Shown: piece after piece, positions 1 through 45,182 of the stretch
How the letters are laid out: each line of letters opens with the position of its first letter
Numbering within the stretch: position 1 is the first letter of the stretch
From: a virus
Reading direction: 5' to 3' (one strand)
DNA length: 45,182 nt
Virus record (IMG/VR): IMGVR_UViG_3300004448_000031
Span: 1 to 45,182 of that record
Position numbers and translations under genes: made by a program
The notes under the pieces: model-generated
The model's input: only the letters and a program-made list of their open reading frames with translations
Told to the model about the DNA's origin: nothing
Databases searched by the model: none

Positions 1-1
1 T

Positions 2-502
2 TCATCTTATTTCCCTTGGTATTGGGGTGAAGTCTTACCTCAACAAGATGGTGAATATGAAGGAGTTGATATCGTTTGTGCCCCCAATCGTAATTGGCAA
101 TTCTCTCATGTCTTCTGGAGATATGGTAACGAAAATAGTCAACAATGCCCTATTATTCAACCCCTTATCACTCAATTAAATCCTGACGTTCTTTTTAGAG
201 TGAAAGGTAATATTCACCCCTGGGAAGAAACCCAAACCCTTCATGGTTTTCATACTGATGAATCCTCCCCTGGTCTGACTTCCATATACTATGTAAATGA
301 TAATAACGGTAAAACTACATTCCGAACTGTAACTGATGATGGACAATTTAACTATACTGAAGTAGAATCAAAAAAGAATAGATTAGTTACTTTCGATAAC
401 CGTATCATGCACTCTGGTTCTAATCATACAGATGCACCATATCGTATCGTGATTGCCCTAAACTATTTCACTCACTCTATATTCTACAGGGATAACAAAT
501 GA
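2..502 (+). CDS. 2OG-Fe(II) oxygenase, C-terminal part (5' end outside window)
   Basis: The frame is open from the left edge to a TGA at 500-502, so the start codon is missing. The visible 166 residues carry the signature of the prolyl-4-hydroxylase type of 2-oxoglutarate/Fe(II) dioxygenase. There is an HTD iron-binding pair (His at 251-253, Asp at 257-259), a distal iron-binding His at 410-412, and an Arg at 443-445, eleven residues further on, that would hold the 2-oxoglutarate carboxylate. Such enzymes couple decarboxylation of 2-oxoglutarate to hydroxylation of a substrate, which cannot be named here. T4-like cyanophages carry several of these genes, often among structural genes, and their role is unresolved. 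The stop overlaps the next start codon (ATGA), which suggests translational coupling. Confidence 0.85.
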   Translation, partial: SSYFPWYWGEVLPQQDGEYEGVDIVCAPNRNWQFSHVFWRYGNENSQQCPIIQPLITQLNPDVLFRVKGNIHPWEETQTLHGFHTDESSPGLTSIYYVNDNNGKTTFRTVTDDGQFNYTEVESKKNRLVTFDNRIMHSGSNHTDAPYRIVIALNYFTHSIFYRDNK

Positions 503-729
503 AATTCAAAGAATTCGTAAAAGGACAAACTGTCTCCTATAAACAACACACTGGTTACATAAATTTCATCGATGAACAATATGTAACTATCTGTATTCAT
601 GAATATCCTAAACACCCTGATATCGCATTACACTCTAAACATAAAACAAATCAAACTAACCTAGTTGTATCCTACATCGATTATGACCTCATTCAAAGAA
701 CAACTCCATTATGTGAAGATAACAACTAA
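499..729 (+). CDS. Small conserved-type hypothetical protein
   Basis: This is a 76-residue protein whose ATG overlaps the stop of the upstream oxygenase, so the two are probably translated together. I do not recognise a named family. The sequence alternates short hydrophobic and polar stretches (VKGQTVSYKQHTGYINFIDE, then YVTICIHEY), as expected for a small, SH3-like beta-barrel, and it has no membrane segment or signal peptide. The tail contains several His residues and a run of charged residues. Codon use and base composition match the neighbours. The 363-base noncoding stretch that follows marks the end of this transcription unit. It is likely a real gene because of the tight coupling; its function is unknown. 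Confidence 0.65.
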   Translation: MKFKEFVKGQTVSYKQHTGYINFIDEQYVTICIHEYPKHPDIALHSKHKTNQTNLVVSYIDYDLIQRTTPLCEDNN

Positions 730-810
730 AGAGATTACTTCTATCCTGTGGAATAACTATAGAGATTACATCTTTAAACAACGTATAAACAACCGCCCTG
801 ACTCTAAATC

Positions 811-850
811 ATAGTTTTCCACAGATAATGCGGAAATTGTGGAAAACTAT
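811..850. repeat. Perfect inverted repeat made of two opposed DnaA-type boxes
   Basis: Two exact 13-base arms, ATAGTTTTCCACA (811-823) and its reverse complement (838-850), flank a 14-base spacer. Each arm contains TTTTCCACA (815-823 on the + strand, 838-846 on the - strand), which as I recall is the preferred DnaA box of marine cyanobacteria and fits the general consensus TTWTNCACA. A third site with one mismatch lies on the - strand at 747-755. An AT-rich stretch follows at 849-865. The repeat could also fold as an RNA hairpin that closes the preceding operon, but no long U tract follows it. The inverted repeat is certain; the DnaA role is inference. Confidence 0.7.
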
Positions 851-1018
851 TAATAAATCTATTAGTGTTCTTTATCTTCCTTAAAGGTGCTCTAGAGTTG
901 AAGTCTTAGCATGCAACCTATCAGATGTCAACCTCTCACAATACTCGGAGAATTTCTGATACACAGTCTTGATATTTGCATTACTTATCAATGACATTTA
1001 AGACCCTCTAATCATCAC
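851..1018. other. Noncoding stretch between the inverted repeat and the early promoter
   Basis: I find no convincing reading frame, tRNA or repeat here on either strand. The stretch is AT-rich and leads directly into the sigma-70 promoter. Together with 730-850 it forms a 363-base gene-free interval, which is unusual in a genome where most neighbouring genes touch or overlap. Confidence 0.5.
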
Positions 1019-1047
1019 TTGACAAACTATCAAATAGATGGTACAAT
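1019..1047 (+). promoter_or_regulatory. Consensus sigma-70 promoter (early-type)
   Basis: TTGACA at 1019-1024 and TACAAT at 1042-1047 are separated by exactly 17 bases. The -35 is perfect and the -10 is one base from consensus. Transcription would begin near 1054, about 40 bases before the ATG at 1093. This type of promoter is read by unmodified host RNA polymerase, so the small genes downstream are probably expressed early, unlike the late baseplate genes. Confidence 0.75.
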
Positions 1048-1092
1048 TAACCTTGTAGAGGTTCAGAAACAGACCTAGTATCTTTCCCACTT

Positions 1093-1296
1093 ATGCAATA
1101 CATTATCTACGACAACTCAGAGACACTTATAGCATCATTCGTGTCAGTCTATGACCTTGAGAAGTACATCGATGGTATTAGAAACTCTCGGGGAGATAGT
1201 TACCCAAATACTCCGAGAATGTCTACGTTTGATTACATCAAGACTATCGGATGGTTCTGGGACGTAGTTGACAAATCTACAGAGGGTGATGTATAA
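1093..1296 (+). CDS. Small early hypothetical protein
   Basis: This 67-residue protein is the first gene behind the strong sigma-70 promoter. It has an acidic, mixed alpha/beta composition (a VYDLEKYIDGI helix-like segment, a Trp-rich end with GWFWDVV) and no membrane segment or recognisable motif. No clear Shine-Dalgarno sequence precedes the ATG, so the exact start is uncertain. An 83-codon open frame on the opposite strand overlaps it, but the promoter orientation and the neighbours favour this strand. Small genes directly behind such promoters in T4-like phages are often early host-takeover genes. That is context, not evidence from the protein itself. Confidence 0.55.
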   Translation: MQYIIYDNSETLIASFVSVYDLEKYIDGIRNSRGDSYPNTPRMSTFDYIKTIGWFWDVVDKSTEGDV

Positions 1297-1322
1297 TAGT
1301 AGAGGTAATCGGAGGTCCTGTG

Positions 1323-1354
1323 AGTAACACTTAGCGGCAGTACTAAATGTTACT
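1323..1354. repeat. Imperfect hairpin between small genes
   Basis: AGTAACACTTA (1323-1333) pairs with TAAATGTTACT (1344-1354) over 11 positions with one mismatch, around a 10-base loop. It lies in the 187-base gap between two small genes. No U-run follows, so it is not a standard terminator. It could slow transcription or protect the mRNA end. A smaller 5-bp stem with a 4-base loop occurs at 1402-1415. Confidence 0.45.
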
Positions 1355-1483
1355 TTGGCAGTATATTGGGCCCCCTTAAATATAAAATAAGCCACTACCC
1401 TAACCTACAAAGGTTCCCAGACGCCTTAGATATAATTCGATAAAGTTCTGTTGTCCATCTAAAAAAATTTCTGAGGTAAAAAA

Positions 1484-1702
1484 ATGGATGCTAAGACCCG
1501 TGTAGAGAGACAGGAGACTCGTGTATGGGCAATTGAGCAACTGATAAGGTCAGAGGCATTTCTAGACCCTCGTATGTACGAGTGTGCAGACTATTATGCA
1601 TCATCTTATGCCTCTCAGGTTGTAGAAGATCTATATACACTATGGACGGAGTGGAAAGAAGACAATCCCACTAATAATCCACAGGTAATCAATCGCATGT
1701 AA
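1484..1702 (+). CDS. Small helical hypothetical protein
   Basis: This is a 72-residue protein. The start is well supported: GAGG at 1473-1476 lies 7 bases before the ATG. The sequence is highly charged and predicted mostly helical (TRVERQETRVWAIEQLIRSE, then EDLYTLWTEWKEDN), with no signal peptide or membrane segment. I do not recognise a family. A TATAAT at 1431-1436 upstream could be a -10 element, but no -35 accompanies it. The gene sits in a run of tightly packed small genes (7 bases to the next ATG) and probably belongs to the unit that starts at the 1019-1047 promoter. Confidence 0.65.
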   Translation: MDAKTRVERQETRVWAIEQLIRSEAFLDPRMYECADYYASSYASQVVEDLYTLWTEWKEDNPTNNPQVINRM

Positions 1703-1709
1703 TAGAGTT

Positions 1710-1883
1710 ATGTCCCATAGATTCACAACAATACTAGAAGAAGATGATTTTGGAGATTTAATCCTTAATATTCCATGGAGTGTATGTGAGGAATTGGGAT
1801 GGGATATTGGAACAGAACTAGACTATGAGGTAGGAGAAGATGGCAACAGTTTCAGAATCAAAAAATCAAATGATAACGAATGA
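1710..1883 (+). CDS. AbrB/MazE-like small protein
   Basis: This 57-residue frame runs from ATG 1710 to TGA 1881-1883. The middle and end follow the SpoVT-AbrB/MazE swapped-hairpin pattern: a strand, then IPWSVCEELGWDIGTELDYE, then an acidic-Gly turn and a closing FRIKK strand. The 'LGW..G..L' core is the usual hallmark. Members of this family are dimeric DNA-binding proteins, either antitoxins or transition-state regulators. No toxin partner is visible next door, so a stand-alone regulator or a remnant is more likely than a toxin-antitoxin pair. It overlaps the next gene by 44 bases. The assignment rests on pattern alone. Confidence 0.55.
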   Translation: MSHRFTTILEEDDFGDLILNIPWSVCEELGWDIGTELDYEVGEDGNSFRIKKSNDNE

Positions 1884-2115
1884 AGAAATCGCCTTATTGT
1901 TAAAGGACAATGAGGAATCACATGCATTAATCAATGAAATGTTTGTAAAGATTGCGACAAGACTTAAAGATGTTGAGGAAGCAATCGGTAATATACCCAC
2001 ACCAGACAAGACATATTACAAACCTGTCGGTAGCGCGGACCACATTACTCTAAAGGATAATTTAGATTATATTTACTCACGTTTAGACAGATTAGAAAAT
2101 GGGATGCACAAATAA
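1840..2115 (+). CDS. Small coiled-coil protein
   Basis: This is a 91-residue protein. The start at 1840 is preferred over an in-frame ATG at 1870 because GAGG (1827-1830) and GGAG (1833-1836) lie just upstream, while the later ATG has no ribosome site. Residues about 12-50 form an amphipathic helix (EEIALLLKDNEESHALINEM), and residues about 65-90 form a second one with a heptad-like spacing that ends in DYIYSRLDRLENG. Such short helical proteins are common next to structural genes in cyanophages and may bind a virion protein or act in assembly. The gene overlaps both neighbours (44 and 17 bases), which implies one transcript into the 837-residue gene. Confidence 0.65.
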   Translation: MATVSESKNQMITNEEIALLLKDNEESHALINEMFVKIATRLKDVEEAIGNIPTPDKTYYKPVGSADHITLKDNLDYIYSRLDRLENGMHK

Positions 2116-4612
2116 CGGCGATTATTGCGAGACGAGTAATCACTGTCAAAAATTTCTACCTTCTTCAGCAGTTCCTGGAGAGGGTACTTCTATGAAGTAT
2201 ACTGAGTATCCTGTAACTCAGTTTAGAAAAGGTAATTATAATATACCAGATCGTACTGGTAATGCAGTGATGCATAATAGTAGTACGATTCCGATTTCAA
2301 CAACATCAACACCTGTAAGTGGAAGGGGGAATGGAGTTGCTGCTGATGGGGGTGCTGCAGCATCATTAGCACACTGTGGGAAGGTACGTGGTGCTGGATG
2401 TAATACATTTTTATTAGGACTTGGTAGCGGGGGTTCTGAGATTGCTTATGATTGGATTCCGACTGGGTTATCTTTTGATTGGCAGTCAAGCGATACTTGG
2501 ATAACATATCTTTTTGATACATCTAATAATGCAGGTATTGCTGGAGATCCAGTATATTATATTCAAACCTGTACTCGAACGACAACAACTACTACACAAG
2601 GGACTCCTCAAGTACCAGCGAGTTCATCATCAACAACAGAAACTACAACAACATGTAAACCATGTACAGCACATGAATGTACTCCTGGTGTAACTGATGT
2701 AAAATATAAGTATGATGGTCAAGATTTAACTAGGGATGATGATTGCCCAAACCCAGATTTATTTGGAATTGGTACAGAAAGTAAGAAATTAGTATTTCAA
2801 TATAGTTCGTTAAGTACACAATTACCTGATGGAGTCACTGAGTTTGCAGTTTCTTATAATGGTGGTACATATGAAACTGTATATACTGAGGCATTAGGGA
2901 TTGGGCAGGTATATAATTCGACACAAAATCCATGGCAATTAGGCGACGAATCATTTGGGGACTTTGAAGTATTTGACCAAGAGTTTGAAACTGCAACAAA
3001 AAGTGGATTTCGTATCAAACTTAGAATCACACCTATCTTTGATGATACTGGTGCTACTTTAGTATTCTCTGGTACTCAATGGGAAGTCATGGAAGTATTG
3101 AATGCTGGCAGTGGATATCAAATCAATGATACATTTACACTAAATTATCCCTATTTGTTGCCAGATAACACTGAGACAACGCTAACTTTGGACTTAAAGG
3201 TGATTAATGTTGGACCAGTTGACTCTTTAACGGGACAAAGTAGCGGATTTGACATCATTAGGACGGGTGATACCGTAAATGGTCATCAAGTGTTGCGTGC
3301 TTATCATACAGATCTGGATAATTTTCCTTATCATGTCATTTATTTGTCAGGAAATGGTAATAATTTCATAAAAGAGCAGACATATGTCTCTGATAGAGCG
3401 CATGTTATAGTCGCAAAAGCGGGTTATGGCATTCCAGACCGTGCATGTTTGATTGGTAAGTATGAATTTATACAAAAATCACTCCAATACATGACTTTAA
3501 GTCGCGAAGAATCGTCTCCAGACATTTTTAATGGTGTAAAATTGCCGCGAGTGACTACAACTGTTACAAATGGTGTGGTAACTGGGTATAATATTGAATA
3601 TGCAGGTAGTAAATTGCGGAGATCGGAGTTTAATGGCAACGAACCAAAGTTAAGTGTTGTTGGTCCAACTTCAAAAGTAGGTCGAGAAGCAGTTGTTCAG
3701 GGTATTTTTAGTGCTGGGCAGTTAGTTTCGATTCAAATTGTTGATGGTGGCAGTCTTTATGATGATAAAGACCCTCCTGCAATTTTTGTTTCTAATACTT
3801 TGATTAGGGATACGACAACATATCCGAATGCAGCGTATGAAGAAGGTCATACAGAACGATATAAGAAGTATTATGACGCTTCTCCGACTCCAAATCCTGA
3901 TATGACCTTGATTAAAGACTCTATTGATTCAAATCCAAAGGATATTACCTTCACTACGAACAGAGGTAATGTAGATGTTAAGTATGATCCCGAATCTAGA
4001 AGAAAAGATATACAACCACAATCGTTGTATAGTGCTGGTGTTATTGCCCCATTGTATGATATAATGAATAAACCTTCCGATATGACTCATTTAGGCAAAT
4101 TGACTAAAAAAGATTTGGCAAATGAAATCGTAGAGGAAGAGTTACGCATTAAAGAGCGAACGAATAATCTTTTACGAGGTCTTACTCAAGATGTAGTTCC
4201 TTCGTATAATGATGTACAGGACGCTTTAGTTGAAACGGTTCAGGGTAGGATTGGAAACTTACCTTATGGGTCGGAGAATACTAAATATATTATCAAGCAA
4301 TATAGTCCTGATACCAATTCTAGAGCAACTATTAGCGTCACACTAAGTTGTAGACCTGCAACGGAAGGTATTAATACCACAGCGTGTCCCCCACCCGTAA
4401 CTGTTGTACCTGGACCTACTTCAGGTACTGATCCAGAAACGGGAACCACTACTGCAGCAGCATCATCTTGCACCATGACAGGACCCTTTGGTCCTGGGTG
4501 TAAATCTTGGGCAGTTAAGGGGGAAATGCTATTTCTTCATGATATGTCAAGATCTGCACAAAATGCAGTGGCAGCAGGAAAAGCATATGGCAATCCACTA
4601 TTGGAGGTTTAA
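2099..4612 (+). CDS. Probable virion structural protein, Cys/Thr-rich, upstream of PAAR
   Basis: This is an 837-residue protein of unknown family. The N-terminus has Cys at 3, 10 and 16. Residues about 157-192 form a Thr/Ser-rich linker (six Thr in a row at 161-166) bounded by Cys residues. The centre is beta-rich and includes one GSGY repeat (NAGSGYQINDTFTLNY) like those of the large baseplate proteins downstream. Residues about 680-720 are a charged helix, and the C-terminus has another pair of Cys (CTMTGPFGPGC). A strong GGAGG for the PAAR gene lies in its last codons. Position directly before the spike-tip gene suggests a baseplate hub or spike component, but I see no lysozyme domain or gp5 motif. 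The start at 2099 overlaps the upstream gene by 17 bases and has a weak ribosome site. The ATG at 2192 is the alternative, but it would discard the Cys-rich N-terminus. Confidence 0.7.
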   Translation: MGCTNNGDYCETSNHCQKFLPSSAVPGEGTSMKYTEYPVTQFRKGNYNIPDRTGNAVMHNSSTIPISTTSTPVSGRGNGVAADGGAAASLAHCGKVRGAGCNTFLLGLGSGGSEIAYDWIPTGLSFDWQSSDTWITYLFDTSNNAGIAGDPVYYIQTCTRTTTTTTQGTPQVPASSSSTTETTTTCKPCTAHECTPGVTDVKYKYDGQDLTRDDDCPNPDLFGIGTESKKLVFQYSSLSTQLPDGVTEFAVSYNGGTYETVYTEALGIGQVYNSTQNPWQLGDESFGDFEVFDQEFETATKSGFRIKLRITPIFDDTGATLVFSGTQWEVMEVLNAGSGYQINDTFTLNYPYLLPDNTETTLTLDLKVINVGPVDSLTGQSSGFDIIRTGDTVNGHQVLRAYHTDLDNFPYHVIYLSGNGNNFIKEQTYVSDRAHVIVAKAGYGIPDRACLIGKYEFIQKSLQYMTLSREESSPDIFNGVKLPRVTTTVTNGVVTGYNIEYAGSKLRRSEFNGNEPKLSVVGPTSKVGREAVVQGIFSAGQLVSIQIVDGGSLYDDKDPPAIFVSNTLIRDTTTYPNAAYEEGHTERYKKYYDASPTPNPDMTLIKDSIDSNPKDITFTTNRGNVDVKYDPESRRKDIQPQSLYSAGVIAPLYDIMNKPSDMTHLGKLTKKDLANEIVEEELRIKERTNNLLRGLTQDVVPSYNDVQDALVETVQGRIGNLPYGSENTKYIIKQYSPDTNSRATISVTLSCRPATEGINTTACPPPVTVVPGPTSGTDPETGTTTAAASSCTMTGPFGPGCKSWAVKGEMLFLHDMSRSAQNAVAAGKAYGNPLLEV

Positions 4613-4615
4613 CAA

Positions 4616-5185
4616 ATGACAATGGGAATGGGTCTCTATATGGGGACATGTTCAGGGCATGGTCTAGGTTCTGGTTCTTCACATCATCCAGGACTTGGTG
4701 GAGGAACCTTAGGTGGGTGTCCTCATATCCCCTTAGATCCTCGTATTAAGGCAATGCCTGTCATTGCAATGGATGCAGTCACGCTTTGGCCACCAATAGC
4801 ACAACTTCCACTTGTTAAACCACCAACTGATATAGTAGGAGCAGTAGTCGTTAATGGTATGATACCTATACTCGACCAGGATATTCTAACTCCTCATCCA
4901 ACGCCAACCCAACATACAACTACATCAACTGGGGATAAATGTTTCGTCACATTGAATTCTCCAGCATTCTGGTGTACTCAAGGTACTGCTGGAGGTCGAG
5001 AACTACCTATTGGTCATGCACGTAAAGCATTCTCTACCGTAACAACGGTTTTTGTTAGAGGACAAAGGTGTACCCGATTTGGGGATCCTTTGGGGGATAA
5101 AACTACAGCATTTCCATGCAATTCTGTCATAACAGGCAGTAGTCCAAATGTATTCATTGAAGCGTCAGGAGGCGCAGTAACTTAA
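4616..5185 (+). CDS. PAAR-domain spike-tip protein
   Basis: This is a 189-residue protein. The C-terminal half (about residues 130-186) matches the PAAR family: GHARKAFSTVTTVFVRGQR, then FGDP, then a Cys and the closing strand VITGSSPNVFIE. PAAR proteins form a sharp metal-stabilised cone that caps the central tail spike and pierces the cell surface; the T4 equivalent is gp5.4. The N-terminal 50 residues are Gly/His-rich (GSGSSHHPGLGG), and several His and Cys residues there and at HPTPTQH could serve as metal ligands. The start has an excellent Shine-Dalgarno site (GGAGG 4603-4607, 8 bases before ATG). In-frame ATGs at codons 3 and 5 are alternatives. The stop overlaps the next gene by one base (TAATG). 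Confidence 0.88.
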   Translation: MTMGMGLYMGTCSGHGLGSGSSHHPGLGGGTLGGCPHIPLDPRIKAMPVIAMDAVTLWPPIAQLPLVKPPTDIVGAVVVNGMIPILDQDILTPHPTPTQHTTTSTGDKCFVTLNSPAFWCTQGTAGGRELPIGHARKAFSTVTTVFVRGQRCTRFGDPLGDKTTAFPCNSVITGSSPNVFIEASGGAVT

Positions 5186-5334
5186 TGGCAACACGTTCTA
5201 AATCATTCAACGGTCAAAACTGTATCGAGTCACAACCAAAAAAGACTCGTCAAGGAAATGGTGCTCATACTAAGTATGCATCATCGAGTAGAAACAATGC
5301 TCGCAAACGTTATAGAGGTCAAGGCAAAGGTTAA
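5185..5334 (+). CDS. Tiny basic protein
   Basis: This 49-residue protein has an ATG that shares a base with the stop of the PAAR gene, so it is probably translated by re-initiation. It is strongly basic, with clusters KKTRQGNG (residues about 19-26) and NARKRYRGQGKG at the C-terminus. There are no hydrophobic stretches, and the composition is that of a disordered nucleic-acid-binding or chaperone-like peptide. I recall similar short K/R/G-rich proteins at the same place in other T4-like cyanophages but know no function. It ends 11 bases before the late promoter of gene 25, so it closes the spike operon. Confidence 0.7.
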   Translation: MATRSKSFNGQNCIESQPKKTRQGNGAHTKYASSSRNNARKRYRGQGKG

Positions 5335-5345
5335 TTTAACGCCTA

Positions 5346-5353
5346 AATAAATA
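5346..5353 (+). promoter_or_regulatory. Late promoter NATAAATA (AATAAATA)
   Basis: AATAAATA matches the T4-type late promoter octamer as used in cyanophages (NATAAATA). It lies between the tiny basic gene and gene 25, 17 bases before the ATG. It would be read by host polymerase carrying the phage late sigma factor (gp55 family). Confidence 0.65.
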
Positions 5354-5366
5354 TACGGCGGTATAT
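5351..5366 (+). promoter_or_regulatory. Hairpin in the leader of gene 25
   Basis: ATATAC (5351-5356) and GTATAT (5361-5366) pair perfectly around a GGCG tetraloop, ending four bases before the ATG of gene 25. No Shine-Dalgarno sequence is present otherwise. The hairpin overlaps the last bases of the late promoter, so it might act as a DNA cruciform, an RNA 5' clamp, or not at all. Confidence 0.5.
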
Positions 5367-5370
5367 TAGA

Positions 5371-5790
5371 ATGACCCTCAAGAAAATCACGTCAAAAGAA
5401 GTAAAATACTCAAAGTCTTTTAAAGATTTTGGTATTTCTTTTGCTAGAAATAAATTTACTGATGACGTGAGTGTTCTTACTAATGAAAATGCGATTAAGC
5501 AATCAGTCAAAAATTTAATTATGACTGTTCCTGGTGAAAAACCTTTTCAACCCTTGATTGGATCTAGGGTTTCTGAATTATTATTTGAACCCCTAGATGC
5601 ATTTACTATAGATGCAATTAGAGAAGAAATTGAGATTACTATAAAACAATTTGAAAAAAGAGTTCGTCTCAATAAAATTGATATTGTTCCAATTTATGAG
5701 AACAACAAAATTTCTGTTACTATAGTTTATAAGATAATTGGTATACCGATCAACGAATCGATTTCATTTGTTTTACAGAGACCCGAATAA
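5371..5790 (+). CDS. 25: Baseplate wedge subunit gp25
   Basis: This is a 139-residue protein (T4 gp25 is 132). It has the gp25/GPW family pattern: a central core with KPFQPLIGSRVSELLFEPLD (compare the family's 'RPF.P.fG..l...LFE'), then a helix with REEIEITIKQFEKRV and beta strands with KIDIVPIYE. In T4, gp25 binds gp6 and gp53 in the inner baseplate and nucleates sheath assembly. The protein is cytoplasmic until assembled and has no signal. The gene follows a late promoter directly, and its stop overlaps the start of gene 6 by one base (TAATG), which fits stoichiometric production of the two partners. Confidence 0.93.
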   Translation: MTLKKITSKEVKYSKSFKDFGISFARNKFTDDVSVLTNENAIKQSVKNLIMTVPGEKPFQPLIGSRVSELLFEPLDAFTIDAIREEIEITIKQFEKRVRLNKIDIVPIYENNKISVTIVYKIIGIPINESISFVLQRPE

Positions 5791-7826
5791 TGCAACCAAA
5801 TAATTTAACAGCATTAGATTTTGAAGACATTAAGTCTTCAATCAAGTCTTATCTAAGAACTAGGGAAGAGTTTACAGATTACGATTTCGATGGATCGTCT
5901 CTTTCGTATCTTATTGACACATTAGCATATAATACTTATTATTCTGCATTTACTGCCAATATGGCAATGAATGAAGCATTTTTGCCGTCTGCAACTTTAA
6001 GAGATAATGTAGTTCAGGCAGCAAAACTTTTAAATTATACTCCAAAATCAATTAGGTCATCTAGGGCCTGTTTAAAGTTAGATATAAACACTGTATTGGT
6101 TGGTGGATTCTACCCTTCTACTATTACGATTAAAAAGGGTGCTATTTGTACTGGTGGTAATTATATTTGGAATATTATCAATGATATTACAACATCTGTA
6201 AATCCATCTACTGGTGCAGCATCATTTGATAATGTTGAAATCTATGAAGGTGCATTAATCAATTATAGTTATATTGTTAACACCTTTGCAAAACAAAGAT
6301 ATATTCTTCAATCTCAAGATGCTGATATTTCTACTCTTTCAGTAAGAGTAAAAGCAAACGAAACATCTGTTACTTCTGACTTATATTCTAAAGTTGAAAA
6401 TATTACTAACTTAACTTCTCAAACTAGGGCGTATTTCCTCTCTGAGACGGATGATATGCGATATGAGGTTAAGTTCGGTGATGATGTTGTAGGACGTTCT
6501 GTGAAGGATGGAGAGGTCGTAGAACTGACGTATATCACTACTTCTGGCGTTGAAGCAAATAATGTCCAGGCATTTGCGTTTATTGGTTCTGTAACGGACT
6601 CTAATGGTAGTGGATATACACCAAATGCTTTTGATATGACAATAAAAGCAAAATCTCAATTGGGTACTAATCCAGAATCTGTAGAATCTATTAAATTTAA
6701 TGCACCTAGAGCATATTCTGCTCAATATCGAGCAGTTACAGCGCAGGATTATGAAGTAATTACTAAAAATCTTTATGATAATGCTCAAGCAGTTGTTGCA
6801 TACGGTGGAGATTCGTTAAATCCTCCAATTTATGGAAAAGTATTTGTTGCAATTAAAACTAGAACTGGTTCATTGTTAAATGACCAGACTAAAAAGTCTA
6901 TTTCTGAACAGTTAAGACAGTATTCAATGGCAGCTATTGAACCTGTAATTAGAGATCCAGACAATATCTATGTAAATCCTAAAATATTTGTTACATACGA
7001 TACTGGTTGTGGAGCAACTAGTACACAAATTAAAACTGATATTTCAGGTTCTGTTAATCAGTGGGCGACTCAAACTCAAATTAATAATTTTAACGCAACA
7101 TTTAGTTCACAATCTTTAGAAAGAGCAATTGTTCTTTCTAATAAGTGCATTAGTGACGTGTCTCTACAGATTACGGTGTTAAAATATATTAATCCAAATA
7201 CTAACCAAACTAACACTTATTGCATCAGTACTGGTTCTCCAATTTATAATAGTGCTCCATCTCAAGATGCCGATGATAATACCGAATGTAAGAAGGAACC
7301 TGTCATTCAATCTGGCAATTTCCGAACTTCTGATAGACCTGGTGTTGACCAGCAGTTTGAAGATGATGGTTATGGCAATTTAAGAACCTATTACAATTCG
7401 GGAAATAGAAAAGTTTATACTAGTAATTCTGCAGGAACTGTAAATTACTCTACTGGTGAAATTTGTTTTGGTCCAATTAGTGTTATCAATACGGGAGATG
7501 GTGTCCCCCCTGATGATGCAATTGTTGTTACCGATGTGAGCACTGGATCTGGTGCAGTCGCTGATGCTACATTATTGAGCGATGGACTACAAATCCCTGT
7601 ATTGGTAATTCCTTCAAATAATTCAGTTATTCCTGGTTCTGACCCTGGAACAATCATTAATATAGTCAATCCTGAAATTTCAGTATCCCCAATTGGAACT
7701 CAATTGCCATCTACAATCCCACTAAATAGTTTGACGCCTAAGGTATATAATGTAATCCCAACAACTATTGATGTTGGTGATATCGATAACTCTGGTTCTC
7801 TAAACACATCCGCCTGTTTCACGTAG
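5790..7826 (+). CDS. 6: Baseplate wedge subunit gp6 (baseplate J-like)
   Basis: This is a 678-residue protein (T4 gp6 is about 660). The N-terminus (TALDFEDIKSSIKSYLRTRE, then FDGSSLSYLIDTLAYNTYY) and the central block at about residues 308-395 (AVTAQDYEVITKNLYDNAQ, YGGD, PPIYGKVFVAIK) match gp6 of T4-like phages and the wider baseplate J family. gp6 dimers join neighbouring wedges into the inner ring of the baseplate. The last 170 residues are Ser/Asn/Gly-rich and less conserved, with DGYGNLRTYYN and a 'GTVNYSTGEI' strand typical of cyanophage gp6. The gene is coupled to gene 25 (TAATG) and stops four bases before the giant gene, so 25, 6 and the giant probably form one late unit. Confidence 0.93.
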   Translation: MQPNNLTALDFEDIKSSIKSYLRTREEFTDYDFDGSSLSYLIDTLAYNTYYSAFTANMAMNEAFLPSATLRDNVVQAAKLLNYTPKSIRSSRACLKLDINTVLVGGFYPSTITIKKGAICTGGNYIWNIINDITTSVNPSTGAASFDNVEIYEGALINYSYIVNTFAKQRYILQSQDADISTLSVRVKANETSVTSDLYSKVENITNLTSQTRAYFLSETDDMRYEVKFGDDVVGRSVKDGEVVELTYITTSGVEANNVQAFAFIGSVTDSNGSGYTPNAFDMTIKAKSQLGTNPESVESIKFNAPRAYSAQYRAVTAQDYEVITKNLYDNAQAVVAYGGDSLNPPIYGKVFVAIKTRTGSLLNDQTKKSISEQLRQYSMAAIEPVIRDPDNIYVNPKIFVTYDTGCGATSTQIKTDISGSVNQWATQTQINNFNATFSSQSLERAIVLSNKCISDVSLQITVLKYINPNTNQTNTYCISTGSPIYNSAPSQDADDNTECKKEPVIQSGNFRTSDRPGVDQQFEDDGYGNLRTYYNSGNRKVYTSNSAGTVNYSTGEICFGPISVINTGDGVPPDDAIVVTDVSTGSGAVADATLLSDGLQIPVLVIPSNNSVIPGSDPGTIINIVNPEISVSPIGTQLPSTIPLNSLTPKVYNVIPTTIDVGDIDNSGSLNTSACFT

Positions 7827-7830
7827 TTAG

Positions 7831-10800
7831 ATGAGTATTAATAAGGTCTCTCAAGCAATTCCTAATCAACTCCCTGGGTTTATTGGGTCTGAATATGAAT
7901 TGTTCTCGAAATTTATTGAGTATTACTACAAATCCCAGGAGAAAACGGGATTAGGACAAAACATTCTTAACAACTTTTTAAATTACTTAGATATCGACAA
8001 ATTAGATGTTGATATCTTAGATGGAAAAACGAAGGTTTCTCAAGTTATTGGTACAACAGATGATGTAATTTCTGTTGAAAACGTCGAAGTTTTCTTAGAA
8101 GAGAATGGAAGCATTCTGATTGGTGATGAAGTTATTTTTTATGAAAAAAGTCAATCCTCACCAAATATTTCATTAGGTCCTGGCATTTCTTACGACCAGG
8201 TTAAATTAAAATGGGTAGAACTACAAAGTCCACTTAGATTATTTGATGGCACTACTAGAAGTTTTGAATTAACTTCTCAAGATAGACCAATTGTTCCTCC
8301 AAGTGCAAAACATCTCATTGTTCGGATTTATAATGAATATCTCATTCCCGACGTAGATTTCACTGTAGACAATGGGAATATTGTATTTACTACCGCACCA
8401 AGAGCAGTTGTTCCTGCAGATAGCGAAGAATTATCTAGTATCAATTTTCTCAGCGGTTTTGTAGAAAATAGTATTGCTACTCTAGACAACATTTCGCCAT
8501 CTTTTGGTGATGGTGTCAAAGAATTTAGAATTACTAATAATTCATTACCATATATTCCTGAGTCCGATGAATATATTCTTGCATATTATGATAATGAGTT
8601 ACTTGTACCCAAAAAAGATTTTGTTTTTGATAAAGATTTATTCATCTTTAGAAACTTTGCTCCTCTTAGCGGCAGAAGTTTAACTTTACTTTCTATTGAA
8701 GCACCGATTCCCTCTTTTGGTTCTGGAGCATCTGCGTATGCAAGAATTGATGATAATGGGGCTCTTACCGCTGTTAAAATTAATAATACGGGTTCTGAAT
8801 ATAGATTTGCAAATCCTCCTAAAATCACAGTCAACTCTACTGGAGATGTTGGGTTAGGTGGTGCAGCAGAAGCATTAATTAATGGAATTAAAAATTTACA
8901 ACTTCTTAGCGGTGGCAGGGGATATAGTGAAACAAATCCACCTATTGTAAACATTGAATCGCCAACTCTGGCAGATTCTGTTGATGCTTCAATCAAAGCA
9001 ACAGTAGTTGATGGAAGTATTTCCCAATTAGACCTGGAAAGTTCTGGTAGCGGATATACATTCATTCCAAGAATTACATTCAAGCAACCAGGTGGAGCAG
9101 AAGTAGGTCCTGTAACTATTGTTGATGGGAGTATTTCTGGTGCAATTCCTATTATCTCTGAAGGTGAAGGATATGGTACACCACCACTAATTTATATTGA
9201 TGCACCAACTGGAAGTAATCCAATTAATCCATCGTTTACTACGGTAATTACTGATGGAAAATTAACTGGTGTTGTCATCAATAATCGTGGACAAGGATAC
9301 ACCACTACACCTAGAATTAAACTGATTCAACCAACAGGTGCTCAAATATTAGAGAGTGTAATTGATATTGACGGAAGACTTACATCCATTGAACTACTTG
9401 ACGGTGGCAATGGTTATGAAGATGTACCTTCTGTGTATATTATTGATAGTGGAACTGGTACAGGTGCTACTGCAGTAGCGTCTATCTTTAATGGTAGAAT
9501 TACTGATATCAACATCACTAACTTTGGTTCTGGATATGATAGTTCAAATCCCCCTGTAGTTCTTATTCAAAGTCCACCTGAAGGACAAGCATCTTGTGAG
9601 ATTGGTGTAAATGAGATTACAGGGTTTGCTGTCCTCCAATCGGGTAGAAACTATAACAAAGCACAGTTCATTGGGTGTGCAAGGGCATCTAGTGGCATTA
9701 CATCGTATGATGAAGAAGGTAATGCAGTATTTTCTGCAAATACTGCTGCTGCCACTGCTGAAGTAGGTGCAGAAGTAAAATGTCTAGATGCACTGTTTAT
9801 AAAAAGATTACTTGACAAGTATGTCGAACAATATCTTCCTGACGTACCAGAACTTGACTATAAGTCAATTGATGTTAGAACATCAATTAAGACTATTAAA
9901 AGATTCTATGAAACAAAAGGTACTGAATTTAGTATTGCATACTTATTTAAGTTATTGTACGGAGAAACAGTTGATGTTTCTTATCCTAAAGACCAAATTA
10001 TCAAACCATCAGCAGCAACTTGGTCTATTAACACCATTTTGCGTGCAACCTTAGTTAGTGGTGATCCTAGAAATATTCAAGATGCGCTAATTTCACAATC
10101 TGCAGATATTGCTGACGTGAATGTACAAGATGCGAGTGCTCTTGTAGAAAATTACATCGCAATCAATACTTCAAATACTACAATCTATGAATTAGTTCTT
10201 TCTGAAGAAACTATTGCAGGTTCCTTCATTGTTCCTTACAAAACAAAACTTGCAGAACCTTTAGATGGAGAAACCAGTATTATTACTGTTGACTCTACTA
10301 TTGGTTGGCCAGAAAGAAATGGTGAATTTGTAATTGGCACCACAGAAGTAGTTCGTTATAAAGAAAAATCTTTAAACCAGTTTATTGAGTGTACTAGAAA
10401 CTTTGCTGGTTCGATTGGAGCAGATCCTAAAGTCTGGGATTCTGCAACAGAAGTTACTTCCAATTTCAGAGTGTATCTGAACAAAGGAACGCTTCAAGAA
10501 GTTGTAATGAACATTGTTGGTATTGTTGATGCCCAACGAACAAATCTTACTGACAGTGGTTCTTACTATCTTCCAGGTGATAAATTGACTGTTGCCAAAC
10601 TTGGCGGCACTAGTCAGGAATCTTTATTGACAACCTGGTTGTATAATGTCAAAAAACTGATTAGTATTTCAGGAATCACTTTTGGTGGAGATAATAATCA
10701 ATCGGCAACTGTAACTTGTAATAATCCTCATGGAGTATTAGTCGGAGATCAAGTTACCATTTATGGTGCAAATCCAATCATTTATAATGGAACATTTGAA

Positions 10801-13800
10801 GTAACTTCTAGAGATAGCGATCTTGTCTTCCAGTATCTCCTTCCACAACCAGCGTTGGTTGCTCCTCAAGGAAATATTTTGGTGTCTGTTGACTTGAATA
10901 AAGGCAAGTCTACAGATACTGCAATTAATAAAAATATTTCTGTATACACTACAAACGTACTGAATTCATTCTTTAATGATAATTATGTTTATGTTGCTTC
11001 AACGGGTATTCCCAATTATAATATTGGACCTTTTCCTGGGTCTGCTTTGTTACCAGGGAATCAACGTAAACTGAATAGATTTCCAAAATCTACAACTACA
11101 ATTTCAACTAAGAGTTTAATTGCTCCAGGTCCTATTGGTACTTGGGTTAATGGTGTATCTGTTTGGTCTTATAAGTCTGTATTATCAAAAACTTTTGGAC
11201 CCTTAACATCCATTGGGATTGTAAATGCAGGTAAAAATTATGACGCAGCATCTCCACCAAGTTTAACTATTTCTGATGGTGGAGGAAGTGGTGCAGCGGC
11301 AACTGTTGTTGTAAATGGATCTATCAGCGATATTTCTGTAGATACTCCTGGTTCTGGATATACAAGTTCTCCTCTCATCTCCATTGTTGGTGGTGGAGGA
11401 AGTGGTGCAGCGGCAACTGCTATCATTACAAAAGGACAAGTTTCTAACATTTTAATCACTAATGGTGGTTCTGGATATACTTCACAACCATTTATTACTA
11501 TTGTTGGTGGTGAAGGTACTGGCGCAACTGGAACAGCATCTGTTCGTGGTCCTATCAAAGAAGTCAATATTTCATCTCAAGGTAGTTCATACACTTCTCA
11601 ACCTACAGTATCATTGAGTTCTGGTTCTGGTGCTGTTGCTCAAGCCATTATCAATAATGGAAGGATTATTTCTGTAGCAATTATTTCTGCTGGTTCTGGA
11701 TATACTACAGCACCAGAAGTTCAAATCCAAGGTGTTGGTTTTGGTGCTGAGGCTAGAGCAATTATTGATACTGCTGGGGAAAATGCTGGTAGAGTTACTA
11801 GTATTGAACTTTTAAACAGGGGCATTAACTATGTTCAAGGAACTACGGTCATTACTCTAGTTTCTGTTGGTAGTGAAGCACAATTTGATGCAAACGTATT
11901 CCAATGGACATATAACCTACAAGAATCTGCTACTTTTGATAGTTCTCAAGGGGCAGTGTTTGAAGGATATAATAACCAGTATGGTGGAGAGTATGCACAT
12001 TTATCAAATCCACAAAGACTCAGATTCATTCTTGGGGATAATCTAGTTAGTACTAATGGTGTTATCACTGAAGCATCATTAGAATCTAATAATGATCACT
12101 CTCCTATTATTGGTTGGGCATTTGATGGAACTCCAATATACGGACCCTACGGGTATGAAGATCCTACAGATCAATCATCCAATGTTATTAGAATCTCTAC
12201 TTCTTACAGATTAAAGTCTGATTTAGTTCTTAGTTCTTCAAATCCATCTCCTGTTAGAACTGAAGGTTCCCTTTTAAGTGTCGATCCTGCAGGAACTTTT
12301 GTTGAAGATTATGAATACGTCTTTGGTTTGGGAGCTTTAGACCAATATAACGGTCGTTTCTGCAAAACACCCGAATTTCCAGACGGCACATATTGCTATT
12401 TTGTTACTATTGATTCTACTGAAGCAGGTAATGCTACATATCCCTATATTATTGGTCCTAGTTTCAATTCTATTGTAGATAATTTAAATCTTTCCGAATC
12501 TGCTATTCAGCAGAATATTCCAACAGGGGTTGTACGTTATCGCGATCCTTATGAAAATGTTGATATTGATGTTGAAAGAACTCCCAATGCGTCTACAAAT
12601 TCATTAACATTGGAAGATGGCACATTACTTCTATTTGATGTTGAAGATGAAAATAGAGATGGGATCATCTCTCAAGATGAGACTGATGACCCCGATCAAA
12701 TTTTAGAAGAACCTCCTCTTCAAATTTATGATTATTTCCCTAAGGTAAAAACTGATTCTAAAGTTGATATCGAAGTTGAAACAATTAGTAAATTTGAAAA
12801 TGCATCTGTAACGGGATTTGTAATTGAAAATGCTGGTGTAAGTTATCAAGTTGACGATAAACTAATTTTTGATAATTCTGAAACAGGTGGTAGTGGTGCA
12901 TCTGCTAGAGTTTCTAAGATTAAAGGTGAATCTATCACATCTTATGATTTTGAATATAAAAATTCAGAAAACTATGGTGTTATTCAAACATCGGTTCCCC
13001 ATAATCTTATTATTGGAGATAGTATTTTTGTTGATTATACTGAAAATATAGAGACCACAAATAAGCAATTTGTAGTCAGACAACTTAAAGGCATTGAGAC
13101 GATTAATATCACTCAATCTGGTAGTGGTTATAATGAAGATATTCCCCCAACTATTATTATTGATGGTGATGGGGTAAGTGGAGAGTTGGAAGCAGTTGTT
13201 GATTCAGTTGGTTCTGTTAGCAAGGTTACCATTGTAAATTCTGGCAATGGATATACAACCAACCCAAGAGTTATACTTTCTCATCCTCAAGTATTCAAAA
13301 AATCTGATTATTATATCACTTCGATATCGAATGAAGATGATGTAATTATTAATGACACTTTTATTTCTGAAAGTAAAGAATCCTACATTTGTGGTAAAAC
13401 TACGGATAGTAGTGGAGATACAATTGCTATTATCTCAAAACTTTCTGTATCTGGTGTTAGTGAGTGGAATAAAACTTTAAAACTTTCTTCGGGTCTTGCC
13501 TACACAGAATTTCAAAGTATTTACGTCGAGAATAAAACTATTTGGGTCGTAGGTATTAATAAACCAAATGCTGCTATTTTAGATGCATATAATCCCGATA
13601 TTATAATTTGTAAGTATACAGAATCTAATGATGGATTGTCTGCAACTTTAGAGTGGCAAAGAGCATATGCTGGTATTTCTGGAGGAACTCGTTCTGATAA
13701 TGTAACTAAGATTCTTAGATATGGAACTGATAGTTTAATTATCTCTGGATATACAAATACAAACTCTACAAATCCATACGATGGTTTCATTGCAGTAATT

Positions 13801-16800
13801 GATTCTGCAGGAACCTTTAGTGTAAAGAGAAAACTTACATCTAATACCCAGAATGAAAAGGTTCTTGATATTATTTTAGGGTCTGATGGTCAACCATACT
13901 TCTTAATGGAGACATCTACAGGGGTTGCTGAGGCAGATAAAGATCTCGTCTTTGGTAAAGCATTAGTAGGGATTAGTAGTATTGATATTTCTTGGATTAG
14001 AAAAGTCTCTAATAACGTATACAGTCTATTAAATCCTAGTATTGCAATTGACGAATTTGATGAATTATACGTCTCTGCGACTCTCCAATTAAAATCTAAT
14101 GATATTAATAGGGAAAGTTTCTGGGTTGGTAAATTCAAATCTTCTGATGGTGTTAGTATTTGGAGTTATTCGTATGCTGTTCCTGGAAGAGATATTAACT
14201 TGGTGCCAAGAGCAAAAATTGATATTTTTGGACATTTAAACCTAGTTTACACCAGGGTAGATAATACTACAGAAAAACAAACTGTTGCTAATGTTAAAAT
14301 TGATTATAAAGGTAAAATCTTAACTCATACAGTTAATAGTTTTACTGAAAATAATGTTGAAGGTATTGTAGCCGAAACCTTGAATGTTGATAATTCGGGC
14401 GATGTCTACATTGGTGGTCAAACGTATTGGAATAGGAATGAGGGTATCTTCGAGTTTGATACCGATCTTTCTGATACGACAGGTCATCATACAATGACCA
14501 CTCTTGGATTGAATGGTTCTATTGCTGTAGATGGTACTGGTGGATATCTTAAGATATATGGATTCCAAACTGGACAGAGTTCTACATGGGAAAATTCGGC
14601 AGCAAAAATTCCTGGTTCTAGTCTAGGTAACAATCTTGGTGGCGATTTTACTATCGATTTCCTTATCTACAAGGATGATGACAATAGCAATGCCGATACT
14701 CTCAATGCAGACTACAATACTTTACTTGCGATTGGTGACGGTGAAGATACAACAGGTGGTGTTTGGTTATACTACAATACTGATGGTAGTGCAAACGAAG
14801 GTAGATTAGAATTAGTTGTAACTGATAATACCAATAAATTTAGTGGAGGAGTTGCTGCAGTATCGTCACAAACAGGATTGTTTGCTAATGACACTTGGCA
14901 ATTAATATCACTAACTAAAACGGAAAATCTATTTAAAGCTTATGTAAATGGCATTGAAGTTATTAGTGGTACTGTTGCTAATACTCAATTAGGTTCTAAG
15001 GATATTCATTTTGGTAATGCTCCAGGATTTACTACATCTGGTGCTTTCAATTCTGATAATCAAGGTCAATTCTTCCTTGATGATATTCGCATTAGGAATC
15101 GTTATGTACTTCCTACTGCCCCTACAGATTTTGGAAATCCTTTAGCTCTTCCTGTTGCAGATGCAGTTCCTCTTGCATATACCTGGACCGATACTACTTG
15201 GTTTACTGAACAGCAAGATAGATACGATCTTATTGCTTATAATGGATTTGTATTAAAGACTGATAAAAATTCTGATGCCACTAGATTGGGTGTAACAGCA
15301 GCTGGCGCAAATACTCAACTTGGATGGACCAGAACTGCAGTTACACCTGTAACTGAAAATGCAATTACAATGGTTAATGTTGGTTACAGTTTAGGTGACC
15401 CAGGATTGCAGTCGCTTGATTACAGCGAAGTTGCAACAACTATGACAGAAAATACCACAACTGTCACGTACTCCAGAGATATTTGGAGTTCTAGAACCGC
15501 TACAATTCCATCTCCAGGTTCTCAAAAACTTAAGGTTGAGGCATCAGTTGCCGATAGATACTACTTCAAAACATTCAATACAGTTAAAATTGACAATATT
15601 CAAGAGTTAACTATTAACCAGGGATTCAATTTTACAGTAGGGTCAAAACTTGAACTTCGTACAGGAAGCACTTTTGTCAATAGTGGATATATTACATCAG
15701 TAGATTCAACCAATAATAAAGTCTACTTGGCAGTTAATAATAATTCATGGACGAATGATACTAATATTGGAAACTTAGCAACAGTACAATTTAATGAGCA
15801 AAGCACATATGGTCTAGTAGGTATTATTCCAAGCGACATTAACGATATTTTATATACGTTCCCTCAAGTAGTTAATACTACACCAGGAACATTTGATATC
15901 GATCTTTCTACTTATGACGCTCCTAGTATTATTGGGGGAACCAATAATCTTGACGAGTTTGCTCATTTTAAAGATTATGCCGATGATGACTATTCAATCA
16001 GAATTGATGAAGTCTCGGGTTCATCTGCATTTGTTGTTGGATCTGTTGTTAATGTAAGTTCTGGTGATGTATCTTACAATTCAGCATACTCAACGATTCA
16101 AATTACAAATCTTACGGGTGTAACTAAGATTACCTTAATTGCTAATCTCTCTAAGATTTTACAAGTAACTGCAGTTTCAAATAGCGATAGTGTATATGTC
16201 ATTAGTGACTCTTTACATTATTTGACTGTTGGTCAGCAAATGTTCATTGATGGCAATCCCACAAGAACGGTAAATTCACTGACTTATGATGAATATGATG
16301 GTTCCTTCCCAGTAGAAAGAGTTATTAGTCCAATCGAATTTACCTACAAACTACCTACAGTAGCAGTATCTTCTCCTGCAGATAGTGCAGCACTGGTTAA
16401 CTTCTTTATTAAATCACCTGTTTTGAAAATGTATTATGGTCATCAGTATTTGTTTGACTTAAGTCATTCTTCACTGGTGGGTGGAAACTTATCTTTCTCT
16501 AAAGACCCTCTGTATAAGTTGGAGTATTCCTTTAACTCTATCGAGAGAGTTGGAACTCCAGGTGTTACTGGCGGCGGTGCGCCAACACCTACAGTAAAAC
16601 TAAAAGTGGAACAGGATGTTATTACTAATATTTCCTACTACTTTGATCCCTCAAGAACAGGTGCAGACTCTCCTGTTATTGGAGATAGTTATCTTGATGT
16701 TACATTCTCTCCATACGTTGGTACATTTGTAGTTACTGATACTTCTGGAGGAACAATTACTAGTGGAGATAACGTTTTTGAATTCAAACTGCTTAATCAA

Positions 16801-19800
16801 CCAGAAGGTGCAGCAACCATTCTCAATTCTACTTACACTACAAGTTCTAAGAAAGCAGTTGGTTCTATTGGCGATATAAGAATCGTCAATTCTGGTGGAT
16901 TCTATAATAAATTGCCTATTATTAATACTATTCAATCGACTAGAAACATTGAGAGAGTTAGCATTAATGCCCCTGGTACTGAATATGCAGTTAATACTTA
17001 TTCGGGTGTTCCTATTTCTGGTGATGGCGAAGGCGGTCTTGTAGAAATTGTAGTTGCTGACGGAACAGATGATGAAGGGGGAGCAATTCCTGGTCAAATT
17101 CAAAGAGTAACTGTCACGAGTCCTGGTAAAGGATATACCACAGCAACAATTGATATTGAATCAATTTCTGGAATTCTTGGTGCTGGATTGACAGGTTCGG
17201 GTGCTGAATTGGAGGTTGTTATCCCATCCTTTGGTACAGGTGCTTCTATCTTTACTTTAGGTACTGAAATTGGTAAGATTAAAAATCTTAAAAATAACAA
17301 CTTTGGTTTTGACTATCCTCATGATTACACTTTAAGACCTGAAATTTCGTTCCCAATTAACGCTCAACTAACCAATACTAGTATTCTTGATAATATCGCT
17401 GTTACAGACCCTGGTTCTGGTTATACCCAAGCACCAACAGTTGTTATCACAGGTGGTGGTGGAAGTGGAGCAATCGCAGAAGCAACCATTAAGAATGGTA
17501 GATTGAGTACAATTGAAGTTAAAGACCCTGGATCAGGATATTCTTCAGAACCCACAGTTCAACTTAAATCTTCCTTTAACTATACTGTTAACCAAGACTT
17601 GGGATTATTGCAGTTTGCTTTCCCTCATGGAATCCAAAATGGTGCTGAAATTACTTTGGCAGTAGTTGATATTGGCGATGGCGCAGAACTTCCTATTGCA
17701 TCTGGTGCTGTCGGTAGACTTACTACAACGAATACTTATTATGCTATTGCTGGTGCTGCAAACTCTCTTGAGGACGATCAGTTAAAAATTGCAATTACAT
17801 CAGCAAACGCAGAATTGGGTGATGCATTATCATTCGTTAATCCTGGTACTGGTCGCCAACAAGTACTTACTTTCTCCTTCGGTGGTGCTGCAGTTGGTAA
17901 TGTTATAACGTCAACCTTCTTAGAAGGCGAACTAGTTTACCAAGGCGATGCATTAGAAACAGCAACAGCAACTGGATATGTTTCTACTAACTCTGGATGG
18001 CAAGTTGGACCTAGAATTCTTAAGATTGTTGATTATACAGGAACCTTCAATTTAAATAATAGCGTTACTGGCGTTATTTCCAAGTCTTCTGGTAATATTT
18101 CTGACCTGAAGATTGCAAGAGGTGTTCTTGAAGTTGGTCCTATTACTAAGACGACAGGTCAATTTATTGATGATGTTGGTAAACCTTCTGAGATTGTACA
18201 AAAGATTCAAGACTCGTATTACTATCAAGATTTCTCTTATGCAGTTAAGTCTTCAGTATCAATTAGTGAGTGGAAAGATATTCTAATTAGAAATGTTCAT
18301 CCAGCATCCTTTAAGGTTTTTGGCGAACTGAGTATTAATGAATTTACTACAATTCCTAATAAGGTAACTGATTTTGAATTAACCAAGTCCGTTGAACTTG
18401 CTAATGAGGCAATTGTTCCTAATATTCAGAATTTCACTCTGGTAGAACCGATTTATGAAGATTTCAATAATAGTGAAATTCTTTTCCGTCAAAAAAGACT
18501 AACTTCTTCGGAGAATATTCTAACTTCGGTTGTTCAAAGAATTGATGATGTCTCCAATCTTTTTGATGGCGTTAGAACAGCGTTCCCACTCACTGTAAAT
18601 AATGGTCAATCAGTTATTGCAAATGCAAATCAATTGATGGTTATTTTGAATGGTGTTGTACAAACACCAGACACTTCCTTCCAAATTCAAAGTGATTCTA
18701 TTGTATTTGCTGAAGCACCTCAACCTCCCGCAAGTGTTAAGTATGTAAATGTTGAAATTTCTCAGATTGCTACTATTAGTATCGAATTTACTAGTATCAG
18801 TGGTATTTTCCCTCTTGTAGGTAATTCTATTAATGGTGTTAGTTCTGGGTCTAGACTCACAGTAACCTCAGTTGTTGGTAATACAATATTTGGATTCTTT
18901 ACTGAAGGAACTCAATTCCTTGCTAGTGAACTGGTTCTGGGTAATGTTACTGGATTTAGTGCATTATTTGCAAGTTCGACAGCAGTTGTGAATAATGGGT
19001 TGTTTATCTTTGGCGAATCTATTAAGAACTTGACAGGTGATATTGCTACTGTTGAAGATGTCAATCTTGAGAAAGGTGCAGAAACACCTGTTGCTAAGTT
19101 GCGCTATACTGTAGGTATTTCTACTACCGATTTGGAAGTTATTGCAACAGATTCGGATTTAAATAATCCAGCAGCTGTTCCAAGCGATGCATTTGTAGTT
19201 GGTGATAACTATCAAATCGGAAGTGAGATTGTAGAAGTTAATTCTATTACTACTAATTCAGAATCTACGACTATCAATGTTACTAGAGCGCAGTTAGGAA
19301 CCACTTCTTTACAACATCAAGAGAATTCTCCTTTCTACGGCACAAATATTACTATTACTAATGACCTCATTTTAAGCAAGACTACAGGTACATATCAATC
19401 CACTCCTGGATTATTTGATATTCAATTGAATGATGTTATTATTGCTTCACAATCTGGTGTTGTTGCTAGAATCACATCTACCGCACCGTATACAGACCCA
19501 ACTACTTTAGAAGTAGTTGAACAAGTAGAAATTTCTGAAGGTTCTACATTCTTCGGTCTGTTGTTTGATAGAATTGCTTCTATTACATATCCTAATGTTG
19601 TTATTGATGATGTCTCAAGGTCTCAAGTTTCTATTGTTGAATTTGGTGATAATGTAACCGATTTCAATAGCAAATTCCCTGAAAATGAAAATGTAAATCA
19701 TTATGTAATTCCTTATGATACTGCTTCAGGTGCTTTGACCGAAGGTGAGTACATTAGAAACTACAAATTAGAATTTGGTAACGAAAGTGGCAATTTCACT

Positions 19801-22800
19801 GATAATGAAGATCTTTCTGTAAGAAAACTTTCATTAACTAATGAATTCGGAAATGGATTCTTTAGCGTTGGACAAACTATTCGTACTAGAGACACTAAAG
19901 CAGAAGTTATTGGATTTAATCAAGCACAAAGTTTGGTTTACCTTGGTAAAGTTGGTAATAGTTTAACGTCTGGAACAGATGCTCATACAGTCAACTTTAA
20001 TGCTGGTGCTCAAATCAATACTTACAATAAAAAGTATGGTTCTGGTTCTCTTGCTCTGTCTAAAGGAACTGATGTTCATGCATTTGTAAGTGGAACTGCA
20101 GATTCTATTTCTGATGGGTCTCTTACATATACTGCAGCTACAGGAACAACATATGACCCATTTACTGGAGTCTTATTGTTAGAGATTGGTTCGCACGCAC
20201 TTACCACGTCGGATACAGTAACTATTACCGATAATACACTTACATTCACTTGTGGGTCTGATAATAATACTAATAATTACACATATCCTCGTTCTAGTGA
20301 TCCTGCCTCTGGTAGTGCTCGTGCTATTAGTGCAGTTACCGCTACCACAATTACAGTTAATGTAGGCGCAATTCCTATTGATGAATATCTAGATATTGCA
20401 ACATCATCTAATTTTGGTTTTGGTACAGGTGAGTTCACTGTTGAATGTTACATCAAAACAACTACCATTGCTGCAGGAACAAAAGTTATTTGCGACTTTA
20501 GGTCTGCGGTTGGTGATGCTGCAGCACAGTTGGTTCTTAATGGCAATACTATTCAGTACAATAGAACTAATGGTGGAATCACTATCAATGGCACTACAAC
20601 GCTCCTAGTAGACACTTGGTATCATGTTGCAGTCTCTAGAACTGCAGGTGTTGTTAGACTGTATTTGGATGGTGTACAGCAAGGTACAGACACCGCTGAT
20701 GTCACCAATTATGGAACAACTAGACCTTTGTATATTGGTTCTGATTACACTGGTAGTAATAATTTTGCTGGATACATTGACGAATTCAGAGTTTCCAATA
20801 TTGGTCGCTATGCTACTGCCTTTACTCCACGTAATGGCATGTTCCAAGGTGATACAAATACAAAACTATTACTTCACTTTGACGAATCTCAGGGAGCAAC
20901 ATCTGTCCAAGACTGGTCTGGTACTGAAGACTTTACTAAGGGTGAATTCTTTAACAATGATGCAATTAAAGCAACCACAGATGCTAACGGTAGTGCAGTA
21001 GTTGCTGGATTTACTGGAAATTCTCACAGATACTTGGATGCTGCAACTTTATTAGAGAAGAATAAAAACTTCATTGCTAAAGAAACAGTTTACCTCCTAA
21101 CCCAACAGTATCCTTCTCTAACAATTCCAGGTGGTAATGTAAATTGTGAAGATGACATTGAGGATATCGTTCAATCTATTGTTGAAGATCTTCGTAACGG
21201 TTCAAATAATCATATTTGGGATGCTGCAGCACTTTATGTTGACAGGACAGACCTTAATGCTATAACACTCAACCACGTTGAGACTGAAATTGACGAAACT
21301 GTATGGGCATACAATAAAGTTGGAGATATTATTCCATATATTGTCAATAATGTTCTTTGGAGTGTATCTGGTTCTCATGGAGTATCACAATTTACTGATA
21401 CTACTCTCACAGATTCTGATAATACTGTATACTCGCAATTCACTCCTACAGGAGCAACATACGATTCTGCAACGGGCGAAATGGTTCTGACCATTGGTAG
21501 TCATACTTTAACCACTTCGGACCAGATTTCTATTGCTGCAGGAGGTCTTACTTTTACATGCAGTTCTGATAATAATGAAACTCAACATTCATATCCTAGA
21601 ATTGATGACCCCTTCTACAATAAAGTTCTTGCTATTACTGCAGTAGCTGCTACTACAATTACAGTTAATGTTGGTATTTCTCCTGAGGGTCAAAGATATA
21701 CTCATGTATTTGTTTCTGCTTCTTCCAATTCTATTAGTAAGTTAAATTATACTACAGGAGATTGTGCTGATGTTAAGACTACGGCAGATAATTTGCTTGA
21801 TATCGTAATTGATACCTTAACTAACGCTAATCTTGCTACCCCAGTCGATCACCTAGGAACAATCACTAGAGTTGCTCCTACTGTTGAATTTATTGGTGCT
21901 ACAGTAGATGAATACTTAGAAGTTCCCTTTGATGGCGATTATGTCCTCAATGATAGCGACACTCTCTATACTAATAAAATTGATGAATCTACACAATATA
22001 GATTCCGTGATGCTGCAAATCTTATTCGTTACAATAGGACAGCAATTGTTGATAAAGCAGCAGCAGATATGATTTCTAGATATCCAGACCTTTCTCTGGA
22101 TATGCCAAGAAACACTGATGGTAGTGGTTCTGGAACTGAAAGATGTAAGCAAGACCTTGGATTAATTCTTGATGGTATTGCTGGCGATATTGAAAATGGT
22201 GGTAATAAAAAGACACTTACTGCTGGCAAGTTCTACCTAGGTAATAATAATGAAATTCAGCATGTTAGATTGCAGTTATTCCAATCAGTTTATGCTCATG
22301 AGCGTCTAGGTTTCTATTCCAAACAAGCAATTACTGGTGACTTAACTTCTGCAAATACTACCGCATTAATTATTGGTGATTGGGGTATTACAAATGATGC
22401 AGGTGATTGTGCAAATGTTCAATCTGCAATTGATACTTTAGTTACTCAGATAAATGATCTTATTGCTCCTACTGGTGCTGATTTTGCAACTGCAGCAGAT
22501 AGATTATACTTCAACAAAGAATATATTGCTTCTGAAGCAACAGGACTCACCGATGCCGAGTTTACTTATATCTTAAATGGTATTACATATAGAGCATTCG
22601 ATTATCCTGGTGTTGGAACTGCAGGTAAAACAAAATGTGAGAGAGATCTCAAACTCATTCTCCTCAGTGCTATTTCCGACCTTCAAACTGGTGGTACTAA
22701 TAGTACAATTGAAGCAATTGAATTGTACTTGACTGCAAATCTTTCTATTGACCATATCGAAGAGCAGTTAACATCTACAATTTTTGCAATTGAGAGATTG

Positions 22801-25800
22801 AGAGCACTTGGCATTTCCGCTATAGAAAATGTTCTTTATAATGCTGGAACCGTAGTATCTGCTGGGCAGTATGCTGCAGTACATACATCCGAATCTGCAT
22901 ATCGTGATGCAATATCTGTCACTGACATTGAACCAGTTAAAGCAAAGTTTGGTGAGTTAATTGATATTGCAGTCAAAATTCTTTCTCCTGCAGGTATCAA
23001 AGGTAGATATGCTGCTCAACAGATTCTATTCAATAAAAATTACTACAAGACAGAACTTGCGTTAACAATTAACAGTGAGTTTGGAGTAGGCACTTGGGTT
23101 TATGATGATTATGTTGATGGAATTATCGACAATCTCTCTCATGATTTTGTAATTACCGATGTTACTTCTGCTAATACTCAGCAATCAAGAAGAATTTCTG
23201 TTACCAAACAGGGTGTTATCAGTGAACTGCAGTTTACTTCAGGTGCTGGTTATAGAACCACTCCTACAGTTACAGTCCCTGCACCTGTATCTGGTGGAGT
23301 TACAGCAACAGCAACAGCGGTATTAGAGGAATCTGGTTTAATTGATACTATCACTATTAATACTGGTGGTTCTGGATTTGATATGCCTCCAGTTGTTACC
23401 ATGACTGGATCTAATGTTCCTAATGATGGTATTACTGCAACTATTTCGGGAGGTGTTGTTGATTCTCTTACCTATGATGGTCGAGTATTCGATGCTGATG
23501 ATTTTATTGGATTTGGTAGTGGTACTGAAGTTACCGATAGTGGTTCTGCTATTGGTAGTGTTGGCGGATTTAAGACTGGAGTCAGACATATTAAGTTTGG
23601 TGCTGCAAGTGGTACTCGTGAAGCAACAGTATCTGATACTAATACCGAAAACTTAGACACTATCAGAGTATATGTCATTGCTGGTACTGGTTCTAATGGT
23701 GCTTCTGCACCTGGTGATAATGAAGACTTGAAGTTCCAATATTCTACTAACCAGGGTGGTACTTGGACTGATGCTGCAACCTTGATTTACGGCGGTTCTA
23801 ATGGTGGTGCAGCAAACTACACTAATTTCTCCACACTAACTCCAGTTACTGTAGCAGTTCCTGTTGCTGCAAAAACTGAGGCAACACGATTTAGAATCAT
23901 TCAACCAACTTATACTGATGGATTCTTATATGATCACTATGCTGTTACTAGACTTGGTTTAGCAAGCAATAGTAAGAAATTTGAAGGTACAGTAACTCTT
24001 AGTTTCGCTAATTCCCCTTCTGATTCTGGAACAACTGTCGATCCCACAGCAACATTTAGCACTTTAAGAGCACTTGAAAATATCATTATTACCGAACGTG
24101 GTAGAGGATATGTTCCTGCAACTCCTCCAACTGTTACGATTAGTGGCGGTAATCCTGATACTGCAGCAACGATCACAAACGTTAACGTTGTTCTTGATAC
24201 TGCAAGATTTGCTAAAGGAGAAACTGTTACTTCTAGTGGTGGTGGAACCGCAACTGTCTTAGAGGATGTTGAATCAGTAATCTTTATTGGAAGTATTACA
24301 GGCACACTATTTGCTGATGCAGATACTTTAACTGGAGGCACTAGTGGAACGGTTGCTGACATCAACGCTAGTGGAGTTGGTGCTGAGTTTGATTATTATA
24401 CTAATGTTGGTAATATTCAGACATTTGCTGATGCTAGATTGATTACTTCTCCAATTGAAGGAGAATTCTCAACTACAAACCTGTTTACTAATCCTGAAGC
24501 ATTCCAAGTTAACTGGGGTCAGACTAGAACAACATATGCTGCTAATACTGCGGTATCACCAGATGGCACACTTACTGCAGATAAACTAAGAGCAACTGCT
24601 GATAATGATACTCATATAACCTTTAGAGATTATGCGCTATCTTCTTCCAATACATTCGATGATGGAAGTCTCACATTTGATAATGCATCCAACTCTTTTG
24701 ACGAAGGTTCCTTTAGTGAAGGCGAATCACAAACTTATACAATATCTACCTTCATTAAGAAGGGTGAATATGAAAATGTCAGATATGACGTAACATTAGA
24801 TATCGGAACTGCTGGTCAGCAGAGATTATTCTTTGATATCGATCTTAACAATGGTGATATTGGTTCTATCTTCCAACCTGAGGGTGGAATCATTGTTAAA
24901 AACAGAGAACTATTAACTGTTAAAGAAATTACAGTTAATACCAGAACTGCTATGACAGGAACTTATACAGGAGTTACTGGTTCATCAATTGGTGGATTGG
25001 GTGGTGTATTTGATATTGTTATTGACCATGAGAACGCACCGAATACTGCAGTAATTACCATTACTGATGGCGGTTCCGAATGGATTCTGGATTCTGAAAT
25101 ACTGATTGATGGTGTTAGTATTGGTGGCGTATCAGGTCAAGATAATTTGACATTCCAGGTTGCTACTACAGAACCTACAGGTGTGTCGGTTATTCCTTAT
25201 GGTAATGGGTGGTTTAGAGTTTATGCAACTATTGAATTCTCATTCGGATTTAGTAGTATCAGAAATCAAATTATCATGCGAGGTCCTACTAATAACCCCA
25301 CATTTGCAGGAAATGGTAATGACGGCATTTATCTTTGGGGTGCTAAACTCAATAAGGGATCATTTGATGCGTATACATCTGTTGGTGGCGAGGTATTCTA
25401 TTCTAATTCAGAATATAACGCTAAGAGATATACTTTAGAAGTCCTAGAATCATATCTAGAATCTGCACTTGACGGAACCTTAACTTCTCCAGCACCACAA
25501 TCAACATTCTTGGCATTTGATAATGCTACTTGGAGAGCGGGATATGAAACCGACCCATTCTTAAGAATTGCTAGAGAAAATATAGACTTCTTCAGACAGC
25601 AATTAGATAATGCAACATATTATGTTAGTATCACTCAAAACAGTGGTATTGTAGTTCCATCTAAGGAATATGGCATTACATACGTTCCTCCTGGAATTTC
25701 TGGTGGTCTTGGTAGAGCAGACTTCTTCTATGGTTTGTATAGTGATACCAATGCTGAAATTAAGAGAGTCAATGTAAATGAGGCGAAAATCGCTAAAGTT

Positions 25801-27645
25801 TATAAGAGATTCCGTATTGATGGGGATATTACTGATGGTCCATTCACGATGGGTGAAGCAGTTCAGAAACAGGGTGATGCCACTATAACTGGTACAGTAT
25901 ATCAATTCCATGAAGATGAAAATTATAAGTATCTGGATGTTGAAGTTACAGCAGGAACCTGGCAAATCTCTGATATTATTGAAGGTCAGGCAAATACTAC
26001 TACGGCAACGTTGAGTTCAATTGAAGATAGACTACATGTTATTAAACTTGTAGGTGATTTTACTGATAATATTCCTTTCCTTGGTTATACTTCTGGTCAA
26101 ACAGCACAACCTACAGCATTCTTGAAAACTGAAGCAGCAGTTCTTGATAATTCTGGTGGTAGATTGACTGTAGATACTGAGACATTATTGGGTGTCTTTG
26201 ATAAAACCGCTGTTGTATATGGCGGCACAACTGACTTATACCTTGAAGTTCAGTCATATCAAGGACTCGACGTTACAATTGGAGATAGAATTATCTCGGG
26301 TGGTTATGTTCGCTTGGGTGTAAATAGTGCCGCTGATTTCACTGTAGGCAATTATGTTTACAAGTATGTTGGTGGTAAGGATGCTAGTAAGCGAGCTATT
26401 ATTACAGGAGTTGATACTGTCAGTAACTATGTTTATATTGCGCCTATTGATGGGGATTTCGCAATCACCGAACAAATCGCAGACTTTGGTACTGGTGGAG
26501 GAGGTGTAAATTATGAAGCACTTGCAACAATATCTACAAAAATCACTGTTGCGGGTGGAGCATCAGCTAGAATTAATAACATCACTGCTGTTGGTATTAA
26601 TAAGCGTCTCTTCTTAAATGAAATTGTTGGAACTTGGACTGCAAATGATTACGTTATTGCCGCTGACAATTATAAGTCGGTAATTCTAGATCTTGTCAAT
26701 TCAAATGCTCGCGTCAAGAGAGCATCTAAAGGATTTGATGGTATAGAAACTACCTTCAATCTTACTATCAATAACGGAACATCATATTTACCTGACCCTG
26801 CTGGTCATATGTTAATCTTTATCAATGGTATTTTACAACCTCCTGGTGCAGGTAATGCATATAATGCATTCTCCGATAAGATTCAGTTCGCTGAACCTCC
26901 TGATATCGGATCTACCTTTACGGGATTCTATGTTGGTAAATTGAGACAACTGGATAATATTGGATTTGAGTTTGATTCTTTACGCCAATCATTTAACCTC
27001 AAGAGAGATGAGGTGTTCTATTCATTGACACTTACAGATGGTGTTAGATCTAGTACCATCAGACCAGAAAATAATATCATTGTCTCCTTGAATGGTGTTA
27101 TTCAAGAACCTGGAGTTGGTTTTAGTATTGTTGGTTCGAGGATTATCTTCTCTGAAATTCCTCGCGTGGGTTCCACATTCGTAGCATTCTCATATGTTGG
27201 TTCTGAAGCTGACGTTGATGCCTCGGAAGTTGTTCCTCCTATCGAACCAGGCGATTTCCTTTCTATTGAAGGTGAAACTGAGGACCGCGAGGTTGCAGTT
27301 ATTGAGTCGTCTAACTCGTTGATTACATTCGATTATCTTGGGTCTGTATTCGGACAAAATGCCGAAGCTACAGCAGTTCTTACTAGTGGATTTATTGAAA
27401 CCGTTAGCATTACTGCACCAGGTTCTGGTTATACTTCACGACCTGTCGTGAGAGTTGACTCTATTAGTGGATTCAACGCACAGATTAAGGCAATCGTAGG
27501 TATTTCTACAGTGGAAGTTAATTCTGGTGGTAGTAGTTACAAGAATCCTGATGTGTTAGTTGAAAGTGAAGTTCCTGATGACTGGACAGCACCAAATCTC
27601 GCTGATTACGGTGAAGAGATTATCGATCCTGAAGTCCTTCCATAA
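7831..27645 (+). CDS. 7: Giant gp7-like baseplate wedge protein with nested domains
   Basis: This single 6,604-residue frame (about 0.7 MDa) occupies 44% of the window. It lies where T4 has gene 7, and two gp7 motifs are present with T4 spacing inside each: FYETKGTEFSIAYLFKLLYG (692-711) and WKDILIRNVHPASF (3481-3494). Domains in order: two 'FDG...P' beta modules (133-290), eight Gly-x-x-Tyr repeats (321-608), gp7 motif 1, a split YHYH domain (1050-1116 and 1388-1545), an EF-hand loop (1606-1617), a beta-propeller-like region (1826-2207), LamG 1 (2224-2430), a degenerate cupredoxin-like segment (about 2864-2950), gp7 motif 2, LamG 2 (4050-4370), helical repeats (4399-5105), a carbohydrate-binding-like domain (5547-5851) and two 'NGxxQxP' beta modules near the end. 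It has no signal or membrane segment. It likely forms baseplate wedges and carries their decorations. The ATG at 7831 follows gene 6 by four bases with no ribosome site. Confidence 0.85.
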   Translation: MSINKVSQAIPNQLPGFIGSEYELFSKFIEYYYKSQEKTGLGQNILNNFLNYLDIDKLDVDILDGKTKVSQVIGTTDDVISVENVEVFLEENGSILIGDEVIFYEKSQSSPNISLGPGISYDQVKLKWVELQSPLRLFDGTTRSFELTSQDRPIVPPSAKHLIVRIYNEYLIPDVDFTVDNGNIVFTTAPRAVVPADSEELSSINFLSGFVENSIATLDNISPSFGDGVKEFRITNNSLPYIPESDEYILAYYDNELLVPKKDFVFDKDLFIFRNFAPLSGRSLTLLSIEAPIPSFGSGASAYARIDDNGALTAVKINNTGSEYRFANPPKITVNSTGDVGLGGAAEALINGIKNLQLLSGGRGYSETNPPIVNIESPTLADSVDASIKATVVDGSISQLDLESSGSGYTFIPRITFKQPGGAEVGPVTIVDGSISGAIPIISEGEGYGTPPLIYIDAPTGSNPINPSFTTVITDGKLTGVVINNRGQGYTTTPRIKLIQPTGAQILESVIDIDGRLTSIELLDGGNGYEDVPSVYIIDSGTGTGATAVASIFNGRITDINITNFGSGYDSSNPPVVLIQSPPEGQASCEIGVNEITGFAVLQSGRNYNKAQFIGCARASSGITSYDEEGNAVFSANTAAATAEVGAEVKCLDALFIKRLLDKYVEQYLPDVPELDYKSIDVRTSIKTIKRFYETKGTEFSIAYLFKLLYGETVDVSYPKDQIIKPSAATWSINTILRATLVSGDPRNIQDALISQSADIADVNVQDASALVENYIAINTSNTTIYELVLSEETIAGSFIVPYKTKLAEPLDGETSIITVDSTIGWPERNGEFVIGTTEVVRYKEKSLNQFIECTRNFAGSIGADPKVWDSATEVTSNFRVYLNKGTLQEVVMNIVGIVDAQRTNLTDSGSYYLPGDKLTVAKLGGTSQESLLTTWLYNVKKLISISGITFGGDNNQSATVTCNNPHGVLVGDQVTIYGANPIIYNGTFEVTSRDSDLVFQYLLPQPALVAPQGNILVSVDLNKGKSTDTAINKNISVYTTNVLNSFFNDNYVYVASTGIPNYNIGPFPGSALLPGNQRKLNRFPKSTTTISTKSLIAPGPIGTWVNGVSVWSYKSVLSKTFGPLTSIGIVNAGKNYDAASPPSLTISDGGGSGAAATVVVNGSISDISVDTPGSGYTSSPLISIVGGGGSGAAATAIITKGQVSNILITNGGSGYTSQPFITIVGGEGTGATGTASVRGPIKEVNISSQGSSYTSQPTVSLSSGSGAVAQAIINNGRIISVAIISAGSGYTTAPEVQIQGVGFGAEARAIIDTAGENAGRVTSIELLNRGINYVQGTTVITLVSVGSEAQFDANVFQWTYNLQESATFDSSQGAVFEGYNNQYGGEYAHLSNPQRLRFILGDNLVSTNGVITEASLESNNDHSPIIGWAFDGTPIYGPYGYEDPTDQSSNVIRISTSYRLKSDLVLSSSNPSPVRTEGSLLSVDPAGTFVEDYEYVFGLGALDQYNGRFCKTPEFPDGTYCYFVTIDSTEAGNATYPYIIGPSFNSIVDNLNLSESAIQQNIPTGVVRYRDPYENVDIDVERTPNASTNSLTLEDGTLLLFDVEDENRDGIISQDETDDPDQILEEPPLQIYDYFPKVKTDSKVDIEVETISKFENASVTGFVIENAGVSYQVDDKLIFDNSETGGSGASARVSKIKGESITSYDFEYKNSENYGVIQTSVPHNLIIGDSIFVDYTENIETTNKQFVVRQLKGIETINITQSGSGYNEDIPPTIIIDGDGVSGELEAVVDSVGSVSKVTIVNSGNGYTTNPRVILSHPQVFKKSDYYITSISNEDDVIINDTFISESKESYICGKTTDSSGDTIAIISKLSVSGVSEWNKTLKLSSGLAYTEFQSIYVENKTIWVVGINKPNAAILDAYNPDIIICKYTESNDGLSATLEWQRAYAGISGGTRSDNVTKILRYGTDSLIISGYTNTNSTNPYDGFIAVIDSAGTFSVKRKLTSNTQNEKVLDIILGSDGQPYFLMETSTGVAEADKDLVFGKALVGISSIDISWIRKVSNNVYSLLNPSIAIDEFDELYVSATLQLKSNDINRESFWVGKFKSSDGVSIWSYSYAVPGRDINLVPRAKIDIFGHLNLVYTRVDNTTEKQTVANVKIDYKGKILTHTVNSFTENNVEGIVAETLNVDNSGDVYIGGQTYWNRNEGIFEFDTDLSDTTGHHTMTTLGLNGSIAVDGTGGYLKIYGFQTGQSSTWENSAAKIPGSSLGNNLGGDFTIDFLIYKDDDNSNADTLNADYNTLLAIGDGEDTTGGVWLYYNTDGSANEGRLELVVTDNTNKFSGGVAAVSSQTGLFANDTWQLISLTKTENLFKAYVNGIEVISGTVANTQLGSKDIHFGNAPGFTTSGAFNSDNQGQFFLDDIRIRNRYVLPTAPTDFGNPLALPVADAVPLAYTWTDTTWFTEQQDRYDLIAYNGFVLKTDKNSDATRLGVTAAGANTQLGWTRTAVTPVTENAITMVNVGYSLGDPGLQSLDYSEVATTMTENTTTVTYSRDIWSSRTATIPSPGSQKLKVEASVADRYYFKTFNTVKIDNIQELTINQGFNFTVGSKLELRTGSTFVNSGYITSVDSTNNKVYLAVNNNSWTNDTNIGNLATVQFNEQSTYGLVGIIPSDINDILYTFPQVVNTTPGTFDIDLSTYDAPSIIGGTNNLDEFAHFKDYADDDYSIRIDEVSGSSAFVVGSVVNVSSGDVSYNSAYSTIQITNLTGVTKITLIANLSKILQVTAVSNSDSVYVISDSLHYLTVGQQMFIDGNPTRTVNSLTYDEYDGSFPVERVISPIEFTYKLPTVAVSSPADSAALVNFFIKSPVLKMYYGHQYLFDLSHSSLVGGNLSFSKDPLYKLEYSFNSIERVGTPGVTGGGAPTPTVKLKVEQDVITNISYYFDPSRTGADSPVIGDSYLDVTFSPYVGTFVVTDTSGGTITSGDNVFEFKLLNQPEGAATILNSTYTTSSKKAVGSIGDIRIVNSGGFYNKLPIINTIQSTRNIERVSINAPGTEYAVNTYSGVPISGDGEGGLVEIVVADGTDDEGGAIPGQIQRVTVTSPGKGYTTATIDIESISGILGAGLTGSGAELEVVIPSFGTGASIFTLGTEIGKIKNLKNNNFGFDYPHDYTLRPEISFPINAQLTNTSILDNIAVTDPGSGYTQAPTVVITGGGGSGAIAEATIKNGRLSTIEVKDPGSGYSSEPTVQLKSSFNYTVNQDLGLLQFAFPHGIQNGAEITLAVVDIGDGAELPIASGAVGRLTTTNTYYAIAGAANSLEDDQLKIAITSANAELGDALSFVNPGTGRQQVLTFSFGGAAVGNVITSTFLEGELVYQGDALETATATGYVSTNSGWQVGPRILKIVDYTGTFNLNNSVTGVISKSSGNISDLKIARGVLEVGPITKTTGQFIDDVGKPSEIVQKIQDSYYYQDFSYAVKSSVSISEWKDILIRNVHPASFKVFGELSINEFTTIPNKVTDFELTKSVELANEAIVPNIQNFTLVEPIYEDFNNSEILFRQKRLTSSENILTSVVQRIDDVSNLFDGVRTAFPLTVNNGQSVIANANQLMVILNGVVQTPDTSFQIQSDSIVFAEAPQPPASVKYVNVEISQIATISIEFTSISGIFPLVGNSINGVSSGSRLTVTSVVGNTIFGFFTEGTQFLASELVLGNVTGFSALFASSTAVVNNGLFIFGESIKNLTGDIATVEDVNLEKGAETPVAKLRYTVGISTTDLEVIATDSDLNNPAAVPSDAFVVGDNYQIGSEIVEVNSITTNSESTTINVTRAQLGTTSLQHQENSPFYGTNITITNDLILSKTTGTYQSTPGLFDIQLNDVIIASQSGVVARITSTAPYTDPTTLEVVEQVEISEGSTFFGLLFDRIASITYPNVVIDDVSRSQVSIVEFGDNVTDFNSKFPENENVNHYVIPYDTASGALTEGEYIRNYKLEFGNESGNFTDNEDLSVRKLSLTNEFGNGFFSVGQTIRTRDTKAEVIGFNQAQSLVYLGKVGNSLTSGTDAHTVNFNAGAQINTYNKKYGSGSLALSKGTDVHAFVSGTADSISDGSLTYTAATGTTYDPFTGVLLLEIGSHALTTSDTVTITDNTLTFTCGSDNNTNNYTYPRSSDPASGSARAISAVTATTITVNVGAIPIDEYLDIATSSNFGFGTGEFTVECYIKTTTIAAGTKVICDFRSAVGDAAAQLVLNGNTIQYNRTNGGITINGTTTLLVDTWYHVAVSRTAGVVRLYLDGVQQGTDTADVTNYGTTRPLYIGSDYTGSNNFAGYIDEFRVSNIGRYATAFTPRNGMFQGDTNTKLLLHFDESQGATSVQDWSGTEDFTKGEFFNNDAIKATTDANGSAVVAGFTGNSHRYLDAATLLEKNKNFIAKETVYLLTQQYPSLTIPGGNVNCEDDIEDIVQSIVEDLRNGSNNHIWDAAALYVDRTDLNAITLNHVETEIDETVWAYNKVGDIIPYIVNNVLWSVSGSHGVSQFTDTTLTDSDNTVYSQFTPTGATYDSATGEMVLTIGSHTLTTSDQISIAAGGLTFTCSSDNNETQHSYPRIDDPFYNKVLAITAVAATTITVNVGISPEGQRYTHVFVSASSNSISKLNYTTGDCADVKTTADNLLDIVIDTLTNANLATPVDHLGTITRVAPTVEFIGATVDEYLEVPFDGDYVLNDSDTLYTNKIDESTQYRFRDAANLIRYNRTAIVDKAAADMISRYPDLSLDMPRNTDGSGSGTERCKQDLGLILDGIAGDIENGGNKKTLTAGKFYLGNNNEIQHVRLQLFQSVYAHERLGFYSKQAITGDLTSANTTALIIGDWGITNDAGDCANVQSAIDTLVTQINDLIAPTGADFATAADRLYFNKEYIASEATGLTDAEFTYILNGITYRAFDYPGVGTAGKTKCERDLKLILLSAISDLQTGGTNSTIEAIELYLTANLSIDHIEEQLTSTIFAIERLRALGISAIENVLYNAGTVVSAGQYAAVHTSESAYRDAISVTDIEPVKAKFGELIDIAVKILSPAGIKGRYAAQQILFNKNYYKTELALTINSEFGVGTWVYDDYVDGIIDNLSHDFVITDVTSANTQQSRRISVTKQGVISELQFTSGAGYRTTPTVTVPAPVSGGVTATATAVLEESGLIDTITINTGGSGFDMPPVVTMTGSNVPNDGITATISGGVVDSLTYDGRVFDADDFIGFGSGTEVTDSGSAIGSVGGFKTGVRHIKFGAASGTREATVSDTNTENLDTIRVYVIAGTGSNGASAPGDNEDLKFQYSTNQGGTWTDAATLIYGGSNGGAANYTNFSTLTPVTVAVPVAAKTEATRFRIIQPTYTDGFLYDHYAVTRLGLASNSKKFEGTVTLSFANSPSDSGTTVDPTATFSTLRALENIIITERGRGYVPATPPTVTISGGNPDTAATITNVNVVLDTARFAKGETVTSSGGGTATVLEDVESVIFIGSITGTLFADADTLTGGTSGTVADINASGVGAEFDYYTNVGNIQTFADARLITSPIEGEFSTTNLFTNPEAFQVNWGQTRTTYAANTAVSPDGTLTADKLRATADNDTHITFRDYALSSSNTFDDGSLTFDNASNSFDEGSFSEGESQTYTISTFIKKGEYENVRYDVTLDIGTAGQQRLFFDIDLNNGDIGSIFQPEGGIIVKNRELLTVKEITVNTRTAMTGTYTGVTGSSIGGLGGVFDIVIDHENAPNTAVITITDGGSEWILDSEILIDGVSIGGVSGQDNLTFQVATTEPTGVSVIPYGNGWFRVYATIEFSFGFSSIRNQIIMRGPTNNPTFAGNGNDGIYLWGAKLNKGSFDAYTSVGGEVFYSNSEYNAKRYTLEVLESYLESALDGTLTSPAPQSTFLAFDNATWRAGYETDPFLRIARENIDFFRQQLDNATYYVSITQNSGIVVPSKEYGITYVPPGISGGLGRADFFYGLYSDTNAEIKRVNVNEAKIAKVYKRFRIDGDITDGPFTMGEAVQKQGDATITGTVYQFHEDENYKYLDVEVTAGTWQISDIIEGQANTTTATLSSIEDRLHVIKLVGDFTDNIPFLGYTSGQTAQPTAFLKTEAAVLDNSGGRLTVDTETLLGVFDKTAVVYGGTTDLYLEVQSYQGLDVTIGDRIISGGYVRLGVNSAADFTVGNYVYKYVGGKDASKRAIITGVDTVSNYVYIAPIDGDFAITEQIADFGTGGGGVNYEALATISTKITVAGGASARINNITAVGINKRLFLNEIVGTWTANDYVIAADNYKSVILDLVNSNARVKRASKGFDGIETTFNLTINNGTSYLPDPAGHMLIFINGILQPPGAGNAYNAFSDKIQFAEPPDIGSTFTGFYVGKLRQLDNIGFEFDSLRQSFNLKRDEVFYSLTLTDGVRSSTIRPENNIIVSLNGVIQEPGVGFSIVGSRIIFSEIPRVGSTFVAFSYVGSEADVDASEVVPPIEPGDFLSIEGETEDREVAVIESSNSLITFDYLGSVFGQNAEATAVLTSGFIETVSITAPGSGYTSRPVVRVDSISGFNAQIKAIVGISTVEVNSGGSSYKNPDVLVESEVPDDWTAPNLADYGEEIIDPEVLP
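8791..9654 (+). repeat. Eight Gly-x-x-Tyr beta repeats, array 1 (giant protein)
   Basis: Residues 321-608 of the giant hold GSEY, GRGY, GSGY, GEGY, GQGY, GNGY, GSGY and GRNY at intervals of about 35-45 residues. Each is followed by a Pro and a beta strand of the form P-x-[IV]-x-[IVL]. This looks like a beta-solenoid or a chain of small beta hairpins. Confidence 0.75.
9904..9978 (+). other. gp7 signature motif 1
   Basis: Residues 692-716 match a stretch of T4 gp7 as I recall it (FYSTKG.E.S..FLFK.LY, then an acidic strand): F-Y-x-T-K-G-x-E-x-S, then LFK-x-LY. It is followed by PKDQIIKPSAATW, also typical of cyanophage homologues. Confidence 0.7.
10978..11178 (+). other. YHYH domain, N-terminal half (giant protein)
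   Basis: Residues 1050-1116 contain VYVASTGIPNYNIGPFPG and an IGTWVNGVSVW strand with Asn-Gly at 1107-1108, as in the first half of YHYH domains. The second half begins only about 270 residues later. Confidence 0.6.
11206..11850 (+). repeat. Gly-x-x-Tyr repeats, array 2, inserted in the YHYH domain
   Basis: Residues 1126-1340 carry repeats of the type GSGYTSxPxxxIxGGGGSGAxA about every 38 residues. A 28-base segment is repeated exactly at 11278-11305 and 11392-11419 (offset 114 bases, 38 codons), so this array expanded recently by tandem duplication or was homogenised. Confidence 0.8.
11992..12465 (+). other. YHYH domain, C-terminal half (giant protein)
   Basis: Residues 1388-1545 contain IIGWAFDGTPIYGPYGY, then LDQYNGRFCKTPEFPDGTYC and YPYIIGP, the hallmark strands of the YHYH family. 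The name-giving Tyr-His-Tyr-His tetrad is reduced to YAHL at 1388-1391. Confidence 0.75.
12646..12681 (+). other. EF-hand-type calcium-binding loop (giant protein)
   Basis: Residues 1606-1617 read DENRDGIISQDE, a full match to the 12-position EF-hand loop (acidic/Asn at 1, 3 and 5, Gly at 6, Ile at 8, Glu at 12). It lies between the YHYH domain and the next beta region, as a lone loop. Confidence 0.6.
13306..14451 (+). other. Beta-propeller-like region (giant protein)
   Basis: Residues about 1826-2207 show recurring blade-like endings ESYICGKT, SLIISGYT, ELYVSATL and DVYIGGQT, each followed by a short loop and strands ending in aromatic residues, about 60-120 residues apart. SBBP- or PQQ-type propellers have this pattern. 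The number of blades cannot be fixed by eye. Confidence 0.45.
14500..15120 (+). other. LamG-like (concanavalin A-like) domain 1 (giant protein)
   Basis: Residues about 2224-2430 follow the LamG/laminin-G pattern: GGDFTIDFLIYK, TWQLISLTKTENLFKAYVNG, then FFLDDIRIRN. Such jelly-roll domains bind glycans or proteins. Confidence 0.65.
16420..16680 (+). other. Degenerate cupredoxin-like segment (giant protein)
   Basis: Residues about 2864-2950 (YYGHQYLFDLSHSSLVGGNL ... ISYYFDPSRTG) resemble the cupredoxin-like pattern seen in the two downstream proteins (G.TY.F..SDSSN.GHPL ... LYYYC..H..M), but the His and Cys-His-Met ligand positions are not preserved. Confidence 0.35.
18271..18312 (+). other. 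gp7 signature motif 2
   Basis: Residues 3481-3494 read W-K-x3-I-R-x-V-H-P-x2-F, with the same spacing as T4 gp7 as I recall it (WKSDVIRFVHPVGF). A 'SYYYQDFSYAVKSS' type strand precedes it, as in gp7. It marks the second half of the gp7 core. Confidence 0.7.
19978..20940 (+). other. LamG-like domain 2, split by an inserted module (giant protein)
   Basis: Residues about 4050-4370. The first strands (KYGSGSLALSKG) and the rest (EYLDIATSSNFGFGTGEFTV, WYHVAVSRTAGVVRLYLDG, YIDEFRVSNIGRY) form a classic LamG domain, but about 95 foreign residues (20092-20376) separate them. Confidence 0.75.
20092..20376 (+). repeat. Inserted 'SDNN-YPR' beta module, copy 1
   Basis: Residues about 4088-4182 contain TYDPFTGVLLLEIGSHALTT, then LTFTCGSDNN, YPR and ATTITVNVG. 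The same module recurs at about 21430-21690 with most of these positions identical. Confidence 0.75.
21025..23145 (+). repeat. Alpha-helical repeats, three full and one partial (giant protein)
   Basis: Units begin near 21025, 21985, 22480 and 22996 with patterns such as DAATLLEKNKNFIAKE, DAANLIRYNRTAIVDK, TAADRLYFNKEYIASE and YAAQQILFNKNYYKTE. Each full unit continues with C-x-x-D-[IL], a DL..G.N turn, a His-containing helix and a 'GDCA.V...D.L' helix. These are the only long helices in the giant. Copy 1 is interrupted by the beta module below. Confidence 0.7.
21430..21690 (+). repeat. Inserted 'SDNN-YPR' beta module, copy 2
   Basis: TYDSATGEMVLTIGSHTLTT, LTFTCSSDNN, YPR and ATTITVNVG repeat copy 1 (20092-20376). 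Here the module sits inside the first helical repeat, between its AAxLL-type helices and its GDCADVK helix. Confidence 0.75.
24469..25384 (+). other. Carbohydrate-binding-like beta-sandwich, split (giant protein)
   Basis: Residues about 5547-5851 match a sandwich common in marine phage spikes: NLFTNPEAF, SPDGTLTADKLRAT, YTISTFIKKGEY, then GNGWFRVYATI and GIYLWGAKLNKGSFDAY. About 85 residues (24910-25170) of another Gly-rich beta module are inserted before the GNGWFRV strand. Confidence 0.55.
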
Positions 27646-27647
27646 CA

Positions 27648-27655
27648 TATAAATA
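27648..27655 (+). promoter_or_regulatory. Late promoter TATAAATA
   Basis: This is an exact copy of the T4 late consensus TATAAATA, two bases after the stop of the giant gene and 17 bases before the ATG of the 408-residue protein. It gives the genes downstream of the giant their own late transcription start. Confidence 0.8.
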
Positions 27656-27672
27656 ACTAAAAACCTACAACG

Positions 27673-28899
27673 ATGACAAAACAATCACTTGGTTTAGGTA
27701 CTACAGCAAATGACAACACGGGGGATACCCTCCGTGTTGGTGGTGATAAAATTAATGATAACTTTGATGAAATTTACACTGCTTTTGGTAACGGAACTAA
27801 TCTAACACTTAACGTTAGTAATGCTGCAACAAACCAAGTGTTGAAGTATAACGGAAGCAGCTTTGTACCTGGAGATCTGGGTCTTCTAACAACGGCACTA
27901 GATGTAAATAATAATATTATTACATCATCTAGTAATGGAAATGTTTCTTTATCTCCGAATGGCACTGGGGATGTGAGGATTATTGCAGGTTCTGTTACTT
28001 CAACTTTTGAGGGTGCTGATGGAACAGTAGATTTTCCTACAAAAATTAAATATATTAACGAATACACTAGTCTTGGTGTAGCTCCTGCAGCAGCAACTTA
28101 TACTGGTTATTTCTTTACTGTTGATGGTGATGATAATCCATATGTCAATATCAATGTAACTACAGGTGGTGTTGGTGATACTGCAGCGAAGTTGGCAACG
28201 GAATATTCAAGTATTGATTTTTTAAGTGACGTAGATACAACAACTACTGCACCGACTAATGACCAAGTATTAAAGTGGAGTGCTTCTTCTAGTAAGTGGA
28301 TTCCTCAAGACGACCAGTCTGGTCTCACCGCATTAAATTTATTCCAAACTGTTACTGGTGATACTGGCAGTACTACTGCAAATACAGGAACCGACACATT
28401 AATTATTGCAGGTGGTAGTGATATTACTACCGCAGTAGTTGGCGACACTTTAACAATTAATTTTTCTGGAGTTGTTCCAAGCACATTGGATACTCTATCT
28501 AATGTCGATATGACTAGTTTGGTGCAAGGTGATAGTTTCTATTATAATGGTACAAATTGGGTTAGAAGTCAAAGTCCTTTAACTTGGTTTGAATTAGGTT
28601 CTAATGGATTCAACCACTTCACTTTCAGTGGCGCTGGATTTCCAGTCACACAAGACGACCCAACTATTTACGTTTATAGAGGATTTACTTACGCCTTTGA
28701 TAATAGTTCAAATGGCGCAAGTCATCCATTTAGAATTCAATCAACAACAGGACTTTCTGGAAATCCATACACGACTGGTCAGTCTGGTAATGGCACTTCA
28801 GTTCTTTATTGGACTGTTCCCATGGATGCTCCTACAACACTGTATTATCAGTGTACAGTACACGCCGCCATGGCTGGCACTATCGTCGTAGTAAACTAA
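27673..28899 (+). CDS. Virion structural protein with C-terminal cupredoxin-like domain
   Basis: This is a 408-residue protein. The N-terminus (LGLGTTANDNTGDTLRVGGD, then INDNFDEIYTAFG) is a widespread opening of cyanophage structural proteins. The middle carries repeated 'LS(D/N)VD ... W.P' units (DFLSDVDTTTTAPTNDQVLK, then DTLSNVDMTSLVQGD), suggesting a short fibrous, probably trimeric shaft. The last 85 residues look like a cupredoxin: YVYRGFTYAFDNSS, SHPF with His351, then YYQCTVHAAM with Cys394, His397 and Met400. The Cys-x2-His-x2-Met spacing is that of amicyanin-type blue copper sites. Whether copper is bound is unknown. It lies directly behind a late promoter and eight bases before the next gene. 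No signal peptide is present, so it acts in the virion rather than as an exported electron carrier. Confidence 0.8.
   Translation: MTKQSLGLGTTANDNTGDTLRVGGDKINDNFDEIYTAFGNGTNLTLNVSNAATNQVLKYNGSSFVPGDLGLLTTALDVNNNIITSSSNGNVSLSPNGTGDVRIIAGSVTSTFEGADGTVDFPTKIKYINEYTSLGVAPAAATYTGYFFTVDGDDNPYVNINVTTGGVGDTAAKLATEYSSIDFLSDVDTTTTAPTNDQVLKWSASSSKWIPQDDQSGLTALNLFQTVTGDTGSTTANTGTDTLIIAGGSDITTAVVGDTLTINFSGVVPSTLDTLSNVDMTSLVQGDSFYYNGTNWVRSQSPLTWFELGSNGFNHFTFSGAGFPVTQDDPTIYVYRGFTYAFDNSSNGASHPFRIQSTTGLSGNPYTTGQSGNGTSVLYWTVPMDAPTTLYYQCTVHAAMAGTIVVVN
28640..28896 (+). other. Cupredoxin-like domain with complete ligand set
   Basis: Residues about 323-408 of the 408-residue protein. His351 lies in SHPFRIQS, and Cys394, His397 and Met400 lie in CTVHAAM. 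All four type-1 copper ligand positions are filled. Confidence 0.6.
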
Positions 28900-28907
28900 T
28901 AAAGTAA

Positions 28908-31900
28908 ATGGCAAGAACAGTTCCTGGGTCTGGCGCAAAGATTAAACCAATCTTTGACACATTATTTGGCGTTCGCGCAGTAGAGGTTATTAATCCTGGA
29001 AGTGGATATGATCCTACAGATCCTCCAAGATTAACAGTCACTGGTTGTGGGATACCTAGTGAAGAATGTTTATTATATCCTATTATTGACGGTCCTTCAG
29101 GTAAGATTGTTCATGTACGTGTTCTTAGTAGGGGTAGGGGATATGATCCCTTAAGACTTAATATCATCCCTTCGGCAGAAACTACTGGCGTTGTAAATTC
29201 TTTTGATATTAATAGAATTTGGCAAAATCATCCAAACTCATTAACTTCAGGAACTTTCCAGACTGATACAGATAGACTTAGAATTGTTTCTGATAATGAC
29301 CCCAAACCCGCTGATATTTTCTCGGAACGTTCTGGTGGAGCAGGTTCTATTGCAGATAGAACTTTTGATCAAGTTTTCGTCTATAGAGGTGGTAAGCAAG
29401 TACCTTTTGGGGTAGGTAGACCATTTCAAAAAAATAAATCCCTTGGCATTATGGCCAATGGCACATTACTCCATACACCAGAATGGGGAAATGCAGTAGG
29501 TGATGCTCCAGAAGGATTTGAATTAGATACTGTTTATAATGATAATCCTAAAAATACTGATGTATATGATGGAATTATTGACAATCAAACTTATTACTAT
29601 CAAACATCTAAATTAATTGAGCATTTTAAAACTACTCATGGAGTACTAGACTGGGGATTACATGAAGTTTTTACTTGGAATGTAAAAACTGAAACTGATA
29701 ATGTATTATTAACAGTATCTAATATCGATGAAGTTCTCAATCCTATTGAGGTAGGAAGAACGATATTAAAAATTGGGGACAATACAATATCTGGAGAAAT
29801 TGCTAAAATTATAAGGGATGGCAATAATGTAATCACCTCAGTTTATATTAGACAAGTGTCTGGGGTATTTTCTCTGGATGATAGGTTATTAGGTTCTACA
29901 GGATTTTCCTTTACCGTTTCTGCAGAACCTATAACATTTCCTGCAGGTATTTTTTATATTGACTTTGGTGTAGAAGCTGAAGAATTTGGACCCTTTGTTC
30001 CAGGACAATACTATCTTGCTCCAGAAAATATTCAAGTTCAGAAGAATTATGTAATCATTTGGAATCAGGCAGATGCATCCAATCAAGTTAGTGAGACTTT
30101 TCCTTTTGGGCATCCAATGCAATTTAGTACCACACAAGATGGTATATTAAATTCTGGTACTTTATATTATAATAGTACTGGAGCATCAGGTGCTCTTGGA
30201 ACCGATTATGAAAATCCGTTCCAAGCATTATTCATTATGAATGCTGACGAGACCAATAGAATTTACTACTACTGTCAGTATCATCGTTATATGTCTGGTT
30301 ATGCTGGGCATGAAGGATATATGGTTCTTAATACTGAAATTGAAGATGAAGAACCAGAAAATGATTATTATATTAAAGATTATTATAATGAAGATGTTGT
30401 AATTTTACCTGATGATATTCAAACTCAATATGCAGGAACCCTTAATTCCTTTCAAAATGTCGGCATAGAAAATGCTGGAAATGGAAGCGATCCTGATGGT
30501 GGATTTGATATTGGTAGGCACATTATATTTGGGAGGCAATCTGGAGGTAGACAACTTAGACTGTATTTAGATCTTCGTAACACGTCTACATTAACATTTC
30601 AAATTATCAAAGGTAATGATAGTAACGGGGGTGAGGATCCTGATAATAGTAACGAAAATCTCAGAATCTACTTTAGTGGAACTGCATACGGTTCTAGCGT
30701 ACTAGTTAGATATAATGACAATGCTTTTGATACTTTACATAGTGTAACTGTAAGTATTCCTCCAGATTCCAGAAAAGAAAATCAACTTGTTTACGTTTAC
30801 CAACCTAGTAATAGTGGTACTAATTTTGATTCTTATGGAATTGCGTCTATCATTTATGGAGGTGGCGAACAGGATTTATCACGTCATCCTGACGGACACT
30901 CTAAAATTCTGGGCATGTCGTTTGACGGTTATCCAATTTATGGTCCATATGGATATTTTGGAACTAATGACTCTGTAGCAAGATCAACTTCTTCATATCG
31001 TCTTAAAGTGGGTATTGAAGTAGATGGGGCAAGACCCGAACAAGTTGTTGCAGAAACAGTAACATATGCTATTACTGTTAGTAGTAGCAAATTTTTATAT
31101 GATGCCGCCACTCCATCGTTTCTTAATTTGAAGCGAGGTAAAACTTATATTTTCAATCAGGATGATTCTTCCAATGATGGAAATATTTTACTACTGTCTA
31201 CCAATGAAGATGGTTGGCATCCTGGAGCAGAACTTTCAGATATTGAAAATAAATTATATCTATACGAACATCCAAGTATCACATATACTTTAGATGGTTC
31301 TTCTGTAACTTATGATAATTACATTTCAGGATTTACTGATGCAACTACAAGGTCGTTGACTATTGCAATGCCTTCAGATGCACCTAGAGTTTTAAATACT
31401 TTTAGTTATGCTAATGCAGATTACGGGATAAGAACTGTTCAAGATGGTTATGCCATGGGCAGTCTTTACCAAGACTATGTTTACGATAGTACTGTAGGCA
31501 CTCTAGACGAACATAATGGCGTTTATATATCTACTCCTGAATATCCTAATGGAACATATGCATACTTCTTAACAGAAGATTCTTCTGGCAATCCATCTTT
31601 TCCATATTGCATTGGACCAACATATTTTGGAACACCTTTATTTGAAGGTGATGCGGTTCCCCCTCTAGCAACAGAAGTTCCTACTATTGCTGAAGGTAAT
31701 GTAGTTTTAGATGACAGCGGAGTTGTATCTTATATACAAATGACTAAGACTGGAGATGGATATTTTTCTCCTGCTGTAGCACAAATCGTCGGTGGTGAAG
31801 GTTCTGGTGCAACAGCATCTCCTGTAGTCCAATCAGTTACAGGATTAACTCTACTTAATGAAGGTAGATCATTTGCAACTCCCCCAACCTTAATATTTGA

Positions 31901-33542
31901 AGGTGGAGGAGGACAGGGTGCTCAGGGTGCTGCTTCTGTTAGTTCTTTAGGTAAAGTTACTAGTATCAATATTATTGATGAAGGCGATTTTTATCAAACT
32001 TCTCCATATATCCTAATTGATGGTGGAGGAGGACAGGGTGCAAAAGCAATTGCCAATATTAATCAAGGTGTAATAACAAATATTGAGGTTACGGACCAGG
32101 GGTCTGGTTATGTAAATCCTCCTAATATCATCTTCACAAAACTGATTAACCTAAAGAGAACTACAAAAGCCAGACAATCATTCAATAGTGCTTTCCAATA
32201 TCTTACTGGTCTTACTAACGATATTAGTGCATCTGCTGAAGAAATTTTTGTATCATCTACAAATGCATTCCCTGGTTCGGGTACATTTATTCTTAATAAT
32301 GAGATTATTACATACACTGGAAAAACTACAGGAAAGTTTACGGGTCTTACCAGAGGAACTAACTTTAATTATGACCAAAGGATAATTCTTGATACTTCAC
32401 AAGATGTGGCAGGTGTTTCTAACTATCAGTTTAATGTTGGCGATAGAGTTATTAGAAGAGTTGAAACTGCTGGTAGTAAAATTGCTAAGGTATATGATTG
32501 GAGACCAACCACTAGAGAATTATTTGTAACTTTTGAAGTCGATGAACTAGCATTTATCGATGCTGGTATTTCCTCCACAGAAGATGCTATTGTTCAATTT
32601 GATGCAGGATTGCCAGAAAGTGCGGGTGGATCAGCACTTCCACATACAACAGAAGTTAGTATAGGTTCTCAAATTTTTAGATTGCAGTTGACTGGAATCG
32701 TAACTGTTAATGATACCGACTTTGTTGATATAGCAGAAAATGATGGCGCTGGAGATGGAATTCCTGATTTAGTAAATACAGGAACGGATTATGAAAATCA
32801 AATTAACTTAGATGGAGGAATCTACAGTTCGCTATATGGTATTGAGGAAACTCAAGGTGGTACAAATACCACTTTGTTTGCGATTGGTGATAATATTTTA
32901 GATGCCACCCCATTCCCTGAGCAAAAATTTGCTACTATTGCTACTGCAGGTGGATTATCTGAAGGTGTTGAACATGCAGCACAAGTTAAGATTACCTTAG
33001 ATAAAGGTGATGGAAATGGTCAAAATTATGGAGTGAATGAAATTGTCACAGGCGATCTTTCTGGAGTCACTGGAACAGTCGTCTCTTGGGATACTTCGAC
33101 TGGTATATTAGTCGTTCAAAGCATTACTCCTTTTAATACAGGTAATGTGAATGTTGGCGTTAATGGTTTTATAAATGAATTTTCTGATAAGAGTTCTATT
33201 GTAGATGTCGTTGTACAGGAACCTGGTACAAACTATTCAGCAGCACCAACCATAACTATTGAAAATAGTGGCGATATTCAAGCAACTGCATCTGTGCTAA
33301 TGACAGTAGCAGGTGACCAAGTTAGTTCAGTAACTATTAGTAATGGTGGATATGGGTATGTACAGGAGGTTACGACTAATGTTTTACATCCGACAATCAC
33401 ATTTACTAATGACCCAAGTGATACTACAGGTTCTGGTGCAGTAGCATATGCAATCTTAGGAGGTGAGAAATTAGCAGGTAGTGCTGGTGCTTCTTATCGC
33501 ATTAAATCAATTGAATATCAGACGGTTGTACAAACCTCATAA
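28908..33542 (+). CDS. YHYH-domain virion structural protein with two cupredoxin-like domains
   Basis: This is a 1,544-residue beta-rich protein. Order of parts: Gly-x-x-Tyr repeats (22-95), first YHYH half with an SLGIMANGTLLHTPEWG strand (about 178-195), a cupredoxin-like domain with a full ligand set (365-474: His402, Cys456, His459, Met462), second YHYH half with ILGMSFDGYPIYGPYGY (from 664), a degenerate cupredoxin-like domain (721-841) inserted before the closing YHYH strands (LDEHNGVYISTPEYPNGTYA to FPYCIGP, about 900), further Gly-x-x-Tyr repeats, an 'EIITYTG ... GLTRG' module (about 1120-1150), and a last repeat pair. It shares its architecture with part of the giant protein. It lies between the gp7-like giant and gp8, so a baseplate or baseplate-decoration role is likely. 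No ribosome site is evident. Transcription probably comes from the late promoter at 27648. Confidence 0.8.
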   Translation: MARTVPGSGAKIKPIFDTLFGVRAVEVINPGSGYDPTDPPRLTVTGCGIPSEECLLYPIIDGPSGKIVHVRVLSRGRGYDPLRLNIIPSAETTGVVNSFDINRIWQNHPNSLTSGTFQTDTDRLRIVSDNDPKPADIFSERSGGAGSIADRTFDQVFVYRGGKQVPFGVGRPFQKNKSLGIMANGTLLHTPEWGNAVGDAPEGFELDTVYNDNPKNTDVYDGIIDNQTYYYQTSKLIEHFKTTHGVLDWGLHEVFTWNVKTETDNVLLTVSNIDEVLNPIEVGRTILKIGDNTISGEIAKIIRDGNNVITSVYIRQVSGVFSLDDRLLGSTGFSFTVSAEPITFPAGIFYIDFGVEAEEFGPFVPGQYYLAPENIQVQKNYVIIWNQADASNQVSETFPFGHPMQFSTTQDGILNSGTLYYNSTGASGALGTDYENPFQALFIMNADETNRIYYYCQYHRYMSGYAGHEGYMVLNTEIEDEEPENDYYIKDYYNEDVVILPDDIQTQYAGTLNSFQNVGIENAGNGSDPDGGFDIGRHIIFGRQSGGRQLRLYLDLRNTSTLTFQIIKGNDSNGGEDPDNSNENLRIYFSGTAYGSSVLVRYNDNAFDTLHSVTVSIPPDSRKENQLVYVYQPSNSGTNFDSYGIASIIYGGGEQDLSRHPDGHSKILGMSFDGYPIYGPYGYFGTNDSVARSTSSYRLKVGIEVDGARPEQVVAETVTYAITVSSSKFLYDAATPSFLNLKRGKTYIFNQDDSSNDGNILLLSTNEDGWHPGAELSDIENKLYLYEHPSITYTLDGSSVTYDNYISGFTDATTRSLTIAMPSDAPRVLNTFSYANADYGIRTVQDGYAMGSLYQDYVYDSTVGTLDEHNGVYISTPEYPNGTYAYFLTEDSSGNPSFPYCIGPTYFGTPLFEGDAVPPLATEVPTIAEGNVVLDDSGVVSYIQMTKTGDGYFSPAVAQIVGGEGSGATASPVVQSVTGLTLLNEGRSFATPPTLIFEGGGGQGAQGAASVSSLGKVTSINIIDEGDFYQTSPYILIDGGGGQGAKAIANINQGVITNIEVTDQGSGYVNPPNIIFTKLINLKRTTKARQSFNSAFQYLTGLTNDISASAEEIFVSSTNAFPGSGTFILNNEIITYTGKTTGKFTGLTRGTNFNYDQRIILDTSQDVAGVSNYQFNVGDRVIRRVETAGSKIAKVYDWRPTTRELFVTFEVDELAFIDAGISSTEDAIVQFDAGLPESAGGSALPHTTEVSIGSQIFRLQLTGIVTVNDTDFVDIAENDGAGDGIPDLVNTGTDYENQINLDGGIYSSLYGIEETQGGTNTTLFAIGDNILDATPFPEQKFATIATAGGLSEGVEHAAQVKITLDKGDGNGQNYGVNEIVTGDLSGVTGTVVSWDTSTGILVVQSITPFNTGNVNVGVNGFINEFSDKSSIVDVVVQEPGTNYSAAPTITIENSGDIQATASVLMTVAGDQVSSVTISNGGYGYVQEVTTNVLHPTITFTNDPSDTTGSGAVAYAILGGEKLAGSAGASYRIKSIEYQTVVQTS
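30000..30330 (+). other. Cupredoxin-like domain with complete ligand set
   Basis: Residues about 365-474 of the 1,544-residue protein. FGHPMQFSTTQDG supplies His402; YYYCQYHRYM supplies Cys456, His459 and Met462, with the same Cys-x2-His-x2-Met spacing as the 408-residue neighbour. Confidence 0.6.
31068..31430 (+). other. Degenerate cupredoxin-like domain, ligands lost
   Basis: Residues about 721-841. The frame of the domain is intact (RGKTYIFNQDDSSNDGN, then MPSDAPRVL), but the four ligand positions read Asn759, Ser833, Asn836 and Tyr839 when aligned without gaps to the intact neighbour copy. It is inserted in the second half of the YHYH domain. Confidence 0.5.
31735..32150 (+). repeat. Gly-x-x-Tyr / GGGGQGA repeats (1,544-residue protein)
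   Basis: Units of about 40 residues with GDGY, GRSF, GDFY and GSGY starts and GGEGSGA or GGGGQGA turns. The 20-base stretch at 31902-31921 recurs exactly at 32022-32041, an offset of 120 bases (40 codons). Confidence 0.75.
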
Positions 33543-33545
33543 ATA
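33538..33545 (+). promoter_or_regulatory. Late promoter CATAAATA
   Basis: CATAAATA fits the NATAAATA late octamer. It overlaps the TAA stop (33540-33542) of the preceding gene and lies 30 bases before the ATG of gene 8. Confidence 0.7.
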
Positions 33546-33575
33546 GACTAGTAGAGGAACGTATTCCCTTATCAA

Positions 33576-35108
33576 ATGGCAGCTTTACTTACTGATCAGT
33601 TTAGAATTTATTCCGCGAATAAATTTATCAAATCGCTTGAAGGTCCCGATGCTAACCAAAGCGATGCAGCTGCGGGTGAGGATAGAGACAGAGTTTACCT
33701 ATTCATTGGTAGACCCCAATCTTGGGATAATGAAAATTCTCCCCCTCAAGCAGTAGATTCTTTTCAAGAATTCTCAAATTCTTTCGATGACATGATTTCT
33801 CTGAAGCGAGTTCTTGCTTCAGACACAATTCAAGTTGTCAGAAGAATCGATTGGGTTTCTCCCGAAGAAACTACGGGTGGACTAGGTTTCACTTATGACA
33901 TGTATCGTCATGACTATTCTCCTAGTAAGACAGCATCTTCTGGTGCTACTAAATTATACGATTCGGATTTCTATGTTGTAAATTCACAATATCAAGTATA
34001 TAAGTGCATTTATAACGGAACTTCTCCATCTGACCCCAACGGAAAACCTTCTACAGTTGAGCCTACTGGTACTTCCACTAGTATTATTACAACTGGTGAT
34101 GGGTATCGTTGGAAATACATGTACACTATTCCTGTCGCTTCAGTCCTTAAGTTTTTCTCCAACGATTATATGCCCGTCTTCACAAATGACGCGGTAAGAA
34201 CTAATGCTGTTGCTGGAGAAATTGATAGCGTTGTTATCAACTCTTCTGGTTCTGGATATAATAATGGAACTTATGATAATGTTGCTATTAACGGCGATGG
34301 TGCTGGTGGTAGATTATCTATTGTTGTTGATGGTGGTAAGATTATTTCTTCCACTGTTACCTCTGGTGGTACTGGATATACGTTCGGTAAAGTTAGCGTA
34401 GATAATATTACAGGTATTGGTACAGGTACTGGCGCTCAAATTGACGTTATTATTCCACCTCCAGGTGGACATGGTGAGTCCCCATCGATTGAATTGGGTG
34501 CTTTTAGGGTTATGATTAATGCAAAACTTTCATATGATGAAGGTGCTGGTGACTTCCCAATTGATAATGACTATCGCCGTATTGGTCTGATTACTAATCC
34601 ATTAAAGTTTGGTACTGAGGAACTGATTGCAGACCTTACAGTGTCTGCAGCAAAAGCAGTTATCTTCTCTCCAACTTTTCAGGGAAATTATTCACCTGAT
34701 GAAATTATCACTCAAAGTAGAGTTGTTGGTGGTCAAACTACAACTGCTCGCGGTAGAGTAATTTCTTGGAACCCCACAACCAAACTTCTGAAGTATTATC
34801 AGAATGCTGTTGATGGTATTTTTCCAGAAGTTACAGGTACACAAAACGAATTCGATGGTTCTAATGCCATCGCTGGCGCAACTTCGGGTGCAGCTGGACA
34901 ACCAGATGTTAATTTCCCCGCAGTTCCCAACACTTCTTCTAGAACTATTAACAATACCGAATATGATTTGGGTATGAAATTTAATAATGGATATGCTAAA
35001 CCAGAAATTAAATCTGGAAGCGGTCAAGTTGTTTATATAGATAATAGAAGAGCAATTAGTCGTGCAAACGACCAAGTAGAAGACATCAAAATCGTAATCG
35101 AGTTCTAA
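33576..35108 (+). CDS. 8: Baseplate wedge subunit gp8
   Basis: This is a 510-residue protein (T4 gp8 is 334). The N-terminal half is clearly gp8 of T4-like phages: a start with LTDQFRIYSANKFIKSLEG, then YLFIGRPQSWDNE, DTIQVVRRIDWV, YDMYRHDYS, a 'DSDFYVVNSQYQVYKCI' strand and GYRWKYMYTIP. gp8 dimers bind gp7, gp10 and gp6 in the wedge. Residues about 214-300 are two Gly-x-x-Tyr repeats (SSGSGYNNGTYDN, SGGTGYTFGKVSV) followed by PPPGGHGESP, which partly explains the extra length. The gene has its own late promoter and ends in a TAATG overlap with the DUF4815 gene, so the two are coupled. Confidence 0.92.
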   Translation: MAALLTDQFRIYSANKFIKSLEGPDANQSDAAAGEDRDRVYLFIGRPQSWDNENSPPQAVDSFQEFSNSFDDMISLKRVLASDTIQVVRRIDWVSPEETTGGLGFTYDMYRHDYSPSKTASSGATKLYDSDFYVVNSQYQVYKCIYNGTSPSDPNGKPSTVEPTGTSTSIITTGDGYRWKYMYTIPVASVLKFFSNDYMPVFTNDAVRTNAVAGEIDSVVINSSGSGYNNGTYDNVAINGDGAGGRLSIVVDGGKIISSTVTSGGTGYTFGKVSVDNITGIGTGTGAQIDVIIPPPGGHGESPSIELGAFRVMINAKLSYDEGAGDFPIDNDYRRIGLITNPLKFGTEELIADLTVSAAKAVIFSPTFQGNYSPDEIITQSRVVGGQTTTARGRVISWNPTTKLLKYYQNAVDGIFPEVTGTQNEFDGSNAIAGATSGAAGQPDVNFPAVPNTSSRTINNTEYDLGMKFNNGYAKPEIKSGSGQVVYIDNRRAISRANDQVEDIKIVIEF

Positions 35109-38100
35109 TGGCACAAAATACAAATCTCAACGTTTCTCCTTATTACGACGATTTCGATAAGGATAAGAATTTCTATAGAGTACTATTTCGCCCTGGATTT
35201 CCAATTCAGGCGAGAGAACTCACTACAATGCAAAGCGTCCTGCAAAGACAGGTAGAGAGTGTAGGTCAGCATCTATTCAAAGATGGCGCAATGGTCATCC
35301 CAGGTCAGGTAGGTTATGACCTGAATGTTGATGCAATTATGCTTCAAGAATCGTTTCTTGGTGCTAATGTTGAAGATTATAGAACTCAATTGAGTGGTAA
35401 GATTATTGAAGGATTGACTTCTGGAATTAAAGCAAAAGTTCTTTATACCATTTCAGAAACAGAATCCGAAAAGAGTTATATCACATTATATGTAAAATAT
35501 ATTGAATCTGGTGGTGAGGGAAATACCCAGACAACATTTACCAATAATGAGCAATTAGTCACTGATAAGGAAATTACTTTCGGGACTTCATTGATTGAGG
35601 TTGGATCACCTTTTGCACAACTTCTTCCAACAAGTGCAATTCAGTCTGGTTCTGTTGCCTATGTTCAAGAAGGTGTATACTTTATTCGTGGTTTCTTTGT
35701 AGACGTTCCTTATCAGTACATTCTCCTCGATCAGTATGGAACTACTCCTCAATATAGAATTGGTCTAGACATTTTAGAGTCTATCGTAACACCAGAAGAT
35801 GATAGTAGTCTAAATGATAATGCTGCAGGAACATCAAACTATGCTGCTCCTGGTTCTCATAGATTTAAAGTTAGTACTAGATTAAGTAAGAAACTTCTTA
35901 CTGATGATGCAGACAAAGATTTTATTGAACTACTTCGTATCAATGGTAGTAGAGTTGAAAATCTTGTAGATAGAAGTGCATATAATGAACTAGAAAGGAC
36001 AATGGCTACCAGGACTTATGAAGAGTCTGGTGATTATACGGTCAATGATTTCCAAATCTTAATGAGAGAGAATTTGGATGATGGATTTAATAATGGTGTT
36101 TATGAAGAAGGGGCAATCACTTCAGGTGGAAATACTGCAGCCGAAAATTATTATTCAATTGAAATTGGACCTGGTGCTGCATATGTAAAGGGTTATAGAA
36201 TTAGAACTTTATCTCCAACCTATGTTGATCTCTTAAAACCAAGAGTTACTGATTCTGCACAAAATGGTATCATTCCTTTTGAATTAGGAAACTTTAGTAA
36301 TATTGATAATCTTTGGGGATTTCCAAACTTTTCAGGGTCTTCTGTCAGTAATGCTTATCAAACAGTAGAATTTAGAGATAGTCCCACTGTTACCCCTGGT
36401 GTATCTGCTGGCAATATCATTGGTTATGGTCGATTCAATTCATTAGAATATTCTAGTGATACCGATCAAAATTTTGGTAATGCTAATGACAGATATAAAG
36501 CGAATCTGTTTGATGTGCAGATGATTACTGTTTTACAACTCGCTTCGGATGTTAATATTAGCGAAGGTTCTATGATCAGAGGTGTTACTTCTGGTGCAAC
36601 AGGACTAGTTGTAGGTGCAGAAACTGCTGACGACCATATTCAAATCTATCAAGTAAATGGTGCGTTCCAAGATAATGAGATGACTACTGTCGATGGTATT
36701 CAATTAGATAGCATTCTAGATGTTTACACATACCAGTATTCAGATTCAAGACAAATTGTCTCAAGAGATGAGTCAACTCAAGCAATCGAATTTACTGCCG
36801 ATCTAATTCTTGAGGATAATTATGCTATTAATGGTGCAACATTTACATATGATGATGTTGATGGTGATGTATTAACTACTGACACTCTTGTTGGTGGCAC
36901 TGGTTATCCTGATACTGGTACTGCAATTGTTACCACTTCTTCTGGAACAGGCACAGGGTTAACTTTAGACTTTACTGCATCCAGTGGAGTTATCACGTCA
37001 ACTACTATCAATGTTCCTGGAACGGGATATGTTGTTGATGAAACTATTACCATTACAAACTCTAGATCTACTGGTGTAAATACCTTAGGTGCTATCGCTA
37101 CTGCAGGTACTGGATATACTGCCACTACTGGACTTGCAACAACCTCTTCTGGTTCGGGTGTTGGTCTTATTGTTGATATTACTTCAGATGCTAATGGTGC
37201 TGTTCAAACAGTAGCAGTAAATTCTTCAGCATTGTCTGATGGTAGTGGATATGCAAATTCGGAATTAATTACGATTACGAATGTAAATGCATCTGGTATT
37301 GCTACTATTGACACTATCAGTGCTGCTGATGCCAGTAGAACGGAAGGAACATATACGATTACAGCATCCGATTACACTACCGATGCTTCTGGTAGTGGTG
37401 CTACATTTACTATTGCTGTTGATGGTGCAGGTGCAGCAACTATTGTTATTACTGACGATGGTACAGGATTTGTAGTAGATGAAACCTTTACAATTGTTGA
37501 TGGAAACCTTGGTGGTGGCGGTGGTGCATCACTGACGTTTGATGTAGCAGCAATTCATGGGAATGGATGTACGATTCCAGTGTCTGCCATTCATGGAAAT
37601 GGAGCGACTGTTGATATTGCATCCGTTGGCACTCATCAAATTACTGGTCTTAATTCCAATTTTGGAGCAGATTTGAGAGCTGGTGATAGAATTTACTTTA
37701 GTGAAACTACATATGTTGATGTTGATAAAGTAGATCCAACAAGTCTAACTACATCTTCGGATAATTTTATCTTCGATTATTCAAATCAAATTGTTAATGT
37801 TACTCCCCCTGCAGTAAACTTCCCAACTGCAGGAACATTTACTGCAGCAATTAGATATCGTGCCACTCTATTTGGTAGTGAGGAGACAACAGACCTTATT
37901 ACTCAAATGCCAAAGGTGTATATCAAGTCTATTTCTGACGAATCTATGACTGTCAGGAGAACATTTGATTCACAAACACCTGCAGGCGATTCTGTTTCTA
38001 TCACATTACCAGAAAACGAACAATTCTCTGCAATTTCATCAGTTAATTTTTCATTCACAGTATTAGCTAGTAGCAACGCATCATATCCTGTAGGTTCGCA

Positions 38101-41100
38101 GATACCACTTGCAACTGGCAATCCAGCTGATTTTGGATATACCTCGTTTACTTCTGCAGATAGAACAACTCTACAGATTGATAATTTGACCAATGTATCT
38201 TCAATTAAAGTTACTGCAACTATTTCTAAGAATGTCGTACAGAGAAAAACAAAATCTCCTCAAGAGATGTTTGTCTTAAAAGTCAATAAGACTATTGATA
38301 ATTTAGATAAGCAGAATTACAATCTGACGTATTCCAATCTTTACGGTACTAGAATTCAAGACCAAGAAATTTCTTTAGGTCTTACAGATGCATACAAATT
38401 ACATGCGGTTTATGAATCTTTAGACAACAACGATCCTGTAATTCCTTCAATTACCTTAGTAGAACCCAAATTCTTTAAAACTGGTTCTGTTATTGCGGGT
38501 AAATCTTCTGGTTCTAGAGCTCGTGTAGTTGAATTTGATTCGTCTACATTAAAACTCTCTATCGTTTACATTTCAGGTAAGTTTACCTTAGGAGAAACTG
38601 TTAACGGTGTTGATAGTAATGGAGATGCTGTTGTTGGAATTATTAACGATGCCGATGGTTCTATTATTGAGGGTTCTAAAGAAGTAACAAATAGATATGC
38701 ACTAGCATCATCTCAAACAGGATTTATGTATGATTGCTCTAGACTTACTCGTCTGAGAGGATTTGCAGTTCCTATTAGAAAGTTAAAAATTGTTATTGAT
38801 TATTATAGTCATTCTGCTACAGGAGATTATTTTGGTGGTCAATCTTATCTGAATACAACTTACAAAAATATTCCTTTCTTTGGTTCTAAATTCCTTGCAG
38901 ATTATCTAGATTTCCGTCCTGGAATTAAGAGTTTGTATAATGGTGATGGTACTGTAGCGTCTCCTGCATTTGTAAACTGCTCTACATTTGATTTCAAATC
39001 CAGAGTATTCAATGTTAGTGGCAATCCTACTGGAACCATTTTCGATATTCCTAAATTGGATAGCGATTTCCGTTGCGATTATGATTGGTATCTTTCTAGA
39101 ATTGACAAATTGTTCTTGACTCCTGATGGAGACTTTCAGGTTATTAAGGGTAAGGATGCAGAAGAACCGATTTTCCCTGATGATATTTCTGAAGGTATGC
39201 TTTTAGCAACACTTCAGCATAAACCATATGGATTTGAACCTGATGAAGATGTTCTGATTACTCTTTCAGAGAACAAAAGATTTACCATGAGAGATATTGG
39301 TAAAATTGAATCTCGTTTAAATCAGGTTGAATACTACACCTCTCTTAATATGTTGGAGAGTAATACCTTATCATTAGAACTTACTGACGCAGATGGATTT
39401 AACCGTTTGAAGAATGGATTCTTTGTAGATGATTTTACAGATCATGCTAAATGTGAGCTGTCAGACCCAGATTTTTCTAGTTCTTTAGATTTCCAACAAG
39501 GGTCATGTCATCCTTCTCACTATACTACTAATGTAACGTTAGAAGTTAATGAAGCATTATCTGCAAACTATCAAATAACAGGACCATTAATTACTCTCCC
39601 ATACACAGAACTCAATATTATTGAACAACCATATGCTTCTCGTGTTGAAAATGTTAACCCATTTAATGTCTTTACATATATCGGAAGAATTGATTTAACA
39701 CCTGCTTCAGATGATTGGGTAGATACCACAAGAGTCCCTCGAAGGGTAACTAATCTTGAGGGAGACTTTAATGCAACAGCAGAAAGATTGAATGTAGACC
39801 AAAATGGATTTGCTCCTACTCAATGGGGTGCTTGGAATACTACTTGGAGAACGGTTACTCGCCGTCGTGGACGTGTCTGGCGCTCTCGACAGAGGTCTCG
39901 ATGGGGTAGAGGACTCGCACTTATGCGTAGAAGTAGACTTATTACTACGCGAGGTCAAGTTAGAAGTGGTATTAGAACTCAAGTTATTCCCAGAATTGAT
40001 GAGCGTAGTTTAGGTGATTCTGTCATCGCAAGAACATCAATTCCATGGATTCGTTCTAGAAATGTACGACTAGATGTTGCTAGGATGAAGCCAAGAACCA
40101 AGTTCTATGCTTTCTTTGATGGTAAGAAGATTGATGATTACATTACACCAAAACTTATTGAATTAATTAAAGATCCAGCAGTCGATAATAGAACAAATTC
40201 TACTCCGTTTGTTGTTGGTGAAACTGTAGTTGGTCTTACCAGTGGTGCTAGATTTCTTGTGCAGCCACCAAATGGTTTCTACACATATAGTCCATATGAT
40301 GATACAGAACTTCCGAGTTCATATTCTTCTACAACTGCACTGCTGAATGTTAATGTTCTGACGGCGGCAAAGCAAGCAGCAGGTAAGTCTTACGGTAATT
40401 TTCAAGTAGGTGAAATTATCGAAGGTGAATCTGGAGCAAGAGCAGTCATGGCAAATCGGAGACTAGTATCTGATAGAACAGGTAAATTTAGAGCATCATT
40501 CTTTATTCCTCCAGCAACACCTGAGGTAGTGCCATTCAGTGCAATTCCTGGAGAACCTGCACCTCCTATCAGCGATCCTGCTCCTCGCTGGTCAACTGGT
40601 ACAAGAACACTTCGCCTTACTACTAATGAAACTGACAGTCGCTTAGCTGGTGCTGTTGATTCTGCAGCAGAAGCAGAATATCAAGCAAGTGGTACATTGA
40701 ATACTTTGCAAGAAAATGTTCTTGCAATACGCAATGCAGACGTTGTTCGTGACACAGTAACTCAAAGTAGAACTGTTCGTACTACTCGTACTAGGAATAG
40801 ACAGATTGGTTGGTGGGACCCTCTTGCACAATCATTCTTGATTGAAGAAGAAGGTGGTGTATTTGTATCATCTGTGGAGGTTTACTTCAACACAAAAGAT
40901 ACTAATATTCCAATCTCTATGCAAATTAGAACTATGGAGAATGGGTATCCCACTGCGAATATTCTTCCTTTCTCCGATGTTACTATCACTCCCGAAGATA
41001 TTCAAACTTCTGAAACAGGTGCTATTCCAACTAAATTTGTTTTCCGAGCTCCTGTTTACATTCCTCCATCGATTGAACATTGTTTTGTCTTGTTCTCTGA

Positions 41101-43108
41101 CTCTAACGAGTATAAGGTATGGATTTCAAGGATGGGTGAAGTTGATATTACTGGAGATAGAACTATCTCCGAGCAACCATATGCAGGTGTTTTGTTTAAA
41201 TCACAGAACGCAACGACATGGACTGCTGACCAGTATGAAGACCTTAAATTCAATCTTTATAGAGCAGATTTTGATATATCTTCAACTTCTACAGTAATCT
41301 TCAATAACGCAGAACTTGATATTGGTAATAATGGTAAGTTGAAATTAAGGTCAGAACCTATTCAAACTTTCCAACCATCGTTAAAATTAGTTCTTAATGA
41401 TAACACGTTAAATTATACAATTGGTGCAAGATTGTATCAAAAGACTACCTTGTCTGAAGGTACAATTACTGCAATTACTGATGTAGGAGCAGTAAGAACT
41501 CTTACTATTAATGATGTTAGCGGTGCTTGGCAAGCAGGTTCCGATACGGGCGGTGTGATTACGAATAGGATTGTCTCATCTAAAACCACTGCAACAATGG
41601 TTGTTACTGGAACTACAGGAGACTTCACTGTTGGTGAAACTATCACAGGAAATTCTTCTTCTGCTCCTACTGCAGAAGTTGTAACTTGGACCTCTGGAAC
41701 TAACACTTTGACACTGAGGTATGTTTCTACTGAATTTACTCCTTCAACAGAGACTATCACAGGTGGAACTTCTACTGCCACTGCCACAGTTAATACTGTT
41801 GCTTACAGTGGAGATACAACTACAGGAAGTCCTGCAACTATCACTGATTCGTATGCATCTACTACTCCAACTTATGCTACAAGTGAAAAACTAGTTAGAG
41901 TTCTACATTCAAATCATGGTATGCATGACCTTGATAATAATGTAATTCTTGAGGGGATTAGTTCTGAAGTTAATGATACATTCTTATCTTCTTCTATCTC
42001 AACTAGCGATCTATCGGTACTTGTTAATGACGCACTTGCATTCCATTCAAGAATTAATGGTGCAAATATCGGAGTATCCAATCTAGGTTATATCAAGATT
42101 GAGGATGAGATTATGTCATATTCTGCTATTAGTTCAGACGGTAAGACAATCAGTGTTGCCGAGAGAGGTGTTGCTGGAACTACTGCTGCAGCACATGCAG
42201 ATGAAACTGTAGTTGAATGCTACAACTTAGATGGCATTCCTCTAACTGAAATTAATAAAACTCACTCTAATATCAGTAATCCAACTTTAGATTCTTATGA
42301 TATTACAACTACATCCATTTCAACAACAGGTATTATTAGTGGTGGGAACAAAGGAATTGCAACGCAAAACCTACAGTACGAAATTATCGTACCTTCTCTA
42401 CAAACTATGATTCTACCGAATACTGAAATTAACGCTAGAATTAATACAGTTACGGGCACATCCATCAATGATGGAGTAGCACTTACGCAAAATTCTTTTG
42501 TTAATAATGGATTATTCCAAGATGTAGTTCTTGGAGAAGATAATTACTTTGATGACCCTCAGATGATTTGTTCTAAGGTTAATGAAGATGCAGAACTTTC
42601 TGGTGCTAAGTCTTTTAGAATGGACGTATCATTAACTTCCACTAAAACTAATATCACACCTGTAATTGATACAGATAGAATGTCTGCTACTCTCGTTAGT
42701 AGTAGGATCAATAGTCCTGCTGATGCAAACACTGCTTTGTTATCATCTGGAGATACACATGACGCCGTGTATATTTCCAAGGTAGCAACACTCAGCAACA
42801 CATCATCTTCACTCAAAGTTCTCTTTGCGGGTTTCCGCCCACCTGGAACGACAATTAAAGTTCTATATAGAATACTTCCTACGGGATCTACTGGGGTAAT
42901 TGAAGACGAAGGATACAACTTCTTCTCCACGGCATCTGAAGATGCCACTATTCCTGGAACGGATGAAACTGAAGTCTTCCGAGATTATGAGTATGAAGTT
43001 ACTGGTATAGATTTTACTGAATATCAAATTAAAGTGGTATTCGTATCTGATAATCAGGCATATGCGCCTTACATTAAGGACTTACGTGCAATCGCTCTTG
43101 CTGTATAA
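35108..43108 (+). CDS. DUF4815-type large baseplate/fibre-associated structural protein
   Basis: This is a 2,666-residue protein. The N-terminus (YYDDFDKDKNFYRVLFRPG, then QARELTTMQSVLQRQVE and GQHLFKDGAMVIPG) is the DUF4815 signature found in T4-like cyanophages. Residues about 577-811 are a Gly-Thr-Gly-Tyr beta-repeat insertion. Residues 1581-1623 are extremely Arg-rich. Conserved blocks follow: IPWIRSRNVRLDVARMKPR to FFDG (1645-1673), and DPLAQSFLIEEEGGVF through the ISEQPYAGVLFKSQN and DLKFNLYRADF strands (1904-2056), then a 'DEIMSY ... AERGVAGT' module near 2340. The place after gp8 is where T4 has genes 9 and 10, so a peripheral wedge or fibre-attachment role is plausible, but I cannot equate it with either. 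It starts and ends in TAATG overlaps with its neighbours. Confidence 0.85.
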   Translation: MAQNTNLNVSPYYDDFDKDKNFYRVLFRPGFPIQARELTTMQSVLQRQVESVGQHLFKDGAMVIPGQVGYDLNVDAIMLQESFLGANVEDYRTQLSGKIIEGLTSGIKAKVLYTISETESEKSYITLYVKYIESGGEGNTQTTFTNNEQLVTDKEITFGTSLIEVGSPFAQLLPTSAIQSGSVAYVQEGVYFIRGFFVDVPYQYILLDQYGTTPQYRIGLDILESIVTPEDDSSLNDNAAGTSNYAAPGSHRFKVSTRLSKKLLTDDADKDFIELLRINGSRVENLVDRSAYNELERTMATRTYEESGDYTVNDFQILMRENLDDGFNNGVYEEGAITSGGNTAAENYYSIEIGPGAAYVKGYRIRTLSPTYVDLLKPRVTDSAQNGIIPFELGNFSNIDNLWGFPNFSGSSVSNAYQTVEFRDSPTVTPGVSAGNIIGYGRFNSLEYSSDTDQNFGNANDRYKANLFDVQMITVLQLASDVNISEGSMIRGVTSGATGLVVGAETADDHIQIYQVNGAFQDNEMTTVDGIQLDSILDVYTYQYSDSRQIVSRDESTQAIEFTADLILEDNYAINGATFTYDDVDGDVLTTDTLVGGTGYPDTGTAIVTTSSGTGTGLTLDFTASSGVITSTTINVPGTGYVVDETITITNSRSTGVNTLGAIATAGTGYTATTGLATTSSGSGVGLIVDITSDANGAVQTVAVNSSALSDGSGYANSELITITNVNASGIATIDTISAADASRTEGTYTITASDYTTDASGSGATFTIAVDGAGAATIVITDDGTGFVVDETFTIVDGNLGGGGGASLTFDVAAIHGNGCTIPVSAIHGNGATVDIASVGTHQITGLNSNFGADLRAGDRIYFSETTYVDVDKVDPTSLTTSSDNFIFDYSNQIVNVTPPAVNFPTAGTFTAAIRYRATLFGSEETTDLITQMPKVYIKSISDESMTVRRTFDSQTPAGDSVSITLPENEQFSAISSVNFSFTVLASSNASYPVGSQIPLATGNPADFGYTSFTSADRTTLQIDNLTNVSSIKVTATISKNVVQRKTKSPQEMFVLKVNKTIDNLDKQNYNLTYSNLYGTRIQDQEISLGLTDAYKLHAVYESLDNNDPVIPSITLVEPKFFKTGSVIAGKSSGSRARVVEFDSSTLKLSIVYISGKFTLGETVNGVDSNGDAVVGIINDADGSIIEGSKEVTNRYALASSQTGFMYDCSRLTRLRGFAVPIRKLKIVIDYYSHSATGDYFGGQSYLNTTYKNIPFFGSKFLADYLDFRPGIKSLYNGDGTVASPAFVNCSTFDFKSRVFNVSGNPTGTIFDIPKLDSDFRCDYDWYLSRIDKLFLTPDGDFQVIKGKDAEEPIFPDDISEGMLLATLQHKPYGFEPDEDVLITLSENKRFTMRDIGKIESRLNQVEYYTSLNMLESNTLSLELTDADGFNRLKNGFFVDDFTDHAKCELSDPDFSSSLDFQQGSCHPSHYTTNVTLEVNEALSANYQITGPLITLPYTELNIIEQPYASRVENVNPFNVFTYIGRIDLTPASDDWVDTTRVPRRVTNLEGDFNATAERLNVDQNGFAPTQWGAWNTTWRTVTRRRGRVWRSRQRSRWGRGLALMRRSRLITTRGQVRSGIRTQVIPRIDERSLGDSVIARTSIPWIRSRNVRLDVARMKPRTKFYAFFDGKKIDDYITPKLIELIKDPAVDNRTNSTPFVVGETVVGLTSGARFLVQPPNGFYTYSPYDDTELPSSYSSTTALLNVNVLTAAKQAAGKSYGNFQVGEIIEGESGARAVMANRRLVSDRTGKFRASFFIPPATPEVVPFSAIPGEPAPPISDPAPRWSTGTRTLRLTTNETDSRLAGAVDSAAEAEYQASGTLNTLQENVLAIRNADVVRDTVTQSRTVRTTRTRNRQIGWWDPLAQSFLIEEEGGVFVSSVEVYFNTKDTNIPISMQIRTMENGYPTANILPFSDVTITPEDIQTSETGAIPTKFVFRAPVYIPPSIEHCFVLFSDSNEYKVWISRMGEVDITGDRTISEQPYAGVLFKSQNATTWTADQYEDLKFNLYRADFDISSTSTVIFNNAELDIGNNGKLKLRSEPIQTFQPSLKLVLNDNTLNYTIGARLYQKTTLSEGTITAITDVGAVRTLTINDVSGAWQAGSDTGGVITNRIVSSKTTATMVVTGTTGDFTVGETITGNSSSAPTAEVVTWTSGTNTLTLRYVSTEFTPSTETITGGTSTATATVNTVAYSGDTTTGSPATITDSYASTTPTYATSEKLVRVLHSNHGMHDLDNNVILEGISSEVNDTFLSSSISTSDLSVLVNDALAFHSRINGANIGVSNLGYIKIEDEIMSYSAISSDGKTISVAERGVAGTTAAAHADETVVECYNLDGIPLTEINKTHSNISNPTLDSYDITTTSISTTGIISGGNKGIATQNLQYEIIVPSLQTMILPNTEINARINTVTGTSINDGVALTQNSFVNNGLFQDVVLGEDNYFDDPQMICSKVNEDAELSGAKSFRMDVSLTSTKTNITPVIDTDRMSATLVSSRINSPADANTALLSSGDTHDAVYISKVATLSNTSSSLKVLFAGFRPPGTTIKVLYRILPTGSTGVIEDEGYNFFSTASEDATIPGTDETEVFRDYEYEVTGIDFTEYQIKVVFVSDNQAYAPYIKDLRAIALAV
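36838..37600 (+). repeat. Gly-Thr-Gly-Tyr beta-repeat insertion (DUF4815 protein)
   Basis: Residues about 577-830 hold GTGYPDTG, GTGYVVDE, GTGYTATTG, GSGYANSE and GTGFVVDE repeats with TTSSGSG-type turns, ending in a doubled AIHGNG motif. The spacing and turn sequence differ from the GSGYTSxP repeats of the giant, so this is a related but distinct repeat class. Confidence 0.7.
39848..39976 (+). other. Arg-rich segment (DUF4815 protein)
   Basis: Residues 1581-1623 contain 16 Arg in 43 positions, including TRRRGRVWRSRQRSRWGRG, with almost no acidic residues. Nine of the 16 use CGN codons although AGA prevails elsewhere, so the patch also stands out in base composition. Confidence 0.8.
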
Positions 43109-43338
43109 TGAAACAACCCATTAAAAATGCCAGCGGGTGGATGAGAGATTCCACCTCTGGAAGTTTTGAATTCTCGGATAGTACTGAATATTCGGAATAT
43201 ATGAAAAAATATAATTCCCGAAGACAGCAAGCAGAATCTCATAAGGCTTTACAAGATGACGTTTCTGCGCTAAAATCAGAGATGAGTGAAATCAAAACAC
43301 TTTTACTAACGTTAGTTCAAAAAAATCATGACAATTGA
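43108..43338 (+). CDS. Small coiled-coil protein
   Basis: This 76-residue protein starts in a TAATG overlap with the DUF4815 gene. The N-terminal 30 residues are polar and Gly/Ser-rich (NASGWMRDSTSGSFEFSD). Residues about 38-72 form a heptad-like helix (SHKALQDDVSALKSEMSEIK, then TLLLTLVQ), a probable oligomeric coiled coil. I know no function. Placement suggests an accessory or chaperone for the large structural protein before it or the fibre after it. The last 11 bases overlap the next gene. Confidence 0.75.
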   Translation: MKQPIKNASGWMRDSTSGSFEFSDSTEYSEYMKKYNSRRQQAESHKALQDDVSALKSEMSEIKTLLLTLVQKNHDN

Positions 43339-43555
43339 AAAAGTATCTCAAGAAGAAATGCTGACTCAGTTTACTGAGAGAATGAATAATATTCTTGAAG
43401 AAAATAAGTCTCTGTCTCAAAAAATTAGAGATAATGAAGTTACTGCATTGAAACTTCAAGGTGCTATCGAAACACTTCAATATTATTCAGAAACTCCTCA
43501 GGAGGAAGAAACTATGTCTCATCCTCCCGAAGAAGAAACAACAGAAACCGAATAA
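43328..43555 (+). CDS. Small acidic coiled-coil protein
   Basis: This 75-residue protein overlaps its upstream neighbour by 11 bases. Residues about 8-52 form a continuous helix with heptad spacing (MLTQFTERMNNILEENKSLS, then QKIRDNEVTALKLQGAIETL). The last 20 residues are strongly acidic and probably unstructured (PPEEETTETE). Two consecutive coiled-coil genes of near-equal size suggest partners that could form a hetero-oligomer, perhaps a fibre-assembly chaperone. That is inference from size and position. A strong terminator follows four bases after the stop, so this is the last gene of the gp8 unit. Confidence 0.75.
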   Translation: MTIEKVSQEEMLTQFTERMNNILEENKSLSQKIRDNEVTALKLQGAIETLQYYSETPQEEETMSHPPEEETTETE

Positions 43556-43559
43556 TGAT

Positions 43560-43584
43560 AGGGGGGTTAAATTCCCCCCTTTTT
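43560..43584 (+). terminator. Rho-independent terminator
   Basis: AGGGGGG (43560-43566) pairs with CCCCCCT (43574-43580) across a 7-base loop TTAAATT, followed by a U-run (TTTTT, 43580-43584). It starts four bases after the stop of the acidic coiled-coil gene and ends the gp8-DUF4815 transcription unit. Confidence 0.93.
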
Positions 43585-43589
43585 AATGG

Positions 43590-43597
43590 CATAAATA
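43590..43597 (+). promoter_or_regulatory. Late promoter CATAAATA
   Basis: CATAAATA (NATAAATA class) is five bases after the terminator and 32 bases before the ATG of the fibre gene, which cleanly separates two late units. Confidence 0.75.
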
Positions 43598-43629
43598 ACT
43601 CAGAAGCATAATCTCAGCAATTTTCGGGA

Positions 43630-45182
43630 ATGGCAAATAGAATTCAGTTACGACGTGGCTCAGCTACACAGTGGAGCAATGCGAATCCTACTCTTGCTCA
43701 AGGCGAACTTGGGATTGAACTCGATACGGGTCGAATAAAGATTGGAGATGGTGTTACAGCATGGAACTCTCTTAGGTATGGAAGACCTATTGAATCCGTT
43801 TCATCTACTGCAAATACGTTAGTACAAAGAGATGCTGACGGAAACTTTCAGGCAGGTACTGTTACTGCAACATTGATTGGTAATGCTTCTACTGCATCGA
43901 GATTATCTTCCACTCGTCAAATTCAATTATCACAAGACGTTACTGGTTCTGGTATTTTTGATGGTTCTGCCAACCTTAATATTAATGCTGTTCTTGGTTT
44001 AATCTCAACACTTCCTCATTATGATGGAACAGAGAATTCTTCTGCAACTTATACAAAAGTTACTGTTGATGCTAAAGGTAGAGTAACTAATGCTGAAAAT
44101 CCAACAACAATTCAAGCATATGGATTGGATGGTACTGTTGTCGGAAGTTCTGCACAACCATATGATAATGATTTAACAGCAATCACAAACCTTACTGATG
44201 GTTCTGCTGGTTTTGGTTTAATTGCCAGAACATCGATTGGTAATATTACAGTTCGTGATATCGACTCTTCATCTGGAAGAACAGTCGTTAGTAATGGTGA
44301 CGGCATTAATGGCAATCCTACGATTGACTTAGCAAATACTACGGTTGTTCCAGACCCATCTGCTCATTCTGACGGAGACTATAATACTGAGAGTTTAACT
44401 TCTGTCAATAGCGTTGGAGCAAAAGGAGAACTTCTTGGTACTGAAACTGTAAACGCAGTTAAATTCACAGTAGACAAGTATGGTCGTCTTCAAAGTGCAA
44501 CAAATGTACCTATTGCTACTGCTACTGAGGGTAGTAAGTATGCAGTATATGCAGCAGGTACAACGTATGTTAGATATGATATTATTGAAGATAGTAGTAG
44601 AGTATACCAAGCAATCACAGGAATTGCTGCAGGTGGTGGAGCTCCAACTCATACTGATGCTTCAGATGCTGGTGGGTGGAGATATCTCGGTGCTGCAACA
44701 GTTGAACAGAAAGGACTTGCTTCTTTCGCACAAGAAGATTTCGATGTTGACAGTAACGGGCATGTAACTATTGCTGCTGTTGGTGTTGATAATACACAAT
44801 TACAGAATAATAGAGTCTCTTTTGCTGATGGAAATACAAAAGAAGATTTTGAACTTGATCAAGAACTTACTGCAACCACTGGATACAGAGGATTCAATTA
44901 TCTTAACTATCTTAAAGTTAATGATACGAGCGGTAATCTACTGTTTGGCGCTAATAATACGGGGGACAGCGGAGCTGGCGAACTTGATGTTAACGTACGG
45001 TCGTATTTCTCTGACGCTGATATTACTCTTGACGGCGCTCTTAATCAGACATTGGATAAGACTGGGGATGGTAACCTTACCTTCCAGTTAAGTCAGAATA
45101 CTGCTACAAATAGAAACTTTAATATTCTGACAACTAATGCTGGATCTGGAACCAGCAACATTATTATTACTGCTGAAGATAC
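43630..45182 (+). CDS. Long tail-fibre-like protein, N-terminal part (3' end outside window)
   Basis: The frame runs from ATG 43630 through the right edge (517 codons visible, no stop). The first 50 residues (IQLRRGSATQWSN, then LAQGELGIELDTGRIKIGDG, then WNSLRY) match the N-terminal domain of phage fibres related to the Bordetella phage Mtd head. Classic fibre strands follow: LSQDVTGSGIFDGSANLNI, YTKVTVDAKGRVTNAEN, and a 'DNDLTAITNL' unit, then a block with GLASFAQEDFDVDSNGHVTI and QLQNNRVSFADGN typical of cyanophage fibres. Fibres of this kind are trimers that bind the host surface. Its own late promoter lies 32 bases upstream. No retroelement or variable repeat is visible in the window. 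Confidence 0.85.
   Translation, partial: MANRIQLRRGSATQWSNANPTLAQGELGIELDTGRIKIGDGVTAWNSLRYGRPIESVSSTANTLVQRDADGNFQAGTVTATLIGNASTASRLSSTRQIQLSQDVTGSGIFDGSANLNINAVLGLISTLPHYDGTENSSATYTKVTVDAKGRVTNAENPTTIQAYGLDGTVVGSSAQPYDNDLTAITNLTDGSAGFGLIARTSIGNITVRDIDSSSGRTVVSNGDGINGNPTIDLANTTVVPDPSAHSDGDYNTESLTSVNSVGAKGELLGTETVNAVKFTVDKYGRLQSATNVPIATATEGSKYAVYAAGTTYVRYDIIEDSSRVYQAITGIAAGGGAPTHTDASDAGGWRYLGAATVEQKGLASFAQEDFDVDSNGHVTIAAVGVDNTQLQNNRVSFADGNTKEDFELDQELTATTGYRGFNYLNYLKVNDTSGNLLFGANNTGDSGAGELDVNVRSYFSDADITLDGALNQTLDKTGDGNLTFQLSQNTATNRNFNILTTNAGSGTSNIIITAED

Follow-up and report, generated by a model that had tools for sequence, protein, structure and literature searches.

The window, that is, the whole stretch of 45,182 nucleotides analysed here (IMG/VR virus record IMGVR_UViG_3300004448_000031), contained baseplate wedge genes on the plus strand and, among them, one very long gene:

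5371..5790, plus strand: gp25 baseplate wedge protein (phrog_261, E 1.3e-60)
5790..7826, plus strand: gp6 baseplate wedge protein, the expected gp7 partner, immediately upstream of the giant gene (phrog_219, E 2e-227)
7831..27645, plus strand: probable giant gp7-type baseplate wedge protein (6,604 aa, 707 kDa; phrog_701 match in four pieces)
33576..35108, plus strand: gp8-like baseplate wedge protein (phrog_438, E 1.6e-231)
35108..43108, plus strand: VrlC-type protein (phrog_358, E 0; VrlC identity by gene position)

The giant ORF was a single open frame with no internal stops. The computed mass of its product was 707.2 kDa, and phrog_701 (6,136 positions) matched over its length in the four pieces. 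With the gp6 stop at 7826 and the giant start at 7831, the two are adjoining genes of the wedge cluster. The gp8-like gene is the third gene after the giant ORF, not the next; T4 gp8 also matched phrog_438 (E 3.1e-23). The gene following gp8 is annotated VrlC in P-HM2, S-SM2, and HTVC008M, and in the window this published gp7 substitute coexists with the giant gene.

An earlier note on this DNA had given the protein 6,604 residues and had read FYETKG at residue 692, LFKLLYG at 705, and WKDILIRNVHPASF at 3481, all of which proved exact, and it had proposed a gp7 core split in two. Segment HMMs derived from ten compact gp7 cores located three segments, in order within the one protein, with scores of 33.3, 59.6, and 54.6 bits for a, b, and c:

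7840..7995, plus strand: gp7 core segment a, residues 4-55 (33 bits, compact-core HMM; profile A1 positions 5-58 at 7840-8001, E 3.4e-10)
9865..10203, plus strand: gp7 core segment b, with FYETKG...LFKLLYG, residues 679-791 (60 bits; A1 positions 69-198 at 9826-10248, E 2.0e-21)
18199..18354, plus strand: gp7 core segment c, with WKDILIRNVHPASF, residues 3457-3508 (55 bits; A1 positions 285-395 at 18025-18369, E 1.6e-21)

When the protein was shuffled 300 times, the segment HMMs reached at most 1.9, 4.6, and 1.7 bits, respectively. The split is real and beyond chance, but it yields three pieces, the N-terminal residues 4-55 having been missed by the earlier note. The gaps between the segments measure 623 and 2,665 residues, and 3,096 residues follow segment c, in agreement with the 3,100 claimed. 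Pfam PF23786 broke at the same place, with positions 173-221 on segment b and 235-281 on segment c, its scores for the window protein lying under the curated cut-off. When the gp7 core of phage OC was used as a phmmer query, three collinear matches were obtained (query residues 6-94, 80-214, and 232-282 on window residues 5-89, 679-823, and 3457-3507), whereas the same query spanned the gp7 proteins of Acj9 (637-888) and KLB21 (647-891) unbroken.

The connection to T4 was examined at several levels. Profile A1, of which T4 gp7 is itself a row, matched the solved T4 gp7 (5hx2/5iv5) with E 6.3e-82. With hhalign, the joined cyanophage segments aligned to Straboviridae gp7 over 150 columns (T4 730-899, probability 96.7), a stretch that contains b and c, so that the joined segments do match gp7; placing c ahead of b made the match fall into two. 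Segment a alone gave no direct hhalign match to T4 gp7 (probability 0.1), and its identity is assigned because compact intermediates bridge to T4. A direct phmmer comparison of residues 1-850 with PDB sequences returned chance-level matches only (best E 0.33). In the predicted structure of these residues both core segments had pLDDT <50, so that the model did not confirm their packing across insert 1, and Foldseek returned no match for this model at E 0.001 or better. The Pfam Gp7 helical, domain V, and domain VI models matched T4 gp7 and gave no match in the window at E 0.01. Taken at the level of sequence comparison, these matches show that a core of some 220 residues, which T4 and the compact relatives have in one stretch, is present once and in three pieces. 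We consider the window protein to be a gp7-type wedge protein with an interrupted core, at a probability of about 0.87.

The material between and behind the core segments comprised the following features:

7996..9864, plus strand: insert 1, predicted beta-rich, residues 56-678 (core HMM boundaries; AF2 block means 59-93 for residues 71-620)
10204..18198, plus strand: insert 2, a 2,665-residue interruption, residues 792-3456 (core HMM boundaries)
11893..12420, plus strand: YHYH domain, residues about 1355-1530 (PF14240, two adjoining pieces, E 9.7e-17 and 1.7e-7)
14596..15102, plus strand: LamG-like domain within insert 2, residues about 2256-2424 (PF13385, E 2.4e-5, 25.0 bits, under the cut-off of 27.6)
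18355..27642, plus strand: C-terminal extension, residues 3509-6604 (core HMM boundaries)
20404..20799, plus strand: LamG domain in the C-terminal extension, residues 4192-4323 (PF13385, E 4.9e-21)
23593..23946, plus strand: domain matching Reelin subrepeat B, residues about 5255-5372 (PF21471, E 5.9e-14)

The ends of insert 2 depend on the model: phmmer extended segment b to residue 823, and A1 began segment c at 18025. The YHYH domain lies between the motifs, as had been claimed. The LamG domain claimed for the same interval corresponds to the match under the cut-off; the clear one follows the motifs. The EF loop can be read as an EF-hand-like loop at residue 1606, but with a Pfam E of only 0.15, and the propeller-like region found no counterpart among Pfam propeller models in residues 1851-2260. 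Residues 851-1350, 2491-3300, and 3761-4240 had no Pfam match at E 1. GSGY-type beta repeats were also seen among the cargo of the protein.

In the C-terminal extension, three modules matched phycobiliproteins both by family profile and by predicted fold, the fold being modelled for module 2:

21010..21498, plus strand: phycobiliprotein-like module 1, C-E-D-D at the bilin site (A3 E 3.6e-65; PF00502 E 5.7e-4, 20.3 bits, under the cut-off of 22.2)
21985..22470, plus strand: phycobiliprotein-like module 2, C-K-Q-D (A3 E 7.4e-56; PF00502 E 0.0058, under cut-off; AF2 pLDDT 83.6)
22471..22977, plus strand: phycobiliprotein-like module 3, C-E-R-D (A3 E 7.0e-52; alone, no PF00502 match at E 1)

The window modules are themselves rows of profile A3, which holds 39 rows picked and thinned from 112 HMM matches and does not include P-SSM4. 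Against the PDB, the module profile matched 119 sequences at E 1 or better (best E 1.8e-6); among the best 60 of these, 54 were named phycobiliproteins and six were fluorescent proteins, three of them smURFP. PF00502 was matched at E 0.1 by 26 of the 39 modules (best 4.1e-5), and a 1,600-residue piece of the window protein reached 30.5 bits, yet each single stretch stayed under the cut-off. The AF2 model of module 2 superimposed on phycoerythrin beta with Z 18.1 and an rmsd of 2.5 angstrom over 153 residues; in Foldseek its best E was 1.0e-3, with no match counted at or under 0.001. The predicted fold of the modules is phycobiliprotein-like. In most listed rows, residue 1 of the model aligned to chain positions 27-29, and the N-terminal part is accordingly missing from the module with the boundaries used here. 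In phycobiliproteins, the N-terminal helices serve subunit pairing.

The bilin-site Cys and Asp were invariant in all 39 A3 modules, and Cys with Asp at +3 was retained in 28 of 31 divergent modules, the three without Cys being those of P-SSM4. A search for relatives of the modules in genome contigs of bacteria and archaea, limited in the distances that it reaches, gave 10 pattern matches, none of which was confirmed. A simple pairing of Cys-bearing modules with a phage bilin reductase was rejected, as the distribution of PF05996 does not fit. This reductase was found only in P-HM2, P-SSM2, P-SSM4, and P-TIM40 (4 of 12 records); ACG-2014g and S-PM2 have modules and no PF05996 match, P-SSM2 has the reductase and no module, and P-SSM4 has the reductase together with modules lacking Cys. 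S-SM2 likewise showed no module. Several results argue against bilin binding by the modules. It is improbable, in our estimate, that each wedge chain carries several phycobiliprotein-derived modules of which the C-x-x-D ones bind a host- or phage-made bilin, leaving the tail pigmented or supplied with a bilin cofactor or sensor. If this were true, phage-encoded bilin enzymes and lyases would have a target within the virion.

Giant gp7 genes with the same split, the same sites, and similar spacing were present in ACG-2014g (7,019 aa), P-SSM4 (7,312 aa), and P-TIM40 (7,351 aa), the latter two lengths being taken from coordinates. In the circular ACG-2014g genome (174,885 bp) the gene was 92.4% identical to that of the window, with core spacing again 623 and 2,665 residues; the sole gap of at least 20 residues consisted of 397 extra ACG-2014g residues inside module 1, for which the best Pfam E was 0.033. 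Existing annotations of P-SSM4, S-RIM8 A.HR1, S-SM2, P-HM2, and S-RIM50 already call the gene gp7 or baseplate wedge initiator. Across the 24 proteins compared, the main gap was graded from 36 to 2,751 residues, and the first gap in compact gp7 was 13-15 residues. This comparison used 24 of the 25 listed rows, with phiN3 representing Sinorhizobium; S-CAM9 was excluded, segments a and b being unscored where the gene start is absent, and the lengths past segment c in P-SSM4, P-TIM40, and DLP6 are lower bounds, the gene ends being absent. Judged from these alignments, the split is not unique to the window but family-wide, with graded insert size. In a tree of segments b+c (24 rows) the giants clustered, with 2 changes against a shuffle mean of 7.9, and those of the window, ACG-2014g, P-SSM4, and P-TIM40 formed a well-supported clade; T4 and two relatives formed a long branch amid the giants with weak support. 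A single origin of the giants is neither shown nor excluded, because the tree requires 2 changes and one change occurred in 12% of bootstrap trees.

One published account states that cyano- and pelagimyophages lack gp7 and that VrlC replaces it (PMC7029224), and gp7 has been placed among the non-cyanophage core genes (Sullivan 2010, PMC3037559). On these statements, the giant would be a separate host-recognition protein sharing only short wedge-like motifs. We regard this as very unlikely: the motifs belong to a collinear core whose E values reach 1.6e-21, the giant gene directly follows gp6, the window has a VrlC-type gene in addition to the giant, and segments a, b, and c are all present in pelagimyophage HTVC008M (27, 59, and 58 bits). 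The search for a second gp7 rests on relatives, because the window record is a 45 kb fragment. In ten named whole records with the split gene, profile A1 found no second gp7 core at E 0.1, and matches to other genes were confined to profile positions 135-335; the separate gp7 gene that the earlier note named as a refutation was not found in these relatives. By this profile search, the lack of a second core is contrary to the published absence of gp7. We give almost no weight to the idea that several genes were fused by an assembly or annotation artefact. It could draw on the origin of the window in a single uncultured-virus record, but is refuted by independent genomes: the circular ACG-2014g genome shows the same gene with the same spacing, and P-SSM4 and P-TIM40 have genes of 7,312 and 7,351 aa.

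Two further explanations concern the fate and the role of the chain. Phage structural proteins are known, in general, to undergo processing, and the chain might be made as gp7 and cut during or after assembly into a virion core and separate arm proteins. This seems unlikely, as there is no positive sign of cutting. A shorter homologue in S-CREM2 is present in virions by mass spectrometry (91 unique peptides), and its reported 27.2% coverage is compatible with a whole or a cut chain (PMC10665884). A stronger competitor, possible although we do not favor it, is that the inserts are not host-facing and form a second structural layer or stabilize the wedge, with other fibres contacting the host. 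Part of the cargo resembles general structural material, because phrog_460, phrog_701, and phrog_22827 matches are common to the giant protein and the neighboring gp10-like, gp8-like, and VrlC-type proteins, and a two-layered baseplate has been predicted for such phages (PMC7029224). The same source, however, ties YHYH and concanavalin A domains to carbohydrate binding and host recognition, and insert size varies strongly among phages, as for host-facing parts, although such variation is not specific.

We favor an interrupted gp7 whose cargo probably touches the host surface. By analogy with the T4 and T6SS structures, segments a, b, and c would join two gp6 copies to give the wedge bundle, the two inserts would exit the bundle as domain-bearing loops with their ends close together, and the C-terminal extension would be suspended from its far end. 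The cargo (GSGY-type beta repeats, YHYH, LamG, phycobiliprotein-fold modules, and the Reelin-like domain) would most likely form the outer baseplate. The earlier note's estimate of about 4 MDa for six copies is arithmetically correct (4.24 MDa), but six is the T4 figure, and the added mass would follow if that copy number applies.

These results indicate the location of gp7 in an abundant marine phage group published as missing it. They suggest that a machine part of fixed geometry can nevertheless grow by thousands of residues, both at two internal positions and at its C-terminus, and the main-site series of 36 to 2,751 residues allows the growth of such proteins to be tested directly. A marine cyanophage also appears to carry domains like host light-harvesting proteins in a split-core baseplate protein. 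The modules raise a question that the sources consulted here do not: why the tail of a cyanobacterial virus carries a phycobiliprotein fold in which the Cys and Asp of the pigment-binding site are mostly retained.

Compared with phycobiliproteins and the bilin-binding globins (BBAGs), whose motif is CXRD (PMC10151467), the phage modules have in common the profile, the predicted fold, and the Cys and Asp of the motif; identity was 12-20% in the listed structural rows, and among the 31 divergent modules just 8 kept the CXRD Arg, at +2. A published parallel to gp7 is TssG in the baseplate of the type VI secretion system, (TssF)2-TssG being described as assembling like (gp6)2-gp7 (PMC6300606). T4 gp7 (Straboviridae, PDB 5HX2/5IV5) and the window protein have in common the segment order a-b-c, the gp6-adjoining gene, and profile A1. 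T4 gp7 is 1,032 aa long, with FYSTKG at 734, the HP motif at 884, and the WKSDVIRFVHP stretch 141 residues past FYSTKG, close to the 150 given in the earlier note. Its core runs without interruption (13 and 41 residues between segments, against 623 and 2,665 in the window), and its extra domains, 638 residues, lie ahead of a core that starts at 639, whereas the window core starts at residue 4, and the extra material occupies two internal sites and a 3,096-residue C-terminal tail. The T4-type gp7 Pfam domain models have no match in the window protein at E 0.01, and the long N-terminal domains are absent from it. Between these extremes are the compact gp7 proteins, one of 631 aa in Ochrobactrum phage OC and one of 523 aa in Pseudomonas phage pf16. 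With main-site gaps of 36 and 171 residues against 2,665 in the window, they consist of the core with little else and bridge T4 and the giants.

The window is a fragment of a T4-like cyanophage, complete as a 45,182-base record, and the closest named phage found was Synechococcus phage ACG-2014g (KJ019071, Kyanoviridae, circular, 174,885 bp). Its genes encode, in order, a phrog_719 wedge protein, a PAAR protein, gp25, gp6, the giant protein, gp9, a gp10-like protein, a gp8-like protein and a phrog_358 protein that corresponds by gene position to VrlC of annotated relatives.

7831-27645, giant ORF, a single open frame of 6,604 residues (707.2 kDa)
28908-33542, gp10-like neighbour
33576-35108, gp8-like neighbour
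35108-43108, VrlC-type neighbour

The giant gene is a known gene, and several records already name it gp7 or baseplate wedge initiator. Its product matched PHROG family 701 over its length, in four pieces; PHROGs files this family and phrog_4406, which the protein also matches, under head and packaging as virion structural protein, and the assignment of the protein to the tail baseplate contradicts that filing. Matches to phrog_460 were common to the giant protein and its gp10-like, gp8-like and VrlC-type neighbours, those to phrog_701 to the giant, gp10-like and gp8-like proteins, and those to phrog_22827 to the giant and gp10-like proteins. These common matches suggest that repeats have been exchanged within the baseplate operon.

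The three motifs described in the earlier note were located at the residues claimed for them. Its proposal of a gp7 core split in two was right as to the interruption and wrong as to the number of parts: the core lies in three collinear pieces, segments a (residues 4-55), b (679-791) and c (3457-3508). A natural compact homologue of 631 residues from Ochrobactrum phage OC, annotated as T4-like gp7, served as a bridge sequence. Its residues 1-300 matched 1,078 of 50,697 phage records (tblastn, E 0.001), and the 60 matches listed included many T4-like phage genes with the annotation baseplate wedge subunit, initiator or gene 7. In phmmer searches, with E-values computed for a set of 25 proteins, the same residues crossed the gp7 proteins of Acj9 (637-888, E 4e-10) and Klebsiella phage KLB21 (647-891, E 2.8e-8) in one piece, matched T4 gp7, taken from the T4 genome record, at 730-761 (E 9.5e-6), and gave three collinear matches in the window protein.

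OC 6-94, window residues 5-89, E 8.6e-5
OC 80-214, window residues 679-823, E 1.2e-11
OC 232-282, window residues 3457-3507, E 6.7e-10

Profile A1, built from ten compact gp7 cores (three from Straboviridae, two classed as Kyanoviridae by their records, none from giants), matched the three pieces with E-values of 3.4e-10, 2.0e-21 and 1.6e-21; solved T4 gp7, itself a row of A1, matched at E 6.3e-82. The Pfam wedge model PF23786 was split likewise: its positions 173-221 fell at 9853-9999 and its positions 235-281 at 18202-18330, and neither match reached the curated cut-off. HMMs of segments a, b and c scored 33, 60 and 55 bits on the window protein, and the maxima over 300 shuffles were 1.9, 4.6 and 1.7 bits. 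When joined, the segments of nine cyanophages aligned to Straboviridae gp7 (T4 730-899, 150 columns, probability 96.7, E 3.2e-10); segment a alone gave no match to T4 gp7 in this test (probability 0.1). The joint match was retained in the orders abc and bca, in which b precedes c, and was divided into two separate matches in the orders cab and cba.

With an E limit of 0.1, we searched the window and eleven complete, named records with A1. A single gp7 was found in T4. In the other ten records A1 detected no second gp7 gene; matches to a, b and c occurred only in the gene after gp6, and A1 matches in other genes were confined to profile positions 135-335, the domain-V and repeat-like columns. 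An S-SM2 gene annotated VrlC (GU071095, 77848-78210) matched A1 positions 135-225, part of domain V, weakly (E 0.0013). Cyano- and pelagimyophages have been stated to lack gp7 and to carry VrlC in its place (PMC7029224). Our profile matches disagree with this statement, because the window has a VrlC-type gene separately and segments a, b and c were all matched in pelagimyophage HTVC008M (27, 59 and 58 bits).

The C-terminal extension of the giant protein (residues 3509-6604) matched Pfam Phycobilisome (PF00502) with 30.5 bits over a 1,600-residue piece (cut-off 22.2), and no single stretch passed. Tested alone, modules 1 and 2 scored 20.3 and 17.0 bits, below the cut-off, and module 3 had no match to this model. 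All three were matched by A3, a profile whose 39 module rows came from the window and from viral contigs and were thinned from 112 matches.

21010-21498, module 1
21985-22470, module 2
22471-22977, module 3

Against PDB sequences, A3 gave matches of E 1 or better to 119 distinct entries; the 60 listed comprised 54 named phycobiliproteins and six fluorescent proteins (three smURFP, two near-infrared and 8u0f), and the best was phycocyanin alpha (E 1.8e-6, profile positions 10-115). With an earlier, narrower profile, A2, the corresponding count was 59 of 60 listed, from a total of 67, and the best E was only 0.0018. Taken singly, 26 of the 39 modules matched PF00502 at E 0.1 (best 4.1e-5). Module 2 was modelled with AlphaFold (pLDDT 83.6, pTM 0.83) and compared with the PDB using Foldseek, where the best 50 of 510 matches (E 10) were phycobiliproteins, with 8u0f once; the best E was 1.0e-3 and none was counted at 0.001 or better. 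With a second aligner, the best 50 of 1,000 chains were phycobiliproteins plus 8u0f (Z 17.8), led by phycoerythrin beta 7ap5 (Z 18.1, rmsd 2.5, 153 residues). Unrelated helical models may reach a best Z of about 14 with this aligner, and the sequence result therefore weighs as much as the fold. We consider the modules homologous to phycobiliproteins and bilin-binding globins, with a probability of about 0.9. Neither the split core nor any phage tail protein with a phycobiliprotein fold is mentioned in the literature listings and abstract openings surveyed, which left preprints and most subscription journals outside and are weak evidence of absence, nor in the available parts of PMC3037559, PMC6300606, PMC10665884, PMC7029224, PMC13198022, PMC10151467 and PMC5587285.

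The modules may bind bilin. The Cys and Asp aligned to the bilin motif CXRD (PMC10151467) were invariant in the 39 rows of A3, and 28 modules of a more divergent set of 31 had both. Bilin reductase genes were present in four of 12 records, and phycobilin lyase genes have been reported in cyanophages (PMC10665884), which also favors putative binding. However, Cys-bearing modules did not track the reductase across the 12 records, the three exceptions were P-SSM4 modules that lack the Cys, the Arg of the motif was mostly replaced (kept in eight of the 31 divergent modules, including window module 3, C-E-R-D), and the stretch of phycobiliproteins before chain residue 27-29 has no counterpart in the module as cut. 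A purely structural role of the fold is more likely than bilin binding.

Matches to A3 were found in seven of 12 records searched, some being parts of modules (window, 3; ACG-2014g, 4; P-HM2, 6; S-PM2, 13; P-SSM4, 3; P-TIM40, 9; S-CAM7, 3), and none in S-SM2, P-SSM2, S-CREM2, HTVC008M or T4. They lay in other giant genes in all cases for S-PM2 and S-CAM7 and in four of six for P-HM2. Window 21013-22830 matched 382 phage records (tblastn), by first name word Synechococcus (291), Cyanophage (61), Prochlorococcus (22) and Marine (8). In BFVD the fold occurred in 21 entries at E 0.001, the named ones being tail, structural or uncharacterised proteins of cyanophages or uncultured phages. The giant proteins of the window and ACG-2014g were 92.4% identical, and their only gap of at least 20 residues, one of 397, fell inside module 1 (window residue 4433 versus ACG-2014g residues 4434-4830); in several viral contigs, too, the match to module 1 began only near query residue 42. 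Because of these two observations, domain insertion within the module may be common. Window 23593-23946 matched Pfam Reelin subrepeat B (E 5.9e-14), a model named after an animal matrix protein, here in a phage tail protein.

A homologue in S-CREM2 (gene 77594-83407, 1,937 residues, directly 3' of gp6) was detected in virions, where 91 unique peptides covered 27.2% of it (PMC10665884), and virion proteomics of S-SM1 are reported in PMC3037559. According to PMC6300606, the complexes (TssF)2-TssG and (gp6)2-gp7 form a three-helix bundle that has a trifurcation. Segments a, b and c would assemble in a bundle of the (gp6)2-gp7 type, from which insert 1 (residues 56-678) and insert 2 (792-3456) would exit as loops. 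The AlphaFold model of residues 1-850 (36 sequences) is loosely compatible with this geometry: residues 71-620, most of insert 1, were predicted to be beta-rich (pLDDT block means 59 to 93), and segments a and b fell below pLDDT 50, as segments that depend on partners might, which leaves their packing undefined.

Gaps between the ends of segment HMM matches were compared in 24 of 25 scored proteins, including that of the window; S-CAM9, covered without its gene start, was omitted.

Gap sizes (residues) in the compared proteins
a-b, 13-15: T4 with its two relatives, plus ten proteins of compact or middling size
a-b, 115-138: HTVC008M and six cyanophages
a-b, 623-637: window, ACG-2014g, P-SSM4 and P-TIM40
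b-c, small end: 36 (OC), 41 (T4), 45 and 45 (Acj9, KLB21), 57 (SRB7757)
b-c, next: 127, 130, 171 (pf16), 191, 271, 271, 469 (HTVC008M), 489, 743
b-c, larger: 1,542 (S-PM2), 1,628 (S-CREM2), 2,110, 2,169, 2,202, 2,307 (P-HM2)
b-c, top: 2,665 (window and ACG-2014g), 2,745, 2,751

Given this range, the split is, by sequence comparison, real and large yet general, and the window does not mark its extreme. On T4 gp7, the b-c site maps to the final portion of domain V (PF21427, 766-861). From 5 to more than 3,500 residues followed c; S-CREM2, with six, carries its cargo mainly at the large internal site, and T4 gp7 has 638 residues ahead of segment a. Since both gaps, the length after c and this stretch before a vary, the gp7 core, as read from these alignments, takes cargo at four places, and the choice of place differs between phages.
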